From contig JAOTOL010001623.1 of assembly GCA_034440575.1 (NCBI GenBank), positions 1,264,501 through 1,328,500 on the forward strand: 64,000 bases of DNA. Reading direction: 5' to 3'. Both the position numbers and the translations under genes were made by a program. Within the stretch, counting starts at the first letter, position 1; each line of letters starts with the position of its first letter. Of this stretch, positions 1 to 64,000 are shown in pieces. The notes under the pieces are model-generated. The model had not been told where the DNA came from and searched no databases. It was given only the letters and a program-made list of their open reading frames with translations. This DNA comes from Imbricaverruca yamaguchii. Lineage: Eukaryota; Arthropoda; Thecostraca; Neoverrucidae.

Positions 1-660
1 TGTGACACAGGATGTGAAACATATGAACGTAGCAATAGAATGTACGATCGCGTTGGATTGTTCGGGTATTCTAGGAAAAATCGATCAGACCCTCCCCAAT
101 AACACACCATAATATCATAGTTTTGGTATAATTTGGTTCTAGGGGTGTGATGTGATGTGATGCTTCACAATTTCAACTCGATCTGGTCAACGGCATCGTG
201 GCAAGGCGAACTTTTGGTTTTGGTGAACTTGACCACTTCATTCTCAAAATTGTGTGAAATACTTTTCAGTATTTCATCCACGGTAAGTTCATAAAATGAA
301 GCGCCATATTCATACCAGCGATGAGAAAGGTGACTACCAAGGATGTCTAAATTGCGCGAAGCTATCAAGAATGTAGTCAAGCCACCACAAGCTTAGCATC
401 ATCCACGGAAGAAAATACATGCACAGGTCTTCGGGAATGAAGTTCGGTTCAAACCCGCATGTTACCGCCACCACCAGAACATGATGTAGGTGCTGCTGTA
501 GTTGCAAATATGTTGGCGCTTTTGGATGCAACTCGCTAGTGCTAACCGGTAGGATTTTAGACTTTTATTATGCTATTTATTATGCTAGCGAACCAGTTCT
601 TTCTTCATGTACTTTATTCCAATAAATGTGTTCAATACTGTTCACAAAGAAAAACTGGGC
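1..660. other. No feature recognised
   Basis: AT-rich to mixed sequence with only short open frames and no array longer than a few units. Nothing supportable was found. Confidence 0.5.
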
Positions 661-733
661 GGGGATGGCCGAGTGGTTAAGGTGTTGGGATACGGGTACC
701 AAAGGTCCCGGGTTCGACACTAGCTCCGCTCAA
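661..733 (+). repeat. tRNA-derived SINE head
   Basis: The stretch has an A box (TGGCCGAGTGG) and a B box (GGTTCGACACT) at tRNA spacing, and a partial acceptor pairing between GCGGGGA and AGCTCCGC. The T-stem does not pair properly and no good anticodon stem forms, so this is a SINE promoter region or a decayed tRNA copy rather than a working tRNA gene. Confidence 0.6.
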
Positions 734-2320
734 GACATTGTCCAATCCCGCGGCCCACCGGCGAAACAGTGTGAGCGGTGCCATCATCCGTGAATGTGCA
801 TAAAATGCGTCGTGAACCACCCAATAAACGAAAGAAGCATAGGTAATTACATGATACTGATAGTGCGGAACATATTTCCTAAGTACCATGGACTGTTATC
901 GACTATTCAAAGGCGCATGCTCGGGACGCTTTTATATACTTCCTCCTGGGAGCAGCTTCATCTAAAAAATATACAAAATATACGCAATGAATGCATGCAT
1001 ACTTCATACATGGCTCCGGATCGGTGCAGCTGGAATCCGTCTGGAATTTCTCCTTCGAGATATAAGGCTACAAGTTAGGCTACGATTCCTTGCATCGTTG
1101 TAGCCTACAGTTCCTTGTACAAGATTTAAGGCTACAAGTTCCTTGTACTCGACCCTTGGGAACGTTGCTTATTGGACATTCTTGGGGCCCGACCATCCTT
1201 CCGAATGCGGGATCTCGCTTCCTCGCATACCGATGTAGAATGCATGTACCAACGGCATCGAAGCCGGCGACATTCCTGTCGTGATCTCTGCCGGGCAGTG
1301 GGAGCTCGCCTCATCCCACGGAATAGCGCAACGCACCGAGCACAGTCGCCGCGTGATGCTTTCACACCGCTTCAGTGCATGTATCGTTCAAGAAATAGTG
1401 GAGAGTTCGACCGCCTGCCGCTCGTGTGGTACTCGAACGGACTGCCAAGTTCCAACTGGCTGCAGGGATCCCGGACAAACCACTCTCTTACCAAACTTAA
1501 CAATTGCACGAAGATATTATCAACACCTAGCGTATGAAAGCTGTCCATTCCAAGCTTTATCCAGTGCCTTCCACTATTGGGCAGCGAGCGCAAGGCACAC
1601 CTTGAACCGCTATGCCACGGAACAATCCATATTCTATGACTCACCGTAGCTGCAGGACGAAGAAATGACAGGGTAATTGGTAAAACTACGCAGTCTTTGA
1701 CCACATACGAGAGCAATAATAGCCGTCGCGTCTAATGCGCACCGCAGGGCGAGCCGCACTGGTAATTTGCATTCGTACGTTGTTACCGCATGCGTAATGG
1801 CTGAGGGAGAGCAAACATGCTAATGTGGAAATGGCTTCTGGAGCAAGCTGATGGTGGGGGTGGGTGGGGTGGGGGTGAGCATGACAGAGTCATTATTGAA
1901 ACATGATTACCAATTTCAGCATAGTAACGCAAGTGTTACATCAGCTGGCGATGGAAACCTCGACGTCGAAAAGGGCCACGTTCCAGCATGAGCCATAAGC
2001 GATCACGTTTTCCAGCAAGAATGTGCAACAAGACGAAAACATAAACAAGGTACGTGCACCAGAAGGGTCGGCGGCTGGTTTCCCCGAATTGTTCGCGGTC
2101 ACTTGGAAAACCTGAATGGGAGATCAAAGCTGGTAGAGCTTCATTTATCTGGTGATTAAGTAAGCCATCTTCTCAACCAAACTGACCTGAACTCAAATTG
2201 TATCCAATACAAGCGTCGGCCTTACCCAGCTGATTAGATACCGGACAAAATTGACAATTGAAGCAGTCTGCGCGCAGTTTTTTTTTCAACGGCGACGCAA
2301 GAAGGCATGCAAAGATAAAT
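734..2320. other. No gene recognised
   Basis: Open frames of up to 122 codons overlap on both strands and show no domain. A few short echoes of GGCTACAAGTTCCTTGTAC occur at 1068-1150. I see nothing else. Confidence 0.45.
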
Positions 2321-2324
2321 ACAT

Positions 2325-2545
2325 CGATATATGTATATATATATATATATGTATATATATATACATATATATGTGTGTGTGTGTGCGCATGTGTGTGTGT
2401 ATGTTCGTGTACTTGTGTGTTTGTGTGTCTGTGTGTCTGTGTGTCTGTGTGTCTGTGTGTCTGTGTGTTTGTGTGTCTGTGTGTCTGTGTGTTTGTGTGT
2501 TTACTTGTTTGTGTGTTTGTGTGTTTGTGTGTATGTATGTATTTC
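2325..2545. repeat. Compound microsatellite (TA)n-(TG)n-(GTGTGTCT)n
   Basis: Alternating TA passes into GT, then a GTGTGTCT octamer and its GTGTGTTT variant. The three plus-strand open frames over it are a by-product of the period. Confidence 0.95.
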
Positions 2546-3182
2546 CAGTTACATTTTGACTAGTGCATAACAGCCGTGAAGCAAGTGAAGGTCCTTTAAA
2601 ATGCGACTTTAAATAATCTTTGGCCGTTGTGCAATTCTTATTTCTTCCGGAACTTCAACAGCCATAGACTCAGCAGCCAGAATTAACCCAGGTCTTGAGG
2701 TGTCCCGCGAAGATCAGGGATGTAGCGCTCAACATCTATGTCTGCCGAAAGGGAACGTAATCGCACGCTGGCCAAGTTGTTTGCATTTCCTGGCCTTGTG
2801 ATTTGATTTGATATGACGATTGCATGTATGCAATTGGTGCTTGCTAATTAGTACTGTAGCACTTGCTGCGATTGGTAGGTGGAAGTCTGCAAATTAATTC
2901 CGTTGTTCGTGGAGGCAAACAGACCAAAAGAAAAGTAATTTGCAAACAAATTCTTCATAGCGCAAGTGATTTCAAGAAAGCTGGCCCTCACTAACAATTA
3001 AGCAACACCACGGCAGTTTGCACTCAGTGCATATATACCGTAGCGGTCGACGACGAACGTTCTTTGTGTCCACCCTGAGAACGGCAACAGTTTAGCTTTA
3101 ATGGCCGGGCACAACAGGACCAGACGTGCTAATGAGAACTCCCTTGAGCGCGCCCGGCCTGCCCGACGTCACAGCCTACCCA

Positions 3183-3720
3183 CCGACCGGTGACGGGAGC
3201 GTGGTCCACCGCCGCGGGCGCTACCCGCCGCCCGGTGACGGGAGCGTGGTCCACCGCCGCGGGCGCTACCCGCCGCCTGACGGGCGCTACCCGCCGCCCG
3301 GTGACGGGAGCGTGGTCCACCGCCGCGGGCTCTAACCGCCGATCAGTGACGGGAGCGTGGTCCACCGCCGCGGGCGCTACCCGCCGCCCGGTGACGGGAG
3401 CGTGGTCCACCGCCGCGGGCGCTACCCGCCGCCCGGTGACGGGAGCGTGGTCCACCGCCGCGGGCTCTAACCGCCGACCGGTGACGGGAGCGTGGTCCAC
3501 CGCCGCGGGCGCTACCCGCCGCCCGCCGACCAGTGACGGGAGCGTGGTCCACCGCCGCGGGCGCTACCCGCCGACCAGTGACGGGAGCGTGGTCCACCGC
3601 CGCGGGCGCTACCCGCCGACAGGTGACGGGAGCGTGGTCCACCGCCGCGGGCGCTAACCGCCGACCGGTGACGGGAGCGTGGTCCACCGCCGCGGGCGCT
3701 ACCCGCCGCCCGGCGACCAG
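3183..3720. repeat. 45-bp GC-rich minisatellite, about 12 copies
   Basis: The unit contains GGTGACGGGAGCGTGGTCC and CCGCCGCGGGCGCTACC. Because 45 is divisible by three, several frames stay open as 15-residue repeats on both strands; there is no sign of splicing or a start context, so I do not call a gene. Copies with an extra or missing CCG block mark slippage points. Confidence 0.95.
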
Positions 3721-3887
3721 GCACGACCCTGGTACACGATTGGTTGTCACCTGGCGGGTACAAGGCATGCCACTAAAGTTGTGATTGGCCGATACGGTCG
3801 CGTGAATGTGACTTTACATGTTTGACACTGACGGGGGTATGTGTGCTCGTGGACGTCGCCAACAATACACCTCTTCACGAGTCGCTC

Positions 3888-4098
3888 GTCTCTAAGTGTG
3901 CCACTTGGGCGACAACACAATCTCAGTGTGCCATCTGGGCTACAACACATCCTCAGTGTGCCATCTGGGCGACAACACAGCCTCAGTGTGCTATCTGGGC
4001 TATAACACAGCCTCAGTGTGCCACTTGGGAGACAACACAGCCTCAGTATGCCATCTGAGCGACAGCATAACCTCAGCGTGCCGTCTAGGCGACAACAC
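3888..4098. repeat. 30-bp minisatellite, about 7 copies
   Basis: The unit is GTGTGCCAYYTGGGCGACAA followed by CACAGCCTCA. Divergence rises toward the right edge. Confidence 0.93.
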
Positions 4099-4626
4099 AA
4101 CAACCTATGCAACCGCAAATTAAACTATGCGGACAACTAGGTTTTGTAGATGTTTCCTTTCGCCTTAACCTGAACTCTATCCAAGAAATACAAAGTGAAT
4201 AAAATACGTCAATGTTCAAGCCAGCACGGAGATATGTTGCCATTAAATGCATGTCATATCACAAGCTCATGCTAAATGTAATCCAAGTGAGACGGTAAGA
4301 CATTGTTATGAACTACTTAGCACCGAACCAAATCAAGCCACCAAGTGAGCGCAATTCAGCATGCCCAGCATACCGCTCGGTATACCGCTCGGAATACTGA
4401 GCATGCGAGCGCTTACACTGTGAATGCGTCGCTCTGACTTAGTGTCTGGCAGTCGGTATTTGTGGAGTTGGAGGAGGAGAAATGTGAATCTAAAACTCGT
4501 TCTATTACCATGAGGACACAATATCAATGATCTTCTGAGATCCATTTCGACCTAGAATTACAGCGGATCCCAGCAACGCGTCTCAGAAAACGCGTCAGTT
4601 AGGGCAGCTCGGGGGACCCCCGTCCC

Positions 4627-5158
4627 CTGTGGTCAGAGGACGCCGGCCCAGCCGAGGACCGGCCGGGAGTCAGGTAGGGAAGAGGACGGCCAGGGGACGC
4701 CGGCCCAGCCGAGGACCCGCCGGGAGTCAGGTAGGGCAGAGGACGGTCAGAGGACGCCGGCCCAGCCGAGGACCGGCCGGGAGTCAGGTAGGGCAGAGGA
4801 CGGTCAGAGGACGCCGGCCCAGCCGAGGACCCGCCGGGAGTCAGGTAGGGCAGAGGACGGCCAGGGGACGCCGGCCCAGCCGAGGACCCGCCGGGAGTCA
4901 GATAGGGCAGAGGATGGTCAGGGGACGCCGGTCCAGCTGAGGACCCGCCGGGAGTCAGGTAGGGCAGAGGACGGCCAGGGGACGCCGGCCCAGCCGAGGA
5001 TCGGCCGGGAGTCAGGTAGGGCAGAGGACGGCCAGGGGACGCCGGCCCAGCCGAGGACCGGCCGGGAGTCAGGTAGGGCAGAGGACGGCCAGGGGACGCC
5101 GGCCCAGCCGAGGACCCGCCGGGAGTCAGGTAGGGCAGAGGACGGTCAAGGGACACGC
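4627..5158. repeat. 57-bp GC-rich minisatellite, about 9 copies
   Basis: The unit carries GGACGCCGGCCCAGCCGAGG then CCGGGAGTCAGGTAGGGCAG. It is open as a 19-residue repeat on the minus strand (227 codons), which follows from 57 being divisible by three. Confidence 0.94.
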
Positions 5159-5179
5159 CGAAGGAGCTGGAACCCGTGC

Positions 5180-8100
5180 ACATCACATGTGTCAGCGTAG
5201 GCCAGGTTGCACGTCCTAGCATGACACGTGAGGGAATAGCATCGACTATTTCAGTGGTAGGCATGCTGGTCGATAACATCAAGGGTACATGTATACGAGT
5301 CTTAGTGAGTCATCAGAGTTATTTCCTACTGCTCCTTAGTGAATATGCACACACCTATCCATAGCAAACACAATTGGAAGAACATGACTACATCCCATCA
5401 TAGACGCTGTATTCACTTCTCTTAGGGTGTTTCACATTTTCCCCGTGAAATATGCGACCAAATATTGATAATTTTTCAGAACTTTCACAGACCTTTTTTT
5501 GCATTTCCCGATCGTTTTAGAGTGAACATGTCTAATCCGCCATGTATGCACCGACGTTATTCAGAAACGCTAACTGCTACTGAAGACGTTACATCCGCTT
5601 GAAGGTAGTGTTGGACTTCAACGTCCGAAGCTCGATATCGCTCAAACTTTAGCCTCGTGGCGTCGACCCATACTTGCAAGATTTGAAGGTATAACTTCGA
5701 AGATGTTGTTTTGTGCCCATTCCACCGGAAGAAAAAAGAGTTGTTTCTCGAACAAAAATCGCTAAGTGTTCTCCTGAAACGCCTCGGTCCAATTTCATTG
5801 CCGATTTTAGAGCAGAAAAACATAGCACCGGGTACGCATTGCAACACAACATCCTACATGTTGGAAAGAGGTGCTAAGCATATGAAAAAAAATGCCATCG
5901 GTGCGAGCCTGTTCGCGAAGCATCGTCAAGCATTGTGCTCACATCATGACACAAGAGTCGACTGTGCTCTCTATTGAGCTGAGCTGCATTTTGCGATCTA
6001 CAGAGCAGGTGTCGAACAGCTAAGGTGCGCTTTGCAGCCTGTGGAGCAGGGTGCAAGAACGGTGTCATTATTCAACGTGTTTCATATTTCAACGAGAAAA
6101 CTTGCAGCATGTTAAACATAACAGACCAAGCCGTCCTCTCAACGTGATTGGCAACTTGATCCCTAATATAATTGGTGATTAGGATGGGTAATACAATTTG
6201 TGGCTTAGTAAATGAGGATCGAACGGTGTTTCTCAGAAGGCGATACATTGGAGACATTGTCACGTTTGCGCTTGATCGAGTAAGAGAAGCACGTTAACTT
6301 AGCCGGACAGGATTAGTGTTGTCACCTTGAGCCGGCTTATAACAAAGTTCACGTGGAGGACTTTGCAACCGACGTGGCAAGCCATGGGCCGGTGTACCTT
6401 TTCTTAAATGGTTGATAATAATGTAAAGCTAAAGTTGGTACAGACGGTCATAAATCGAAACCATGCATCATAGATCCAGGATTAAGGCTGGCTGCCATGC
6501 AACTGCTTGCTCCTTTATCTGATGCATTTAGCCATGGGCATAGGCAATGCGATCAGAGGCCGGTCTAAAATGGACTCAGTGTGGAGATGTGGACGTTAAA
6601 ATATCCAGCTATGAGGAGGACACTGTTATAATGGATGGATTGGAGGATTCGCTGCATGCATGTGCAGACCATTTTAAGTTCAAGAAGGTATCTGGATAAG
6701 CATGAGCCAAACACAATATTAGTGTTCTGTGAATAGGCAAACAAACAACACCACGTGGAGCGAGTTTTGTGTGTTTAAATCCCAATTAGATCAGATCAGA
6801 CCAGACATTGGACCATTAATGCATAGGGATAATAGTACACCGGCGTGAAACGCATTTCGCATGCGAAAACTATCCATTTAACATTTAGAACGTGAAGATG
6901 GCCCCTCACATGCGATTGAAAATGGGTCTCTATTCGGAAGGACGTATCTCATAAAAGAGGTAGCACTTTTATAATTATGATTAACAATGTCCACATTAAG
7001 CAAACGGACAAGCGCCAGTTGAACCAGAACGAACCAGCATACTTTGATTTTGGATGAAAAAATAATGAAGCGAACGATGTTAAAAACTGAGGCTCTTCTT
7101 GAGAATCTGGAGTATCTGATCCATCGGTCCAAGTCGATAACTTAGAAATAGGCTGTATTAGAAGACGCGTGAGAACCATGCAAGGGATGTAAATGGAGGC
7201 AACAAAAGGAAACTAAGCATATCACTTCACTGGCTTATTTTTCATTGTCATACGTCATGTAATACGTCATGAAAACGTCATGGTCGGACTCACTAAACTA
7301 TGCCAAAAAGTTTTCGATTGAAATGATACAGGCTTGGCGGTGCGTGGGGGCAAAGACACTAAAACGGATCAGAACATGTCGGGTGAGCATTGTTAACTTA
7401 ACAAATATTTACGATTACTATGAACCCGCCACACATAAAGCAAAATGCTGCAGTAGGGTACTTAGTAAATGGGCGGGTAGATGAGGACTCACATACATAA
7501 TTTTCGACGAGAGAATGTGGTAGCGGATTAGGAACTACAAAGGCTAACACCCGAGGGCGTCAACTGTAGAAATGATGATAGGTGAATGATATACAGGTGC
7601 GGATGTTTCATTATACGAACAGTGATTTTAAGAATGATACCACGAACTGGAAGCAATCAATAGGTGGAGTAATACCCGCGTCACTTGAAAAGGAACCCAG
7701 CATGTACCACGACTTCTAAAAGAAAACACCATCGACTAAACGTGTTTGCCGAAGGTCAATGGAGAATGTCCACATGTATACCAAACAACATTCAAACAAA
7801 GCTGGAGAGTGAATTGAAGTGAACCAATAATCCTACATCATTATATTAACCCATCCGATGTTACGGTGATGTTTTGTTGTTCCGAAACACAAATGGTGTC
7901 AAGTGATTAAATTCACTAGCTCCGTATATTGTACTTAATGCTGCTAAATAGATTGTCGGGCATGTTTCGGATTCACGATCCTGGATGCTTTGAACGCTAT
8001 TCTGATCGAAATTTGAATATATCACACTTTTTGGGATTGGAAGCATGTCAAACCGCTATGGACACAAATACAGGGGAAATTGCTTTGTCACGCGCTCTCA

Positions 8101-9300
8101 CTCGAACGGAAGCAATCCCAGAGACCGCGCGAGCCAATGGATTGTTGGCTGTCGCTACGTTCGCGCTGCCGAGGATTGCACTCTGGAAAAAGGAACTCGT
8201 TTGGTAGCGCAGCACCATTGGAGATGTGCTGAAAACTCAGATCTTTGTAGAGCTTGTTAGACGTACATGTCAGTAAAAAATGCATAACCGAACGTGACGA
8301 TAGTGTTGGCAAACGTACGTCATAGTGCGGTCAGGCGATGCTGCAGTGGGACCTGTCGAGAGGGCGGATATGATCGTGCCTCGAACTGCTGCGTCTAACA
8401 TAAATAGCTGGAATGTGTTCAGCTCAAGCAGCCGAGTGATCGTGTCACGCGACCGTGTCGTGTGTCGCATGTACGAGGACAACAAACCGATTAACGCACG
8501 GATCATAAATTGCAAAAACGAACACAAATGAATGCTCGCCAATCGACTCGATGTCGCTGACTACGCTGCATAGAATACAATGCATAAAATGCGCATTCCG
8601 TGCAGGCTAAAGTATTGCATTCTATGGAGCGTACGTCAGGCCTAGTGTTTCACTATATGCAGACCGTGTTTATAGGAGCACTGACTGCACACGGATTCCC
8701 ATCGGCGTGACCCCCATTAACGCATACTAGACATGACAACTTCATTTGATGTGTCTTTCAACAATACATAGGTAGTCGAGCGCACAACGACGGCATGCTC
8801 TCTTCTAGAAGATCTCTTGGCCAAGAGCATAGACCACGGTTTTAATGGACGACAGTATTTGTGAGGGGCATGCACCTTTTGGGAGATCCCTTGATTTATC
8901 AGGGCGGACGGGAACTGTAGCATTGCTTGTATTGGATATAACATACAAATATTGGTTCTTCAACACCAACGTTCTCGAAATGTATGTTCTTTAACATGCG
9001 CACCAAGGCAAATTGCAAAACGTTTAACAATTGTACATGCATGGTCTTTAACACGCACACATTTTGATGCGGGAAGGCAAAAAATGACTGCGTTACAATT
9101 TCCATGTCTATTATGAGACCTCGTCAACAAACAGAAGGGGAGGGCGGGTTCGGTTCCCTCAGTTGTGCATGTTAACCTAATATGCAACACCAGTTTTTTT
9201 TTTTTCATTTTGGCAACACGAACTTTTATATCCGCAACAACAACTTTGTCAGCAGCCTTTCACACGTGCTTGCTTGTTAGCTGGCAAACTTTACGTTTAT
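5180..9300. other. 4-kb stretch with no recognised feature
   Basis: Only short open frames, none with a recognisable domain. No array, inverted repeat or transposon end was seen. This is the longest plain stretch of the window. Confidence 0.45.
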
Positions 9301-9305
9301 CGTGG

Positions 9306-9545
9306 TGGCGGGGGGGGGGGGGGGGAGTGTGCAAGACTGGGACAGTATCTGTCCATAGCAGCTAGCGGCGGCGTTTTAGGCCGTAACCAGCGCGGCGGTA
9401 AGGGAAGGAGCGGGCAGGTACAGGCTTGGAGAGGCTGTCTCAAGATAGCCTGCCCGGAAAAAGAAGCCGGCGGTGAGGGAAGGAGTGGGCAGGTACAGGC
9501 TTGGAGAGGCTGTCTCAAGATAGCCTGCCCGGAAAAGGAAGCCAT
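9306..9545. repeat. Poly-G run and a 75-bp tandem duplication
   Basis: A G run of about 16 bases near 9308-9326 is followed by two copies of a 75-bp unit (GGCAGGTACAGGCTTGGAGA). Each unit has an 8-bp inverted repeat, CGGGCAGG with CCTGCCCG. Confidence 0.85.
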
Positions 9546-9777
9546 CAGCACTGGTTCTATCAGAGACACGTGAGGTTGGTGACGCATCCCCTGTCGCCGT
9601 GGATGCATCCCTGACATGGCACACCCATGTCCCATTGTTCCTGTCATAACGCTGCTATCATTGCTGTTCCAGCAGCCATCCGCCGTACCATGAGTAAAAG
9701 AAAGGTGTCGCGGACAGGAGAGGGCTTGTCAGAGAATTTAGATTGCGTGCAGCTTGCCACGCACTGAACGGATGACT

Positions 9778-9960
9778 GGGTTGAGTTGGGTCGGGACTGG
9801 GTGGGGACTGGGCTGGGACTGGGTTGGGACTGGGGGCTGGGACGGGACGGGGCTGAGCTGGTTGGGGACTGAGCTAGGATTAGGCTAGGATTGGGCTGGG
9901 ACTGAGCTGGGACTGGGCTGGGATTAGGCTGAGATTAGGTTGGGCTGGGGTTGAGACGGG
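9778..9960. repeat. Degenerate GGGACTGGGCT repeat
   Basis: Units of 10-12 bp, purine-rich on the plus strand, with much length variation. Confidence 0.85.
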
Positions 9961-10496
9961 GCACGGTTGAGCTGGGTGCATGATTTGTCCGGAGGCTAGG
10001 ATTGTCAGTCAAAGGGAGGTAGGCATGCACGAAGGTCAGTATAAGCTCAACCCATTTTAATGTGGCACTTTGTTAAGGTGGTTAAATCCAGATGGATGTA
10101 ATCTTGTAACTAGTGACGACACATGCGATATAACGCTGAATTCAGTTTTATCGCATGGCTTCATTTACATGATGTAGAAGTCTAGCCATGCGTGAAAAAA
10201 TTGGGTGCGGGTGGAGTGGGGGTGGGGGTGAGGGGAAATGCATGAATGCGATGGACAGACCCAAATGGATTGGGGGCCACTCCATTTGGTCACATATTAA
10301 ACGTTGAAAATATTGTGGAGGGCAAAGCCAACATTGATGACGTACTTTTCCCCTCAAAAGCATCCATAATTATACCTCTGGGCCCAGATCTGTCCACCTC
10401 TCGTGTGTCTTATCCGCTGCTTTCCCGCTACCGGAGGGAATATTGGTGGCATGCATGTTCAAGTAAAAACAATGTATCTGGGCTTTGAGTGTTTAA

Positions 10497-11334
10497 CCCG
10501 CGCCGTCTTTCCGGTCATATCTTCACACCCCGTATCGGGGGGGGGGGGTTGAAGACCCCCTATAAAATCCAAACTAAGCATCGCACGAAAACGAAAGAGT
10601 CGTCATCGGAAAGCGCTCGAGGAATAGGGTCCGGATCCAACTCCAAAACAATTTCCCCCCAAAAGTGGCGTCACCAGGGGGCTAGATTTTCACGACTTTT
10701 CACGACTTACACTATGTTTTTGACTCTGGGGAGTACATTTTGGGGATGTATGGAAAAAATATTTAGAACGAGAAAAGGACAGCGAAACCGACCAGGGCTG
10801 TAATTTTTTGCCCCCCCCCCCCAAATAAAAATTCCTTTTTCTGAAATTTCAAAATTTTTAGTTCAAGTTTTCTTTAATTTTAATTTTTCAATGGGTAGAG
10901 CAGACCGAGAAACGCTGTTGGAAGTCAACTTGCTCGAATAAAAGATGCTTACTTTAACCAGAATCCTGTATCCGAATTGCAATTTGGCATATACGGAAAA
11001 TTTATATTTAGTCAAAAACGAAAAAATTGAGAAAAAAAATCCCACTCGTGCGTTTTGTTGCACCCGTAAAGATAAGCAAACGCTGAAAGTTTCATTAAAA
11101 TATCTGCACCGTTAAAGCGTGACGACTGGTTGAACTTTTTTGGAGGTGACCTCACTTGACCTTGACTAACTCATTGACCCTAGATGACCTGACCTAAAAA
11201 TTTCGAATCAGAATGTCAAATTGATGTGGGAAAAGGTATGCCAAATTTGTGCGCGCTGCCGCGCGCCGCTCGTCCGCTATCCGCAAAAAACCTGAGGGGG
11301 CGGTTGAAGACCCCCCCTGCCGAGACGGGACGGC
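10497..11334 (+). mobile_element. TTAA-flanked MITE, copy 1 (full length)
   Basis: The element starts CCCGCGCCGTC and ends GACGGGACGGC, imperfect inverted ends, and is bordered by TTAA at 10493-10496 and 11335-11338. It is 838 bp, carries G and C runs, and has no transposase frame. The internal segment includes a run matching AACTCAAGGTCA-like half sites near 11150. TTAA duplication suggests a piggyBac- or Kolobok-type master element. Confidence 0.75.
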
Positions 11335-11697
11335 TTAAAGATGTCGATGACTGCATGCAAATGTGCCAGTATTTACCAAAAACGTTATCTGTGGTATGCA
11401 CACGTAAAGTTATCTAAATTGAATAGATAAGTATTCTGTGCATTCCACTGATCAGCAAGCTTCACCATGCATAGATAATTTGTGTGGGAATTTTAGCAGA
11501 CCCAGCGTGCCCTGATGGAGCTTCGAATGCTGGCATACAGCATTTCAAGTTCAGATTTCTCATTTCAGAACTGGGTGTTCTCTCTTCAGTTTGAGATTGG
11601 CCACCTTCGCAACAGTAGTTCGCAGTTGGGTTTCCAGTGGGTTCCGTTCCCGCGCGGGCAGATTACCACACATCTCCCTCGGCAGCCGGTGCTGGCC

Positions 11698-13184
11698 TCC
11701 CGTCCCGAGTGGGAGAGCTGGCGCCTCCTGTCCCGAGTGGGAGAGCTGGCGCCTCCCGTCCCGAGTGGGAGAGCTGGCGCCTCCTGTCCCGAGTGGGAGA
11801 GCTGGCGTCTCCCGTCCCGAGTGGGAGAGCTGACGCCTTCCGTCCCGAATGGGAGAGCTGGCGTCTCCCGTCCCGAGTGGGAGAGCTGGCGCCTCCCGTC
11901 CCGAGTGGGAGAGCTGGCGTCTCCCGTCCCGAGTGGGAGAGCTGGCGTCTCCCGTCCCGAGTGGGAGAGCTGGCGCCTCCCGTCCCGAGTGGGAGAGCTG
12001 GCGCCTCCGTCCCGAGTGGGAGAGCTGGCGCCTCCCGTCCCGAGTGGGGAGCTGGCGCCTCCCGTCCCGAGTGGGAGGTGGTCTCGTCCAGAATGGGAGA
12101 GCTGGCGCCTCCCGTCCCGAGTGGGATAGCTGACGCCTTCCGTCCCGAATGGGAGAGCTGGCGCCTCCGTCCCGAGTGGGAGGTGCGTCCCGGGTGGGAG
12201 AGCTGCCGCCTCCCGTCCCGAGTGGGAAAGCTGGCGTCTCCGTCCAGAATGGGAGAGCTGGTCTCCGTCCGAATGGGAGAGCTGGCGCCTCCCGTCCCGA
12301 GTGGGAGAGCTGGCGCCTCCCGTCCCGAGTGGGAGAGCTGGCGTCTCCCGTCCCGAGTGGGAGAGCTGGCGCCTCCCGTCCCGAGTGGGAGAGCTGGCGT
12401 CTCCCGTCCCGAGTGGGAGAGCTGGCGCCTCCCGTCCAGAATGGGAGAGCTGGCGCCTCCCATCCCGAGTGGGAGAGCTGACGCCTCCCGTCCTGAATGG
12501 GAGAGCTGGCGCCTCCCATCCCGAGTGGGAGAGCTGGCGCCTCCCGTCCAGAATGGGAGAGCTGGCGCCTCCCATCCCGAGTGGGAGAGCTGACGCCTCC
12601 CGTCCTGAATGGGAGAGCTGGCGCCTCCCATCCCGAGTGGGAGAGCTGGCGTCTCCCGTCCCGAGTGGGAGAGCTGGCGCCTCCCATCCAGAGTGGGAGA
12701 GCTGCCGCCTCCCGTCCCGAGTGGGGGAGCTGGCGTCTCCTGTCCCGAGTGGGGGAGCTGGCGTCTCCCGTCCCGAGTGGGAGAGCTGGCGTCTCCCGTC
12801 CCGAGTGGGAGAGCTGCCGCCTCCCGTCCCGAGTAGGAGAGCTGGCGCCTCCCATCCCGAGTGGGAGAGCTGGCGTCTCCCGTCCCGAGTGGGAGAGCTG
12901 GCGTCTCCCGTCCCGAGTGGGAGAGCTGCCGCCTCCCGTCCCGAGTGGGAGAGCTGGCGTCTCCCGTCCCGAGTGGGAGAGCTGGCGTCTCCCGTCCCGA
13001 GTGGGAGAGCTGGCGCCTTCTGTCCCGAGTGGGAGAGCTGGCGCCTCCCGTCCCGAGTGGGAGAGCTGGCGCCTCCCGTCCCGAGTGGGAGAGCTGGCGT
13101 CTCCCGTCCCGAGTGGGAGAGCTGGCGTCTCCCGTCCCGAGTGGGAGAGCTGGCGCCTCCCGTCCCGAGTGGGAGAGCTGCCGC
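11698..13184. repeat. 28-bp minisatellite, about 53 copies
   Basis: The unit is GTCCCGAGTGGGAGAGCTGG followed by CGCCTCCC. Since 28 is not divisible by three, all frames cycle through the same 84-bp superunit and stay open, which produces open frames of up to 566 codons on the minus strand. Near-identical copies with a few deletions (12000-12280) show recent turnover. Confidence 0.97.
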
Positions 13185-13185
13185 C

Positions 13186-15565
13186 GATGCTGCGCGCTCC
13201 GAGGCCTTGAGCTCAGCCCCGGGCAGTGATGATGCCGGTTTATTTCTGCCTTTGGTGACGCGATTTGGTGACTGTCCCATCGCAAATCACCTGAGGTCTG
13301 CGTGCACCCTTGGAGACTGTGTGACTGTGTGATCAATAAAGACGATGTGACTGTAACTGACATTCACGGATATCGGACTGCACTGCGCTTTCAATACTTG
13401 CCATCTCTCGTCTGGCGCACACAGGCTCCTTAAACTGGCCCCTTACTCTCTCTAGCTAAGCACAGTTTATTCAGAAAAATGTCCACTCCAATGTCCATCA
13501 CCGACTTCTCTGAATCTCACGTTGACCGTGTGCCACGACACATGACCTGATACCTGAAGTATTTGTCATGCATGACATGCACATTACGCCATGAAGCCAC
13601 TTTCATGACCAGACTCCAACGACTAGGTACGTGTTAGTGTGTGTCCTGGGCTACATTCACACACTCGTAGGTGGCCCGGGTGAGTGAGCGGCATTGGCAA
13701 CAGCAAACTGAACTGAAAGGCGGGCCAAACCGAGTATAAAAAAATGTTCTCAGCAGTTCATAATAGTCAAGGACCGTGTTGTTTATAGGATCTTCCCAAA
13801 TAGTTTGTAACAAAAGTTGTGAACATAAAGCATAATTGTGCCACAAGGCTACAATTCCGTACCCAAATGTGTGAGGTAATTGTGCCGTGGATCGGGTACC
13901 CAAATGTGTAATGTAATGTTGCCGTACATAGGGTACCAAAATTCATGTTGCTTTTTAGAGATTATCAGAGCAAACTGCCGTGCTGGCAATATTCCCAAAA
14001 GAAAACGGAGCTCACTGACTTTAATTGTTGTCGAAGAGCACTACTATTGCCTGCGAAACATGCATTCTAGAAGATATTGGTTGTCTGAATTAATACTTTA
14101 GCGACCATGGATCACCTTCTCAATTCCCAGAAATAAAGTAAAATCGTTTTTATATACTCCTCTGTATGTGCGTATCACACTTAGAGTGAACCAGGAGGAT
14201 TTGGTCTGACTCGGCTCGTCAGCCACCCACGTTCCGAGATATGATGAGATGTCAGTGCATTTGCACCAACCTAAGCTACACCATTGAATTTCGTGTTCGT
14301 TTTCCTGGAACGGATTTGTTCCTGATTCGGCTGCAATTGCTGATACCAGATCTTTCTTGAAATGTTTACGTTTGACTTGTCCTAGATGGTTGAAATTATT
14401 TGGAAGCATACAATTTTGATGCCATTCAATTCGACTCTTGGCAAGCAGTGCGCTGAGTTTTTCCTCACCGTCTATCTTAATTACGTGTGGAATGACAGAG
14501 GAGTGGCACCACTCCCTGGATGGGAATACTGGGCAACTAGTGAAGGAGTGGCAGCACTTCCCGGATGGGAAGGCTGGCGAAATGTGTTCGGTAGGCGATT
14601 GTCAACATCGGTCATAGCCAGAATGTGAAAGCAGATCCAGTCAGAGACATACATTGGCAAATCCAGCTGAACGTTTCGAGGGCAAGCGATGATTTATTGA
14701 GCTATATAAAAAAATACAGCCAATTCCGATAAAACCATTCGGTTTTAAATCACATGGACAACTATGAGGTTAAACTAACTTTCTATAAATAAAGTGCATC
14801 CAGAAGGGACGAAAAGCCAGACTTCTTTATCGCCGTGGGTCGGCAATCGTAGGCAGACGATTGCCCTCTCACGGCAATCGTAGGCAGACGATTGCACTGC
14901 GGCCCTCTCACCCGCCGCTCACCATCGACTTCAGCCGACCTCTGAACAGATTCACCTTTAGTAGTGCCCCGCCACTATCTGTCGGGGAGTAGTGCCCCGT
15001 CACTATCTGCCCGCTCGCTATCCGATAATGGTGAATACACATGACGCCACATTGCGAGTAAGAAAAATGTTTTGTGAAAAAGAGCTCACGCGTGTGATTC
15101 GGATCCTAAAACATTGTTCGACAGGCCTGACGGTCGTACAGAACTCAGCTTCGGGTAGCTCGGCCAACTAACAGACAGCACAGCGAATCAGATTGGCGCC
15201 GGCATGACGTCACGCCGGTGTGACGTCATCACGACATAAAACACGGTCACAGGACGTGGCCAAATGTCGGCCCCATATATGGACCACGACCACGGAGTCT
15301 CCGTCCGCCCGGTCGTGGCAAGCCCGCACGCGCACTTATTGCTTTGTACATGCACACATGCGGTACGCGGCGCAACGGCTGTCTCTGCCGCTGTCAAAAT
15401 AGTGCAAAGCAGCCAGCCGACGTTCGTCCCGATTACAAAAATCACAGGGGTGGCGCCACCTGGTGCACCTGACGCACTCGCCGCCGGCCCTCAACTCCAG
15501 GCTGGGCGCTTCTGCTCACCGCACCTCCGTCGTGCAGTCCCTCTGAACTGGGCTGTCCGGCGTCG
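13186..15565. other. No gene recognised; two short direct-repeat pairs
   Basis: Two copies of a 31-bp unit containing GGCAATCG-TAGGCAGACGATTGC lie at 14846-14905; each unit is a 9-bp-stem hairpin. A pair of about 50-bp copies (GGAGTGGCA...CCCGGATGGGAA) lies at 14494-14575. GGTACCCAAATGTGT recurs at 13857-13910. No coding signal. Confidence 0.45.
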
Positions 15566-15567
15566 TC

Positions 15568-15985
15568 CGAGGTTTGTCGCAGCTGGCTCGGCAGACTCCG
15601 GGGCCAGCTGCGACACCCTGAGCCGGCCGGGGCCGGCCGAGGTTTGTCGCAGCTGGCTCGGCAGACTCCGGGGCCAGCTGCGACACACTGAGCCGGCCGG
15701 GGCCGGCCGAGGTTTGTCGCAGCTGGTTCGGCAGGCCTCGGGGCCAGCTGCGACACCCTGAGCCGGCCGGGGCCGGCCGAGGTTTGTCGCAGCTGGCTCG
15801 GCAGACTCCGGGGCCAGCTGCGACACACTGAGCCGGCCGGGGCCGGCCGAGGTTTGTCGCAGCTGGCTCGGCAGACTCCGGGGCCAGCTGCGACACACTG
15901 GGCCGTACAAGGTATTTCGCAGCTGGCTCGGTAGGTCTCGGGGTCAGCTGCTACAGACTGGGCGGTCGGAGGTTTGCCGCAGTTG
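15568..15985. repeat. 70-bp minisatellite with a built-in hairpin, 6 copies
   Basis: Each unit contains TGTCGCAGCTGGC and, about 15 bp later, its exact reverse complement GCCAGCTGCGACA. Between hairpins is GAGCCGGCCGGGGCCGGCC. Later copies are mutated. Confidence 0.94.
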
Positions 15986-16065
15986 GCTCGGCAGAGGCGC
16001 GTGTAGCACGCACCGCACTGGCGCCGAGCTGCTGCGAGACGATCGAGGCCGCCCACTGACCTGCT

Positions 16066-16515
16066 GGCTCACTGTATGGTCCACTGGCCTACCGTCTGGT
16101 CCACTGGCCCACTGCCTGGCCCACTGTCTGGTGCACTAGCTAACCGTCTGGCCCACTGGCCCACTGTCTGGCCCACTGGTCCACTGTATGGTCTACTGGC
16201 CCACTGTATGGTCCACTGGCCCACTGTCTAGTCGACTGGCCCACTGCCTGGCCCACTGTCTGGTGCACTAGCTAACCGTCTGGCCCACTGGCCCACTGTA
16301 TGGTCCACTGGCCCACTGTATGGTCGACTGGCCCACTGTCTAGTCGACTGGCCCACTGCCTGGCCCACTATCTGGTGGACTAGCTGGCCCACTGGCCCAC
16401 GGTCTGGCCCACTGGTCCACTGTGTGGTCCACTGGCCCGCTGTCTGGGCCACTGGCCCACGATCTGGCCCACTGGTCCACTGTCTGGCCCACTGTCCCAC
16501 TGCCTAGTACACTGT
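16066..16515. repeat. Degenerate CCACTGGCCCACTGTCTGG repeat
   Basis: Units of about 11-12 bp in which TGGCCCACTG, TCTGGTCCAC and variants alternate. It is followed by a short stretch of GTGTTCACTGG-like units up to about 16650. Confidence 0.9.
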
Positions 16516-16642
16516 CCCACCGGCCAAGTTGCTGTGGCGGTGGCTGCGGCTTGTGTGTTCACTGGTGTGCTCACAGGCACATTCACTGGCATGTTAGCTG
16601 TTGTGTTCACCCGCGTGTTTCTGGCAGTGCTCACTGGTATGC

Positions 16643-16847
16643 TCACTGTTGCGTGCTCTGGTGATACCGGAGCGATCTTGAGGTCAAGTCTCGCTGCGAT
16701 TGCTTGAGACGATATCTCGAGCGACGTGATAGGCTTGCGCGGGTGGTAAACACAGTCGATGTCCAGTGTCCAGTGTCTTGGGCAGAACAGGGTTGACAAA
16801 GGTGACGCCCACCAGGAGAAGTCAATTCGGCTCCCCTCGCACCAGAC
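16643..16847 (-). other. Unrecognised open stretch behind an acceptor-like site
   Basis: On the minus strand GCTTTTGGTTTACAG precedes about 200 bp that is open in two frames. One reads HWTSTVFTTRASL and stops in this stretch; the other reads LDIDCVYHPRKPITSL and runs on into a tandem repeat. Base composition is less repetitive than its surroundings. It lies 1.1 kb beyond the last exon of the Ig gene, so it could be 3' UTR, an alternative last exon, or nothing. I recognise no domain. Confidence 0.15.
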
Positions 16848-16903
16848 CTGTAAACCAAAAGCTATGAGTGGGCGCCTGCGCCGAGGGTACACCAGCTGTT
16901 GCT

Positions 16904-16961
16904 CATCAATATGACGAAGTCATCTGGGTGTGGCCGACTTCGTCATATTGACCCAGATGAT
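16904..16961. repeat. Interleaved inverted repeat
   Basis: TCAATATGACGAAGTC (16906-16921) has its exact complement at 16936-16951. Overlapping it, CATCTGGGT (16921-16929) pairs with ACCCAGATG (16951-16959). The order is X, Y, X', Y'. Confidence 0.85.
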
Positions 16962-17274
16962 GTTCAACACTTACATCGGCTTTTGGTGGGTGATTAACTA
17001 CAATACGCGCAGGTGAGGCGAGAAATATTACCAACAGGCAGGTGAATTATCAGTTGTGCACGTTGTCATAGCTACGCGAGCATATCGATACAATGCAGGG
17101 GCAAGTCAACACCCATGTACATAGCCGGCACACTATTCAGCCTAAGAACGTCACACAGCGTTTCAAATAGCGATATCAGTCGCATATCAGTCTGTGTTTC
17201 ATTGGGCTTATATGTATATATATATATATATATATAAATACCGTCAGCTCGTTATTGTCGCTAGTCAACTTAGC

Positions 17275-17850
17275 CATCGTCACCGTCACTACCGTCACCA
17301 TCACTACCGTTGCCAAGCCACCGTCGCCGTCACTACCGTTACCATAACCACCGTCACCGTCACCGTCATTACCGTCACCATCACTACCGTCACCATCACT
17401 ACCGTCGCCGTCACTACCGTCACCGTCACTACCGTCACCGTCACTACCGATACCGTCACTACCAACACCGTCACTACCGACAACGTCACTACCGTCACCT
17501 TCACTACCGACACCGTCATTACCGTCACTTTCACTAGCGTCAACGTCACTACCGACACTGACTACCGACACTATCACACTATAATGGTGACAGTAGTCAC
17601 CGTTACTACCGTCACCATAATTACCGTTACCATAACTACCGTCACCGTCACTATTGCCATCGTCATTACCATCAACACCACAACCATCACCGTCACTACC
17701 GCCACCGTCACTGCCGTCATTGTCACTACAGTCACCGTCACAACTGCCAATGTCACTATCATCAACACCGCAACCATCACCGTCACTACAGTCACCGTCA
17801 CAACTGCCACTATCACTACCGTCACCGTCACTACCACCACCGTCACTATT
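17275..17850. repeat. (ACCGTCACT)n repeat
   Basis: A 9-bp based repeat with ACCGTCACC, ACCATCACT and other variants, nearly free of G on the plus strand apart from the G of each GTC. It lies just beyond the last exon of the Ig gene, in its presumed 3' region. A short (TA)n lies at 17213-17236. Confidence 0.94.
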
Positions 17851-17963
17851 GCCTGTGCCGGACTAAAAACAGCGGCACAGTGCCGGCCGCAGTTTGCATC
17901 AGCTGACGCACCATGGGCGCACCTGACGTCGACAGCACGTACCTCTGCTTCACCGGGTCACCG

Positions 17964-18072
17964 CTAGACGGTGGTGGGCGCGTCGGCGTCAGGGCGGCCG
18001 GCAGCTGCGGACTGCTGAGCGCAGACTGTGCTGTACACGTCACGACTGATGCTGCCTGCGCCACCCTTCTCA
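17964..18072 (-). CDS. Exon 11: end of cytoplasmic tail with PDZ-binding C-terminus
   Basis: The acceptor is GGACGTTTCAG|TGAG, entering in phase 2. The reading frame gives [16 protein letters not shown] and ends APTTV, then a TAG at 17964-17966. The C-terminal Thr-Thr-Val fits the class I PDZ consensus (Ser/Thr at -2, hydrophobic at 0), a feature also known from Neph/Kirre proteins. YSTV fits a YxxPhi endocytic motif. A different frame of the same exon is also open (RRVAQAAS) but needs a phase that the 34-nt exon does not give. I could not place a poly(A) site. Confidence 0.65.
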
Positions 18073-18295
18073 CTGAAACGTCCGTCTGATCAGTCAGGTC
18101 ACTTGACCTGGTCAGGTGAGGGTCATTGACTAAGGTCGCTAGATGAGATTACAGCGGTACGTTGGCTCCCTGCACCTTACATCATCAACACAGGCGGGAA
18201 ATGGTTATTGGAAAATGTGCATGCAAATATATATATATATATACATATATAATAAATATATATAAATAAATGTATATACAAATATATATGTACAA

Positions 18296-18373
<78 letters not shown>

Positions 18374-21300
18374 GTATGTCCTCCAATCTTGTTCCAAAAT
18401 ACATCAGAAATATCAATTGCGAAAAAAAAACAAGCAATATAATTCTGCCACTGAACTTCAGTTCCAACAAGCTAAGCGCACGCAATAGCCATACTTCTAA
18501 GACCGTGTTCGTGACGTAAGCTACATCTAAAGAAGCACAGTGGGAGAAGTATGTTCTCTTTGTTGCAATTATTATTACATACGCATTCTTTTAGCTGAAC
18601 TCGCTCTGTAAATAACTGCCCATAAACAAAGATGTTCGGAAGGAAATAGCATTCAGATGTCGTTATGTCCCGCCGTCTCGGATTAACTTTACTCCATCCC
18701 TAAAAAAAATTTTTCGCGGACAGTGAAAAGCGGCTCGCGGCAGCGAACAGAAATTCGGCATACCTTTTATCAAATGAAATTGACATGCTGTGTGAACATT
18801 TTGAGGGTAGGTCATCCACGAATGCCGAGTTAGTCAAGGTCAAGTGAGGTCACTTTTAAAAAAGTGCAACCAGTCGTCACGCTTTCACGGGAAAAGTTAT
18901 TTGAATTCCACTGTAAGCTTTAACTGTAAAAAAACACTGGATGCCTTTTTTCGTTTTTGGTGACTTATTTGCTTTTTATACCTGCCCATTGGGGTTAAAT
19001 CGCAGATTCAGGCTAAAGTAAACACTTTTTATGACGATTAGCTTGCTTAAAATAATGTTCTGTTCTTTTTATACCTTAAAATAATGTTCTGAAAAACATA
19101 AAAACACAAAATAAAAAATGAAAACAACAAATTTTGGAAATGTGGGGCCCAAAAGTATACATATATATTTTTGGGTGGACAAACATTTTAAGACCATGTC
19201 GACTTCGCCTTTCTTTTCCGAGCTTTGTTTTTAAAGTTTTCCCCAAAATTAGCTTCCCGGAGCCAAAAGCATGATGTCAGTCGAACCACATAAACCCCCC
19301 TTAGTGACGTTGCTTTTCGAGGTGACATACAATTTGGAGTGGTTTCTGGCCCGGCTCACGGAGCGCGTTCCGAGCACAACTCTTTCGTTTTCGCGCGGCA
19401 CTTAGTTTGGAATGTAGAGGGTATATAATGACCCTCACCCCTGAGACGGGATGTGAGGATTTGGCCGGAAAGACTGAAGCGAGTGTGTTTAAAAGTTCAG
19501 GTTAATGTCATTGATTGAACTGCCAATAGCAGGACAAATATTCCCTAGCTGCCGCACACGATGCTATCGCCGTTGACATTTTCATCAGTCCACTGAATAT
19601 ACCAGAAAAGAAATTTTCCGGCTTCCAATTAGCTTCCGTGAACAATTTAATTACATTAAATTGTGCTTGCTTTATCACCGGTGCACTACAGCCGTTAAAC
19701 CTGAAGTGAAAATCTTCGCTATACATCAAACGATTCTATATACATTCAACCAATAATATAGACCATCAAGCGGTGAAATTATCGGTAGTTTTCGGTAATT
19801 GAATACGGTTCTGTGACTAACTATTCGGAGCCCTAAGGTGATCCAATATTCGAAGGTAATCGACCATCCGCAGGGACTAGGTTAGGCCAGGCTAGCTCTA
19901 CAGCTAAATGTTTTCCCACTTAACCCCCGCTCCCACATTGGTGCTTCCACAATCCCGGTATACCGCTAATTTATCATCATCACCACAGCAGATGGCTAAT
20001 CATATTGACAAAACAAGGTGAATCTCTACAACAAACATCTACAACAGACAACAAGTATGTATATTTGGACTCCGTTCGGTTACGTCTTCTAGTGATAATC
20101 AGATCAGCTGGTGATAAAGCAGACGTGCATTTCCAACAGATATGGCAGACTCTCGCCCTAGGAATGCCAGAGTTTGTGCCTGATCCTTGCATAGGCAGCA
20201 TTCCCGACATGCAACTGACTGTATAGCCTACATGGGCAGCATTCCCGCCACGCGACTGACTGTATAGCGTGCATGGCACGCGACTGACTGTATAGCCTAC
20301 ATGGGACGTGACTGACTGTATAGCCTACATGGGACGTGACTGACTGTATAGCCTACATGGCACGCGACTGACTGTATAGCCTGCATGGCACGCGACTGAC
20401 TGTATAGCCTACATGGCACGTGACTGACTGTATAGCCTGCATGGGCAGCATTCCCGCCACGCGACTGACTGTATAGCGTGCATGGCACGCGACTGACTGT
20501 ATAGCCTACATGGGCAGCATTCCCGCCACGCGACTGACTGTATAGCCTGCATGGGCAGCATTCCCGCCACGCGACTGACTGTATAGCGTGCATGGCACGC
20601 GACTGACTGTATAGCCTACATGGGACGCGACTGACTGTATAGCCTATATGGGACGCGACTGACTGTATAGCCTGCATGGGCAGCAGTCCCGCCACGCGAC
20701 TGGCAGTATAGCCTGCATGGCACGCGACTGACTGTATGGGCAGCATGGGCAGCATTCCCGCCACGCGACTGACAGTCCAACTCACCGGTCCATGTCACTG
20801 GGTTTGAAGCCTCCTCTATCTGCAAACGAGGAGGACAAGCCTATTTTGAAGGCAGGGGACAAAAGAACAAGCGCAGAAACATTGGTGGGATGGGCTATGC
20901 CTGCTCGCATTCTACATCGACCGATTGCGCGGAACCCCGCATTTCAAGGAGTTGACACGCTCGAGTGAGGGCCTCACGACATCACGACACGATCACGTGC
21001 TCACCATTGCTCGTCAGGTTACCTATTGCTCGTCGATATTCCGATCAACACCAGCATATTAAAATGCAGACGAGAGCAGATTTAAACGTCCCGTTGGGAT
21101 CGGCAAGTATGACTAATGACTAGCATGTGGGCAAATACAGTTTTTTTTTAACAGGATGTTCCTCAGATTTAGACATATCACTTCTGTGTGCCCGTCTCAT
21201 GTCAAAGTGCATGAAATGTTCCCAGTCTTCGAGAGAATCACGGTTACGCGCCATTTTTTTTTTTGCACGGGAGCCCATATACGAGTAGAATGGTGCAGTT

Positions 21301-24300
21301 GCACATACGTAAATGTAATGGTAGGCCAGTGGTGTGGGCAGAAATCACGATCAGGTGGGCAGTGTTCACGGTGGATAGAGAGTGGTGTGCTAATTGGGCA
21401 AATGATGTGGACACATCATCAAAAAAACGGCAAGGTAGGTAAGTGTCACGTCTTGACATGTGGTGTTACCAGGAAAACGCCATCGTTCGTGGCAGCTGCC
21501 GCCAGCGAGGCCGCTGTTCTGTTGGAGATGGTGGCATTGCAGGCATCTTTAAAGTTTGCCGTCATACAACAAAATGGCTTGATTATGAATTCCTTGCGTT
21601 GGGCTGGGCTGAATGCCAAAACTTCATCCACAAAGTTCTTCAAAGAAAGCACACGACAAGTATGGCAAAGAGAAAGTATTCCATAATGAAACTTGTTCCA
21701 AAACGAATAGACACAAACAGATTTGGCTACCGCATGTATATAAAGAAGTTTCAACTTTTACTTCCTGACATTGAAGTAAGATTATTTGTTGTTGCTGCTG
21801 GGTGACCGATTTGGACCAAAATACCTACGGTACTTGTCACACTAGTCGAATAGGGCTACGTGGGATTTACATGGCAGAAGCTTCGCACTCTGCAGTGCTA
21901 CATTAATGTATCTCTGGTACCTTAGCTGCCCAATTACACACACACTCCAATTACGTTAATGCATTTCACGTGCCTTAGCTGTCCATTGCACATACACTCA
22001 AACTTTATTAATGCATCCATCGTGCCTTATCTGTCTCATTACACATACACTCCAACGACATTAATGCATCTTCGTGCCTTGGATGCCCCATTTCATTCAC
22101 ATTTTGACTATATTAATACATCTCTCGAGCCTTATCTGCCCATTGCACACACACTCCGACTATATTAATGCATCCCTAGTACCTTAGCTGCCCCATTACA
22201 CATGCACTGCGACAATATTAATGCATCTCTTCATGCTTACATGCCCTATTACACATACACTCCGACTGCATGAACGTATATCTCGTACTTTAGCTGCCCT
22301 ATTACGCAAACACTCCGACTGAATTAATGTATTTCTCGTGCTTTAGCAGCACCATTACACACACACATACACACACCCACACACACACACACCCACACAC
22401 ACACACCCACACACACACTCCGACTACACTGAGACCTGAACAGCCTCACCAGCGGTTACTCACGAGACACACACTCCGACTACACTGATACCTGCACAGT
22501 AGGGTGTGTCACGAAGGACCTTCTTTTGGAAATTGCACTTTGCTTAGTGAAATTATCGTGCAGATCACCTAAAAAAGCCTGTGGTCGAAACCAAATCGAA
22601 ATCAAACAATAAACAAATATGCGACAATCCGATAAAGAAACAAATTTGCCGGGCGCCCGGCGTTGAAGTCTCCAGTGATGGCGCTCCGTTGCGATTGGCA
22701 TCTAACACCACGCGTCCGGCCACCGTCGGAGCGCCGCCGCGGCGCTGTGACGAAAAAGGCGGCAGTCGGTGCTGTGGATGACTGATGAATGGATTCTGGT
22801 GATGAAGCTCATTAATAAAACTCAATGAAAGTGTTTAGTGGGGTAAAAGGCTTTTGATAAGCACCAGTCGCTTAATAAGTTGCCTGGATATCTGACGCAT
22901 GAAAGAAAGATTCACTTTACGTCGCTTGCTCGTTCCATTTTCAATCAGTAGATCTATCGGCGTATAATGTTAATAGTTTCACTTTTGAAAGCTTGAACAT
23001 CTTCAAAATTCCTCGTCTGTTTACATCGAAGACCAATTAAATCATTCTGAGACACTTGATATCTTATTGTTATGACAAATAGACCAGGCGAAATCGGCAT
23101 CATGCTCCGTTCCACTACAACCGAAGGAGACGGGCATACAGCGACGTCACCTTTTGTACGAGCGGCCATATTTTTTGTACGAACTATCATTTTATAACTG
23201 TACTACTTGTCTACATGCTCGACAGAAAACCCGACATGAAATCCTTTTTGCTGCTGAGCACTGGCATTGCTGACCTGTGTTTCAACTTCGCCACAATGTA
23301 ACCGTGGCGGGCCTCTTCACCAATTACCTTCAAAGACGCCTCGGTCACCACTTTCACCATCCGTTCCACCGTCCGACTGTGCACGGGGTATGGCGGTACT
23401 TCGAGAGGACTCGCGATGATGTCTAGTAAGTCATCATCGGACAGTTGTTGCGTCAAGGGCGGCTCGGTTATCGCCTCATTACACCAATCAATCAGCCGCA
23501 TGATGCTGTTTGCCCCCATATTCACTTTTGGAAGCTTGAACTTCCGCACTTCGTCAGTATCACTATCGACTTGAGCTCTGCGACACTGCTGGATTTGAGT
23601 GACCGCCCTTTCCCGTGTGGCTTGATCTTGGCCCGCTGCAATTGCTAGCAGTACTGCCTCAGGGTGATACCAGTAGCTGTTGCGCTGTATTACCGGCTGC
23701 ACCATGGCTGCTATCTCAGGTCGCAAACTTTTAAGAAGTTGTACGCTGTGCAGCGCATTGCCAGGACCGTCAGAACATTTCCAGTTCTTCTTGATGCAGA
23801 ACCACATGAGAGTATAGTAGCACACGATGAACTCCGCTAGCATTCTCAGACTGTCTGATGGCTGTTCGGTTGATATGTAGAGCCGGAGAATTCGCGCCGC
23901 CAGAGTCAGCCACCTGGAGTGGTTTAGTGGACCGATCTTCATTTTCGCAGTTCTATCTGAGGTACAGCCCGTCTGGACACTACGCGCCAGACTGTACAGA
24001 ATAGCCTGATCTGAACTTAGGTCACTGAGAATCTCCTGCGTCATTTCTGAAACATTTCCGCCATCGATTGGCTCAAAATCGACCACTGGCAAGGTTTCTA
24101 CTGCGCCTGCAGCAGCCCGGCCAATCAGCCCACTAAACGACTTAGGTCCTGTTGTGACTCCATCTAACTGGCTAAATACTGCACGAAGATTAAGTTCATT
24201 TGCATCAAGTTGGCACACAAACCAGTGGACGGGGCGTTTTTGTCCGAGCTCAAACAAACGTATACACCACCTTTTTGGCCAGTATTAACTCTCGTGCCGT

Positions 24301-27300
24301 CACAGCCAAGCACAGAAACATCCGCACCAAACTCATATGCCACGGCGTTCAAGTCCTGAAAAATGTCCTCCGCTTTCCCAGTCTGTGGGGTAAAATGTCC
24401 TAAATATGCACTGTCTGGCTCGGATACAACCACAATGTGCTCTTCCGTCTTCTTTGAACTGGCTGCGTGTCGTCTTTTCTACCGTCGAAGTAGAGACCGG
24501 ATACACGACCTGCATGATCCTCATGGCTCTGGGCTACTACCTCTCTTCTAATCCGATCCCTTGCTCGCCATACTTTTTTGCTATCCACTATCCAGTCCAT
24601 ATCGTCAGAAGTGATCCGACCAATGTCCACTTGGAAACCGTTTATGATCGCAGCACACGCACGATTAGACACTCCGTACCGATCTGCTGCTAAAGCCGTA
24701 TTTAGCAGTTCGTCTGTGTTACTGTTCACCGTATACTCTGACTCATTGACTACAGATGTGAGCGATGATGAATCTGTGGCGGAATCTTGGTCTGAATTAG
24801 AATCTAGCTGGGCCATTCCAGAAGGTCCCGGTTGTGGTGATGTGACTCTCTCGGCGGTCAGACGCCTCCTTTCGTCCATGGCGCGTCGACGAGTGGTTTC
24901 ACGGATATCTGCGGTGCCGATTTGCATTTGGCGAGGTCCTCTCTGGTCTTGGACAAAGGGAAACTCCATTCGTGGCACTCTGTCGGCCATCGCACATTTG
25001 CAGCTCTCGAAATCAGCACATTTGCAGCGGGCTATATGAAACAATTTTCCAAACCACTCATCACCGGACGGACGTACACCTGGTGATCCGACTTCTTTCC
25101 AGCAGTTTTCATGTATCGCAAGTAGCGATCGCGGCATTCTCGAACCATATGTTCGGCTCGGGCCCTCCCAACAATTGGTATTCCTTCGCAGCACCACATT
25201 TTCATCACACTTTCCGCGACAAACTGTATATGGGGTGCTAGCCTCTCTTTCAACCTTTTGTTCGCAACGCATGAGTCTCTATTCACTTTACTCAAGTAAT
25301 TCAGAACGTCAATTCTCGTGGGGAGTCGGTTTGTTTTCAGTTCAGAAGGAACCAAAAGCCCTTTGGTGGAAGCGCGGGTCTTCATGTTCGAACTCTTACC
25401 CCGATCACACCGACGCAGGTAATATCACACTTCACAGGCAATGGGCACAACTTGCAGACACCAAACCACTCTTTTTCGGGCTGTCCCGCCGGGTCTCCGC
25501 CGCCGACTGCCTTGTCTCGGCGGCCCTCCCCTCCCCTGTCTCCCCTCCCCTCCCCTGCCCTGTCTCGCTCTTTGTGTTCTCTACCCTCACCGTGCGCCGG
25601 CCGTCTCCCGCCCCATCCCAGCCCCTCCCCCGCGCCATGCGACGATCGCCGCCGGCTCGTGTCGCCCTCGTTAATAGGTTGTCCCTACTGCTGATAATCC
25701 CAGTTTCCCTTGAAACTTGAGTAACGAAAAGGAACAGGAGACTTGGATTGACTAATAAAACAGGGATGTATGGCATGCGAAGCTATTTTGTGTCGTTAGT
25801 GCGTTCGCAATTTATTCGAATGATGATTCATAGCACTGTGAAAGGTGGAGCACAGACAAAGGAAAGTGGAGCGATCAGTCCTTCAGTGAAGTTTAATCTT
25901 TACAATCAGATATATCCCGGCTTCCTTGATCTGTTTTTGAATTACCAGAATCCATTCATAAGTCATCCACAGCACCGACTGCCGCCTTTTTCGTCACAGC
26001 GCCGCGGCGGCGCTCCGACGGCGGCCGACGCGTGGTGTTAGATGCCAATCGCAACGGAGCGCCATCACTGGAGAATTCAACGCCGGGCGCCCGGCAAATT
26101 TCTTTCTTTATCGGCCTGTCGCATATTTTGTTTATTGTTTGATGTCGATTTGGTTTCGACCACAGGCTTTTTTTAGGTGATCTGCACGATAATTTCACTA
26201 TGCATAAGAAAAACCGTTCAGGCGACACATCCTACTGCACAGCCCCACCAGTGGTTACTCACGGGACACACACTCCGACTACACAGAGACCTGCGCAGCC
26301 CCACCAGCGGCTAATAACGGGACACACACTCCGACTACACTGAGACCTGCACAGCCTCACCAGTGGCTACTCACGGGACACACACTCCGACTACACTGAG
26401 ACCTGCACAGCTTCACCAACAGCTATTCACGAGACACACACTCCGACTACACTGAGACCTGCACAGCCCCACCAGTGGTTACTCACGGGACACACACTCC
26501 GACTACACTGAGACCTGCACAGCCCCACCAGCGGCTACTCACGAGACACACACTCCGACTACACTGAGACCTGCACAGCCTCACCAGCGGCTACTCACGA
26601 GACACACACTCCTACTACACTGAGACCTGCACAGCCCCACCAGCGGCTACTCACGGGACACACACTCCGACTACACTGAGACCTGCACAGCCCCACCAGC
26701 GGCTACTCACGAGACACACACTCCGACTACACTGAGACCTGCACAGCCTCACCAGCGGCTACTCACGAGACACACACTCCTACTACACTGAGACCTGCAC
26801 AGCCTCACCAACAGCTACTCACGGGACACACACTCCGACTACACTGAGACCTGCACAGCCTCACCAGCGGCTACTCACGAGACACACACTCCGACTACAC
26901 TGAGACCTGCACAGCCTCACTAGCGGCTACTCACGAGACACACACTCCTACTACACTGAGACCTGCACAGCCTCACCAGTGGTTACTCACGGGACACACA
27001 CTCCGACTACACTGAGACCTGCACAGCCCCACCAGCGGCTACTCACGAGACACACACTCCGACTACACTGAGACCTGCACAGCCTCACCAGTGGCTACTC
27101 ACGGGACACACACTCCGACTACACTGAGACCTGCACAGCCCCACCAGCGGCTACTCACGGGACACACACTCCGACTACACTGAGACCTGCACAGCCCCAC
27201 CAGTGGCTATTCACGAGACACACACTCCGACTACACTGAGACCTGCACAGCCTCACCAGTGGCTACTCACGGGACACACACTCCGACTACACTGAGACCT

Positions 27301-30300
27301 GCACAGCTTCACCAACAGCTATTCACGAGACACACACTCCGACTACACTGAGACCTGCACAGCCCCACCAGCGGCTACTCACGAGACACACACTCCGACT
27401 ACACTGAGACCTGCACAGCCCCACCAGCGGCTACTCACGGGAGAAACACCATTTGTCCTTCCTGAAGGCGCTCACCACCACGCCGATAGAGACGGCCAGC
27501 AACAGCAGTGCTCCGCAGCCCAGCGAGGCCATGGTCGTCCGGGACACCGGCCCTGCCAGCGGCACACCTGAAACGCCGCCACAGGTCACCGCCGGCGGGA
27601 CACCAGCCCTGCCAGCGGCACACCTGAAACGCCACCACAGGTCACCGCCGGCCGGGACACGAGCCCTGCCAGCGGCACACCTGAAACGCCACCACAGGTC
27701 ACCGCCGGCCGGGACACCGGCCCTGCCAGCGGCACACCTGAAACACCACCACAGGTCACCGCCGGCCGGGACACCGGCCCTGCCAGTGGCACACCCGAAA
27801 CGCCACCACAGGTCACCGCCGGCCGGGACACGGGCCCTGCCAGCGGCACACCTGAAACGCCACCACAGGTCACCGCCGGCCGGGACACCGGCCCTGCCAG
27901 CGGCACACCTGAAACGCCACCACAGGTCACCGCCGGCCGGGACACCGGCCCTGCCAGTGGCACACCTGAAACGCCACCACAGGTCACCGCCGGCCGGGAC
28001 ACCGGCCCTGCCAGCGGCACACCTGAAACGCCACCACAGGTCACCGCCGGCCGGGACACCGGCCCTGCCAGCGGCACACCTGAAACGCCACCACATGTCA
28101 CCGCCGGCCGGAACACCGGCCCTGCCAGCGGCACACCTGAAACGCCACCACAGGTCACCGCCGGCCGGGACACGGGCCCTGCCAGCGGCACACCTGAAAC
28201 GCCACCACAGGTCACCGCCGGCCGGGACACCGGCCCTGCCAGCGGCACACCTGAAACGCCACCACAGGTCACCGCCAGCCGGGACACCGGCCCTGCCAGC
28301 GGCACACCTGAAACGCCACCACAGGTCACCGCCGGCCGCCTGTAGCCGCTAGTACTAGGAACTATAACCATGGTAATACTAATGTGCAGCATATCAAAAA
28401 TAATAATAAAGATGTTACTGCCAGAAAAATTATACAATGCTTAAAAATGTAAATCATTGTTATCACAGCAATGCTACTACTTATAAGAATAATACTAACA
28501 CTATCATACAAATTATGAGGTCACTTAAAAAACGGAACAGCACTGACATTAATGGAGTGAAAATGAAGGTAATGCACTTCAATTGTCTTGTATATGCCAC
28601 TCGCAATTCCGCTGTCAAGTGTAATGTTTGCTTTTTCAACCTTCGTGATTGTCGTGGTAAACTACGGAAAATATGAAATATGTAGTGATGACCATGATGG
28701 TGCAGAATGGTTAGACTAGGGTTCACTTTAGGAAATATGCACATTGAAGTCGCCTCGGATATGATTCGGGTTACCTTGTGTGTTCACATATTATTTTGAA
28801 TCTTATGTTAAAACATGTTGGAAGAAATCAAAGCAAACAACAAGCAGAATTATACTACTTAAAAAAGTTCACAACAAAAAGACAACCTGTGATTTTACGT
28901 TGGGGCCGTCCAGTGACCCCTTCCTCCCATTTCCCCATCGCAACAGGTAGGAAACTCTGCCTCACTGCGATGGCTAGACCTGGAGGGATGTCAGTGAATT
29001 TTGGAGGGAGCGACACAGGAAAGCGACATTATTCCTAATTCGTTTTCTGAAGGGAGTATTATGGTAAATGCAGATAGGTATTCTCTGGGCACAATTGATG
29101 TTCGGACTGGCCCAATCCCGAACAAGCGTCGTCTGTCCTCATGACATGAAAGTGACATAGCTTGTTTTTAACGAGCTTATCACAGTTCTTGCGTTTTTAT
29201 GCCGCTGCCTTCCGACCTGGCTTGACCTTCGATCTATCTGTGACCACACTTTCGTCGACAAGTATTCGCTAATCGAACCTTTTGAGGCTGGGTGGCGTCC
29301 TCCGTCCTAATCTTGACCGGCGATTGTGCATAGATCTAAACTTCAGTGTGTACTAGCCTGGCCTCTGGCACTAGCAATGTTCTCCGGCTTGATTTATGAC
29401 GACAGTGCGCGTCCTGTAACGTCACACGACCTGTGCCGACGTCGTCTGGTCTGACCTTTAACGGTCAGTGTGACTCGTCGGCGGTCGGATCCTAGCTCGT
29501 TCTCCACGCTGAGTAAGAAGTCACGCTCGTCGGCGGGACTGACGGCTGTCACTCGAAGACGAGCCCGGTAGCAGCCTCCGTCAATCTCCTGTAGACACAC
29601 CGCTGGTGAGCCCAGCTGTAGACACACGGGAGTTGAGCCCAACTGTAGACACACGACGAGGTGAGCCCAGCTGTAGACACACGGCTGGTGAGCCCAACTG
29701 TAGGCTCACGGCTAGTAAGCTAAACTGTAGACACACGGCTGGTGAGCCCAACTGTAGACACACGGCTAGTAAGCTAAACTGTAGACACACGGTTAGTGAG
29801 CCCAAGTGTAGACACACGGCTGGTGAGCCCAACTGTAGACACACGGCGAGGTGAGCCCAACTGTAGACACACGGCTGGTGAGCCCAACTGTAGACACACG
29901 GGAAGTGAGCCCAACTGTAGACATACGGCGAGGTGAGCCCAACTGTAGACACACGGCTGGTGAGCCCAGCTGTAGACACACGGCTAGTAAGCTAAACTGT
30001 AGACACACGGCTGGTGAGCCCAACTGTAGACACACGGCTAGTAAGCTAAACTGTAGACACACGGTTAGTGAGCCCAAGTGTAGACACACGGCTGGTGAGC
30101 CCAACTGTAGACACACGGCGAGGTGAGCCCAACTGTAGACACACGGCTGGTGAGCCCAACTGTAGACACACGGGAGGTGAGCCCAACTGTAGACACACGG
30201 CTGGTGAGCCCAACTGTAGACACACGGTTAGTGAGCCCAACTGTAGACACACGGTTAGTGAGCCCAACTGTAGACACACGGCTGGTGAGCTCAACTGTAG

Positions 30301-33300
30301 ACACACGGCTAGTAAGCTAAACTGTAGACACACGGTTAGTGAGCCCAAGTGTAGACACACGGCTGGTGAGCCCAACTGTAGACACACGGCTAGGAAGCTC
30401 AACTGTAGACACACGGTTAGTGAGCCCAAGTGTAGACACACGGCTGGTGAGCCCAACTGTAGACACACGGGAGGTGAGCCCAAGTGTAGACACACGGTTA
30501 GTGAGCCTACTGTAGACACACGGCTAGTGAGCCCAAGTGTAGACACACGGTTAGTGAGCCTAACTGTAGACACACGGCTAGTGAGCCCAAGTGTAGACAC
30601 ACGGTTAGTGAGCCCAACTGTAGACACACGGCTGGTGAGCCCAACTGTAGACACACGACGAAGTGAGTCCAACTGTAGACACACGGCGAGGAGAGCCGAA
30701 CTGTAGACACACGGCGAGGAGAGCCCAACTGTAGACACACGGCGAGGAGAGCCCAACTGTAGACACACGGCGAGGTGAGCGCAACTGTAGACACACGGGG
30801 AGGTGAGCCCGTCTCGTCATCGGTACCCTGCGGCGCTTCACTGAGGTCACTGGGTGTGTGCGTTCTACGGCCGACACATGTGGCCGACACACAGCTGACA
30901 CACAGCCGACACACAGCCGACACGCAGCTGACACACAGCCGACACAAGCCGATACACAGCCGATACACAACTGACATGCACCCGACACACAGCCGACATA
31001 CACCCGACACACAGCCGACACACAGCCGACACACGGCCGACACAAGCCGACACACAGACGATACACAACCGACACACAACCGACGCACAGCCAACACCCA
31101 GCCGAAACCCAGCCGACATACAGCCGACACACAGCCGACACAAAACCGACACACGGCCGACACACAGCCGACACACAGCCGACACACAGCTGGCACACAG
31201 CCGATACAAAACCAACACACGGTCGACACACAGCCGACACAAAACCGACACACAACAGACCCACAGCCGACACAAAACCGACACACAGCAGACCCACGCC
31301 CGACAAAAAACCGACACACATCAGTCACGCAGTCGAAACAAACACAGCCGACACACAGCCTACACACAGCCGACACACAGCTGACACACAGCCGAGACAC
31401 AGCCGACACAAAACCGACACACAGGCGACACACAGCCGACACACAGCTGACATACAGCCGACACACAGCCGACACACAGCTGAGGTACAGCCGACATACA
31501 GCCGACACACGGCCGACACACAACCGATACACAGCCGACACACAGCCGACACACACCCGACACACACCCGACACACGGCCGACATTTGGGACACTCGCAC
31601 CTGAGGTCACGCGGCCTGACCGCTGCGTCCTCTCCCGCCATCCGTGCCGTCTAGCCGTGCTTTACGCAGCACAAGACATTTGGTGTGTGCTTAATTGATC
31701 ATTTAAGAGCCAAATGCAGAAGGATCGCTGGGAAGCACGCTCCCGAACTGTGCGCGCCCAGCATCCCTAGCATCGCTGTTGTGTGTCGTTAGCATACCCT
31801 CGTAGCACCACGGCGATAAAGGATGAAAAATAATACATGCAATCAGGATATATTCGCACGATCTAGCATATGAAACAATGCATCACAGGTCGGACAGCCA
31901 TGCAATATCGGTGTGCATACTTCTATTTTTTACCCGCCCGTCTCGGGATGGTCTGTTTACGTTCGGTTTAGGTTTTCCACAGATAGTGAAGGAAAACAAA
32001 ACGGCTCGGAGAAGTACGCCTAAATTGTTCACACGTTTTACCACTTCAGTTTGGCATGTTGTGTAAAAATGTTGAGGTTAGGTCATCTGCGGTCAAAATG
32101 ATTAATAGTTGAAGGTCGCGAATTATTGAAGTCACCTCCAGAAAAGTTCAACCAGTCTTCACGTTTTAGCGGATACAAATATTTGAATAAATATTTCAGC
32201 GTTTCCTTATCCTTATGGATGCAATGAAACCACCAGATGAATTTTTGAAAATCCCGTTTTTGATGACGTATTCGTTTTACATATTTACCCATTCCGGCTA
32301 AAATAGAATATTCTGGCTAAAGTAAGCATCTATTGTATAAGGGCAAGTTGACTTCAAGCAACGTTTTGCGGTCCGCTCTACCCATTAAAAATTTAAATCA
32401 TAGGAAATTTAATGCTCAAAATGTTGACAAATTCAAACAATACAATGTTGATTTTTGGGTGCGTAAAGATTTCAGGGCCACGGTTCATTCCGCCTTTCTT
32501 TTCTGATTTAGCACCAGCTCAACGGGAAGAACATTGTGGAGACTTTGCGCCAGACATCCGAAGCGCCTCTTACAAAGTTCAGCCTTCGATATTGGAAGGA
32601 GCAACAGCTGATCTTGTCTCGTGAATTGCTCACTCACATCGTGGCTTAATTGCAGCAATGTGCACAGTTGTATTGGCTGCTCATATTCACGTGCGCAGAT
32701 GTGCGCATACGCAAATGTATGCAAGCGCAAATGTACGTAAGCGCAAAGGTATGTATTGGCAAATGTACGTAAGCGCAGCTGTACGCATGCGCAAAAGTAC
32801 GTATGTACAAATGTACGTAAGTGCAAATGTACATAAGCGCAAAGGTACATATGCATAAATATACCCTCATTGTCTCATACGCACGTTTGCTCTTGCATAA
32901 TCTTAGGTTTGTTTGCAATTGTCCATACATGCGTTTATGTTTACGTACATTTGGTCCTAAATACATTTGCGCATACGCACATTTGCTCTTACGTACATTT
33001 GCGCTTACGTACATTTGCGCTTACGTACATTTGCGCTTACGTACATTTGTGCTTACGTACATTTGCGCTTACGTACATTTGGCATGCGTACATATGCACT
33101 TGCCTAAAATTGTCATAAGTACATCTGCTCTTACGCGAATTTACTTACGTGCATTTGCGCACGTACATCTGCCATACGTGCATTTACTTTACATGCATGT
33201 GTCCGGTTACCGCTTTTGCGCTTGCGTACATGTGCAAGTACGTACACTTACGCATACGTATATTTACGCGAGCGTACATTTCCGCATACGCACTTTTACG

Positions 33301-36300
33301 AATACGTACATTTACGCATACGTGTATTTGCGCATACGTACATTTGAGTATATGCACTTTTGCGCATACGTGCATTTGCGCTTACGTACTTTTGCGCTTA
33401 CGTATATTTACACTCACGTACATTTGCTCCGGTACTTTTGCGATATATACGTTTGTTCTTCCGTAGATCTGCCATACGTACATTTGTCCTTGCGTAAATT
33501 TGTTATACAATCCTTTCAATCACCATGGTCATGACTGGTATGCTGGACACAGGCTGACAACTAGAAGCGTCAGCGTGATGACCAGTGTTGAGGACTGTGC
33601 GTACGAAACATTGTGTCTTGAAGCATGGAAGGCGGGAATTATACAAGCAGATGCTTAAATATGAAGCATAATATCACAAATAGCTGGGAAGATTAAGTTC
33701 ACGACCAGAGTGGCAAATTCCGTCCGGTCCACAGGCAGCTGAACTGAGCATGCTGACCATCGCTAAGCGTCGCCAAAGTGACCGGCAACAGGTAGCACCT
33801 TGAACACAGCGCTGGAGACGCCAGTCGGACACTGACCTGGCGGATCTGGTCGGCCCTGTAGCGGCCCCGGCTGCGACCGGCCAGCAGTCGCAGGCCGGCC
33901 CACTCCCAGAAAACAGTGGCCGGCGCCGGGTCAGAGCAGAAGTCCAGCTCCAGAACAGCCTCGTCACCGGCGACCGCCGTCGGCGCCCCACGTCGGCCGG
34001 CAGCGTCGTCATCAGGCAGGATCTGAGGCCGCCCTGTGACCAGCAGCGTCATTAGGCAGGATCTGCGGCGGCCCTGTGACCAGCAGCGTCATCAGGCAGG
34101 ATCTGAGGCCGCCCTGTGACCAGCAGCGTCATCAGGCAGGATCTGAGGCCGCCCTGTGACCAGCAGCGTCATCAGGCAGGATCTGCGGCAGCCCTGTGAC
34201 CAGCAGCGTCGTCATCAGGCAGGATCTGAGGCCGCCCTGTGACCAGCAGCGTCATCAGGCAGGATCTGGGGCGGCCTTGTGACCGGCAGCGTCATCAGGC
34301 AGGATCTGCGGCGGTCTTGTGACCGGCAGCGTCATCAGGCAGGATCTGGGGCGGCCTTGTGACCAGCAGCGTCATCAGGCAGGATCTGGGGCGGCCTTGT
34401 GACCAGCAGCGTCATCAGGCAGGATCTGGGACGGCCTTGTGACCAGCAGCGTCATCAGGCAGGATCTGCGGCGGCCTTGTGACCGGCAGCGTCATCAGGC
34501 AGGATCTGGGACGGCCTTGTGACCAGCAGCGTCATCAGGGAGGATCTGCGGCGGCCTTGTGACCGGCAGCGTCATCAGGCAGGATCTGGGGCGGCCTTGT
34601 GACCAGCAGCGTCATCAGGCAGGATCTGGGACGGCCTTGTGACCAGCAGCGTCATCAGGCAGGATCTGGGGCGGCCTTGTGACCAGCAGCGTCATCAGGC
34701 AGGATCTGGGACGGCCTTGTGACCAGCAGCGTCATTAGGCAGGATCTGCGGCAGCCTTGTGAGTAGCAGAGTTTTCAGGCAGGATCTGGGGCGGCCCTGC
34801 AACCAGCAGTTTTCAGACAGGATCTACAGCGGCCCTGTGACCAGCAGAGTTTTCAGGCAGGATCTGGGGCGGCCCTGTAACCAGCAGAGCTTTCAGGCAA
34901 GATCTACAGCGGCCCTGTGACCAGCAGAGTCGTCAGGCAGGATCTGGGGCGGCCCTGCAACCAACAGCACTCGCCAGTGCCGGGCAAGCTGTGGCGCCCT
35001 GGCAACCGTCACTGTCACGCAACATGAAATGCCCCCTGGAACCGCCCAGTATCGCCCAATCACATGCAACTGTGCAACCTGCAACCTGCAACTGTGAATG
35101 TCGCAAATCTCAGTCGACCCTGCAACTGTGAATGTCGCACAATCACATGTGCCCCTGAAACTGTGAATGTCGTACATGCAGTGACCCTGAAGGAAAAATG
35201 GTTGGGGGGGGGTGCAACGATTTTATGTTCATTCATTCCATACAGCTTCCATGGCCATACTGCTAGTTTCAGATGAGTCGAGTGGTGTAGTCAGTTTTGA
35301 TCACCACATTCGAAAACTCACCTTTTACAAGTCGTGTTATGCAAAATGCTTAGCATGTTACATATTGAAAACGATTTTCGACAACCCCATTATATATAAT
35401 TATATAATTGCTCATTTAAGAGCCAAGTGCAGAGGGATCGCCGGGAAGCACGCTCCCGTACTGTACACAGACACAACCGATACACAGGCGACACAATGCG
35501 GCTTCAATGTGGCTGCGTTTTGTACCTCAGTTTTGGCTGCAGTTTTATAGATGTTTTACCTGCTTCCAGTTTTCCTTTTGCATGTGTCGCCAATAATTGT
35601 ACAACAGCTAAATTGCAAAGTAAAGTAGCATGTTAAAAAGGTGAGTAGAATGCACCATATTTTCCGATCAGCTACTTTAACCCGCGCCGTCTCTTCGGTC
35701 AGATCCTCACGCCCGGTCTCGGGGGGGGGGGGGCAGATAGTAACCCCCTTCTACAATCCAAACTAAGCGTCCCACGAAAACGAAAGAGGTGTCATCGGAA
35801 AGAGCTCGACGAGTAGGGTCCAGATCCACCCCTGAAACAAATTTTTCCCAAAAGTGACATCACTAGGGGTGCTATATTTTTCACGACTTTTCACGACTTA
35901 CATTATGTTTTTGGCTCTGGGGAGTTCATTTTTGGGGATATTTGAAAAACAAAACTATTTGGAGTCAGAAAAAGATAGCAAAATCGACCAGGGCCATACA
36001 AATCTTTGGACCCCCAAAATAATTGTTTATGTTGTGAAATTTCAAAATTTTGAGTTTTCAAGTGTTCTTAAATTTTCCTTTTCTAATGGGTAGAGCAGAC
36101 CGGGAGAACGTTGTTGGAAGCCAACTTACGCTAATACAAAATGCTTACTTTAGCCAGAATCTTATATTTGAACTGCAATAGGCAAATATGCAAACTATAT
36201 ATGTAGTCAAAAGGGAAAAAAATCATCTCGTACGTTTTGTTGCATCCATAGATAAGCAAACGCTGGAAGTTCCCTTAAAATATCTGTATCCGTTAAAGCG

Positions 36301-39300
36301 TGACGACTGGTTGAACTATTTTGGAGGTGACCTCACTTGACGTTGACTAACTCATTGACTCTAGATGACCTGACTTCAAAATTTTGAAACAGCATGCCAA
36401 ATTGATGTGGGGAAAATGTATGCCAAATTTTGGCGCGCTGCCGCGCGTCATTCGTTCAATATCTGCGAAAAACCTGAAGGGGGCGGGCGATTGAAGACCC
36501 CGAGACCGGACTGGTTATCTTCTGTGAAGGCTAGTGCAACGAAATACGCAGGGTGGATGGCCACGGTAGTGAACTCTTTTGTATGCAAATTTCGTGACCT
36601 TAGGTCAATATATTAAAGATCAAATGAGGTCACAATAACAACAAAAAATGGTGTTGCGTGGCTTCGCTTGCCATTGTTATGGATCGCTGCGATTGTGTTT
36701 AAATGTTCGAAAATTAGCATTAATGATGTTTTAGACATTACTAATGATGCAATACAGATTCCAGATCCGCCATTTGACCTCAGGTCACCTATATAAGAGC
36801 ACTTTATCAGGTCATTACCTGCTCCAGCTACCCGAATCGGTCTGCCCACCCAATTGCTACATTGGGCGGCTCGGCACAATCGGCTTCGCAAAGAAAGGAG
36901 TGAAATGCATGAATAAAGTCTGGAAAAGCTTAGGCACACAATGACAAACAGTAGATTTCAGGATGTATAGGCAGTAACATGCAAAGTGACATCAATCGCA
37001 TGACAGTCAGTTGCATTTATGACAGCATTCCAGTTGACCAAGTTTGGTTCAATTAACCTGTCATGAACTTGACCTGACTTGACCTCGGCGACCTAAAATG
37101 ACTTTTAAATTATATAGCATAACAATATGCATGAAGCAAGTCGCTAGTGTTGTCAAGAACCCGTTCCTTTTGTCAATATACGGGAAGCGATTCAGCACCG
37201 AATTTTGTGGTCTGGCACTGCTAATTTGATTTTAGTTTATTCACCCCTAACTTGACAAATTTTCGGTCGATTTTAGTTTTTCTTACTTTAAACAACGCCC
37301 CGGTCATTACTAAGTAGGTAGGAAAAATGACGTATATCGGCCGGTACAATATGGAGTTATGTACGAAACATCGGAGGGGCGGGCGGATTTCGCCTTCCAC
37401 TCCTTCAGGGCGTGTGTAGCAACAACAATATACATCAAACAAGTCGCTAGTGTTACCATGAACATTTCCTTTTTGCCAATATACGAGAAGCGCATCAGCA
37501 CCGATATTTGTTGTCTGGCGCTGATAATTTTGTTTTACTTTAACGAACCCTAGCTGGAAAAATATTCGGTCGATTTTCGTCTTTCTTACTTGAAGCAACG
37601 CGCCGGTCATTGCTATGATTGCTAAGCAGGTACACAAACAATAACGTATATCGGCGGGTAAAATCTGGAGTTATCTACGAAAAACCGGAGGGGTGGGCGG
37701 ATTTCACCCCCACTCCAGGGCGCGTGTTAAAAGCGTACAACTCCAGCAATAACGGTTATTTCACGGAGAGTTATAAAATACACCATTATACCTATGAATA
37801 GACTCATGGTAAGGCAGTTAACCCTCTCCGGTTTCTCCTGTCAGATCCTTACACCAAGCTCAGCGGCTGGATTATTGTTATATCCACCCGTCTAGCTTCC
37901 AAATTATGCAGTGTACGAACGTGAACCGGATATTATCCGAAAGCCCTCGATAATACGGTTAGAAAATGACCTCACCATTAATTCTGCACTAATCATGAAA
38001 CTAAAAAAAATCATCTAAAATAATTGACTTTTCAAACGCAGTTCATATCTCCATTCCTGGCACAGGTACCGAGTGAAAACACACACCATTCGATTGCAGA
38101 AATTAATTACGCAGAACTTATTACACAGTCACATTGTACCACCATTGGACAAAATTGGCAGTCAGCTTAGCTCATCTCAAACACAAATACAAGAAAGACG
38201 TGGTGCAAACGCTGCGAACTTTGAATCATGTATTATGCCTCATTTTACTATATTCTCACATGTAAAAGCTCCAAAACTTTTAAAAAGTATATAACAGTTA
38301 GCACACGTTATCTTGACCTAGCCTCTGGTTACCTGACGGAGGCCAATCAACTTGGATAAGAAACTTCTCATATTTATGCATTCATACCAAGGAAAACCTG
38401 CGGTTCGGGCATGCACAATACAAAAATAGGAAAATTGGTCCAAATTGGCCGTAACCGGAAGTCACTAACCTGACTGCACACAAATTTGAGACATACGTTT
38501 TGTAGGCTCTATCCGATTGTACCTACGTGGCAAATTTAGCTTGAAAATCTTCTTATTTGGTTCAGTTATCGAGCCTGAAAAAAGCTTGGACAGGCCCTCT
38601 TTGACCTCAGCCAGGTCAATGGTCGTGCACGATCTGAGGTTGAAACTTTTACACCAGAAGCACAAACGCATGAAGGGAAAGGTACTGAAGATTTCGCAGC
38701 GTTGTGCTCGTACGTCTAGGAACGTGTGTTGTGTAACTGTGTCAATGTAAGGCGTCCAGGCTGTGTTAATTATTGCTGTAAAACATATTTTAACTTGCCT
38801 GTGTTAGGCTTCTGACGACCAACACCAGAGATTGCCCCTGAGCGGGCAATGGCAGGGATGAAGTGTGGTAGTACTAGCTGTAAATGCCTCGTACTCTCTG
38901 TCTGACTTTAATCTGAGAGAAGTGTTATCCTCCCCTGCCCAATTTCTCAAGCGATTCTCATCGGGACGGGAATAAATTGTTCAGCAGGAGTGAATGGGTC
39001 TGCGCCGTTGATTTACTTCTTGCTCGGTTTCATTCACTTGGAAGTTGGCTGGCTGTCAATAAGTTCGACTGGGGCTGGTCGGTGGGGGTCGGGGGCGCAG
39101 TGCTGCTCTTCCTGCCGACTCCCTGCATTCCTAGGCGTTTATCTTGCCTGAAAACCACTCAAGACGTTAACAGCTGCTGCATACCGCATACATCACTTCT
39201 GCTTATTACTCGAGCGAAGCCTCTCACGGGGTCGCCCGAAGTAGTGTGGCCTGTGTGGACGGAAACGCATGGGTGGACGGTGCCAACTTGGAAGTCCCAA

Positions 39301-42300
39301 CAGCTGATCGGCGAACAACGCTGTGTGCGGTGACAACACATCACCACTTCCAAGTGAGCTCCAACCTTTGTTGCGATTCGTGCGGATCGCGCCCATTACA
39401 ACTTAGCAAGCAAACACAAACACAGGATATATTAGTTGGCGATGACATTGCTCACGATAAATGGTGCTTTTCATTCAGTGCATGTCTTCAGGGCATGTCT
39501 TTCAAGAAGTTTTCCCGTGATGTCAATGCGTCATCAAAGTTTCTGTTGTGAGTGTACAAGTTTGTGTTGTCTCAGCTGCGGGAAAGTGATAGGGAGAAGC
39601 AGAGAGATAGAGAGAGTGAGAGAGAGAGAGAGACGCGAGGGAGAGAGAGAGAGGGAGAGAGATGGAGAGAGTGCCAGCTATATATTGGCGTGGAACAGGG
39701 GATAGGGAACTGGGTGGCAGATGGTCAAGGGAAAGACGGAAAGAGGGACTGGAATGAGGGGAAGGGAAGGGGGACTGGAAGGAGGGGAGGGGAAGGACTG
39801 AAATGAGGAGAATGGAAGATGGGAAGGGAAGGAGGAAAGGAAGGAGGATTGAACACACATTCATCTGGTCAATTCGGGCTTCGTCAGAAGTTCTTATATT
39901 TGGCATTGTTGCCGCCACTAAGGATGGAGGCTGCCACGCGGCTGACCCGTATATGCCTTACCATATTACCCGTGCGCGGCGAGGTAAAGTTCACGCGAGT
40001 GGCACACGGCAATTATGCGCGTGACGTGCGTAAACGACTCATGCAAAACTGGCAGTGTGCGGCCGCCCTGACCCTGTTTACATGCATCGTGCGCATGGAT
40101 CCCGACATCGATCCCGACATCGATCCCGACAGTGTCCGACAGTCAGTCCAACATGAATCGCACGTCTTCGTCTGTGTGCACCCCTGCCCGCGCTGCATCA
40201 GAGAGTTTGCCACCGGTTCGGCTCAACAGCGACACCCGCCGAGCGGTGTCACCCTGTGTCACGGTCACAGGACAGTACACGGCCACAGCACATCACACCG
40301 ACATCCATACACACCGCATACCGACGGGCATATCGACACCGCCGCCGGGCCCACGGGCACTCACCGATCACACCGAGCTGGACGGGCCCGGCCCGCGCGT
40401 ACCGACACCGTCCGTTGATGGTGTTGGCGGCCACGCACAGGTACCGGCCGCCGCTGACGTAGGTGACGTTCTCGAGGCGGAGGCGACCTCCGGTGGCGAC
40501 CAGCAGCGCGGGCCCGTCGGAGCCGAGGGCGCCGCCGGCCGGCACGTACAGCCAGCGGTAGGAGGGCGTCGGCCGGCCGTCACCCTCGCACAGCAGCTCG
40601 GTGGAGTTGTGCAGACCGACCGTCACGTGGGTGCCGGGCTCCAGGCGCGAGATGCGTGGCGGGTCTGCGGAGGCACGTGTCCCGGTCACGTGACTGGCCC
40701 GTACAACGTGAACAGGTCACGTGACTGCCCAGTGCAACGTGTAATACAGATATTTTAATGAAACTTTCAGCGTTTGCTTACCTTTACGGATGCAACAAAA
40801 CGTACGAGTTGAATTTTTATCTCTTTTTTTCGTTTTTGACTACATATAAATTTTGCGTATTTGCCATATTGCAGTTCAAACACAGGATTTTGGCTAAAGT
40901 AAACATTTTTTATTAGGGCAAGTTGACTTCCAACAATATTTATCGGTCTGCTCTACCCATTGGAGAAGGAAAATTAAAGAAAACTTGAAAACTCAAGACC
41001 AAGACATTGAAATTAAAAAAAATTGGGGGGGGGGGGGCAAAAAACAAATTATGGCTCTGGTCGATTTCGCTGTCCTTTTCTCATTCCAAATACTTTTTTT
41101 CTTCATATATCCCCAAAATGAACTTCCCAGAGTAAAAAACATAATGCAAGTCGTGCAAAGTCGTGAAAATCTAGCCCCCTGGTGACGTCACTTTTGGGGA
41201 AAAAATGTTGGGGGTGGACCCGGACCCTACTCGTCAAGCGCTTTTCGTTTTCGTGCGATGCTTAGTTTGGATTTTAGAGGGAGGTCTTCAACCGCCCCAG
41301 CCCGGAGACAGGGTGGGAGGATTGGATAGGAAAGACGGCGTGGGTTAGGGTGAGGGCAAATGGACATGTTTCCTCCCACAACCCCTCCCCGCGGTACCAT
41401 CCTCTGCCAGTGACTATATCTTAATGGAAGCATGACATAAATCAGTGCACGCTTCAACATGCAGACATGCACTAAGATGTAAATCACATTTTAACGGTCC
41501 TCACGACCGACGCTATTATAGTGTCAGGATTAAAAACATGCCCAATTCAAACGCGACCAGCTTTGCCGTCGGTTCCGCTTCCGGTGTGCAGTACTCGCAT
41601 TTGACGTCGAGCCGGAGCCGGGCCGGCTGGCTGGTGCCGATGGTGTTTGTGGCGAGACACGAGTAGGTGCCGGCGTGCCGCCTGGTGACGGGCCGCAGCT
41701 GCAGCGAGCCGGTCGGCACGGACAGCGGGACGGCGGCGGCGCCGCGACCGGCGAACGTCCACCGCACCACCGCCGGAGGGTTGGCGTCCACCGCACAGCG
41801 CAGCACCACCGCGTCCACCGACTCCTCCAGCTGCCGCCGCGGCAGCCCTCAGCAGCCGCACGCGCGGCGCGTCTGCGGTACAGGTGCACACCTGAGTGAC
41901 CTTGGGGCAGTGCAGATGCAGACTGATCTGCGGCGTAAATGCACACATAAACCTCGGGGCGGCACAGATGCAGACTGGTCATCGAGTACAGGTACACACC
42001 TGAACCTGGGGGAGTACATATACAGACTGATCTGCGGCATAAGTACCCACCTGAACCTCGGAGCAGCACAGATGAATTGAGGATAAGGCTCGCGAACTTG
42101 TACCCGATTCTCAACTCTCCAAACTAAACCTGGGACAGGCTAGTCCTGACCCAAAGTAAGTTCGTCCTCAAGGTACATAAGTAACGTGATGAAGTATGCA
42201 AATATCCTTGGGCACTAAAGAAGCAGCATGACTTACAAAACAAATAACGCAGCAAAATAAACACACAACTTCGTCTCACAGCTGGACGATATGTCATGGC

Positions 42301-45300
42301 GGAAGCAATCTCCATCCGGCAAGGCTCCCACGTGAGCGTGGACATTTCGGCTGCAGCGCTTCCAGGAGCGGAGATGCAACACTCACACAGCAGATCGAGA
42401 CGGACTATGGTGTCTCGAGAGTGGGACTGAATGGCGTCCGGGTCTGGCGCCCGGTAGGCTCGGTGCAGCGCCACGCAGCGCAGGTACGACCCGGCCCGGT
42501 GCCGCTGGAAACTGTGCCGCAGCACAGAGACGGCCGACCACCGGGCCGTACCGTTGGTGCCGTCCGTCCTGTTGTGTTGTGTGGCCATCCCGGTCAGGTC
42601 AGTCTCGCCTGCCGCACGGGTACAACCAGGTCATGTCAGGTCGGCTTTGGTCAGGTCAGTCTCGAATGTCGCACGGGTGCAGCCAGGTCATGTCAGGTCT
42701 GCTCCGATCAAGTCACTCTCGCCTGCCGCACGGCTACAGCCAGGTCATGTCAGGTCGGCTGAGGTCAGGTCAGTCTCGACTGTCGCACGGGTGCAGCCAG
42801 GTCATGTCAGGTCTGCTCCGGTCAGATCAGTCTCGCCTGCCATACGGGTACAGCCAGGTCATGTCAGGTCTGCTCCGGTCAGATCAGTCTCGCCCGCCAT
42901 ACGGGTACAGCCAGATCATGTGCTGACCACCTTTGGTCAGGTCAGTCTCGCCCGCCGCACGGGTCATGTCAGGTCGGCTCCGGTCAGGTCATCCTTGTCT
43001 ATGTCCGACGCAAATTATGTTCGTTCAGGTGGAGTAAAATGCATATGCCACCACTGAACATATTTAGGTCGAGACAATCGCGCAGGCACCGGCACTGTTT
43101 TCCCGGGTGTGTTTGTCATACTCTTGCAAACACGCAAGCTTCACATGCCGATGGACATCACGGAATATCTCGCTGGCAGCAGCTCTCACAATCCTAAGGT
43201 AGCCCATGCATTCCAACTTTAACAGAGCCGCACACTTCCGCCGTGCTCAGTCAGCAGCCACTATAGATCGACGCCCGCAGTGTTTCTGCGCGTCAAGCGC
43301 CGCCCCCCGCCCCCCGTGGAGATCTGCAGGGCATGATTACGTCGTAAATCATGCTGATCCAAACACCGGCCAGAATTGTGCCACACACAATGAACTGGCT
43401 GCGGTGTGTGTGCGGTCGTGGGGTGAAGCGGAGGTGGAGGTCTCAGTCCAACGTCATCACCTGACGTCATTTGACGCCTCTCGACTCCGTACTGCCGTCG
43501 GCACACCCAGTCGGCCGCCGTCGGAGTCCTCTGAGCGCTTCGGAAGAGGCGCGTGGGGTATCGCACGGTATGCACGGTGTGCATGGCATGCACGGTATGC
43601 CCAGCAGCAGTGCGCTGGTGCGTCATCAAGGCGTTCCCCTCCGGCCATCTACCGTCGGCCATGTGCCGTGCATTGACTGACCCGAGCACTCATTGGCAAT
43701 TTACTGGGTCGGTTTGCCGGAGCTCACGACTTCTCTGGTGCCAATATCAGGCGGCCGCCGCAGACCCCACATCGACGTGAATGCCCGTATCGCCGACGAC
43801 CCGCCTGTTGGATGCCGGACGCTCGCCGACGAGCCGCGTGATGGGTGTCGGCACTCACCGATGAACCACCTGATGAGTGCCGGTGGATTTCCGCCGGCGG
43901 CACTGCACTCCACCTGCACGTGCTGGCCAAGTCGAGCGGTCAGGTTCCCTCCCGACGGAATGAAAGTCGAGCCGAACCTCACCTGCGGCGGTTTCGGCTC
44001 CACTGCGGGCCAGGTAACAGGTCACTGGTTACATGTCGCATGTCACAGGTCACAGGTAGCAGCTTACAGGCCACATGCCAAAGGTCACAGGTCACAGGTC
44101 ACATGACACGTGTCACAGGTCACAGGTCACAGGTCATAGGTCATATGTCACATGTCACAGGTCGCATGTCACATGTCGCAGGCCACTGGTCACAGGTCAC
44201 AAGTCACAAGTCACAGATCACAGATCACAGGCCACAGATAAAAAATCACAGGTCACAGTTCACAGGTTACAGATCACATGTAGCAGGTTACAGATAACAG
44301 ATCACAAGCTACATATCACAGGTCACAGGTTATAGGACACACATCGCGTTAAGTCAGACGCTACTCGTTGCAAATAATTCGTCGCTCACTGGAGAGGTTA
44401 GATGACATAGCACCATGCAGGACAACAGAGCACCCAGCCTACGTTAGTGCAAGGTGGCATTTATGCCTGTTGTTAATCAGGGTGTGATAAGCCTTAACTA
44501 CGTCTTCTTCAGTTTTACAACCGGCAAACCATTTTAGATCAATGAGCTTTGAAAGAAACAACTGCCGGCTTTGTAGTAATCAGTAGTAAATTGTGAAGTA
44601 CAAATGATATATTACCTGCTAACATATTGCATTTTTAGGATTTGTTATGTGGATTGTGTGCCTCGCACCTCTGGCCAGACAGAACACTGTTGTGTGCCGC
44701 GAACCTTTGGTCAGACAGAATACTGTTGTACCTCCGGTCAGACAGAATACCGCTGTGTGCCTCGCACATCTCGGCCATACATAATACTGTTGCGAGCCGC
44801 GTACCTCCCGCCAGACGGAATACTACTGTGTGCCACACACCTCTCGACCAGGCGTAATACCGTTGTGTACCGCGCACCTAATACGAGGCAGTTGTGCGAG
44901 CCTGACTAATACTGAGTCGTCCAAGGTGCTGCGCATCTCCCGGCCAGGAAACAGAGCGCAGTTGTCTGATGCACCCACCTTGCCCAGACAGCAGACCAGC
45001 GGGACACCTATCACACGGCCGAAAACGACTGAGAGTGACGAGTTGGCGTGGCATCTGACTGAAGAGCTACGACTCAGAGGGATTGCTTAAATGGCGAGTC
45101 TAAAGACCCTGCGAGTTACCAGTGCACATCGCCCGTGAAGATGGGTGGGAAGTGGTTACGTGGAAAACTAACATAGCTAGTTCAACCACAGGGGAGAGTG
45201 TGCTGGATGATAAAGGTGATTTCGGGCGTGCCGGATCATAAAGGTGATTTGCACCGCCTATAAAGCGAACACGTTGCATGTCTGTCAAGTAATGCAAGCA

Positions 45301-48300
45301 CAGTGCAGGCAAGTGCACATTTGCGTTAAGGGAATTTTACGTCATAGTTCGTGCGATATTTTAGATGCTGAAAGGATATCTCCCTGATTTATAAATGGCT
45401 TTCATTTTACTTTACTCTGCAAAATAAGTTGAAGTTAAGGAGAGGGGGAGTGGAGAGTTGAGAGTGTCGAGAACTTGATTTGTCCAGTGTGTCGGCTTCA
45501 GCTTACTCTTACCGAAGAGCACCGGGGGATCTTTAACGGGCGAGGCGACGGCCGTTGCCTGTTAGTTGTTAGTAGCGGATTAGTCTCAGCATGCCATGCA
45601 GGGTTGCCGGTTGGGTTAGTGTGGTGTTTTGTATTTCGGCTCATCTACGTCCATTGTATCTCTGGGTAGCCATTTTAAGCCATGAGTTACAAGGAAAACC
45701 GGCTCATCTACGTCCGATGGCTCCTCTGGGTACTAATTTTACGTCATGCCTGTTTCCTTTTCTTTCTGTTTTTGTAAAGTTAGTCGGCTCACCTACGTCC
45801 GACGACATCGCTAGGTAGCCACTCATTTCTAATGGGGGAGCGAATCGGCTCATGTACGTCCGACACCATTCTGGAATGGCCATTTATGTGTCTCCTATGA
45901 GTGTTCGCGGGCATGCATTGCGTGTTGATGTGAGTCTTGGTAGTGCGGTGTCTGCAGTGTTCCTGCTAGTTTTTCGGTGTACATATATTCAAATAGAAGG
46001 GGTTCTGGGTGTTTGTCACCAAGAGGCGATGGAAGCGACAGTGCGACGCCCTCTCTCCTTGGCAGAATGCCGTAAGTGGTCGCCTTTAAGAATTAAAGCT
46101 ACTAAAGTCTAGCAAGATGAGGCCTATGTTTAACGTGGTTTTGCAGGTGTCGCAGTGAGGTATTGCATATTAGTCACCCTCCAGTTGAGGATGTGTTAGG
46201 TTTGTGCGACCATCTCTATGTCTAGTGAGGATTGCCTCTTTTTGTCGGTTAGATTTATTTGATAAGTTCCATGTTCCTACCGTTAGCTTGATTGTGTGGG
46301 TGTGGCTGAATTTGTGTTGCATTGAGTTGTGCTATGTACATGTATTCTGGTGATGTTGAAAAATGTGCCGCTGTAGGAGTGCTTTGCAGTCGTCTACAAA
46401 ATATTCCATACTGGGGTAAATGTTCTATGATAGAGCTTGCTTTGCGAGCCGGTCAGCTTCTTCGTTACCTGGGATGTTGCGGTGTCCCGAATTCCAGAGG
46501 AAGGAAATGTTCATGCTTACGTTAAGGGTCACGTTTATGCTATGGGATTATATAAATGGCGTGATGTGGACAGTAGGGGACGAGTAGCTTAGGGGTAAGT
46601 TACTAGTGTCACAATCGAAAGGTTGTGGGTTCGAGTCTCACCTGTCGCTACTCTTCGCCCGCGACCAATCGGCGTGAGAGATTGGCGACGCTACATGACT
46701 CAACAGTCGATGTGTCGTAAAATCAATAACCAACCAAGATGTGGACAGTATCGGGTGTTGCTAATTGAAGTGAAGAACATATTTAGAGCTCGATCAAATT
46801 ACTACATCTCTAGCTTTACGCCTTATGAGAATGGATATAGCGGCCAGAATAGCCATGGTTTCAGCGGAGCAGATGGAGAAGTTATTCGGCAGACGTTTTG
46901 AAAGCCGAAGACCTGATTCAGTGATGCAGATGCCTGCCTTAGCCTCGTGTTTCGACCCACTCGTGAATACGAGCGTTTTGTGGTTATTGTCATCGGCGAA
47001 CTTGTGGAAGATGCCAATAATTTCTGCCGGTGTGATGGTGGATTTTGTTTCCGAGAGCAAGTACTCGACCTTTGGTTGACTGAGAGTGTAGAATATTCCA
47101 GTGGGCGTTCGAGCTGCAGTGGCTGGCATTGTAAGGTTAATATTTGAGAAAACGTGGATATTTGAATACTATTTGGTGGAAATTTGCTCCAAAACCGGCT
47201 CCTGTCGTATCTGACAGGCGTAAAGCAGCGCTTTGCCTGATTATTACAACACAAATAAATTTGGCTTTGATGTCGTTGTAGCATAGCTGTTGTGTCCTCT
47301 TGGAGTGGAGTATTTGAGTTCACTAAAAGACTGGCTATCGGTGTGGTACTGAGGGCACCTGTGGCTGCTCTGATGCAGCTTTCTTGGATGATTCCCAACT
47401 GTTTCCTCTGGCTTTCTGAAATTGTGCAAATATGATGCTATTTTATTCTAGGATGGGTCGTATGATTGAGGTGTAGAGTCGTAGTAGTGTTTTCCTGTCT
47501 CCGCCCCATGTTGTGCCTGCAAGTGCACGGAGTATGTTGACGCGCTTCGCGCATCGCTTCGGATGGATGTGTTGTGTGTGTATTTGTGTCTAAACTATGT
47601 TTTTTAGCCTAAATATATTCCTAATAACTTGGAACTGTTCGCCTGCTTGATAACTTTACCATCGATTCCAAGTAGAGTTGTGGGTGCAAGGGGAAGACGA
47701 CTATATGTGACAGTGGCCGACTTTTCTGCGGACTGGGCGACGTCCCATGTTTTGCACCCTTTGCAAGGTGGTCTAGACCTGCCTTAATGTTGTTGATTTT
47801 TAGCTTTTAGGAAGCATTGTGACGTCCAACTGGCTATATCCTCCTTGAAAAGTGAGCATTGAAGTGAAGTGTCTGAGTGGTCAGTAAGTAGGTCGCTGAT
47901 CATGATAATCAAGTGGCTCGGCAAGAAAACGTTCCCCGGGGCCAGGCCCTTTTCCTGAGTTGTGTTTGATGTGACACCACTACAACGTACCCTAAAGGTC
48001 CCGTCTATGAGGAAGTTTTGAATGAAGTGTGCCATGTGTGCCACAAGATGTGCAGCGTAGGCCTGTCTTGTGGAGTTTGTGTATCAGTGCGCACTTGTGT
48101 ACTCGTCGAATGCGACGGTGATGTCTGAGTAGGCAGCTATTGCTGTGCGTTCGATGCGTAGACCACTTTTGATGTCATGCACTAGTCTAATGAGATTGTC
48201 TGTAGTTGACTTTTGACGCTGGAAGCCGCACTGAAACTCGTCAAGGAGGTCGTTGTGTTCTAGAAATGTCGTCAGTCTTATGTTGACCATGCGCTCGACC

Positions 48301-51300
48301 AGCTTATTAGCAGAGCTAGTGAGATGGGTCTGTAGCCTTTTGCGGTGGAGTGATCTTTGTGTGGCTTTGGCAATGGAATGACTACGCTTTCCCGCCAGGA
48401 GGCGGGAAAGGTGTCGCTTTGGTACAGCTCATTTATGGTAAAAGCGTTAGGGAATTTTTGCTGAGATTTTAAAGATCTTTTTTAAACTGCTTTTAAATTG
48501 CTAATGGATGTCGTCCGGCCCATCGAATGTGTTTGCACGCTTCATGACCATGAGTTATTGTTGTTGTTGTTGACCACTTGTTAGCTTTTAGGAAGCATTG
48601 TGAGCAAGGAAGCATTAGGAGCATGAGTACCATTTTAAAGTTGGCAGTCGCATAGCCATATTTGATCAGTTACGCGCTACATCCGGACGGCGGAAGTGCA
48701 GCTCGCCATAAATTTAGCCGATGACGTGGGACAATGCTCTGCATCGACAAGCCAACTGGCGCCAATAACAAACGTGCACGAAATGATCAACGCAAAAGGC
48801 AGCACATATATTCCCATATGTGTACAATGAAGACACCTCCACTCAAGCAGTAATTGATAACGTTTTATTCCCGTGTGTATGGGAGCAGCTTGGTGAGAAA
48901 GGACCCGCAAGCGTCCTTTTATATCAAAATACAGTATAGAGCAGACTCGTGGACCGAAATGAACTTCAGAATGTTGCATTGGACCATTTGCGACCATCAA
49001 AATCAAAATATTCGCAGCTAACCTTACAGCGTAAGCTCTCGGGCGCGGTTACAATTGGTTCCTTCTCCATTATCAAATGTCACCTCCAAACACGGAACGA
49101 ACCAGAGCAATCCTGCCGTTCCAGCTTTCGACCTTCCACACGGTCCCTTGCTCGTCTTTTCCGCAGTGAGTCGTCCCGCTCCTGATACCAAGGTCTGAGC
49201 GCAGTCAGTTGTCCCGCTCCTGATACCAAGGTCTGAGCGTAGTCGTCCCGCTCCTGATACCAAGGTCTGAGCGCAGTCAACCCCCACTTCTGATACCAAG
49301 GTCTGAGCACAGTGAGTCGTTCCGCTCCTGATACCGGGGTCTGAGCGCAGTCAGTCGTTCCCTTCCTAATACCAAGGTCTGAGCGTAGTCAGTCGTTCCG
49401 CTCCTGATACCAAGGTCTGAGCGTAGTCAGTTGTCCCGCTCCTGATGCCAAGGTCTGAGCGCAGTCGTCCCGCTCCTGATACCAAGGTCTGAGCGCAGTG
49501 AGTCGTTCCGCTCCTGATACCGGGGTCTGAGCGCAGTCAGTCGTTCCCTTCCTAATACCAAGGTCTGAGCGTAGTCAGTCGTTCCGCTCCTGATACCAAG
49601 GTCTGAGCGTAGTCAGTTGTCCCGCTCCTGATGCCAAGGTCTGAGCGCAGTCAGTCGTCCCGCTCCTGATACCAAGGTCTGAGCGTAGTCAGTTGTCCCG
49701 CTCCTGATACCAAGGTCTGAGCGCAGTCAGTCGTCCCGCTCCTGATACCAAGGTCTGAGCGTAGTCGTCCCGCTCCTGATACCAAGGTCTGAGCGCAGTC
49801 AGTCGTCCCGCTCCTGATACCAAGGTCTGAGCGTAGTCAGTTGTCCCGCTCCTGATACCAAGGTCTGAGCGTAGTCAGTTGTCCCGCTCCTGATGCCAAG
49901 GTCTGAGCGCAGTCGTCCCGCTCCTGATACCAAGGTCTGAGCGCAGTCAGTCGTCCCGCTCCTGATACCAAGTTCTGAGCGCAGTCGTCCCGCTCCTGAT
50001 GCCAAGGTCTGAGCGCAGTCAGTTGTCCCGCTCCTGATACCAAGTTCTGAGCGCAGTCGTCCCGCTCCTGATACCAAGGTCTGAGCCCAGTCAGTTGTCC
50101 CCTTCCCGATACCAAGTTCTGAGCGCAGTCAACCCCCCGTTCCTGATACCACGACCTGGACGCCAACAGGCACATCGGAGGTCATCCTCAAAAGCAGGGT
50201 TGCAGCGGTCCATCGTTTCATAGGTCTGGACGCAACCAGCTCAGTGAAGGGATATTCACAATTGTAAGCGCATTGGTTTCATGCAAAGCTCATGATCTAC
50301 TGCAGGACTATTGCGGGGATATGTCCGTCTCAACTTCAGTGGTGGCAGAACGTCGCTACAATTCTCCAGAACTTGTGTAAGGCTGTACCCTGGGAGGAAC
50401 CGGCCGCCAGGAGTGTTTGCTGTTTATTGTGTGGGCTTTAGGGCTCTGAAATTATAATGTTCTTCACATGGCTGTAGGCACTGTTTTCCTTTTCGTTGCT
50501 GTTTGGGTGCTTGTTTAAATAATATTTTTTCCAGAGGAACGGAGTCACTACGAAGAAGAGCAACTTGGCACATCTTTCTCCTGCACTCTTTTGGCATCGC
50601 CTTTTTAAGTGAAGGACTAAAAAACAGACACCATCTCACCGACACGGTTTGACCGACACCATCTCGCCGACATGGACCGTCTCAGCAACCGCTGGCTCGA
50701 TCTTCATGAAACCTACACCAAACGATCGCCAGTGTGCCAGAGGCGTGCGGTTTGGACTTTCGTAACCTTGGGTCAGGTCAAAGGTCACCAAATTGAAGAA
50801 AAACATAATTTTGTAATTATTGACATGGCTGATCTCGGTAACCGCTAGGTCCATTCCAATGAAACATGCACAAAACGAACGGCCGTGTGCTGGAGGCGTG
50901 CGGTTCGGACTTTCGTGACCTTGGGTCAGGTCAAAGGTCACGAAATCGCAGAAAAATACAATTTTAGGCTAACCGACATGACCGATCTCGGTAACCGCTG
51001 GGTCGATTCCAATGAAACATTCACCAAACGAACGGCCGTGTGCCGCAGGCGTGCGGTTTGGACTTTCGTGACCTTGGGTCAGGTCAAAGGTCACGAAATC
51101 GCAGAAAAACCATAGTTTTAGGCTCACCGACATGACCGATCTCGGTAACCGCTAGGTCGATTCCAATGAAACCTTCACCAAACTATCGGCCGTGTGTCAG
51201 ATGTCAATCATAATTTTTGGCTTCTATGATGATTTCAATGTTATTCACTTCCTATCTTATTTACAGCACTCACGAGGAACTAACGAATATTTATTTATAT

Positions 51301-54300
51301 GACGTCAGTAATGATACAATCAACACTTGTTTTGTTAGCAAGTGACTTCAATGAACATTTCATTTCACAACCTTGGATAGTTCTCTTGGCCCATGTGGTT
51401 TGCGGAGTTGCTGATTCCCGATTTGTATACAACAGAGCAGCTTTGGCCTTCCTCGCGGAGATACTATTTCAAGTCATATATGCACCTGCCTAGGTGACAT
51501 CTTACTTCCCCAGACATGTTTTACCCGAACGTGACAATATGACGCGTTTCTAAGCTAGTCTGATATGGGTGCAATATAATCCATATGGGTTGACGCACCC
51601 TAAAACCCCAATAATCATCAGCAATGCGTGTTGTGCGCGGCTCGAAACCTTTCTACGTTTCCGGTCACGTTACCGCGTAATTGATCATGTTACCGCGATG
51701 TGTAACTGAGTGAGCCAAAATTGAGCGGTTGTGCGTGACGGATGCTTCTAAAAACTTTAAGATACGAATCTCGCAAAACCACGCGCCGTCGTATACTTCA
51801 TTGCAAAACTACGCACCGTCGTATGCTTCAGTTGCCGGTAAAACTGTTTTATAACAAGCTGTTCCTGTTTAGTTAGTTATCACCCAGGCCAATACAAGGC
51901 CAGTAAGGGTTGTTGGACTTAAAGGCCAGTTGTATGATTGGCGTCACAAATAGCTTGGTAGTCAGGTTGGGCGTATTGACACCTACATCCTGTATAGATA
52001 TATTGTTTCCAACCACACATACTCGCCATTGATCTCACAAATAGATTGGCAGCCAGGCCGAACGTCCCAGCATCTGAATACCCTGCGTGGGTATGCTGCT
52101 TCCCACCACCCCTATACACATGCAGGATGTCCAGGTGCCAGGATGCCCAGCCTGACTGCCGCCGAGCTATTTGTGACGCCAATAGTACAGGCGAGGCGAA
52201 TACTAAACTATCGCTGACATGACATGTCCGGCGATCTGCAAGCGAAACATGCTTTTTTAATTCGTTTGGAGAGGGTTTCATTGAGGTCGAGCTAGCGGTT
52301 ACCGTGATCGGTCATGTCTGTGAGCCTAAAACTATGGTTTTTCTGCGATTTCGTGACCTTTGACCTGACCCAAGGTCACGAAAGTCCACACCGCACGCCT
52401 TCGGTACACGGCCGTTCGCTTGGTGAAGGTTTCATTTGAATCTACCCAGCGGTTACCGAGATCGGTCATGTCGGTGAGCCTAAAACTATGGTTTTTCTGC
52501 GATTTCGTGACCTTTGACCTGACCCAAGGTCACGAAACTCCAAACCGCACGCCTGCGGCACACGGCCGTTCGTTTGGTGAAGGTTTCATTGAAATCGACC
52601 TAGCGGTTACCGAGATCGGTCATGTCGGTGAGCCTAAAACTATGATTTTTTCTGCGATTTCGTGACCTTTGACCTGACCCAAGGTCACGAAAGTCCAAAC
52701 CGCACGCCTGCGGCACACGGCTGTTCGTTTGGTGAAGGTTTCATTGGGATCGACCCAGCGGTTATCGAGATCGGTCATGTCGGTGAGCCTAAAATTGTGT
52801 TTTTCTGCGATCTCGTGACCCTTGACCTGACCCAAGGTCATGAAAGTCCAAACCGCACGCCTCCGGCACACGGCCATTCGTTTGGTGAATGTTTCATTGG
52901 AATCGACCCAGCGGTTACCGAGATCGGTCATGTCGGTTAGCCTAAAATTGTATTTTTCTGCGGTTTCGTGACCTTTGACCTGACCCAAGGTCACGAAAGT
53001 CCGAACCGCACGCCTCCAGCACACGGCCGTTCGTTTTGTGAATGTTTCATTGGAATCGACCCAGCGGTTACCGAGATCAGCTATGTCAATAATTACAAAA
53101 TTATGTTTTTCTTCAATTTGGTGACCTTTGACCTGACCCAAGGTCACGAAAGTCCAAACCGCACGCCTCTGGCACACTGGCGATCGTTTGGTGTAGGCTT
53201 CATGAAGATCGAGCCAGCGGTTGCTGAGACGGTCCATGTCGGCGAGATGGTGTCGGTCAAACCGTGTCGGTGAGATGGAGTCTGTTTTTTAGTCCTTCCC
53301 CTTTTTAATCCGCCACTCGCACTATTTATTCTTCTTCCATTGCCTTTGCTGCGCTTGCACCCGATGCAGAGCCGATGTTTGCGATGAAATATTAATACGT
53401 TGAATAAACTTGGCGAAAAGTATTTTATGATAGCTTATCATTTTGATATAAAGACGTATTTAAGGCTGGTTTTTTTTGCGACAAGCATCCCATGCCATCC
53501 GTGATCCAGACAGGGCCGATCACTTCCACTGGGTTCAATATGGCAAACCCAGCTTGCGTCGTTTTGTGAAAATTGAATTGAATTGAAGGATTGAGTGGGT
53601 ATATGAAAGTCATTTCATCGAATTTGAGACTCTATCAATGCATTGGAAAATCCCATTGATTCTGTCTTCCTTTAAAAAGAAATCGGTGTCCCCTACTATG
53701 ATATTTGTGTAGTATACCTTCAACACAGACATAGTTGGCCTACACACATGCCCAATAGGCAGAGGTTCCACTCTTCGGCACCGTTGCGGAGCAGCTCTGT
53801 CCACGCGCCTGTTCTCAGAGTTCCCGCCGTAGGACGCTGGGCACGTGTTGGGGCAGTCTCCAGTACATCAGGCCAGGTGAACAGACGGCTGCTGCGGTGA
53901 CATGAGGCGATATCGTACCCCGGGGGCGTGTCACCGGACTGGGAGACATGCTTATAGGCAGAGCATGGCTCTCAACCAGACGCCACGGGAGCTGGCCGGT
54001 CGACGTTAGTCCCGAGGCACGGCAAACAAGCCTAGGGCAACTCCTGGATATCTTCTGGGCATCTCCTGGGCATCTCCTGGGTATCTCCTGGGCATCTCCT
54101 GGGCATCTCCTGGGTATCTCCTGGGTATCTACTGGGTATCTGTTGTGTACCACCTGGGTGGGAGTCGACCGAGGAAAAACGAGCCCAGGAACGCAGGTCG
54201 AGGGGCTCCCATGCGGTAAACAGGCGCATTGGCCGACTGTGCCGCTCAGGTGCCACTCTTGATGACCGTAGTAATCTTCTGCACTTCGCTTGACGAACAA

Positions 54301-57300
54301 AGTATGTTGAGAAACGGGGAGGTGTTCTCTTTTATGCTATGTCGGAACAAATCTAGGAGGCATAAAGCGAACCCTCGAGATTGTGCGGGCTAAGGGATGT
54401 TCGGTTTAGGATTTTAGCTGGACAATGACGTCGGCACCGATGCATCGCTCCCTCTGATTGGCTGTATAATTGATTACATTCTCCTTGTTTGGGTGAACCG
54501 TCTTCTATAGAAGCTGGACACATGTGTGATTAATTTGAATGAGAAACATTGAAGTATTTTCTTGTTCTGTTTCTTGCTAATTATGCCCTCAAATCAAATG
54601 TGACTCACTTCTCGATGTCTGGATTAGAGAAGATATCATGTTTTGGTTGAACCCGCGCCGTCTTTCCGGTCAGATCCTCACACCCCGTCTCTGGGGGCGG
54701 GGGCGGATAGTAACCCCCTCTAAAATCCAAACTAAGCGTCGCACGTAAACGTAAGAGATGTCATTTCAAAGCGCTCGACGAGTAGGGTCCGGATCCACCC
54801 CCGAAAACAACTTCCTCCTAAAAGTGACGTCACCAGGGGGCTACATTTTCACGACTTTTCACGACTTACATTACTTACATGTTTTTGGCTCTGGGGAGTT
54901 CATTTTGTGGATATTTGAGAAAAAACAAGAATTACTTGAAAGTAAGAAAAGGATAGCGAAATCGACCGATGCCATAAAAATGTTTGGCCCCCAAAAATAA
55001 AAAATAAAATTCAAATTCAAAACATTGAGTTTTCGAGTTTTCTTAAACTTTCCTCTTCTAATGGGTAGAGCAGACCGATAAACGTTGTTGGAAGTCAACT
55101 TGCCCTAATACAAAATGCTTACTTTAGCCAGAATCTTCGATTTGAACTGCAATACGCAAATATGCAAAATTTATATGTAGTCAAAAACGGAAAAAAACAT
55201 TCCTCTCGTACGTTTTGTTGCATCCCTAAAGATAAGTAAACGCTGAAAGTTGCATTCAAATATCTGTATCCGTTAAAGTGTGACGACAGGCTGAACTTTT
55301 TTGGGAGGTGACCTCACTTGACCTTGACTAACTCGTTGACCCTAGGTAACCTGACATCAAAATGTTGACACAACATGCCAAATTGATGTGGGAAAAGGTA
55401 TGCCAAATTTTGGTGCGCTGCCTGCGCCGTTCGTTCACTATCCTCGAAAAACCTTCAAACGTGGGGTGGTTGAAGACCCCTCCACGAGACGGGACGGGTT
55501 AATGTAAGCCACAAGATCGCTCGCTAAACATTATTTTTTACATTTCATCAAGCTGTAAAGCTGTCTATGACTCATGTCTCAGTATATGTGACAAGACATA
55601 CACGACTTATGAAGATTCACTTTTGGTGGCCTTGAGGAAAATATCGATGTTTTCGATGTAAACGCCGCTACTGGTGTCTATGTTGCCGCGGCACGCATAT
55701 TCCGCTGATGGTGACCGTTACTATAAGCCTAGTTTTGTACATGCCAGTTTTATTGTAAGACCCGAAGCTTACGAAGCGTACAACCCGACATTGCACAGAA
55801 TGTCATCTCTGTACTTCATGTTACTATCTGTGCCAATGTTTGGAGTCGTCTGTACCTTCATTTCACCTATGTATTGACATTTGGCTTCGGTGACGATATC
55901 CAGCCAGTGTCCCGACATTTGACCTCTGTGTCAAAATACAACCATGCATTGACATTTGGTTTCGACAACGACATCCAGCCAGTGTGCCAACATTTGACCT
56001 CTGTGTCAAAATGCAACGCTGTATTGACATTTGGCTTCGATAACGATATTCAGCCAGTGTGCCAACATTTGACCTCTGTGTCAAAATGCAACGCTGTAGT
56101 GACATTTGGCTTCGATAACGACATCCAGCCAGTGTGCCGACATTTGACCTCTGCACCAAAATGAAGCCATTGCGGTGTCACCAACGGTCCATCTCTGTGC
56201 GGAGATGTGACCATGACGTCGAAAGTTGACCTCTGCACTGACCTCTGACCACCAGTCGAGCCGGCCGAGAGCTGAGCGCGTCCTGCGTCTGGAAGGTGCT
56301 GGCCGTCACCTGACACGACCAGAGGCCGTGATCGTACCGGGGGTCGGCGCCGACCACGCGCAGCGAACAGTCGCCGCGGTCGGTCGGCCGCGCCCATTCG
56401 TACTTGGAATTCTCCATACCGACCGGCTGAAAATGGACCGCAGCTGTCACTGGTGTCGGCATCGGTCAACGGCTGTCGACCTCTGTCTGGTCAACAGGCC
56501 AGACGTCAGCACCGGTCCACGGCGGCCGACCTCTGTCTGGTCAACTGGTCAGACGTCAGCACCGGTCCACAGTTGTGTACCTCTGTCTGGTCAACTGGTC
56601 AGACGTCAGCACCGGTCCACAGTTGTGTACCTCTGTCTTGTCAACTGGTCAGACGTCAGCACCGGTCCACAGTTGTGTACCTCTGTCTGGTCAACTGGTC
56701 AGACGTCAGCACCGGTCCACAGTTGTGTACCTCTGTCTGGTCAACTGGTCAGACGTCAGCACCGGTCCACAGTTGTGTACCTCTGTCTGGTCAACTGGTC
56801 AGACGTCAGCACCGGTCCACAGTTGTGTACCTCTGTCTGGTCAACTGGTCAGACGTCAGCACCGGTCCACAGTTGTGTACCTCTGTCTGGTCAACTGGTC
56901 AGACGTCAGCACCGGTCCACAGTTGTGTACCTCTGTCTGGTCAACTGGTCAGACGTCAGCACCGGTCCACAGTTGTGTACCTCTGTCTGGTCAACTGGTC
57001 AGACGTCAGCACCGGTCCACAGTTGTGTACCTCTGTCTGGTCAACTGGTCAGACGTCAGCACCGGTCCACAGTTGTGTACCTCTGTCTGGTCAACTGGTC
57101 AGACGTCAGCACCGGTCCACAGTTGTGTACCTCTGTCTGGTCAACTGGTCAGACGTCAGCACCGGTCCACAGTTGTGTACCTCTGTCTGGTCTGTCTGGT
57201 CAACTGGTCAGACGTCAAGCACCGGTCCACAGTTGTGTACCTCTGTCTGGTCAACTGGTCAGACGTCAGCACCGGTCCACAGTTGTGTACCTCTGTCTGG

Positions 57301-60300
57301 TCAACTGGTCAGACGTCAGCACCGGTCCACAGTTGTGTACCTCTGTCTGGTCAACTGGTCAGACGTCAGCACCGGTCCACAGTTGTGTACTCTGTCTGGT
57401 CAACTGGTCAGACGTCAGCACCGGTCCACAGTTGTGTACCTCTGTCTGGTCAACTGGTCAGACGTCAGCACCGGTCCACAGTTGTGTACCTCTGTCTTGT
57501 CAACTGGTCAGACGTCAGCACCGGTCCACGGCCGTGGACTTCTGTCTTGTCAACTGGTCAGACGTCAGCACCGGTCCACAGTTGTGTACCTCTGTCTGGT
57601 CAACTGGTCAGACGTCAGCACCGGTCCACAGTTGTGTACCTCTGTCTTGTCACCTGGTCAGACGTCAATGCCGGTCCACGGCCATCGACCTCTGTCTTGT
57701 CTAGTTAGCCGTCAATGCCGGTCCACGGCTGTCGACCTCTGTCTTGTCGCCTAGTTAGCCGTCAATGCCGGTCCACGGCTATCGACCTCTGTCTTGTCGC
57801 CTAGTTAGCCGTCAATGCCGGTCCACGGCTGTCGACCTCTGTCTTGTCGCCTAGTTAGCCGTCAATGCCGGTCCACGGCTATCGACCTCTGTCTTGTCAT
57901 CTAGTCAATCGTCAACACCAGTCAATGGCTGTCGACCTCTGTGGGGTCATCTAGTCAGTCATCACCACCGGTCCACGGCCGTGGACTTCTGTCTTGTCAT
58001 CTAATCAATCGGCAACACCAGTCAATGGCTGTCGACCTCTGTGGGGTCATCTAGTCAGTCATCACCACCGGTCCACGGCTATCGACCTCTGTCTTGTCAC
58101 CTGGTCAGTCGTCAGCACCGGTCAATGGCTGTCGACCTCTGTGGGGTCATCTAGTCAGTCATCACCACCGGTCCACGGCTGTCGACCTCTGTCTTGTGAC
58201 CTAGTTAGCCGTCAGCACCGGTCAATGGCTGTCGACCTCTGTGGGGTCATCTAGTCAGTCGTCAGCACCGGTCCACGGCTGTCGACCTCTGTCTTGTGAC
58301 CTAGTTAGCCGTCAGCACCGGTCAATGGCTGTCGACCTCTGTGGGGTCATCTAGTCAGTCGTACCACCGGTCCACGGCTGTCGACCTCTGTCTTGTGACC
58401 TAGTTAGCCGTCAGCACCGGTCAATGGCTGTCGACCTCTGTGGGGTCATCTAGTCAGTCGTCACCACCGGTCCACGGCTGTCGACCTCTGTCTTGTGACC
58501 TAGTTAGCCGTCGCACGGTCAATGGCTTCGACCTTTGGTCATCTAGTCAGTCGTCAGCACCGCTCCACAGCTGTGGACTTCTCTGGAGTCATCTAGTCAG
58601 TCGTCAAAAGGTTCCCAGTGGTAGATGTTCTGCATGCCGAAAACCTTCGAATAAGGACGATTTGGTCCGATTATGCCACATCGGCAGACAGAGGATACAG
58701 TCGTGCGTCGTGCTCGGGCCTTGCCACCGAGTGATAAGAATTTGTTCTCGGGAGTTTTACAGCTGAGCCCCAATATGTAGTTGCCGCCTTCAGAAGGCTA
58801 ATAATCCTGTTGTGCGGACTACTGATCCCGCAAAAGAAAACAGCGTTTCATTAATTCGTGCCCGGGCGGTGTCTTGTTTGTTTGAACAATACCCCCCGGG
58901 TTTCCTGCAATATCGCCACCAAGCGAAGAAGCACAGCTCTCTGAACTTTGGCGTGCGTGTTTATTCATTCCTTTGCTACCCGCAGTGCGATTTTTTTTTA
59001 CCTGTCATCATGCAAGGTCTAGTTGGGGTCAAATGTGACAAAGTCAAAAACAAATATAATCGTCCGAAATTGAGCTTATATTGCTTCTTGAGACGACTGT
59101 TGCTATTTTGAAATACACATTTAATTGCTTGCATTGAAATTTACAATTATGTCTACGATCTGCTTATATTACTTGGCAAAGTGCGAAATCGTAGCCTCCA
59201 AGATAATGGAATGCTGGAGCTTGCACTCGCTTTGTGATTTTAAATATTACTCCGGTGCAAAATTGTTGGCGCATTTTGCAACTGCCGTTGAAAGTCCATG
59301 CAATGTTCGCTGCAGTGGTGCATCTCCTAATGTCCACTTTGAATATGACCTAACGTTTGAGTTTGACCTGGTCTTATAAATTGTTCTGGTCTTTTAATTT
59401 GACCTGGTCTTTTAATTTGATCCGGTGTTATAATTTGATCTGGTCATTTAATTTGGCCAGGTCGTTTAATTTGACCAGGACGCTTAATTTGATCTGTTCT
59501 TTTATTTAGCATAGTCTCCTAATTTAACATGGTCTGCTAATTTTATTTGGTGTTTGAGCTTACATTTTTGGAATCTTTATCATGCTAATGTTATTGTCTT
59601 TGGAGTACGCGAATTGTTTGCTAAAAACATTCTACGGCGGAACCTGGTCGCTGCAGCCGCCATCGACTGATATCCGATTAGGTGCCGGTCGCGTGGTTAT
59701 GTCGACAGGCACATGAACTGCATGCTTCGAGGCGGGCCACTGCGTGCCTGGTGCGAGTCACACGTGCACCATGCTCGCTAGATGAGTCCGATTTCGTAAG
59801 ATCGCTGCCAATTTTGACTGAAGCCGATTGCTTTGTTCAGAACAGTCATGAAGAAATTGAAGGCCATGAATATTTACCCCCCATAAATATCGAGCTCGTA
59901 TATCACCGTCGGATATACTTTCACGAATGATCGGAAATAGGTGACACGTATTTACTCCAGACTGATACTTTTCAACTTCGCGAATATCGAACGCTACAAC
60001 GTGCATGTCCCTACAGTCTTCCGACGGAAGACCCAGTGGATGCTGGTGCCTGTCGTGGTACGGTGGCTGAGCCTGTGTCCGCCAACAGAAAAGTCCACCG
60101 TTTGCCTTCGCTCGGTCTGCGCCAAAAAAAGGCGCCTTATACCGGTGTTTGTGCTGAAGAGCAGTGGGAGACGACGTCACGGCTGGGGAACCCCGGGCAC
60201 GTGCGTGGAGGAGGAGGAGGAGGAGGAGGAGGAGGAGGAGGAGGAGGAGGAGGGAGGAGGAGGAGGAGGAGGAGGAGGAGGAGGAGGAGGAGGAGGAGGA

Positions 60301-60993
60301 GGAGGAGGAGGAGGAGGAGGAGGGGAGGAGGAGGAGGAGGAGGAGGAGGAGGAGGAGGGAGGAGGAGGAGGAGGAGGAGGAGGAGGAGGAGGGAGGAGGA
60401 GGAGGAGGAGGAGGAGGGAGGAGGAGGAGGAGGAGGAGGAGGGAGGAGGAGGAGGAGGAGGAGGAGGAGGAGGAGGAGGAGGAGGAGGAGGAGGAGGAGG
60501 AGGAGGAGGAGGAGGAGGAGGAGGAGGAGGAGGAGGGAGGAGGAGGGAGGAGGGAGGAGGAGGAGGAGGAGGAGGAGGAGGAGGAGGAGGAGGGGAGGAG
60601 GAGGAGGAGGAGGAGGAGGAGGAGGAGGAGGAGGGAGGAGGAGGAGGAGGAGGAGGAGGAGGAGGAGGAGGAGGGAGGAGGAGGAGGAGGGAGGAGGAGG
60701 AGGAGGAGGAGGAGGAGGAGGAGGAGGAGGAGGAGGAGGAGGAGGAGGAGGACAATGTTCAGGCGTCATGACTGAGTGGACCGTGACGTCAAGTGGTCGT
60801 GACGAAAGTGACGACGGCCGTGACGGCTGAGTTCATGGCACAGGTGCACTGACAGCATCACTCACGAGTCCGTCCTTCTGCCAGGAGCACTGGCCCGCCT
60901 TGCCCAGTATCTGGCAACCCAGTACGGCGACATCTCCAGCGTTGACCTCCGTGTAGCCGGGCTCCTGACGAAAACTCTGCAGCGGCCACACCA
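17964..60993 (-). CDS. Five-Ig-domain transmembrane adhesion receptor, 11 exons, nephrin/Kirre-like
   Basis: The exons run from 60993 down to 17964. They join in matching phase with GT-AG junctions, apart from one GC donor, and encode about 616 residues. In order: Ig1 (about 8-103), Ig2 (105-225), Ig3 (226-316), Ig4 (317-416), Ig5 (417-526), a transmembrane helix (about 540-562) and a cytoplasmic tail to 616. Ig1, Ig2 and Ig5 are split by an intron; Ig3 and Ig4 are single exons; domain borders are phase 1. The tail has a Tyr-Ser-Thr-Val sequence (Y594), which fits a YxxPhi sorting motif, and ends Thr-Thr-Val, a class I PDZ ligand. From family knowledge, such proteins act in cell-cell recognition at the plasma membrane. 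Nephrin/Kirre/SYG-2 is my best family guess; CD22-like or Sidestep-like are alternatives. No signal-peptide exon is certain. Exon Ig3 has a frame problem. Confidence 0.85.
18222..18371. repeat. (TA)n microsatellite
   Basis: About 70 bp of pure TA (18299-18371) preceded by impure TA/AAATA. It lies in the intron before the last exon. Confidence 0.96.
18667..19488 (-). mobile_element. TTAA-flanked MITE, copy 2 (inverted)
   Basis: The reverse complement matches copy 1 from AGTCTTTCCGGC through AAACTAAGTGCC and CAAGGTCAAGTGAGGTCAC to CCGAGACGGCGGGAC. Bordered by TTAT (18663-18666) and TTAA (19489-19492). It lies in the intron between exons 10 and 11. Confidence 0.7.
20210..20770. repeat. Minisatellite flush with the exon 10 donor
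   Basis: The unit has CACGCGACTGACTGTATAGC, CTGCATGG and, in longer units, GCAGCATTCCCGC. Two unit types (about 27 and 43 bp) alternate. The array begins about 12 bp past the GTGAGT donor of the 34-nt exon. Confidence 0.93.
20786..20819 (-). CDS. Exon 10: 34-nt exon in the cytoplasmic tail
   Basis: A polypyrimidine tract (CCTCCTCGTTTGCAG) precedes 34 nt that end in GACCG|GTGAGTTGG. It enters in phase 1 and leaves in phase 2, exactly what is needed to join the transmembrane exon to the last exon. It encodes [10 protein letters not shown] plus split codons. It is short, so the support is the two strong splice sites and the phase match rather than homology. Confidence 0.62.
21940..22345. repeat. 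Degenerate repeat of about 55 bp, 7-8 copies
   Basis: Units carry ATTACACATACACTCCGAC, ATTAATGCATC and CTTAGCTGCCC in that order. Followed by a (CA)n tract at 22355-22420. Confidence 0.88.
22420..22499. repeat. 56-bp minisatellite, left remnant
   Basis: One and a half units of the same repeat that continues at 26235. They were separated from the main array by the hAT-like insertion. Confidence 0.9.
22500..26234 (-). mobile_element. hAT-like DNA transposon, 3.7 kb, with 8-bp target duplication
   Basis: The ends are TAGGGTGTGTC (left) and, on the opposite strand, TAGGATGTGTC (right). They head inverted repeats of about 300 bp at 22500-22805 and 25940-26234 that share GTGAAATTATCGTGCAGATC and the segment around CCGGGCGCCCGGC. 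CTGCACAG flanks it on both sides (22492-22499 and 26235-26242). Because the target is a known tandem unit, the single CTGCACAG of the empty site is certain. An 8-bp duplication and TARGG-type ends fit hAT. It carries a broken transposase on the minus strand. Confidence 0.85.
23211..25385 (-). pseudogene. Decayed transposase of the hAT-like element
   Basis: Three frames are needed to read one protein. The first stretch runs 25385 to about 25050 ([14 protein letters not shown]), the second to about 24460 (a Cys-rich patch with [13 protein letters not shown], then YFDGRKDD), the third to about 24255 ([14 protein letters not shown]) and the fourth to 23211 ([51 protein letters not shown]). Acidic residues in FDGRKDD, GCDGT and the ANEL region are candidate catalytic positions, but I cannot assign them. 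The order of blocks is like proteins seen in many arthropod genomes. At least three frameshifts, so it is not active. Confidence 0.75.
26235..27440. repeat. 56-bp minisatellite carrying copies of the exon 9 donor, about 21 copies
   Basis: On the transcribed (minus) strand each unit contains TCCCGTGAGTAGCCGCTGG, the exact exon 9 donor plus the intron start, followed by GGTCTCAGTGTAGTCGGAGT. The array begins directly at the real donor (27438). Confidence 0.95.
27439..27567 (-). CDS. Exon 9: transmembrane helix
   Basis: The acceptor is GCGTTTCAG|GTG and the donor is TCTCCC|GTGAGTAG. The exon is 129 bp and phase 1 at both ends. It encodes a short juxtamembrane linker ([11 protein letters not shown]), then a hydrophobic helix of about 22 residues ([20 protein letters not shown]), then a basic stop-transfer RKDKW. 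This gives type I topology with the Ig domains outside. Both edges of this exon are copied into adjacent arrays: the acceptor in the 57-bp array and the donor in the 56-bp array. Confidence 0.88.
27568..28338. repeat. 57-bp minisatellite carrying copies of the exon 9 acceptor, about 14 copies
   Basis: On the minus strand each unit contains GGTGGCGTTTCAG and then GTGTGCCGCTGGCAGGGC, the acceptor and first ~30 bp of exon 9. The period is divisible by three, so the exon frame stays open through the array as a 19-residue repeat ([19 protein letters not shown]). The unit next to the exon lacks one C (near 27596). Confidence 0.96.
28345..29455. other. Intron sequence, no feature recognised
   Basis: AT-rich sequence with short open frames between exons 8 and 9 of the Ig gene. 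Nothing supportable. Confidence 0.5.
29456..29588 (-). CDS. Exon 8: second half of Ig5
   Basis: The acceptor is GTGTGTCTACAG|GAG and the donor is AAAG|GTCAGACC. The 133-bp exon enters in phase 0, as the preceding exon needs, and leaves in phase 1. It encodes [14 protein letters not shown] and then [14 protein letters not shown]. The usual F-strand Cys is absent (Leu-Leu-Ser-Val in its place); the available Cys is in the E-strand (GGCYR), so any disulphide in this domain is non-standard. Confidence 0.85.
29590..30810. repeat. 27-bp minisatellite carrying copies of the exon 8 acceptor, about 44 copies
   Basis: On the minus strand the unit is CTCACCAGCCGTGTGTCTACAG then TTGGG split across units; GTGTGTCTACAG is the exon 8 acceptor. 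The array abuts the exon. Variants of the 4 bases after ACACGG (CTGG, CTAG, TTAG, CGAG, GAGG) define subtypes arranged in blocks, for example a block of about 150 bp seen at 29765-29915 and again at 30045-30190. Confidence 0.96.
30880..31590. repeat. CACAGCCGACA repeat
   Basis: A 10-11 bp repeat with insertions. It is in the same intron as the 27-bp array and separated from it by about 70 bp of unique sequence. Confidence 0.94.
31695..31752 (+). repeat. Dispersed 56-bp repeat, copy 1
   Basis: It shares CATTTAAGAGCCAARTGCAG and GGGAAGCACGCTCCCG with 35405-35465. The class is unknown. Confidence 0.65.
31933..32512 (-). mobile_element. TTAA-type MITE, copy 3 (inverted, truncated)
   Basis: It starts CCCGCCCGTCTCGGG after TTTA and follows the reverse of copy 1 through GAAGTCACCTCCAGAAAAG and CAGCGTTTCCTTATCC. 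It loses similarity near 32512, so the other end is missing. Confidence 0.65.
32690..33500. repeat. 16-bp repeat in head-to-head orientation
   Basis: From 32690 to about 32860 the unit reads ACGTAAGCGCAAATGT. From about 32930 to 33500 it reads ACATTTGCGCTTACGT, its reverse complement. The central 70 bp is not repeat-like. The best-conserved copies are at 32990-33080. Confidence 0.93.
33837..34033 (-). CDS. Exon 7: first half of Ig5
   Basis: The acceptor is CTGGTCACAG|GGC and the donor is CGCCAG|GTCAGTG. The 197-bp exon enters in phase 1 and leaves in phase 0. It encodes [12 protein letters not shown], then [20 protein letters not shown], then [11 protein letters not shown] second possible acceptor (CCTCAG|ATCC) lies 10 bp inside but would change the phase. 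The first 25-30 bp of the exon recur in each unit of the adjoining 40-bp array. Confidence 0.85.
34034..34965. repeat. 40-bp minisatellite carrying copies of the exon 7 acceptor, about 22 copies
   Basis: On the minus strand each unit reads GCTGCTGGTCACAG then GGC, then CAGATCCTGCCTGATGACG: the acceptor plus the first ~27 bp of exon 7. The array starts at the exon boundary and decays toward 34965. Confidence 0.96.
35405..35465 (+). repeat. Dispersed 56-bp repeat, copy 2
   Basis: Second copy of the repeat at 31695-31752, about 88% alike by eye. Confidence 0.6.
35681..36514 (+). mobile_element. TTAA-flanked MITE, copy 4 (full length)
   Basis: TTAA (35677-35680), then CCCGCGCCGTCTC and a G run, through the shared interior (AAACTAAGCGTCCCACGAAAAC, read in parts) to GAGACCGGACTGG and TTAT (36515-36518). 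834 bp, close in length to copy 1. Confidence 0.72.
36520..37120. other. Intron sequence, no feature recognised
   Basis: Lies in the large intron between exons 6 and 7. AT-rich with a few TGACCT half-sites. No array or coding signal. Confidence 0.45.
37126..37735. repeat. Two tandem copies of an approximately 300-bp unit
   Basis: AACAATATGCATGAAGCAAG at 37126 and AACAATATACATCAAACAAG at 37427 start two copies that share AGTCGCTAGTGTT, CAGCACCGA, CGTATATCGG and GGAGGGGYGGGCGGATTTC. Divergence is 15-20% by eye. Confidence 0.8.
37740..39585. other. Intron sequence, no feature recognised
   Basis: Short open frames on both strands with no domain. I see nothing else in this stretch between exons 6 and 7. 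Confidence 0.4.
39590..39850. repeat. (GA)n and GGGGAAGGA purine tract
   Basis: AGAGAGAG-rich sequence up to 39675, then purine-rich GGAA/GGGGA repeats to 39850. Confidence 0.85.
40365..40664 (-). CDS. Exon 6: Ig4
   Basis: The acceptor is CCTCCGCAG|ACCC and the donor is ATCG|GTGAGTG. The exon is exactly 300 bp and phase 1 at both ends, so it is a complete one-exon Ig domain. It shows [15 protein letters not shown], then [20 protein letters not shown], then [15 protein letters not shown] with both Cys and the Trp. The fourth Ig has the I-set look (L-R-L-E-N-V, then Y-x-C-x-A-x-N). Confidence 0.9.
40746..41343 (-). mobile_element. TTAA-type MITE, copy 5 (inverted, truncated)
   Basis: The right end is at GACGGCGTGGG|TTAG; the interior matches copy 1 in reverse (CCCGGACCCTACTC, read back). 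It is cut off at about 40746 inside the element, where the short intron before exon 6 resumes. Confidence 0.68.
41599..41872 (-). CDS. Exon 5: Ig3, with a frame conflict and a GC donor
   Basis: The strong acceptor TACCGCAG|ACG gives the linker YAPRVRLL in the expected phase. The Ig frame downstream ([19 protein letters not shown], then GTYSCLATN) is then offset by one base, because 274 bp is one more than the phases allow. A weaker acceptor, GCTGCTGAG|GGC, would start the exon at 41847 and keep the frame (249 bp), but loses the A-strand. The donor is AAAT|GCGAGT, a GC-AG type; it is required because the next exon completes the Tyr codon of KYPPRI. Either an indel lies between 41815 and 41850 or the inner acceptor is used. 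Confidence 0.75.
41874..42075. repeat. Degenerate ~58-bp repeat at the exon 5 acceptor
   Basis: Three or four diverged units on the minus strand contain TGTGTGCATTTACGCCGCAG or similar, comparable with the true acceptor GTGCACCTGTACCGCAG. Confidence 0.75.
42387..42608 (-). CDS. Exon 4: second half of Ig2
   Basis: The acceptor is GTGCGGCAG|GCGAG and the donor is CTGT|GTGAGTG. The exon is 222 bp and phase 1 at both ends. An acceptor at CAACAG 30 bp further in would break the frame, so the outer one was chosen. It encodes [11 protein letters not shown] and [11 protein letters not shown] with the F-strand Cys, then DTIVRLDLL. The last acceptor-proximal bases are repeated in the 57-bp array that follows on the plus strand. 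Confidence 0.85.
42590..42985. repeat. 57-bp minisatellite carrying copies of the exon 4 acceptor, about 7 copies
   Basis: On the minus strand the unit contains CCCGTGCGGCAG followed by GCGAGACTGACCTGAC, which is the exon 4 acceptor plus the first 16 bp of the exon. The copies nearest the exon match best. Confidence 0.94.
43859..44002 (-). CDS. Exon 3: first half of Ig2
   Basis: The acceptor is GGCCCGCAG|TGG and the donor is ATCG|GTGAGTG. The exon is 144 bp and phase 1 at both ends. It begins VEPKPPQV, the usual inter-Ig linker, and contains [17 protein letters not shown] with the B-strand Cys and core Trp. The 12.2-kb intron before it holds the LINE, SINE, foldback element, one MITE and several arrays. 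Confidence 0.88.
44010..44340. repeat. 7-bp AGGTCAC repeat at the exon 3 acceptor
   Basis: AGGTCAC in tandem with ATGTCAC and AGATCAC variants, beginning about 10 bp upstream of the exon 3 acceptor. On the transcript it gives GTGACCT repeats in place of a normal polypyrimidine tract. Confidence 0.92.
44655..44890. repeat. Degenerate repeat of about 40 bp, 6 copies
   Basis: Units share GCCAGACAGAATACTGTTGTGTGCC with variants (read in pieces of 12-15 bp). Confidence 0.82.
45000..46570. other. Intron sequence with a diverged repeat
   Basis: Four diverged units starting CGGCTCATCTACGTCCGA lie at about 45636, 45700, 45785 and 45848. The rest holds no coding or repeat signal that I can support. 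Confidence 0.5.
46573..46740 (+). repeat. tRNA-derived SINE
   Basis: An A box (TAGCTTAGGGG) and a B box (GGTTCGAGTCT) are spaced as in a tRNA, then a tRNA-unrelated body (GCGACGCTACATGACTC) and an A-rich tail (AAAATCAATAACCAACC). The anticodon loop is 8 nt, so it is not a working tRNA. Confidence 0.7.
46790..48510 (-). pseudogene. Non-LTR retrotransposon (LINE) remnant: RT, thumb and RNase H
   Basis: Reading from 48.3 kb downward on the minus strand: [15 protein letters not shown] (RT fingers), SDITVAFDE (motif A, normally DITAAFD), [22 protein letters not shown] (motif B, PQGS-like), [11 protein letters not shown] (motif C, where F-A-D-D is expected), a thumb [17 protein letters not shown] near 47.5 kb, and an RNase H part ([33 protein letters not shown]) at 46.8-47.0 kb. 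It is broken by stops and frameshifts. RNase H after RT places it with I/LOA/R1-like lines rather than RTE. Confidence 0.8.
48511..49165. other. No gene recognised
   Basis: A short (GTT)n lies at 48555-48572. AGCTTTTAGGAAGCATTGTGA occurs in two places (47802 and 48582, read in parts), possibly copied from the LINE flank. Nothing else. Confidence 0.45.
49170..50150. repeat. 38-bp minisatellite, about 27 copies
   Basis: The unit is GTCCCGCTCCTGATACCAAG then GTCTGAGCGCAGTCAGTC, with 34-bp versions lacking AGTC. A run of about 5 units at 49310-49470 is repeated at 49500-49650, a higher-order duplication. Confidence 0.96.
51195..51920. other. Spacer of the foldback element
   Basis: Unique sequence with no domain-bearing open frame. 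A short duplicated phrase, CAAAACYACGCRCCGTCGTATRCTTCA, occurs at 51775 and 51803. Confidence 0.5.
51925..52205. mobile_element. Palindromic MITE-like insert inside the foldback element
   Basis: ATTGGCGTCACAAATAGCT at 51937-51955 is matched by AGCTATTTGTGACGCCAAT at 52165-52183, with further inverted similarity inward (CAGGTTGGGC / GCCCAGCCTG). It sits in the spacer between the two arms. Confidence 0.65.
53310..54640. other. No gene recognised; short 12-bp repeat
   Basis: GCATCTCCTGGG and GTATCTCCTGGG in tandem at 54055-54150 give a CCCAGGAGAT-rich minus strand. No coding signal elsewhere in this intron stretch. Confidence 0.6.
54651..55498 (+). mobile_element. TTAA-flanked MITE, copy 6 (full length)
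   Basis: TTGA (54647-54650), CCCGCGCCGTCTTTCCGG, the shared interior, then CCACGAGACGGGACGGG and TTAA (55499-55502). 848 bp. It has the best-preserved 3' end of the six. Confidence 0.75.
55503..55865. other. No feature recognised
   Basis: Short AT-rich intron piece; nothing supportable. Confidence 0.5.
55866..56160. repeat. 75-bp minisatellite, 4 copies
   Basis: Units begin TTGACATTTGGCTTCG and contain CAGCCAGTGTGCCAACATTT and TGTGTCAAAATGCAACG. Open in frame as a 25-residue repeat on both strands because 75 is divisible by three. Confidence 0.93.
56243..56426 (-). CDS. Exon 2: second half of Ig1
   Basis: The acceptor is CATTTTCAG|CCGG and the donor is AGAG|GTCAGTG. The 184-bp exon enters in phase 0, matching the exon before it, and leaves in phase 1. 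It encodes KYEWARP, then GDCSLRVV, then [11 protein letters not shown], which contains the F-strand Cys, and ends in a typical G-strand (ARLVVR). The D-x-G-x-W-x-C pattern is diagnostic of an Ig domain. Confidence 0.88.
56459..58610. repeat. 50-bp minisatellite, about 43 copies
   Basis: The unit is ACCTCTGTCTGGTCAACTGG then TCAGACGTCAGCACCGGTCC and ACAGTTGTGT. The 23 or so copies at 56530-57640 are almost identical; those at 57660-58610 are a diverged subtype (GTTAGCCGTC, GGGGTCATCTAGTCAGTC). Three overlapping frames are open (up to 492 codons) because 50 is not divisible by three and no stop falls in the 150-bp superunit. Confidence 0.97.
58615..60200. other. Intron sequence with a small TTTGACCTGGTC repeat
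   Basis: At 59366-59545 there are about nine diverged copies of a 19-20 bp unit (TTTAATTTGACCTGGTC). The rest contains no recognisable gene. Confidence 0.6.
60207..60752. repeat. (GGA)n tract, about 546 bp
   Basis: Almost uninterrupted GGA triplets with occasional single-base slips that shift the phase (GGGA, GGGGA). It reads as TCC repeats in the sense of the Ig gene and lies 110 bp past the exon 1 donor. Open frames of poly-Glu, poly-Gly and poly-Arg are artefacts. Confidence 0.98.
60866..60993 (-). CDS. Exon 1 of the visible chain: first half of Ig1
   Basis: The acceptor is TGTGTTGCAG|TGG and the donor is CTC|GTGAGTG. The exon is 128 bp, entering in phase 1 and leaving in phase 0. It encodes the B-strand Cys (in LGCQI) and the core Trp (in CSWQKDG) of an Ig V/I-set domain. 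The frame stays open upstream to a Met at 61078, through a hydrophobic stretch that could act as a signal peptide if transcription starts there. That stretch overlaps a tandem repeat, so I prefer a separate upstream exon that is not visible in this window. Confidence 0.8.
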
Positions 60994-61009
60994 CTGCAAC
61001 ACAAGTAAG

Positions 61010-61385
61010 CCACCACTGAAGACGGCTTAAACTCACCACCGCAACATACAACTCACCACTGCAACAAGCAACCAACACTGGAACAGTCTCCTCACCACTA
61101 CAACAAGCATCTCACCACTGCAACATACAGCTCACCACTGCAACAGGCATTTCACTGCTGTAACATAAACTCACCACTGCAACAAGCAACCAACACTGGA
61201 ACAGTCTCCTCACCACTACAACAAGCATCTCACCACTGCAACATACAGCTCACCACTGCAACAGGCATTTCACTGCTGCAACATACAGCTAACCACTGCA
61301 ACATACAGCTCATTATTGCAACACGCAGCAGCTTATCACTGAAGCATACAGTTTGTCATTGCAGCATGCACCTCACCACTGCAGC
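61010..61385. repeat. ~20-bp repeat carrying copies of the exon 1 acceptor
   Basis: On the minus strand the unit reads GTATGTTGCAGTGGTGAGCT; the exon 1 acceptor is TGTGTTGCAG|TGGTG. About 15 units in two length classes, and a ~125-bp block is duplicated (61055-61140 and 61170-61260). Confidence 0.92.
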
Positions 61386-61489
61386 AGCCAGCTTGAAGCT
61401 GCGATAGACAATGAGTCCATTACAAATGTAGACAAAGGAGAAATGTCCGGAAGGAAACACAGACGAATGTTTGGTGTTTGCAAACGAAT

Positions 61490-61600
61490 ACAGGGAAGCA
61501 AATGCACGTATGCACGGAGGTACGTTAGTTCATGTATTCGTAAACCAAATGTACAAAAGCCCATGTGCACCTAGGCGCAAATGTACCTAAGGAAATGGGT
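61490..61600. repeat. Remnant of the 16-bp ACGTAAGCGCAAATGT repeat
   Basis: Phrases such as GCGCAAATGTACCTAAG and GCACGTATGCACGGAGGTACG resemble the array at 32.7 kb, 29 kb away. Confidence 0.5.
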
Positions 61601-61744
61601 AGACAATCGATAATCATGTGCCTTGGCACACTAGGCACCCTGCGTCCTCTCCCAAAATTTCAAATTCAAAAAAGCTTTCAAATAACAGGAGATTCTCCAG
61701 ATTTCAGTAATGTGACTATGTCAGGTCGTGATAGACATGACACT

Positions 61745-63640
61745 TTCTGGTAGGACCGGTGGCCCTGCGATGGCATTAGTCACCCTGTAATGAGAATAGC
61801 TGCATTCCGGTAGGACTGATTGCCCTGGTGGAACAGCTGAGCACATCATGGGACGGATTACTCTGGAATGGGATTGAAGACTCGCTGGTAAAATTATACT
61901 GGGATATGATTGGTGATCGTGTGATGTGACAGGTGGTACTGTTCTGGGGCAGGTACACCTGAAGTGGGGCAGGTGGCATTGCTGACCCTGTAGCGGAGCA
62001 GGTGTCACTACGTTAGGACTGGTGACATGTGATGGGGCAGATGGTACTGTTCTGGGGCAGGTCCACCTGAAATGGGGCAGGTGGCATTGCTGACCCTGTA
62101 GTGGAGCAGGTGTCACTACGTTAGGACTGGTGACATGTGATGGGGCAGATGGCATTGCTGACCCTGTAGCGGAGCAGATGTCACTACGTTAGGACTGGTG
62201 ACATGTGATGGGGCAGATGGTACTGTTCTGGGGCAGGTCCACCTGAAATGGGGCAGGTGGCATTGCTGACCCTGTAGTGGAGCAGGTGTCACTACGTTAG
62301 GACTGGTGACATGTGATGGGGCAGATGGCATTGCTGACCCTGTAGCGGAGCAGATGTCACTACGTTAGGACTGGTGACATGTGATGTGACAGGTGGTACT
62401 GTTCTGGGGCAGGTACACCTGAAGTGGGGCAGGTGGCATTGCTGACCCTGTAGCGGAGCAGGTGTCACTGCGTTGGGACTGGTGACATGTGATGGGGCAG
62501 ATGACCGTCTGGTGGGACTGATGACTCTGCGGACCAATGATCATCTAGGACGTCGGTAGCACTGTGCTAGTGGAGGTGGCCGTGGTATGGTGCTGGCAAC
62601 CTTCCGGTGAGACACGTGGGCCTGTGATGGAACTGCTAAACATGTGGTGGGCATAATGACCAACTGATGAATCAGGTGACCATGTAATATAACGGGGAGC
62701 CCTGTGGTGGGACACGTGACGTGTGATGGGACTAGTGACCCGCTAGTGTGGCTAATGACCCTCAGGTGGGGTAGATGACCCTGCGATTGGCTGCTTAGTA
62801 ACCATGTGATGGGACAGGCGTCACCCTAGTGGGACGTCCTGTGCTGATGGGCCTAATAACCATCTGGAAGGATTTTGTGATGGGGATAATGACCAGCTAG
62901 AGGGATTGATGACCATGTGAGGGACATTTAGTCATGGCATGTCAGTGATGACTCCATGATGTAGGTGCTGTAAGTGCCCTGTGATAGTGGTAATGACCCT
63001 GCGATTTGACGGATCGCTCCGTGATGGGACTGGTGATGGGAATGGTGATGCCTTAACAGAACAGATGTTCCTATAATGGGAATGGTGAGGTGTGGTCGGA
63101 ATGATGATGCCTCAACAGAGCAGGTGTTCCTTGATGGGAATGGTGAGGTGTGGTGAAAATGGTTATCCTTTAACAGAGCAGGCGTCCTATGATGGGAATG
63201 GTGAGGTGTGTTGGGGATGGTGATCCCTTAACCGAGCAGGTGTTCCTGTGATTGAACTGGTGATCATGTGATGGAATCGATCAATCAGTGATGAGATTTG
63301 AGCCCACCGAAGTAACAGGTGACCATCCAACGGGACTAGTGACAAACTGATTTGACAGTTGGCTCTGTAAGGGATAGGTGACCCTCTGGTGGGACACATA
63401 CCTGGATGATGGGACTGGTAACCCTAAGTGGGACTGGTGCACATTACAGTGGACAGTTGAGCCTATGATAGTACATGAAACCCTCTGGTGGGGCAGATAG
63501 TTATGTGATGAGATTGATTATGCTGCGGTGGGGCTGATGATGTTGTGACGTGACTAATAATCAGCTGGTGGGAGAGGTGAGTCTATAACTGGATACATCG
63601 CCCGAAAATGACACTGGTGCTCCTGAGGTGGAACCGGATG
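61745..63640. repeat. Degenerate GGTGACC-GTGATGGGAC repeat with a higher-order block
   Basis: About 22-bp units of the type GATGGGACTGGTGACCCTGT, strongly diverged. From 61920 to 62500 they are organised as a larger block (GGTACTGTTCTGGGGCAGG, CCTGAARTGGGGCAGGTGG, GCGGAGCAGGTGTCACTACG) repeated about four times. Confidence 0.88.
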
Positions 63641-63814
63641 CATTTTCACAAAACTGATGATGCTTGATTGGGGCCGATGACTGTTATGAATCTGACCACC
63701 CTGGGGCGAAACTGATGGCCATGATAGGAACACCCAACTCACCAATCGGTCATTGGTAACATCTCGATACGCCATCCCCACCGGAGGCTTATCTGTCCTC
63801 TTCCGGGGCCACCA

Positions 63815-64000
63815 GCTCCATCACATAGTCACCAGACCCATCACATAGTCACCAGACCCATCACATATTCGCCAGCCCCATCAAATAGTCACCAGACCCA
63901 TCACATAGTTACCAGCTCCATCACATATTCACCAGCCCAATCACATAGTCACCAGACCCATCACATATTCACCAGCCCCATCAAATAGTCACCAGTTCCA
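63815..64000. repeat. 20-bp repeat running off the window end
   Basis: TCACATAGTCACCAGACCCA and its variants in tandem; the array continues beyond the window. Confidence 0.93.

Follow-up and report, generated by a model that had tools for sequence, protein, structure and literature searches.

Minisatellites that span splice junctions already have a name in amphioxus: passages of two papers apply the term 'mirage' to such repeats in the Adh3, troponin C and globin genes (BflGb6 and BflGb9 among the globins) and describe similar repeats in PGBD5 (PMC3087553, PMC3902484). In the first report the units measure 10-72 bp in Adh3 and 150-160 bp in the globins and span either 5′ or 3′ boundaries; many copies carry AG or GT, and the results are said to suggest regular splicing (PMC3087553). 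Two other systems come close. In intron gain by tandem genomic duplication (the Rogers model), splice signals are likewise copied by tandem duplication; in the arrays reported here, however, the copies lie inside an existing intron and no sign of a new intron is seen. In human segmental-duplication genes, exon-intron structure can be altered by minisatellites whose units measure about 30 bp, exon-intron boundaries included, but that system concerns recent human paralogues, and the repeats there alter the length of exons or introns (PMC2812944). Two barnacle genome papers treat repeat content, with the words 'tandem' and 'satellite' absent from their main texts (PMC8270832, PMC8917513), and excerpts of an amphioxus huntingtin paper mention tandem repeats and not mirages (PMC2206037). 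Within the open-licence literature, no report of junction-spanning arrays was found among works on barnacle repeats and minisatellites, and mirages were found only for a few amphioxus genes.

Here we describe such arrays in the barnacle Imbricaverruca yamaguchii (assembly of 767 Mb in 1430 contigs), starting from a stretch of 64,000 nucleotides, referred to below as the window. Like the amphioxus mirages, they consist of minisatellite-like copies over an acceptor or donor together with part of the exon, occur in unrelated genes and keep many AG or GT dinucleotides. Unlike them, they belong to another phylum, several are found in one gene, they reach about 7% of sampled junctions, and they are described here at the level of sequence. 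An earlier note on this DNA knew of no named process for them; the structure is the one named in amphioxus (PMC3087553, PMC3902484).

Gene structure in the window

The window gene is an rst/Kirre adhesion gene on the minus strand, extending from roughly 60993 to 20786 or lower. For a protein search the exons were spliced and translated, with two exon 5 pieces joined across a frame break, and scoring was limited to the 8000 candidates having most words in common. The top match among those listed was an irregular chiasm C-roughest-like protein of Pollicipes pollicipes (47% identity) and the second a Kirre-like protein of Amphibalanus amphitrite (42%), the two being 60% identical to each other; the other eight listed matches came from insects and other crustaceans (25-37%). 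Judged by this one gene, the source is most likely a barnacle or near thecostracan that stands outside that pair, or one that evolves fast. Ten exons were positioned from homology to the Pollicipes and Amphibalanus proteins, splice motifs and compatible phases, as predicted models:

60866..60993, minus strand: exon 1, first half of Ig domain 1
56243..56426, minus strand: exon 2, second half of Ig 1, 67-70% identity to both barnacle relatives
43859..44002, minus strand: exon 3, placed by homology and phase
42387..42608, minus strand: exon 4, placed by homology and phase
41600..41872, minus strand: exon 5, contains one frame break
40365..40664, minus strand: exon 6, acceptor without a nearby array
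33837..34033, minus strand: exon 7, placed by homology and phase
29456..29588, minus strand: exon 8, placed by homology and phase
27439..27552, minus strand: exon 9, transmembrane (start at 27567 under the acceptor of the earlier note)
20786..20819, minus strand: exon 10, codes for GGFKPSDMD

Exon 6 had one match in the assembly, and a second haplotype was not seen. The exon 1 acceptor is ambiguous, either TGTTGCAG/TGGTG or CTGCAG/AGTTTT. For exon 5, phase and homology point to a probable GC-type donor, AAAT/GCGAGT. The more likely acceptor of exon 9 is CTGGCAG/GGCCGG, favoured because five residues without a counterpart in either relative then drop out; it lies 15 bp downstream of GCGTTTCAG, the exact site proposed before, and within the repeat unit either way.

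Arrays over the splice junctions

TRF arrays (period of 7 or more) took up 31% of the window; within the gene their share was 36% of intronic sequence and, for eight of the ten exons finally placed, 6.6% of exonic bases. At 6 of the 20 junctions the splice dinucleotide itself lies inside a TRF array: these are the donors of exons 3 and 9 and four acceptors (exons 4, 7, 8 and 9). The arrays at or near the junctions are as follows:

61032..61383, minus strand: degenerate array with a 20-bp unit lying upstream of exon 1, in which the motif TGTTGCAGTGGTG recurs toward the junction
56455-58582: 50-bp array, about 28 bp from the exon 2 acceptor
43790..43883, minus strand: 32-bp array, about 3 copies, covers the exon 3 donor; PALIRWFIG is encoded by the functional copy
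42590..42964, minus strand: 57-bp array, 6.6 copies, covers the exon 4 acceptor and coding 'GETDLT'
41878..42074, minus strand: weak 52/104-bp array, ends 6 bp short of the exon 5 acceptor
34007..34968, minus strand: 40-bp array, 24 copies, covers the exon 7 acceptor and coding 'GRPQIL'
29589..30810, minus strand: 27-bp array, 45 copies, stops at the exon 8 acceptor GTCTACAG
27539..28338, minus strand: 57-bp array, 14 copies, covers the exon 9 acceptor
26235..27439, minus strand: 56-bp array, 21.5 copies, covers the exon 9 donor GTGAGTAG, whose GT is preserved in 22/22 aligned copies
20190-20776: 28/41-bp array, starts about 8 bp beyond the exon 10 donor

The array holds 19 exonic bases at exon 4, 27 at exon 7 and 25 at the exon 3 donor; at exon 9 it holds 14 at the acceptor (with the downstream CTGGCAG/GGCCGG site) and 1 at the donor, and at exon 8 none, the array end being exactly the AG. 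These data bear out the earlier description of amplified splice junctions within one gene, with coding bases in the units at exons 4, 7 and 9 and with the exon 9 donor amplified as well; the exon 3 donor array, whose two decoys both lack GT, was missing from that list. Two further acceptors had been counted, and each holds in part: at exon 1 the TRF array ends 39 bp short of the ambiguous junction, but degenerate copies, judged by eye, continue, and at exon 5, the weaker case, degenerate copies are present but the TRF array stops before the acceptor. A further array ends 9 bp from the exon 3 acceptor.

For 14 of the 15 pairs of units, 4 or more of 60 shuffles were as similar as the real sequences, and one pair (exon 3 donor and exon 7 acceptor) was more similar than all 60. 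Repeated, apparently independent amplification of junctions is supported, and the same was seen in other genes of the genome (below). Conservation of the splice-letter columns within the arrays was mixed, being high for the exon 8 motif and the exon 9 donor GT and low for exon 4 and for the AG of exon 7. The coding part of three units is conserved: PALIRWFIG of exon 3 corresponds to PAIIRWFVG in Pollicipes, GETDLT of exon 4 to GEEDLT and GRPQIL of exon 7 to GPPQIV. These three arrays therefore appear to derive from the junctions, rather than the junctions having been recruited from older arrays; the exon 8 array, which contains no coding base, is silent on this order.

Junction arrays in three other gene families

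Exons outside the window gene were sampled from Pfam matches of myosin head, protein tyrosine phosphatase and kinesin (131 exons, no duplicates). The best 30 of 72 myosin rows, the best 30 of 100 phosphatase rows plus phosphatase rows 31-41, and kinesin rows 14-73 of 126 were taken, kinesin rows 1-13 being omitted to avoid the longest matches; the choice was made by rank, with the printed open-frame lengths visible. Junctions were predicted from the edges of the Pfam matches and a generic weight matrix written from general knowledge, those under the matrix-score cut were dropped (237/262 retained), and exons whose match contains a stop (17 of 131) stayed in the sample.

An array with at least 3 exonic bases spanned 17 of the 237 predicted junctions (7.2%, CI 4.2-11.2). 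A smaller set of 219 junctions gave 18 spanned junctions on a looser count and 16 on a stricter one, and 14/196 junctions were spanned when exons with an internal stop were taken out of the 120-exon set. Twelve of the 18 sampled arrays of the 219-junction set combined one or more canonical decoys with a mean context identity of 0.8 or above, and the other 6 were without a well-matching canonical decoy. In a kinesin array the acceptor is repeated together with VSKISLVDLAGSE (the VDLAGSE motif). At donors, the repeated sequence is ITVKQMRVARADS in another kinesin array and the coding end ...GHEKRK in a phosphatase array. Arrays made up 18.2% of 40 kb of random genome and fell on 43 of 14,375 bases in exon interiors, a scarcity in line with the earlier suggestion that an array is tolerated only when it preserves a working junction.

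Exon borders, decoy sites and rival readings

The earlier note had also proposed exon borders as preferred seeds of tandem duplication. Measured against array coverage, 16 of 219 junctions were inside arrays where about 34 were expected, the looser count (18/219 versus 16.5%) pointed to a depletion (P=0.0005), and the window showed no excess (6/20 junctions versus 36% of introns, P=0.65; intron array share 34-36%). Coverage was set aside as a yardstick, as long arrays inflate it and the functional junction is one original site, and array ends per non-array base, with one unit per array, were therefore used instead; anyone favouring coverage as the null should count it as evidence against preferred seeding. 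The P values of all these border tests are uncorrected, and several versions were run.

Array ends occurred at 0.69 per non-array kb more than 80 bp from junctions (90 events) and at 0.70 in random genome (22 blocks). Next to junctions the rate was 2.36 on the intron side, over the first 40 bases (20 events), and 1.85 on the exon side, over the adjoining 45 bases (18 events). From -45 to +40 of the 237 junctions, 34 ends were counted versus 14.1 under a flat expectation (P=5e-6), and 11 of the 20 window junctions had an end in this interval, though the window was picked for such arrays. Such figures would be expected if exon borders were true hot spots, favoured in tandem duplication by, say, transcription-coupled breaks or a junction-specific sequence. 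However, array ends become about 7 times more frequent as local GC rises (from 0.34 to 2.57 per kb), and the GC content is 61% in exons and the 40 intronic bases beside them, versus 51% further out. Against a GC-matched expectation the 34 ends compare with 22.0 (P=0.01), and the 17 spanning arrays, which exceed the flat expectation of 8.8 (P=0.009), compare with 13.0 (P=0.17); the enrichment in the sampled genes holds against the flat null and shrinks on GC matching. In the 120-exon set, with the GC window displaced by 0, 20 or 40 bp, 33 ends stood against 20.4-20.7 (P=0.006-0.008), and the spanning expectation was 11.7-12.0 (P=0.13-0.16 for 16 arrays, 0.05-0.06 for 18). Much of the raw border excess is GC, and a modest preference on top of it is weakly supported. 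Since the spanning arrays do not exceed the GC-matched expectation, no junction-specific cause is required, and we consider true hot spots possible but rather doubtful.

The copied sites were analysed in 24 arrays, 18 sampled and 6 in the window. AG or GT is kept in 167 of 225 decoys, and the exon 9 acceptor array reads open in the exon's frame over its whole length, which would suit alternative splicing at distal copies, yielding proteins of variable length. That the arrays are used in this way is nevertheless unlikely: no frame constraint on unit length was found (multiples of 3 in 9/24 arrays, about chance), among the 21 arrays with a canonical decoy, use of the nearest one would shift the frame in 14 and stay in phase in 7 (3/24 arrays have no canonical decoy), and it is to the proximal site that the proteins of Pollicipes and Amphibalanus align. 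Less probable still is that the introns were born from coding minisatellites, an intron gain through tandem duplication suggested for amphioxus globins (PMC3087553). The exon 9 donor array weakly resembles the other end of its intron (2/200 shuffles reach the score), but the other five of the six window arrays do not (34 to 177 of 200 shuffles reach it), the five arrays checked occupy 15-41% of their intron, and comparison of the six window arrays with the opposite intron end revealed no new intron bounded by duplicated copies.

On the generic matrix the true site is first or tied in 11/21 arrays and is beaten by one or more decoys in 10/21; it is not always stronger than its decoys. As neither strength nor frame reliably marks the true site, position would have to pick it. 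Exon definition is an established principle able to select a site by position, and the true site is probably selected in this manner.

Discussion

Taken together, the junction arrays of the window and the sample are very probably mirages in a minisatellite-rich, barnacle-like genome. Units span splice junctions and contain conserved coding bases, the same is seen in three other gene families, and many decoys are intact. Copies holding both a splice signal and exonic sequence were found at 4 window junctions (14-27 exonic bases) as well as at the 17 sampled ones, donors and acceptors are affected in both, and, as in amphioxus, many but not all copies carry AG or GT.

The arrays would have begun when a segment that includes an exon-intron junction was duplicated in tandem. 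Each duplication would keep one intact junction beside the exon and push the extra copies into the intron, so that growth is tolerated; repeat turnover may then add and homogenise intronic copies. Splicing would go on through positional choice of the exon-proximal copy, with short exons, flanked by long introns, being recognised through exon definition. The decoys need not be dead, and splicing would not depend on their loss.

For annotation, gene finders may select the wrong copy. If exon borders were true hot spots, thousands of junctions in this barnacle lineage would carry intact decoy arrays, a natural genome-wide experiment on spliceosome choice among identical sites. With many near-identical splice sites in competition, the arrays offer test material for exon definition and intron gain. 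The junction arrays here are a further case of the known mirage structure, now in a crustacean, and their presence at about 7% of the sampled junctions suggests that minisatellite-rich genomes generally may form them.

Tandem arrays and other features in and around the rst/Kirre gene

In 40 kb of randomly drawn genome sequence (L062-L071), TRF assigned about 18% to tandem arrays. Array ends in the control sequence were found to be about 7 times commoner beside GC-rich than beside AT-rich sequence. The following features were recorded for the rst/Kirre gene and its introns:

60207-60752: GGA trinucleotide array of 546 bp in intron 1 (TRF)
50663-51196 and 52261-53246: pair of 153-bp-unit arrays in mutually opposite orientation (TRF consensus)
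23211-25278, minus strand: two ORFs in intron 9, both long and non-repetitive

The two inverted 153-bp-unit arrays enclose about 1 kb of sequence, an arrangement that resembles the ends of a fold-back DNA transposon, which are built of tandem repeats. As for the ORF region of intron 9, it is probably a mobile element; 33 relatives were obtained for the 357-aa ORF, most of them without a name, and two carry a name from Mnemiopsis leidyi.

Within the coding part of the gene, a single frame break was observed close to the start of exon 5 (41600-41872, minus strand), reflecting either an assembly error or a real lesion, and the donor of this exon appears to be GC and not GT.

Elsewhere in the assembly, one of the 72 myosin head matches (L002) kept one open frame over its whole 1878 bp, which sets it apart from the remaining 71, all of them shorter; this match is possibly a retrocopy or a foreign sequence.
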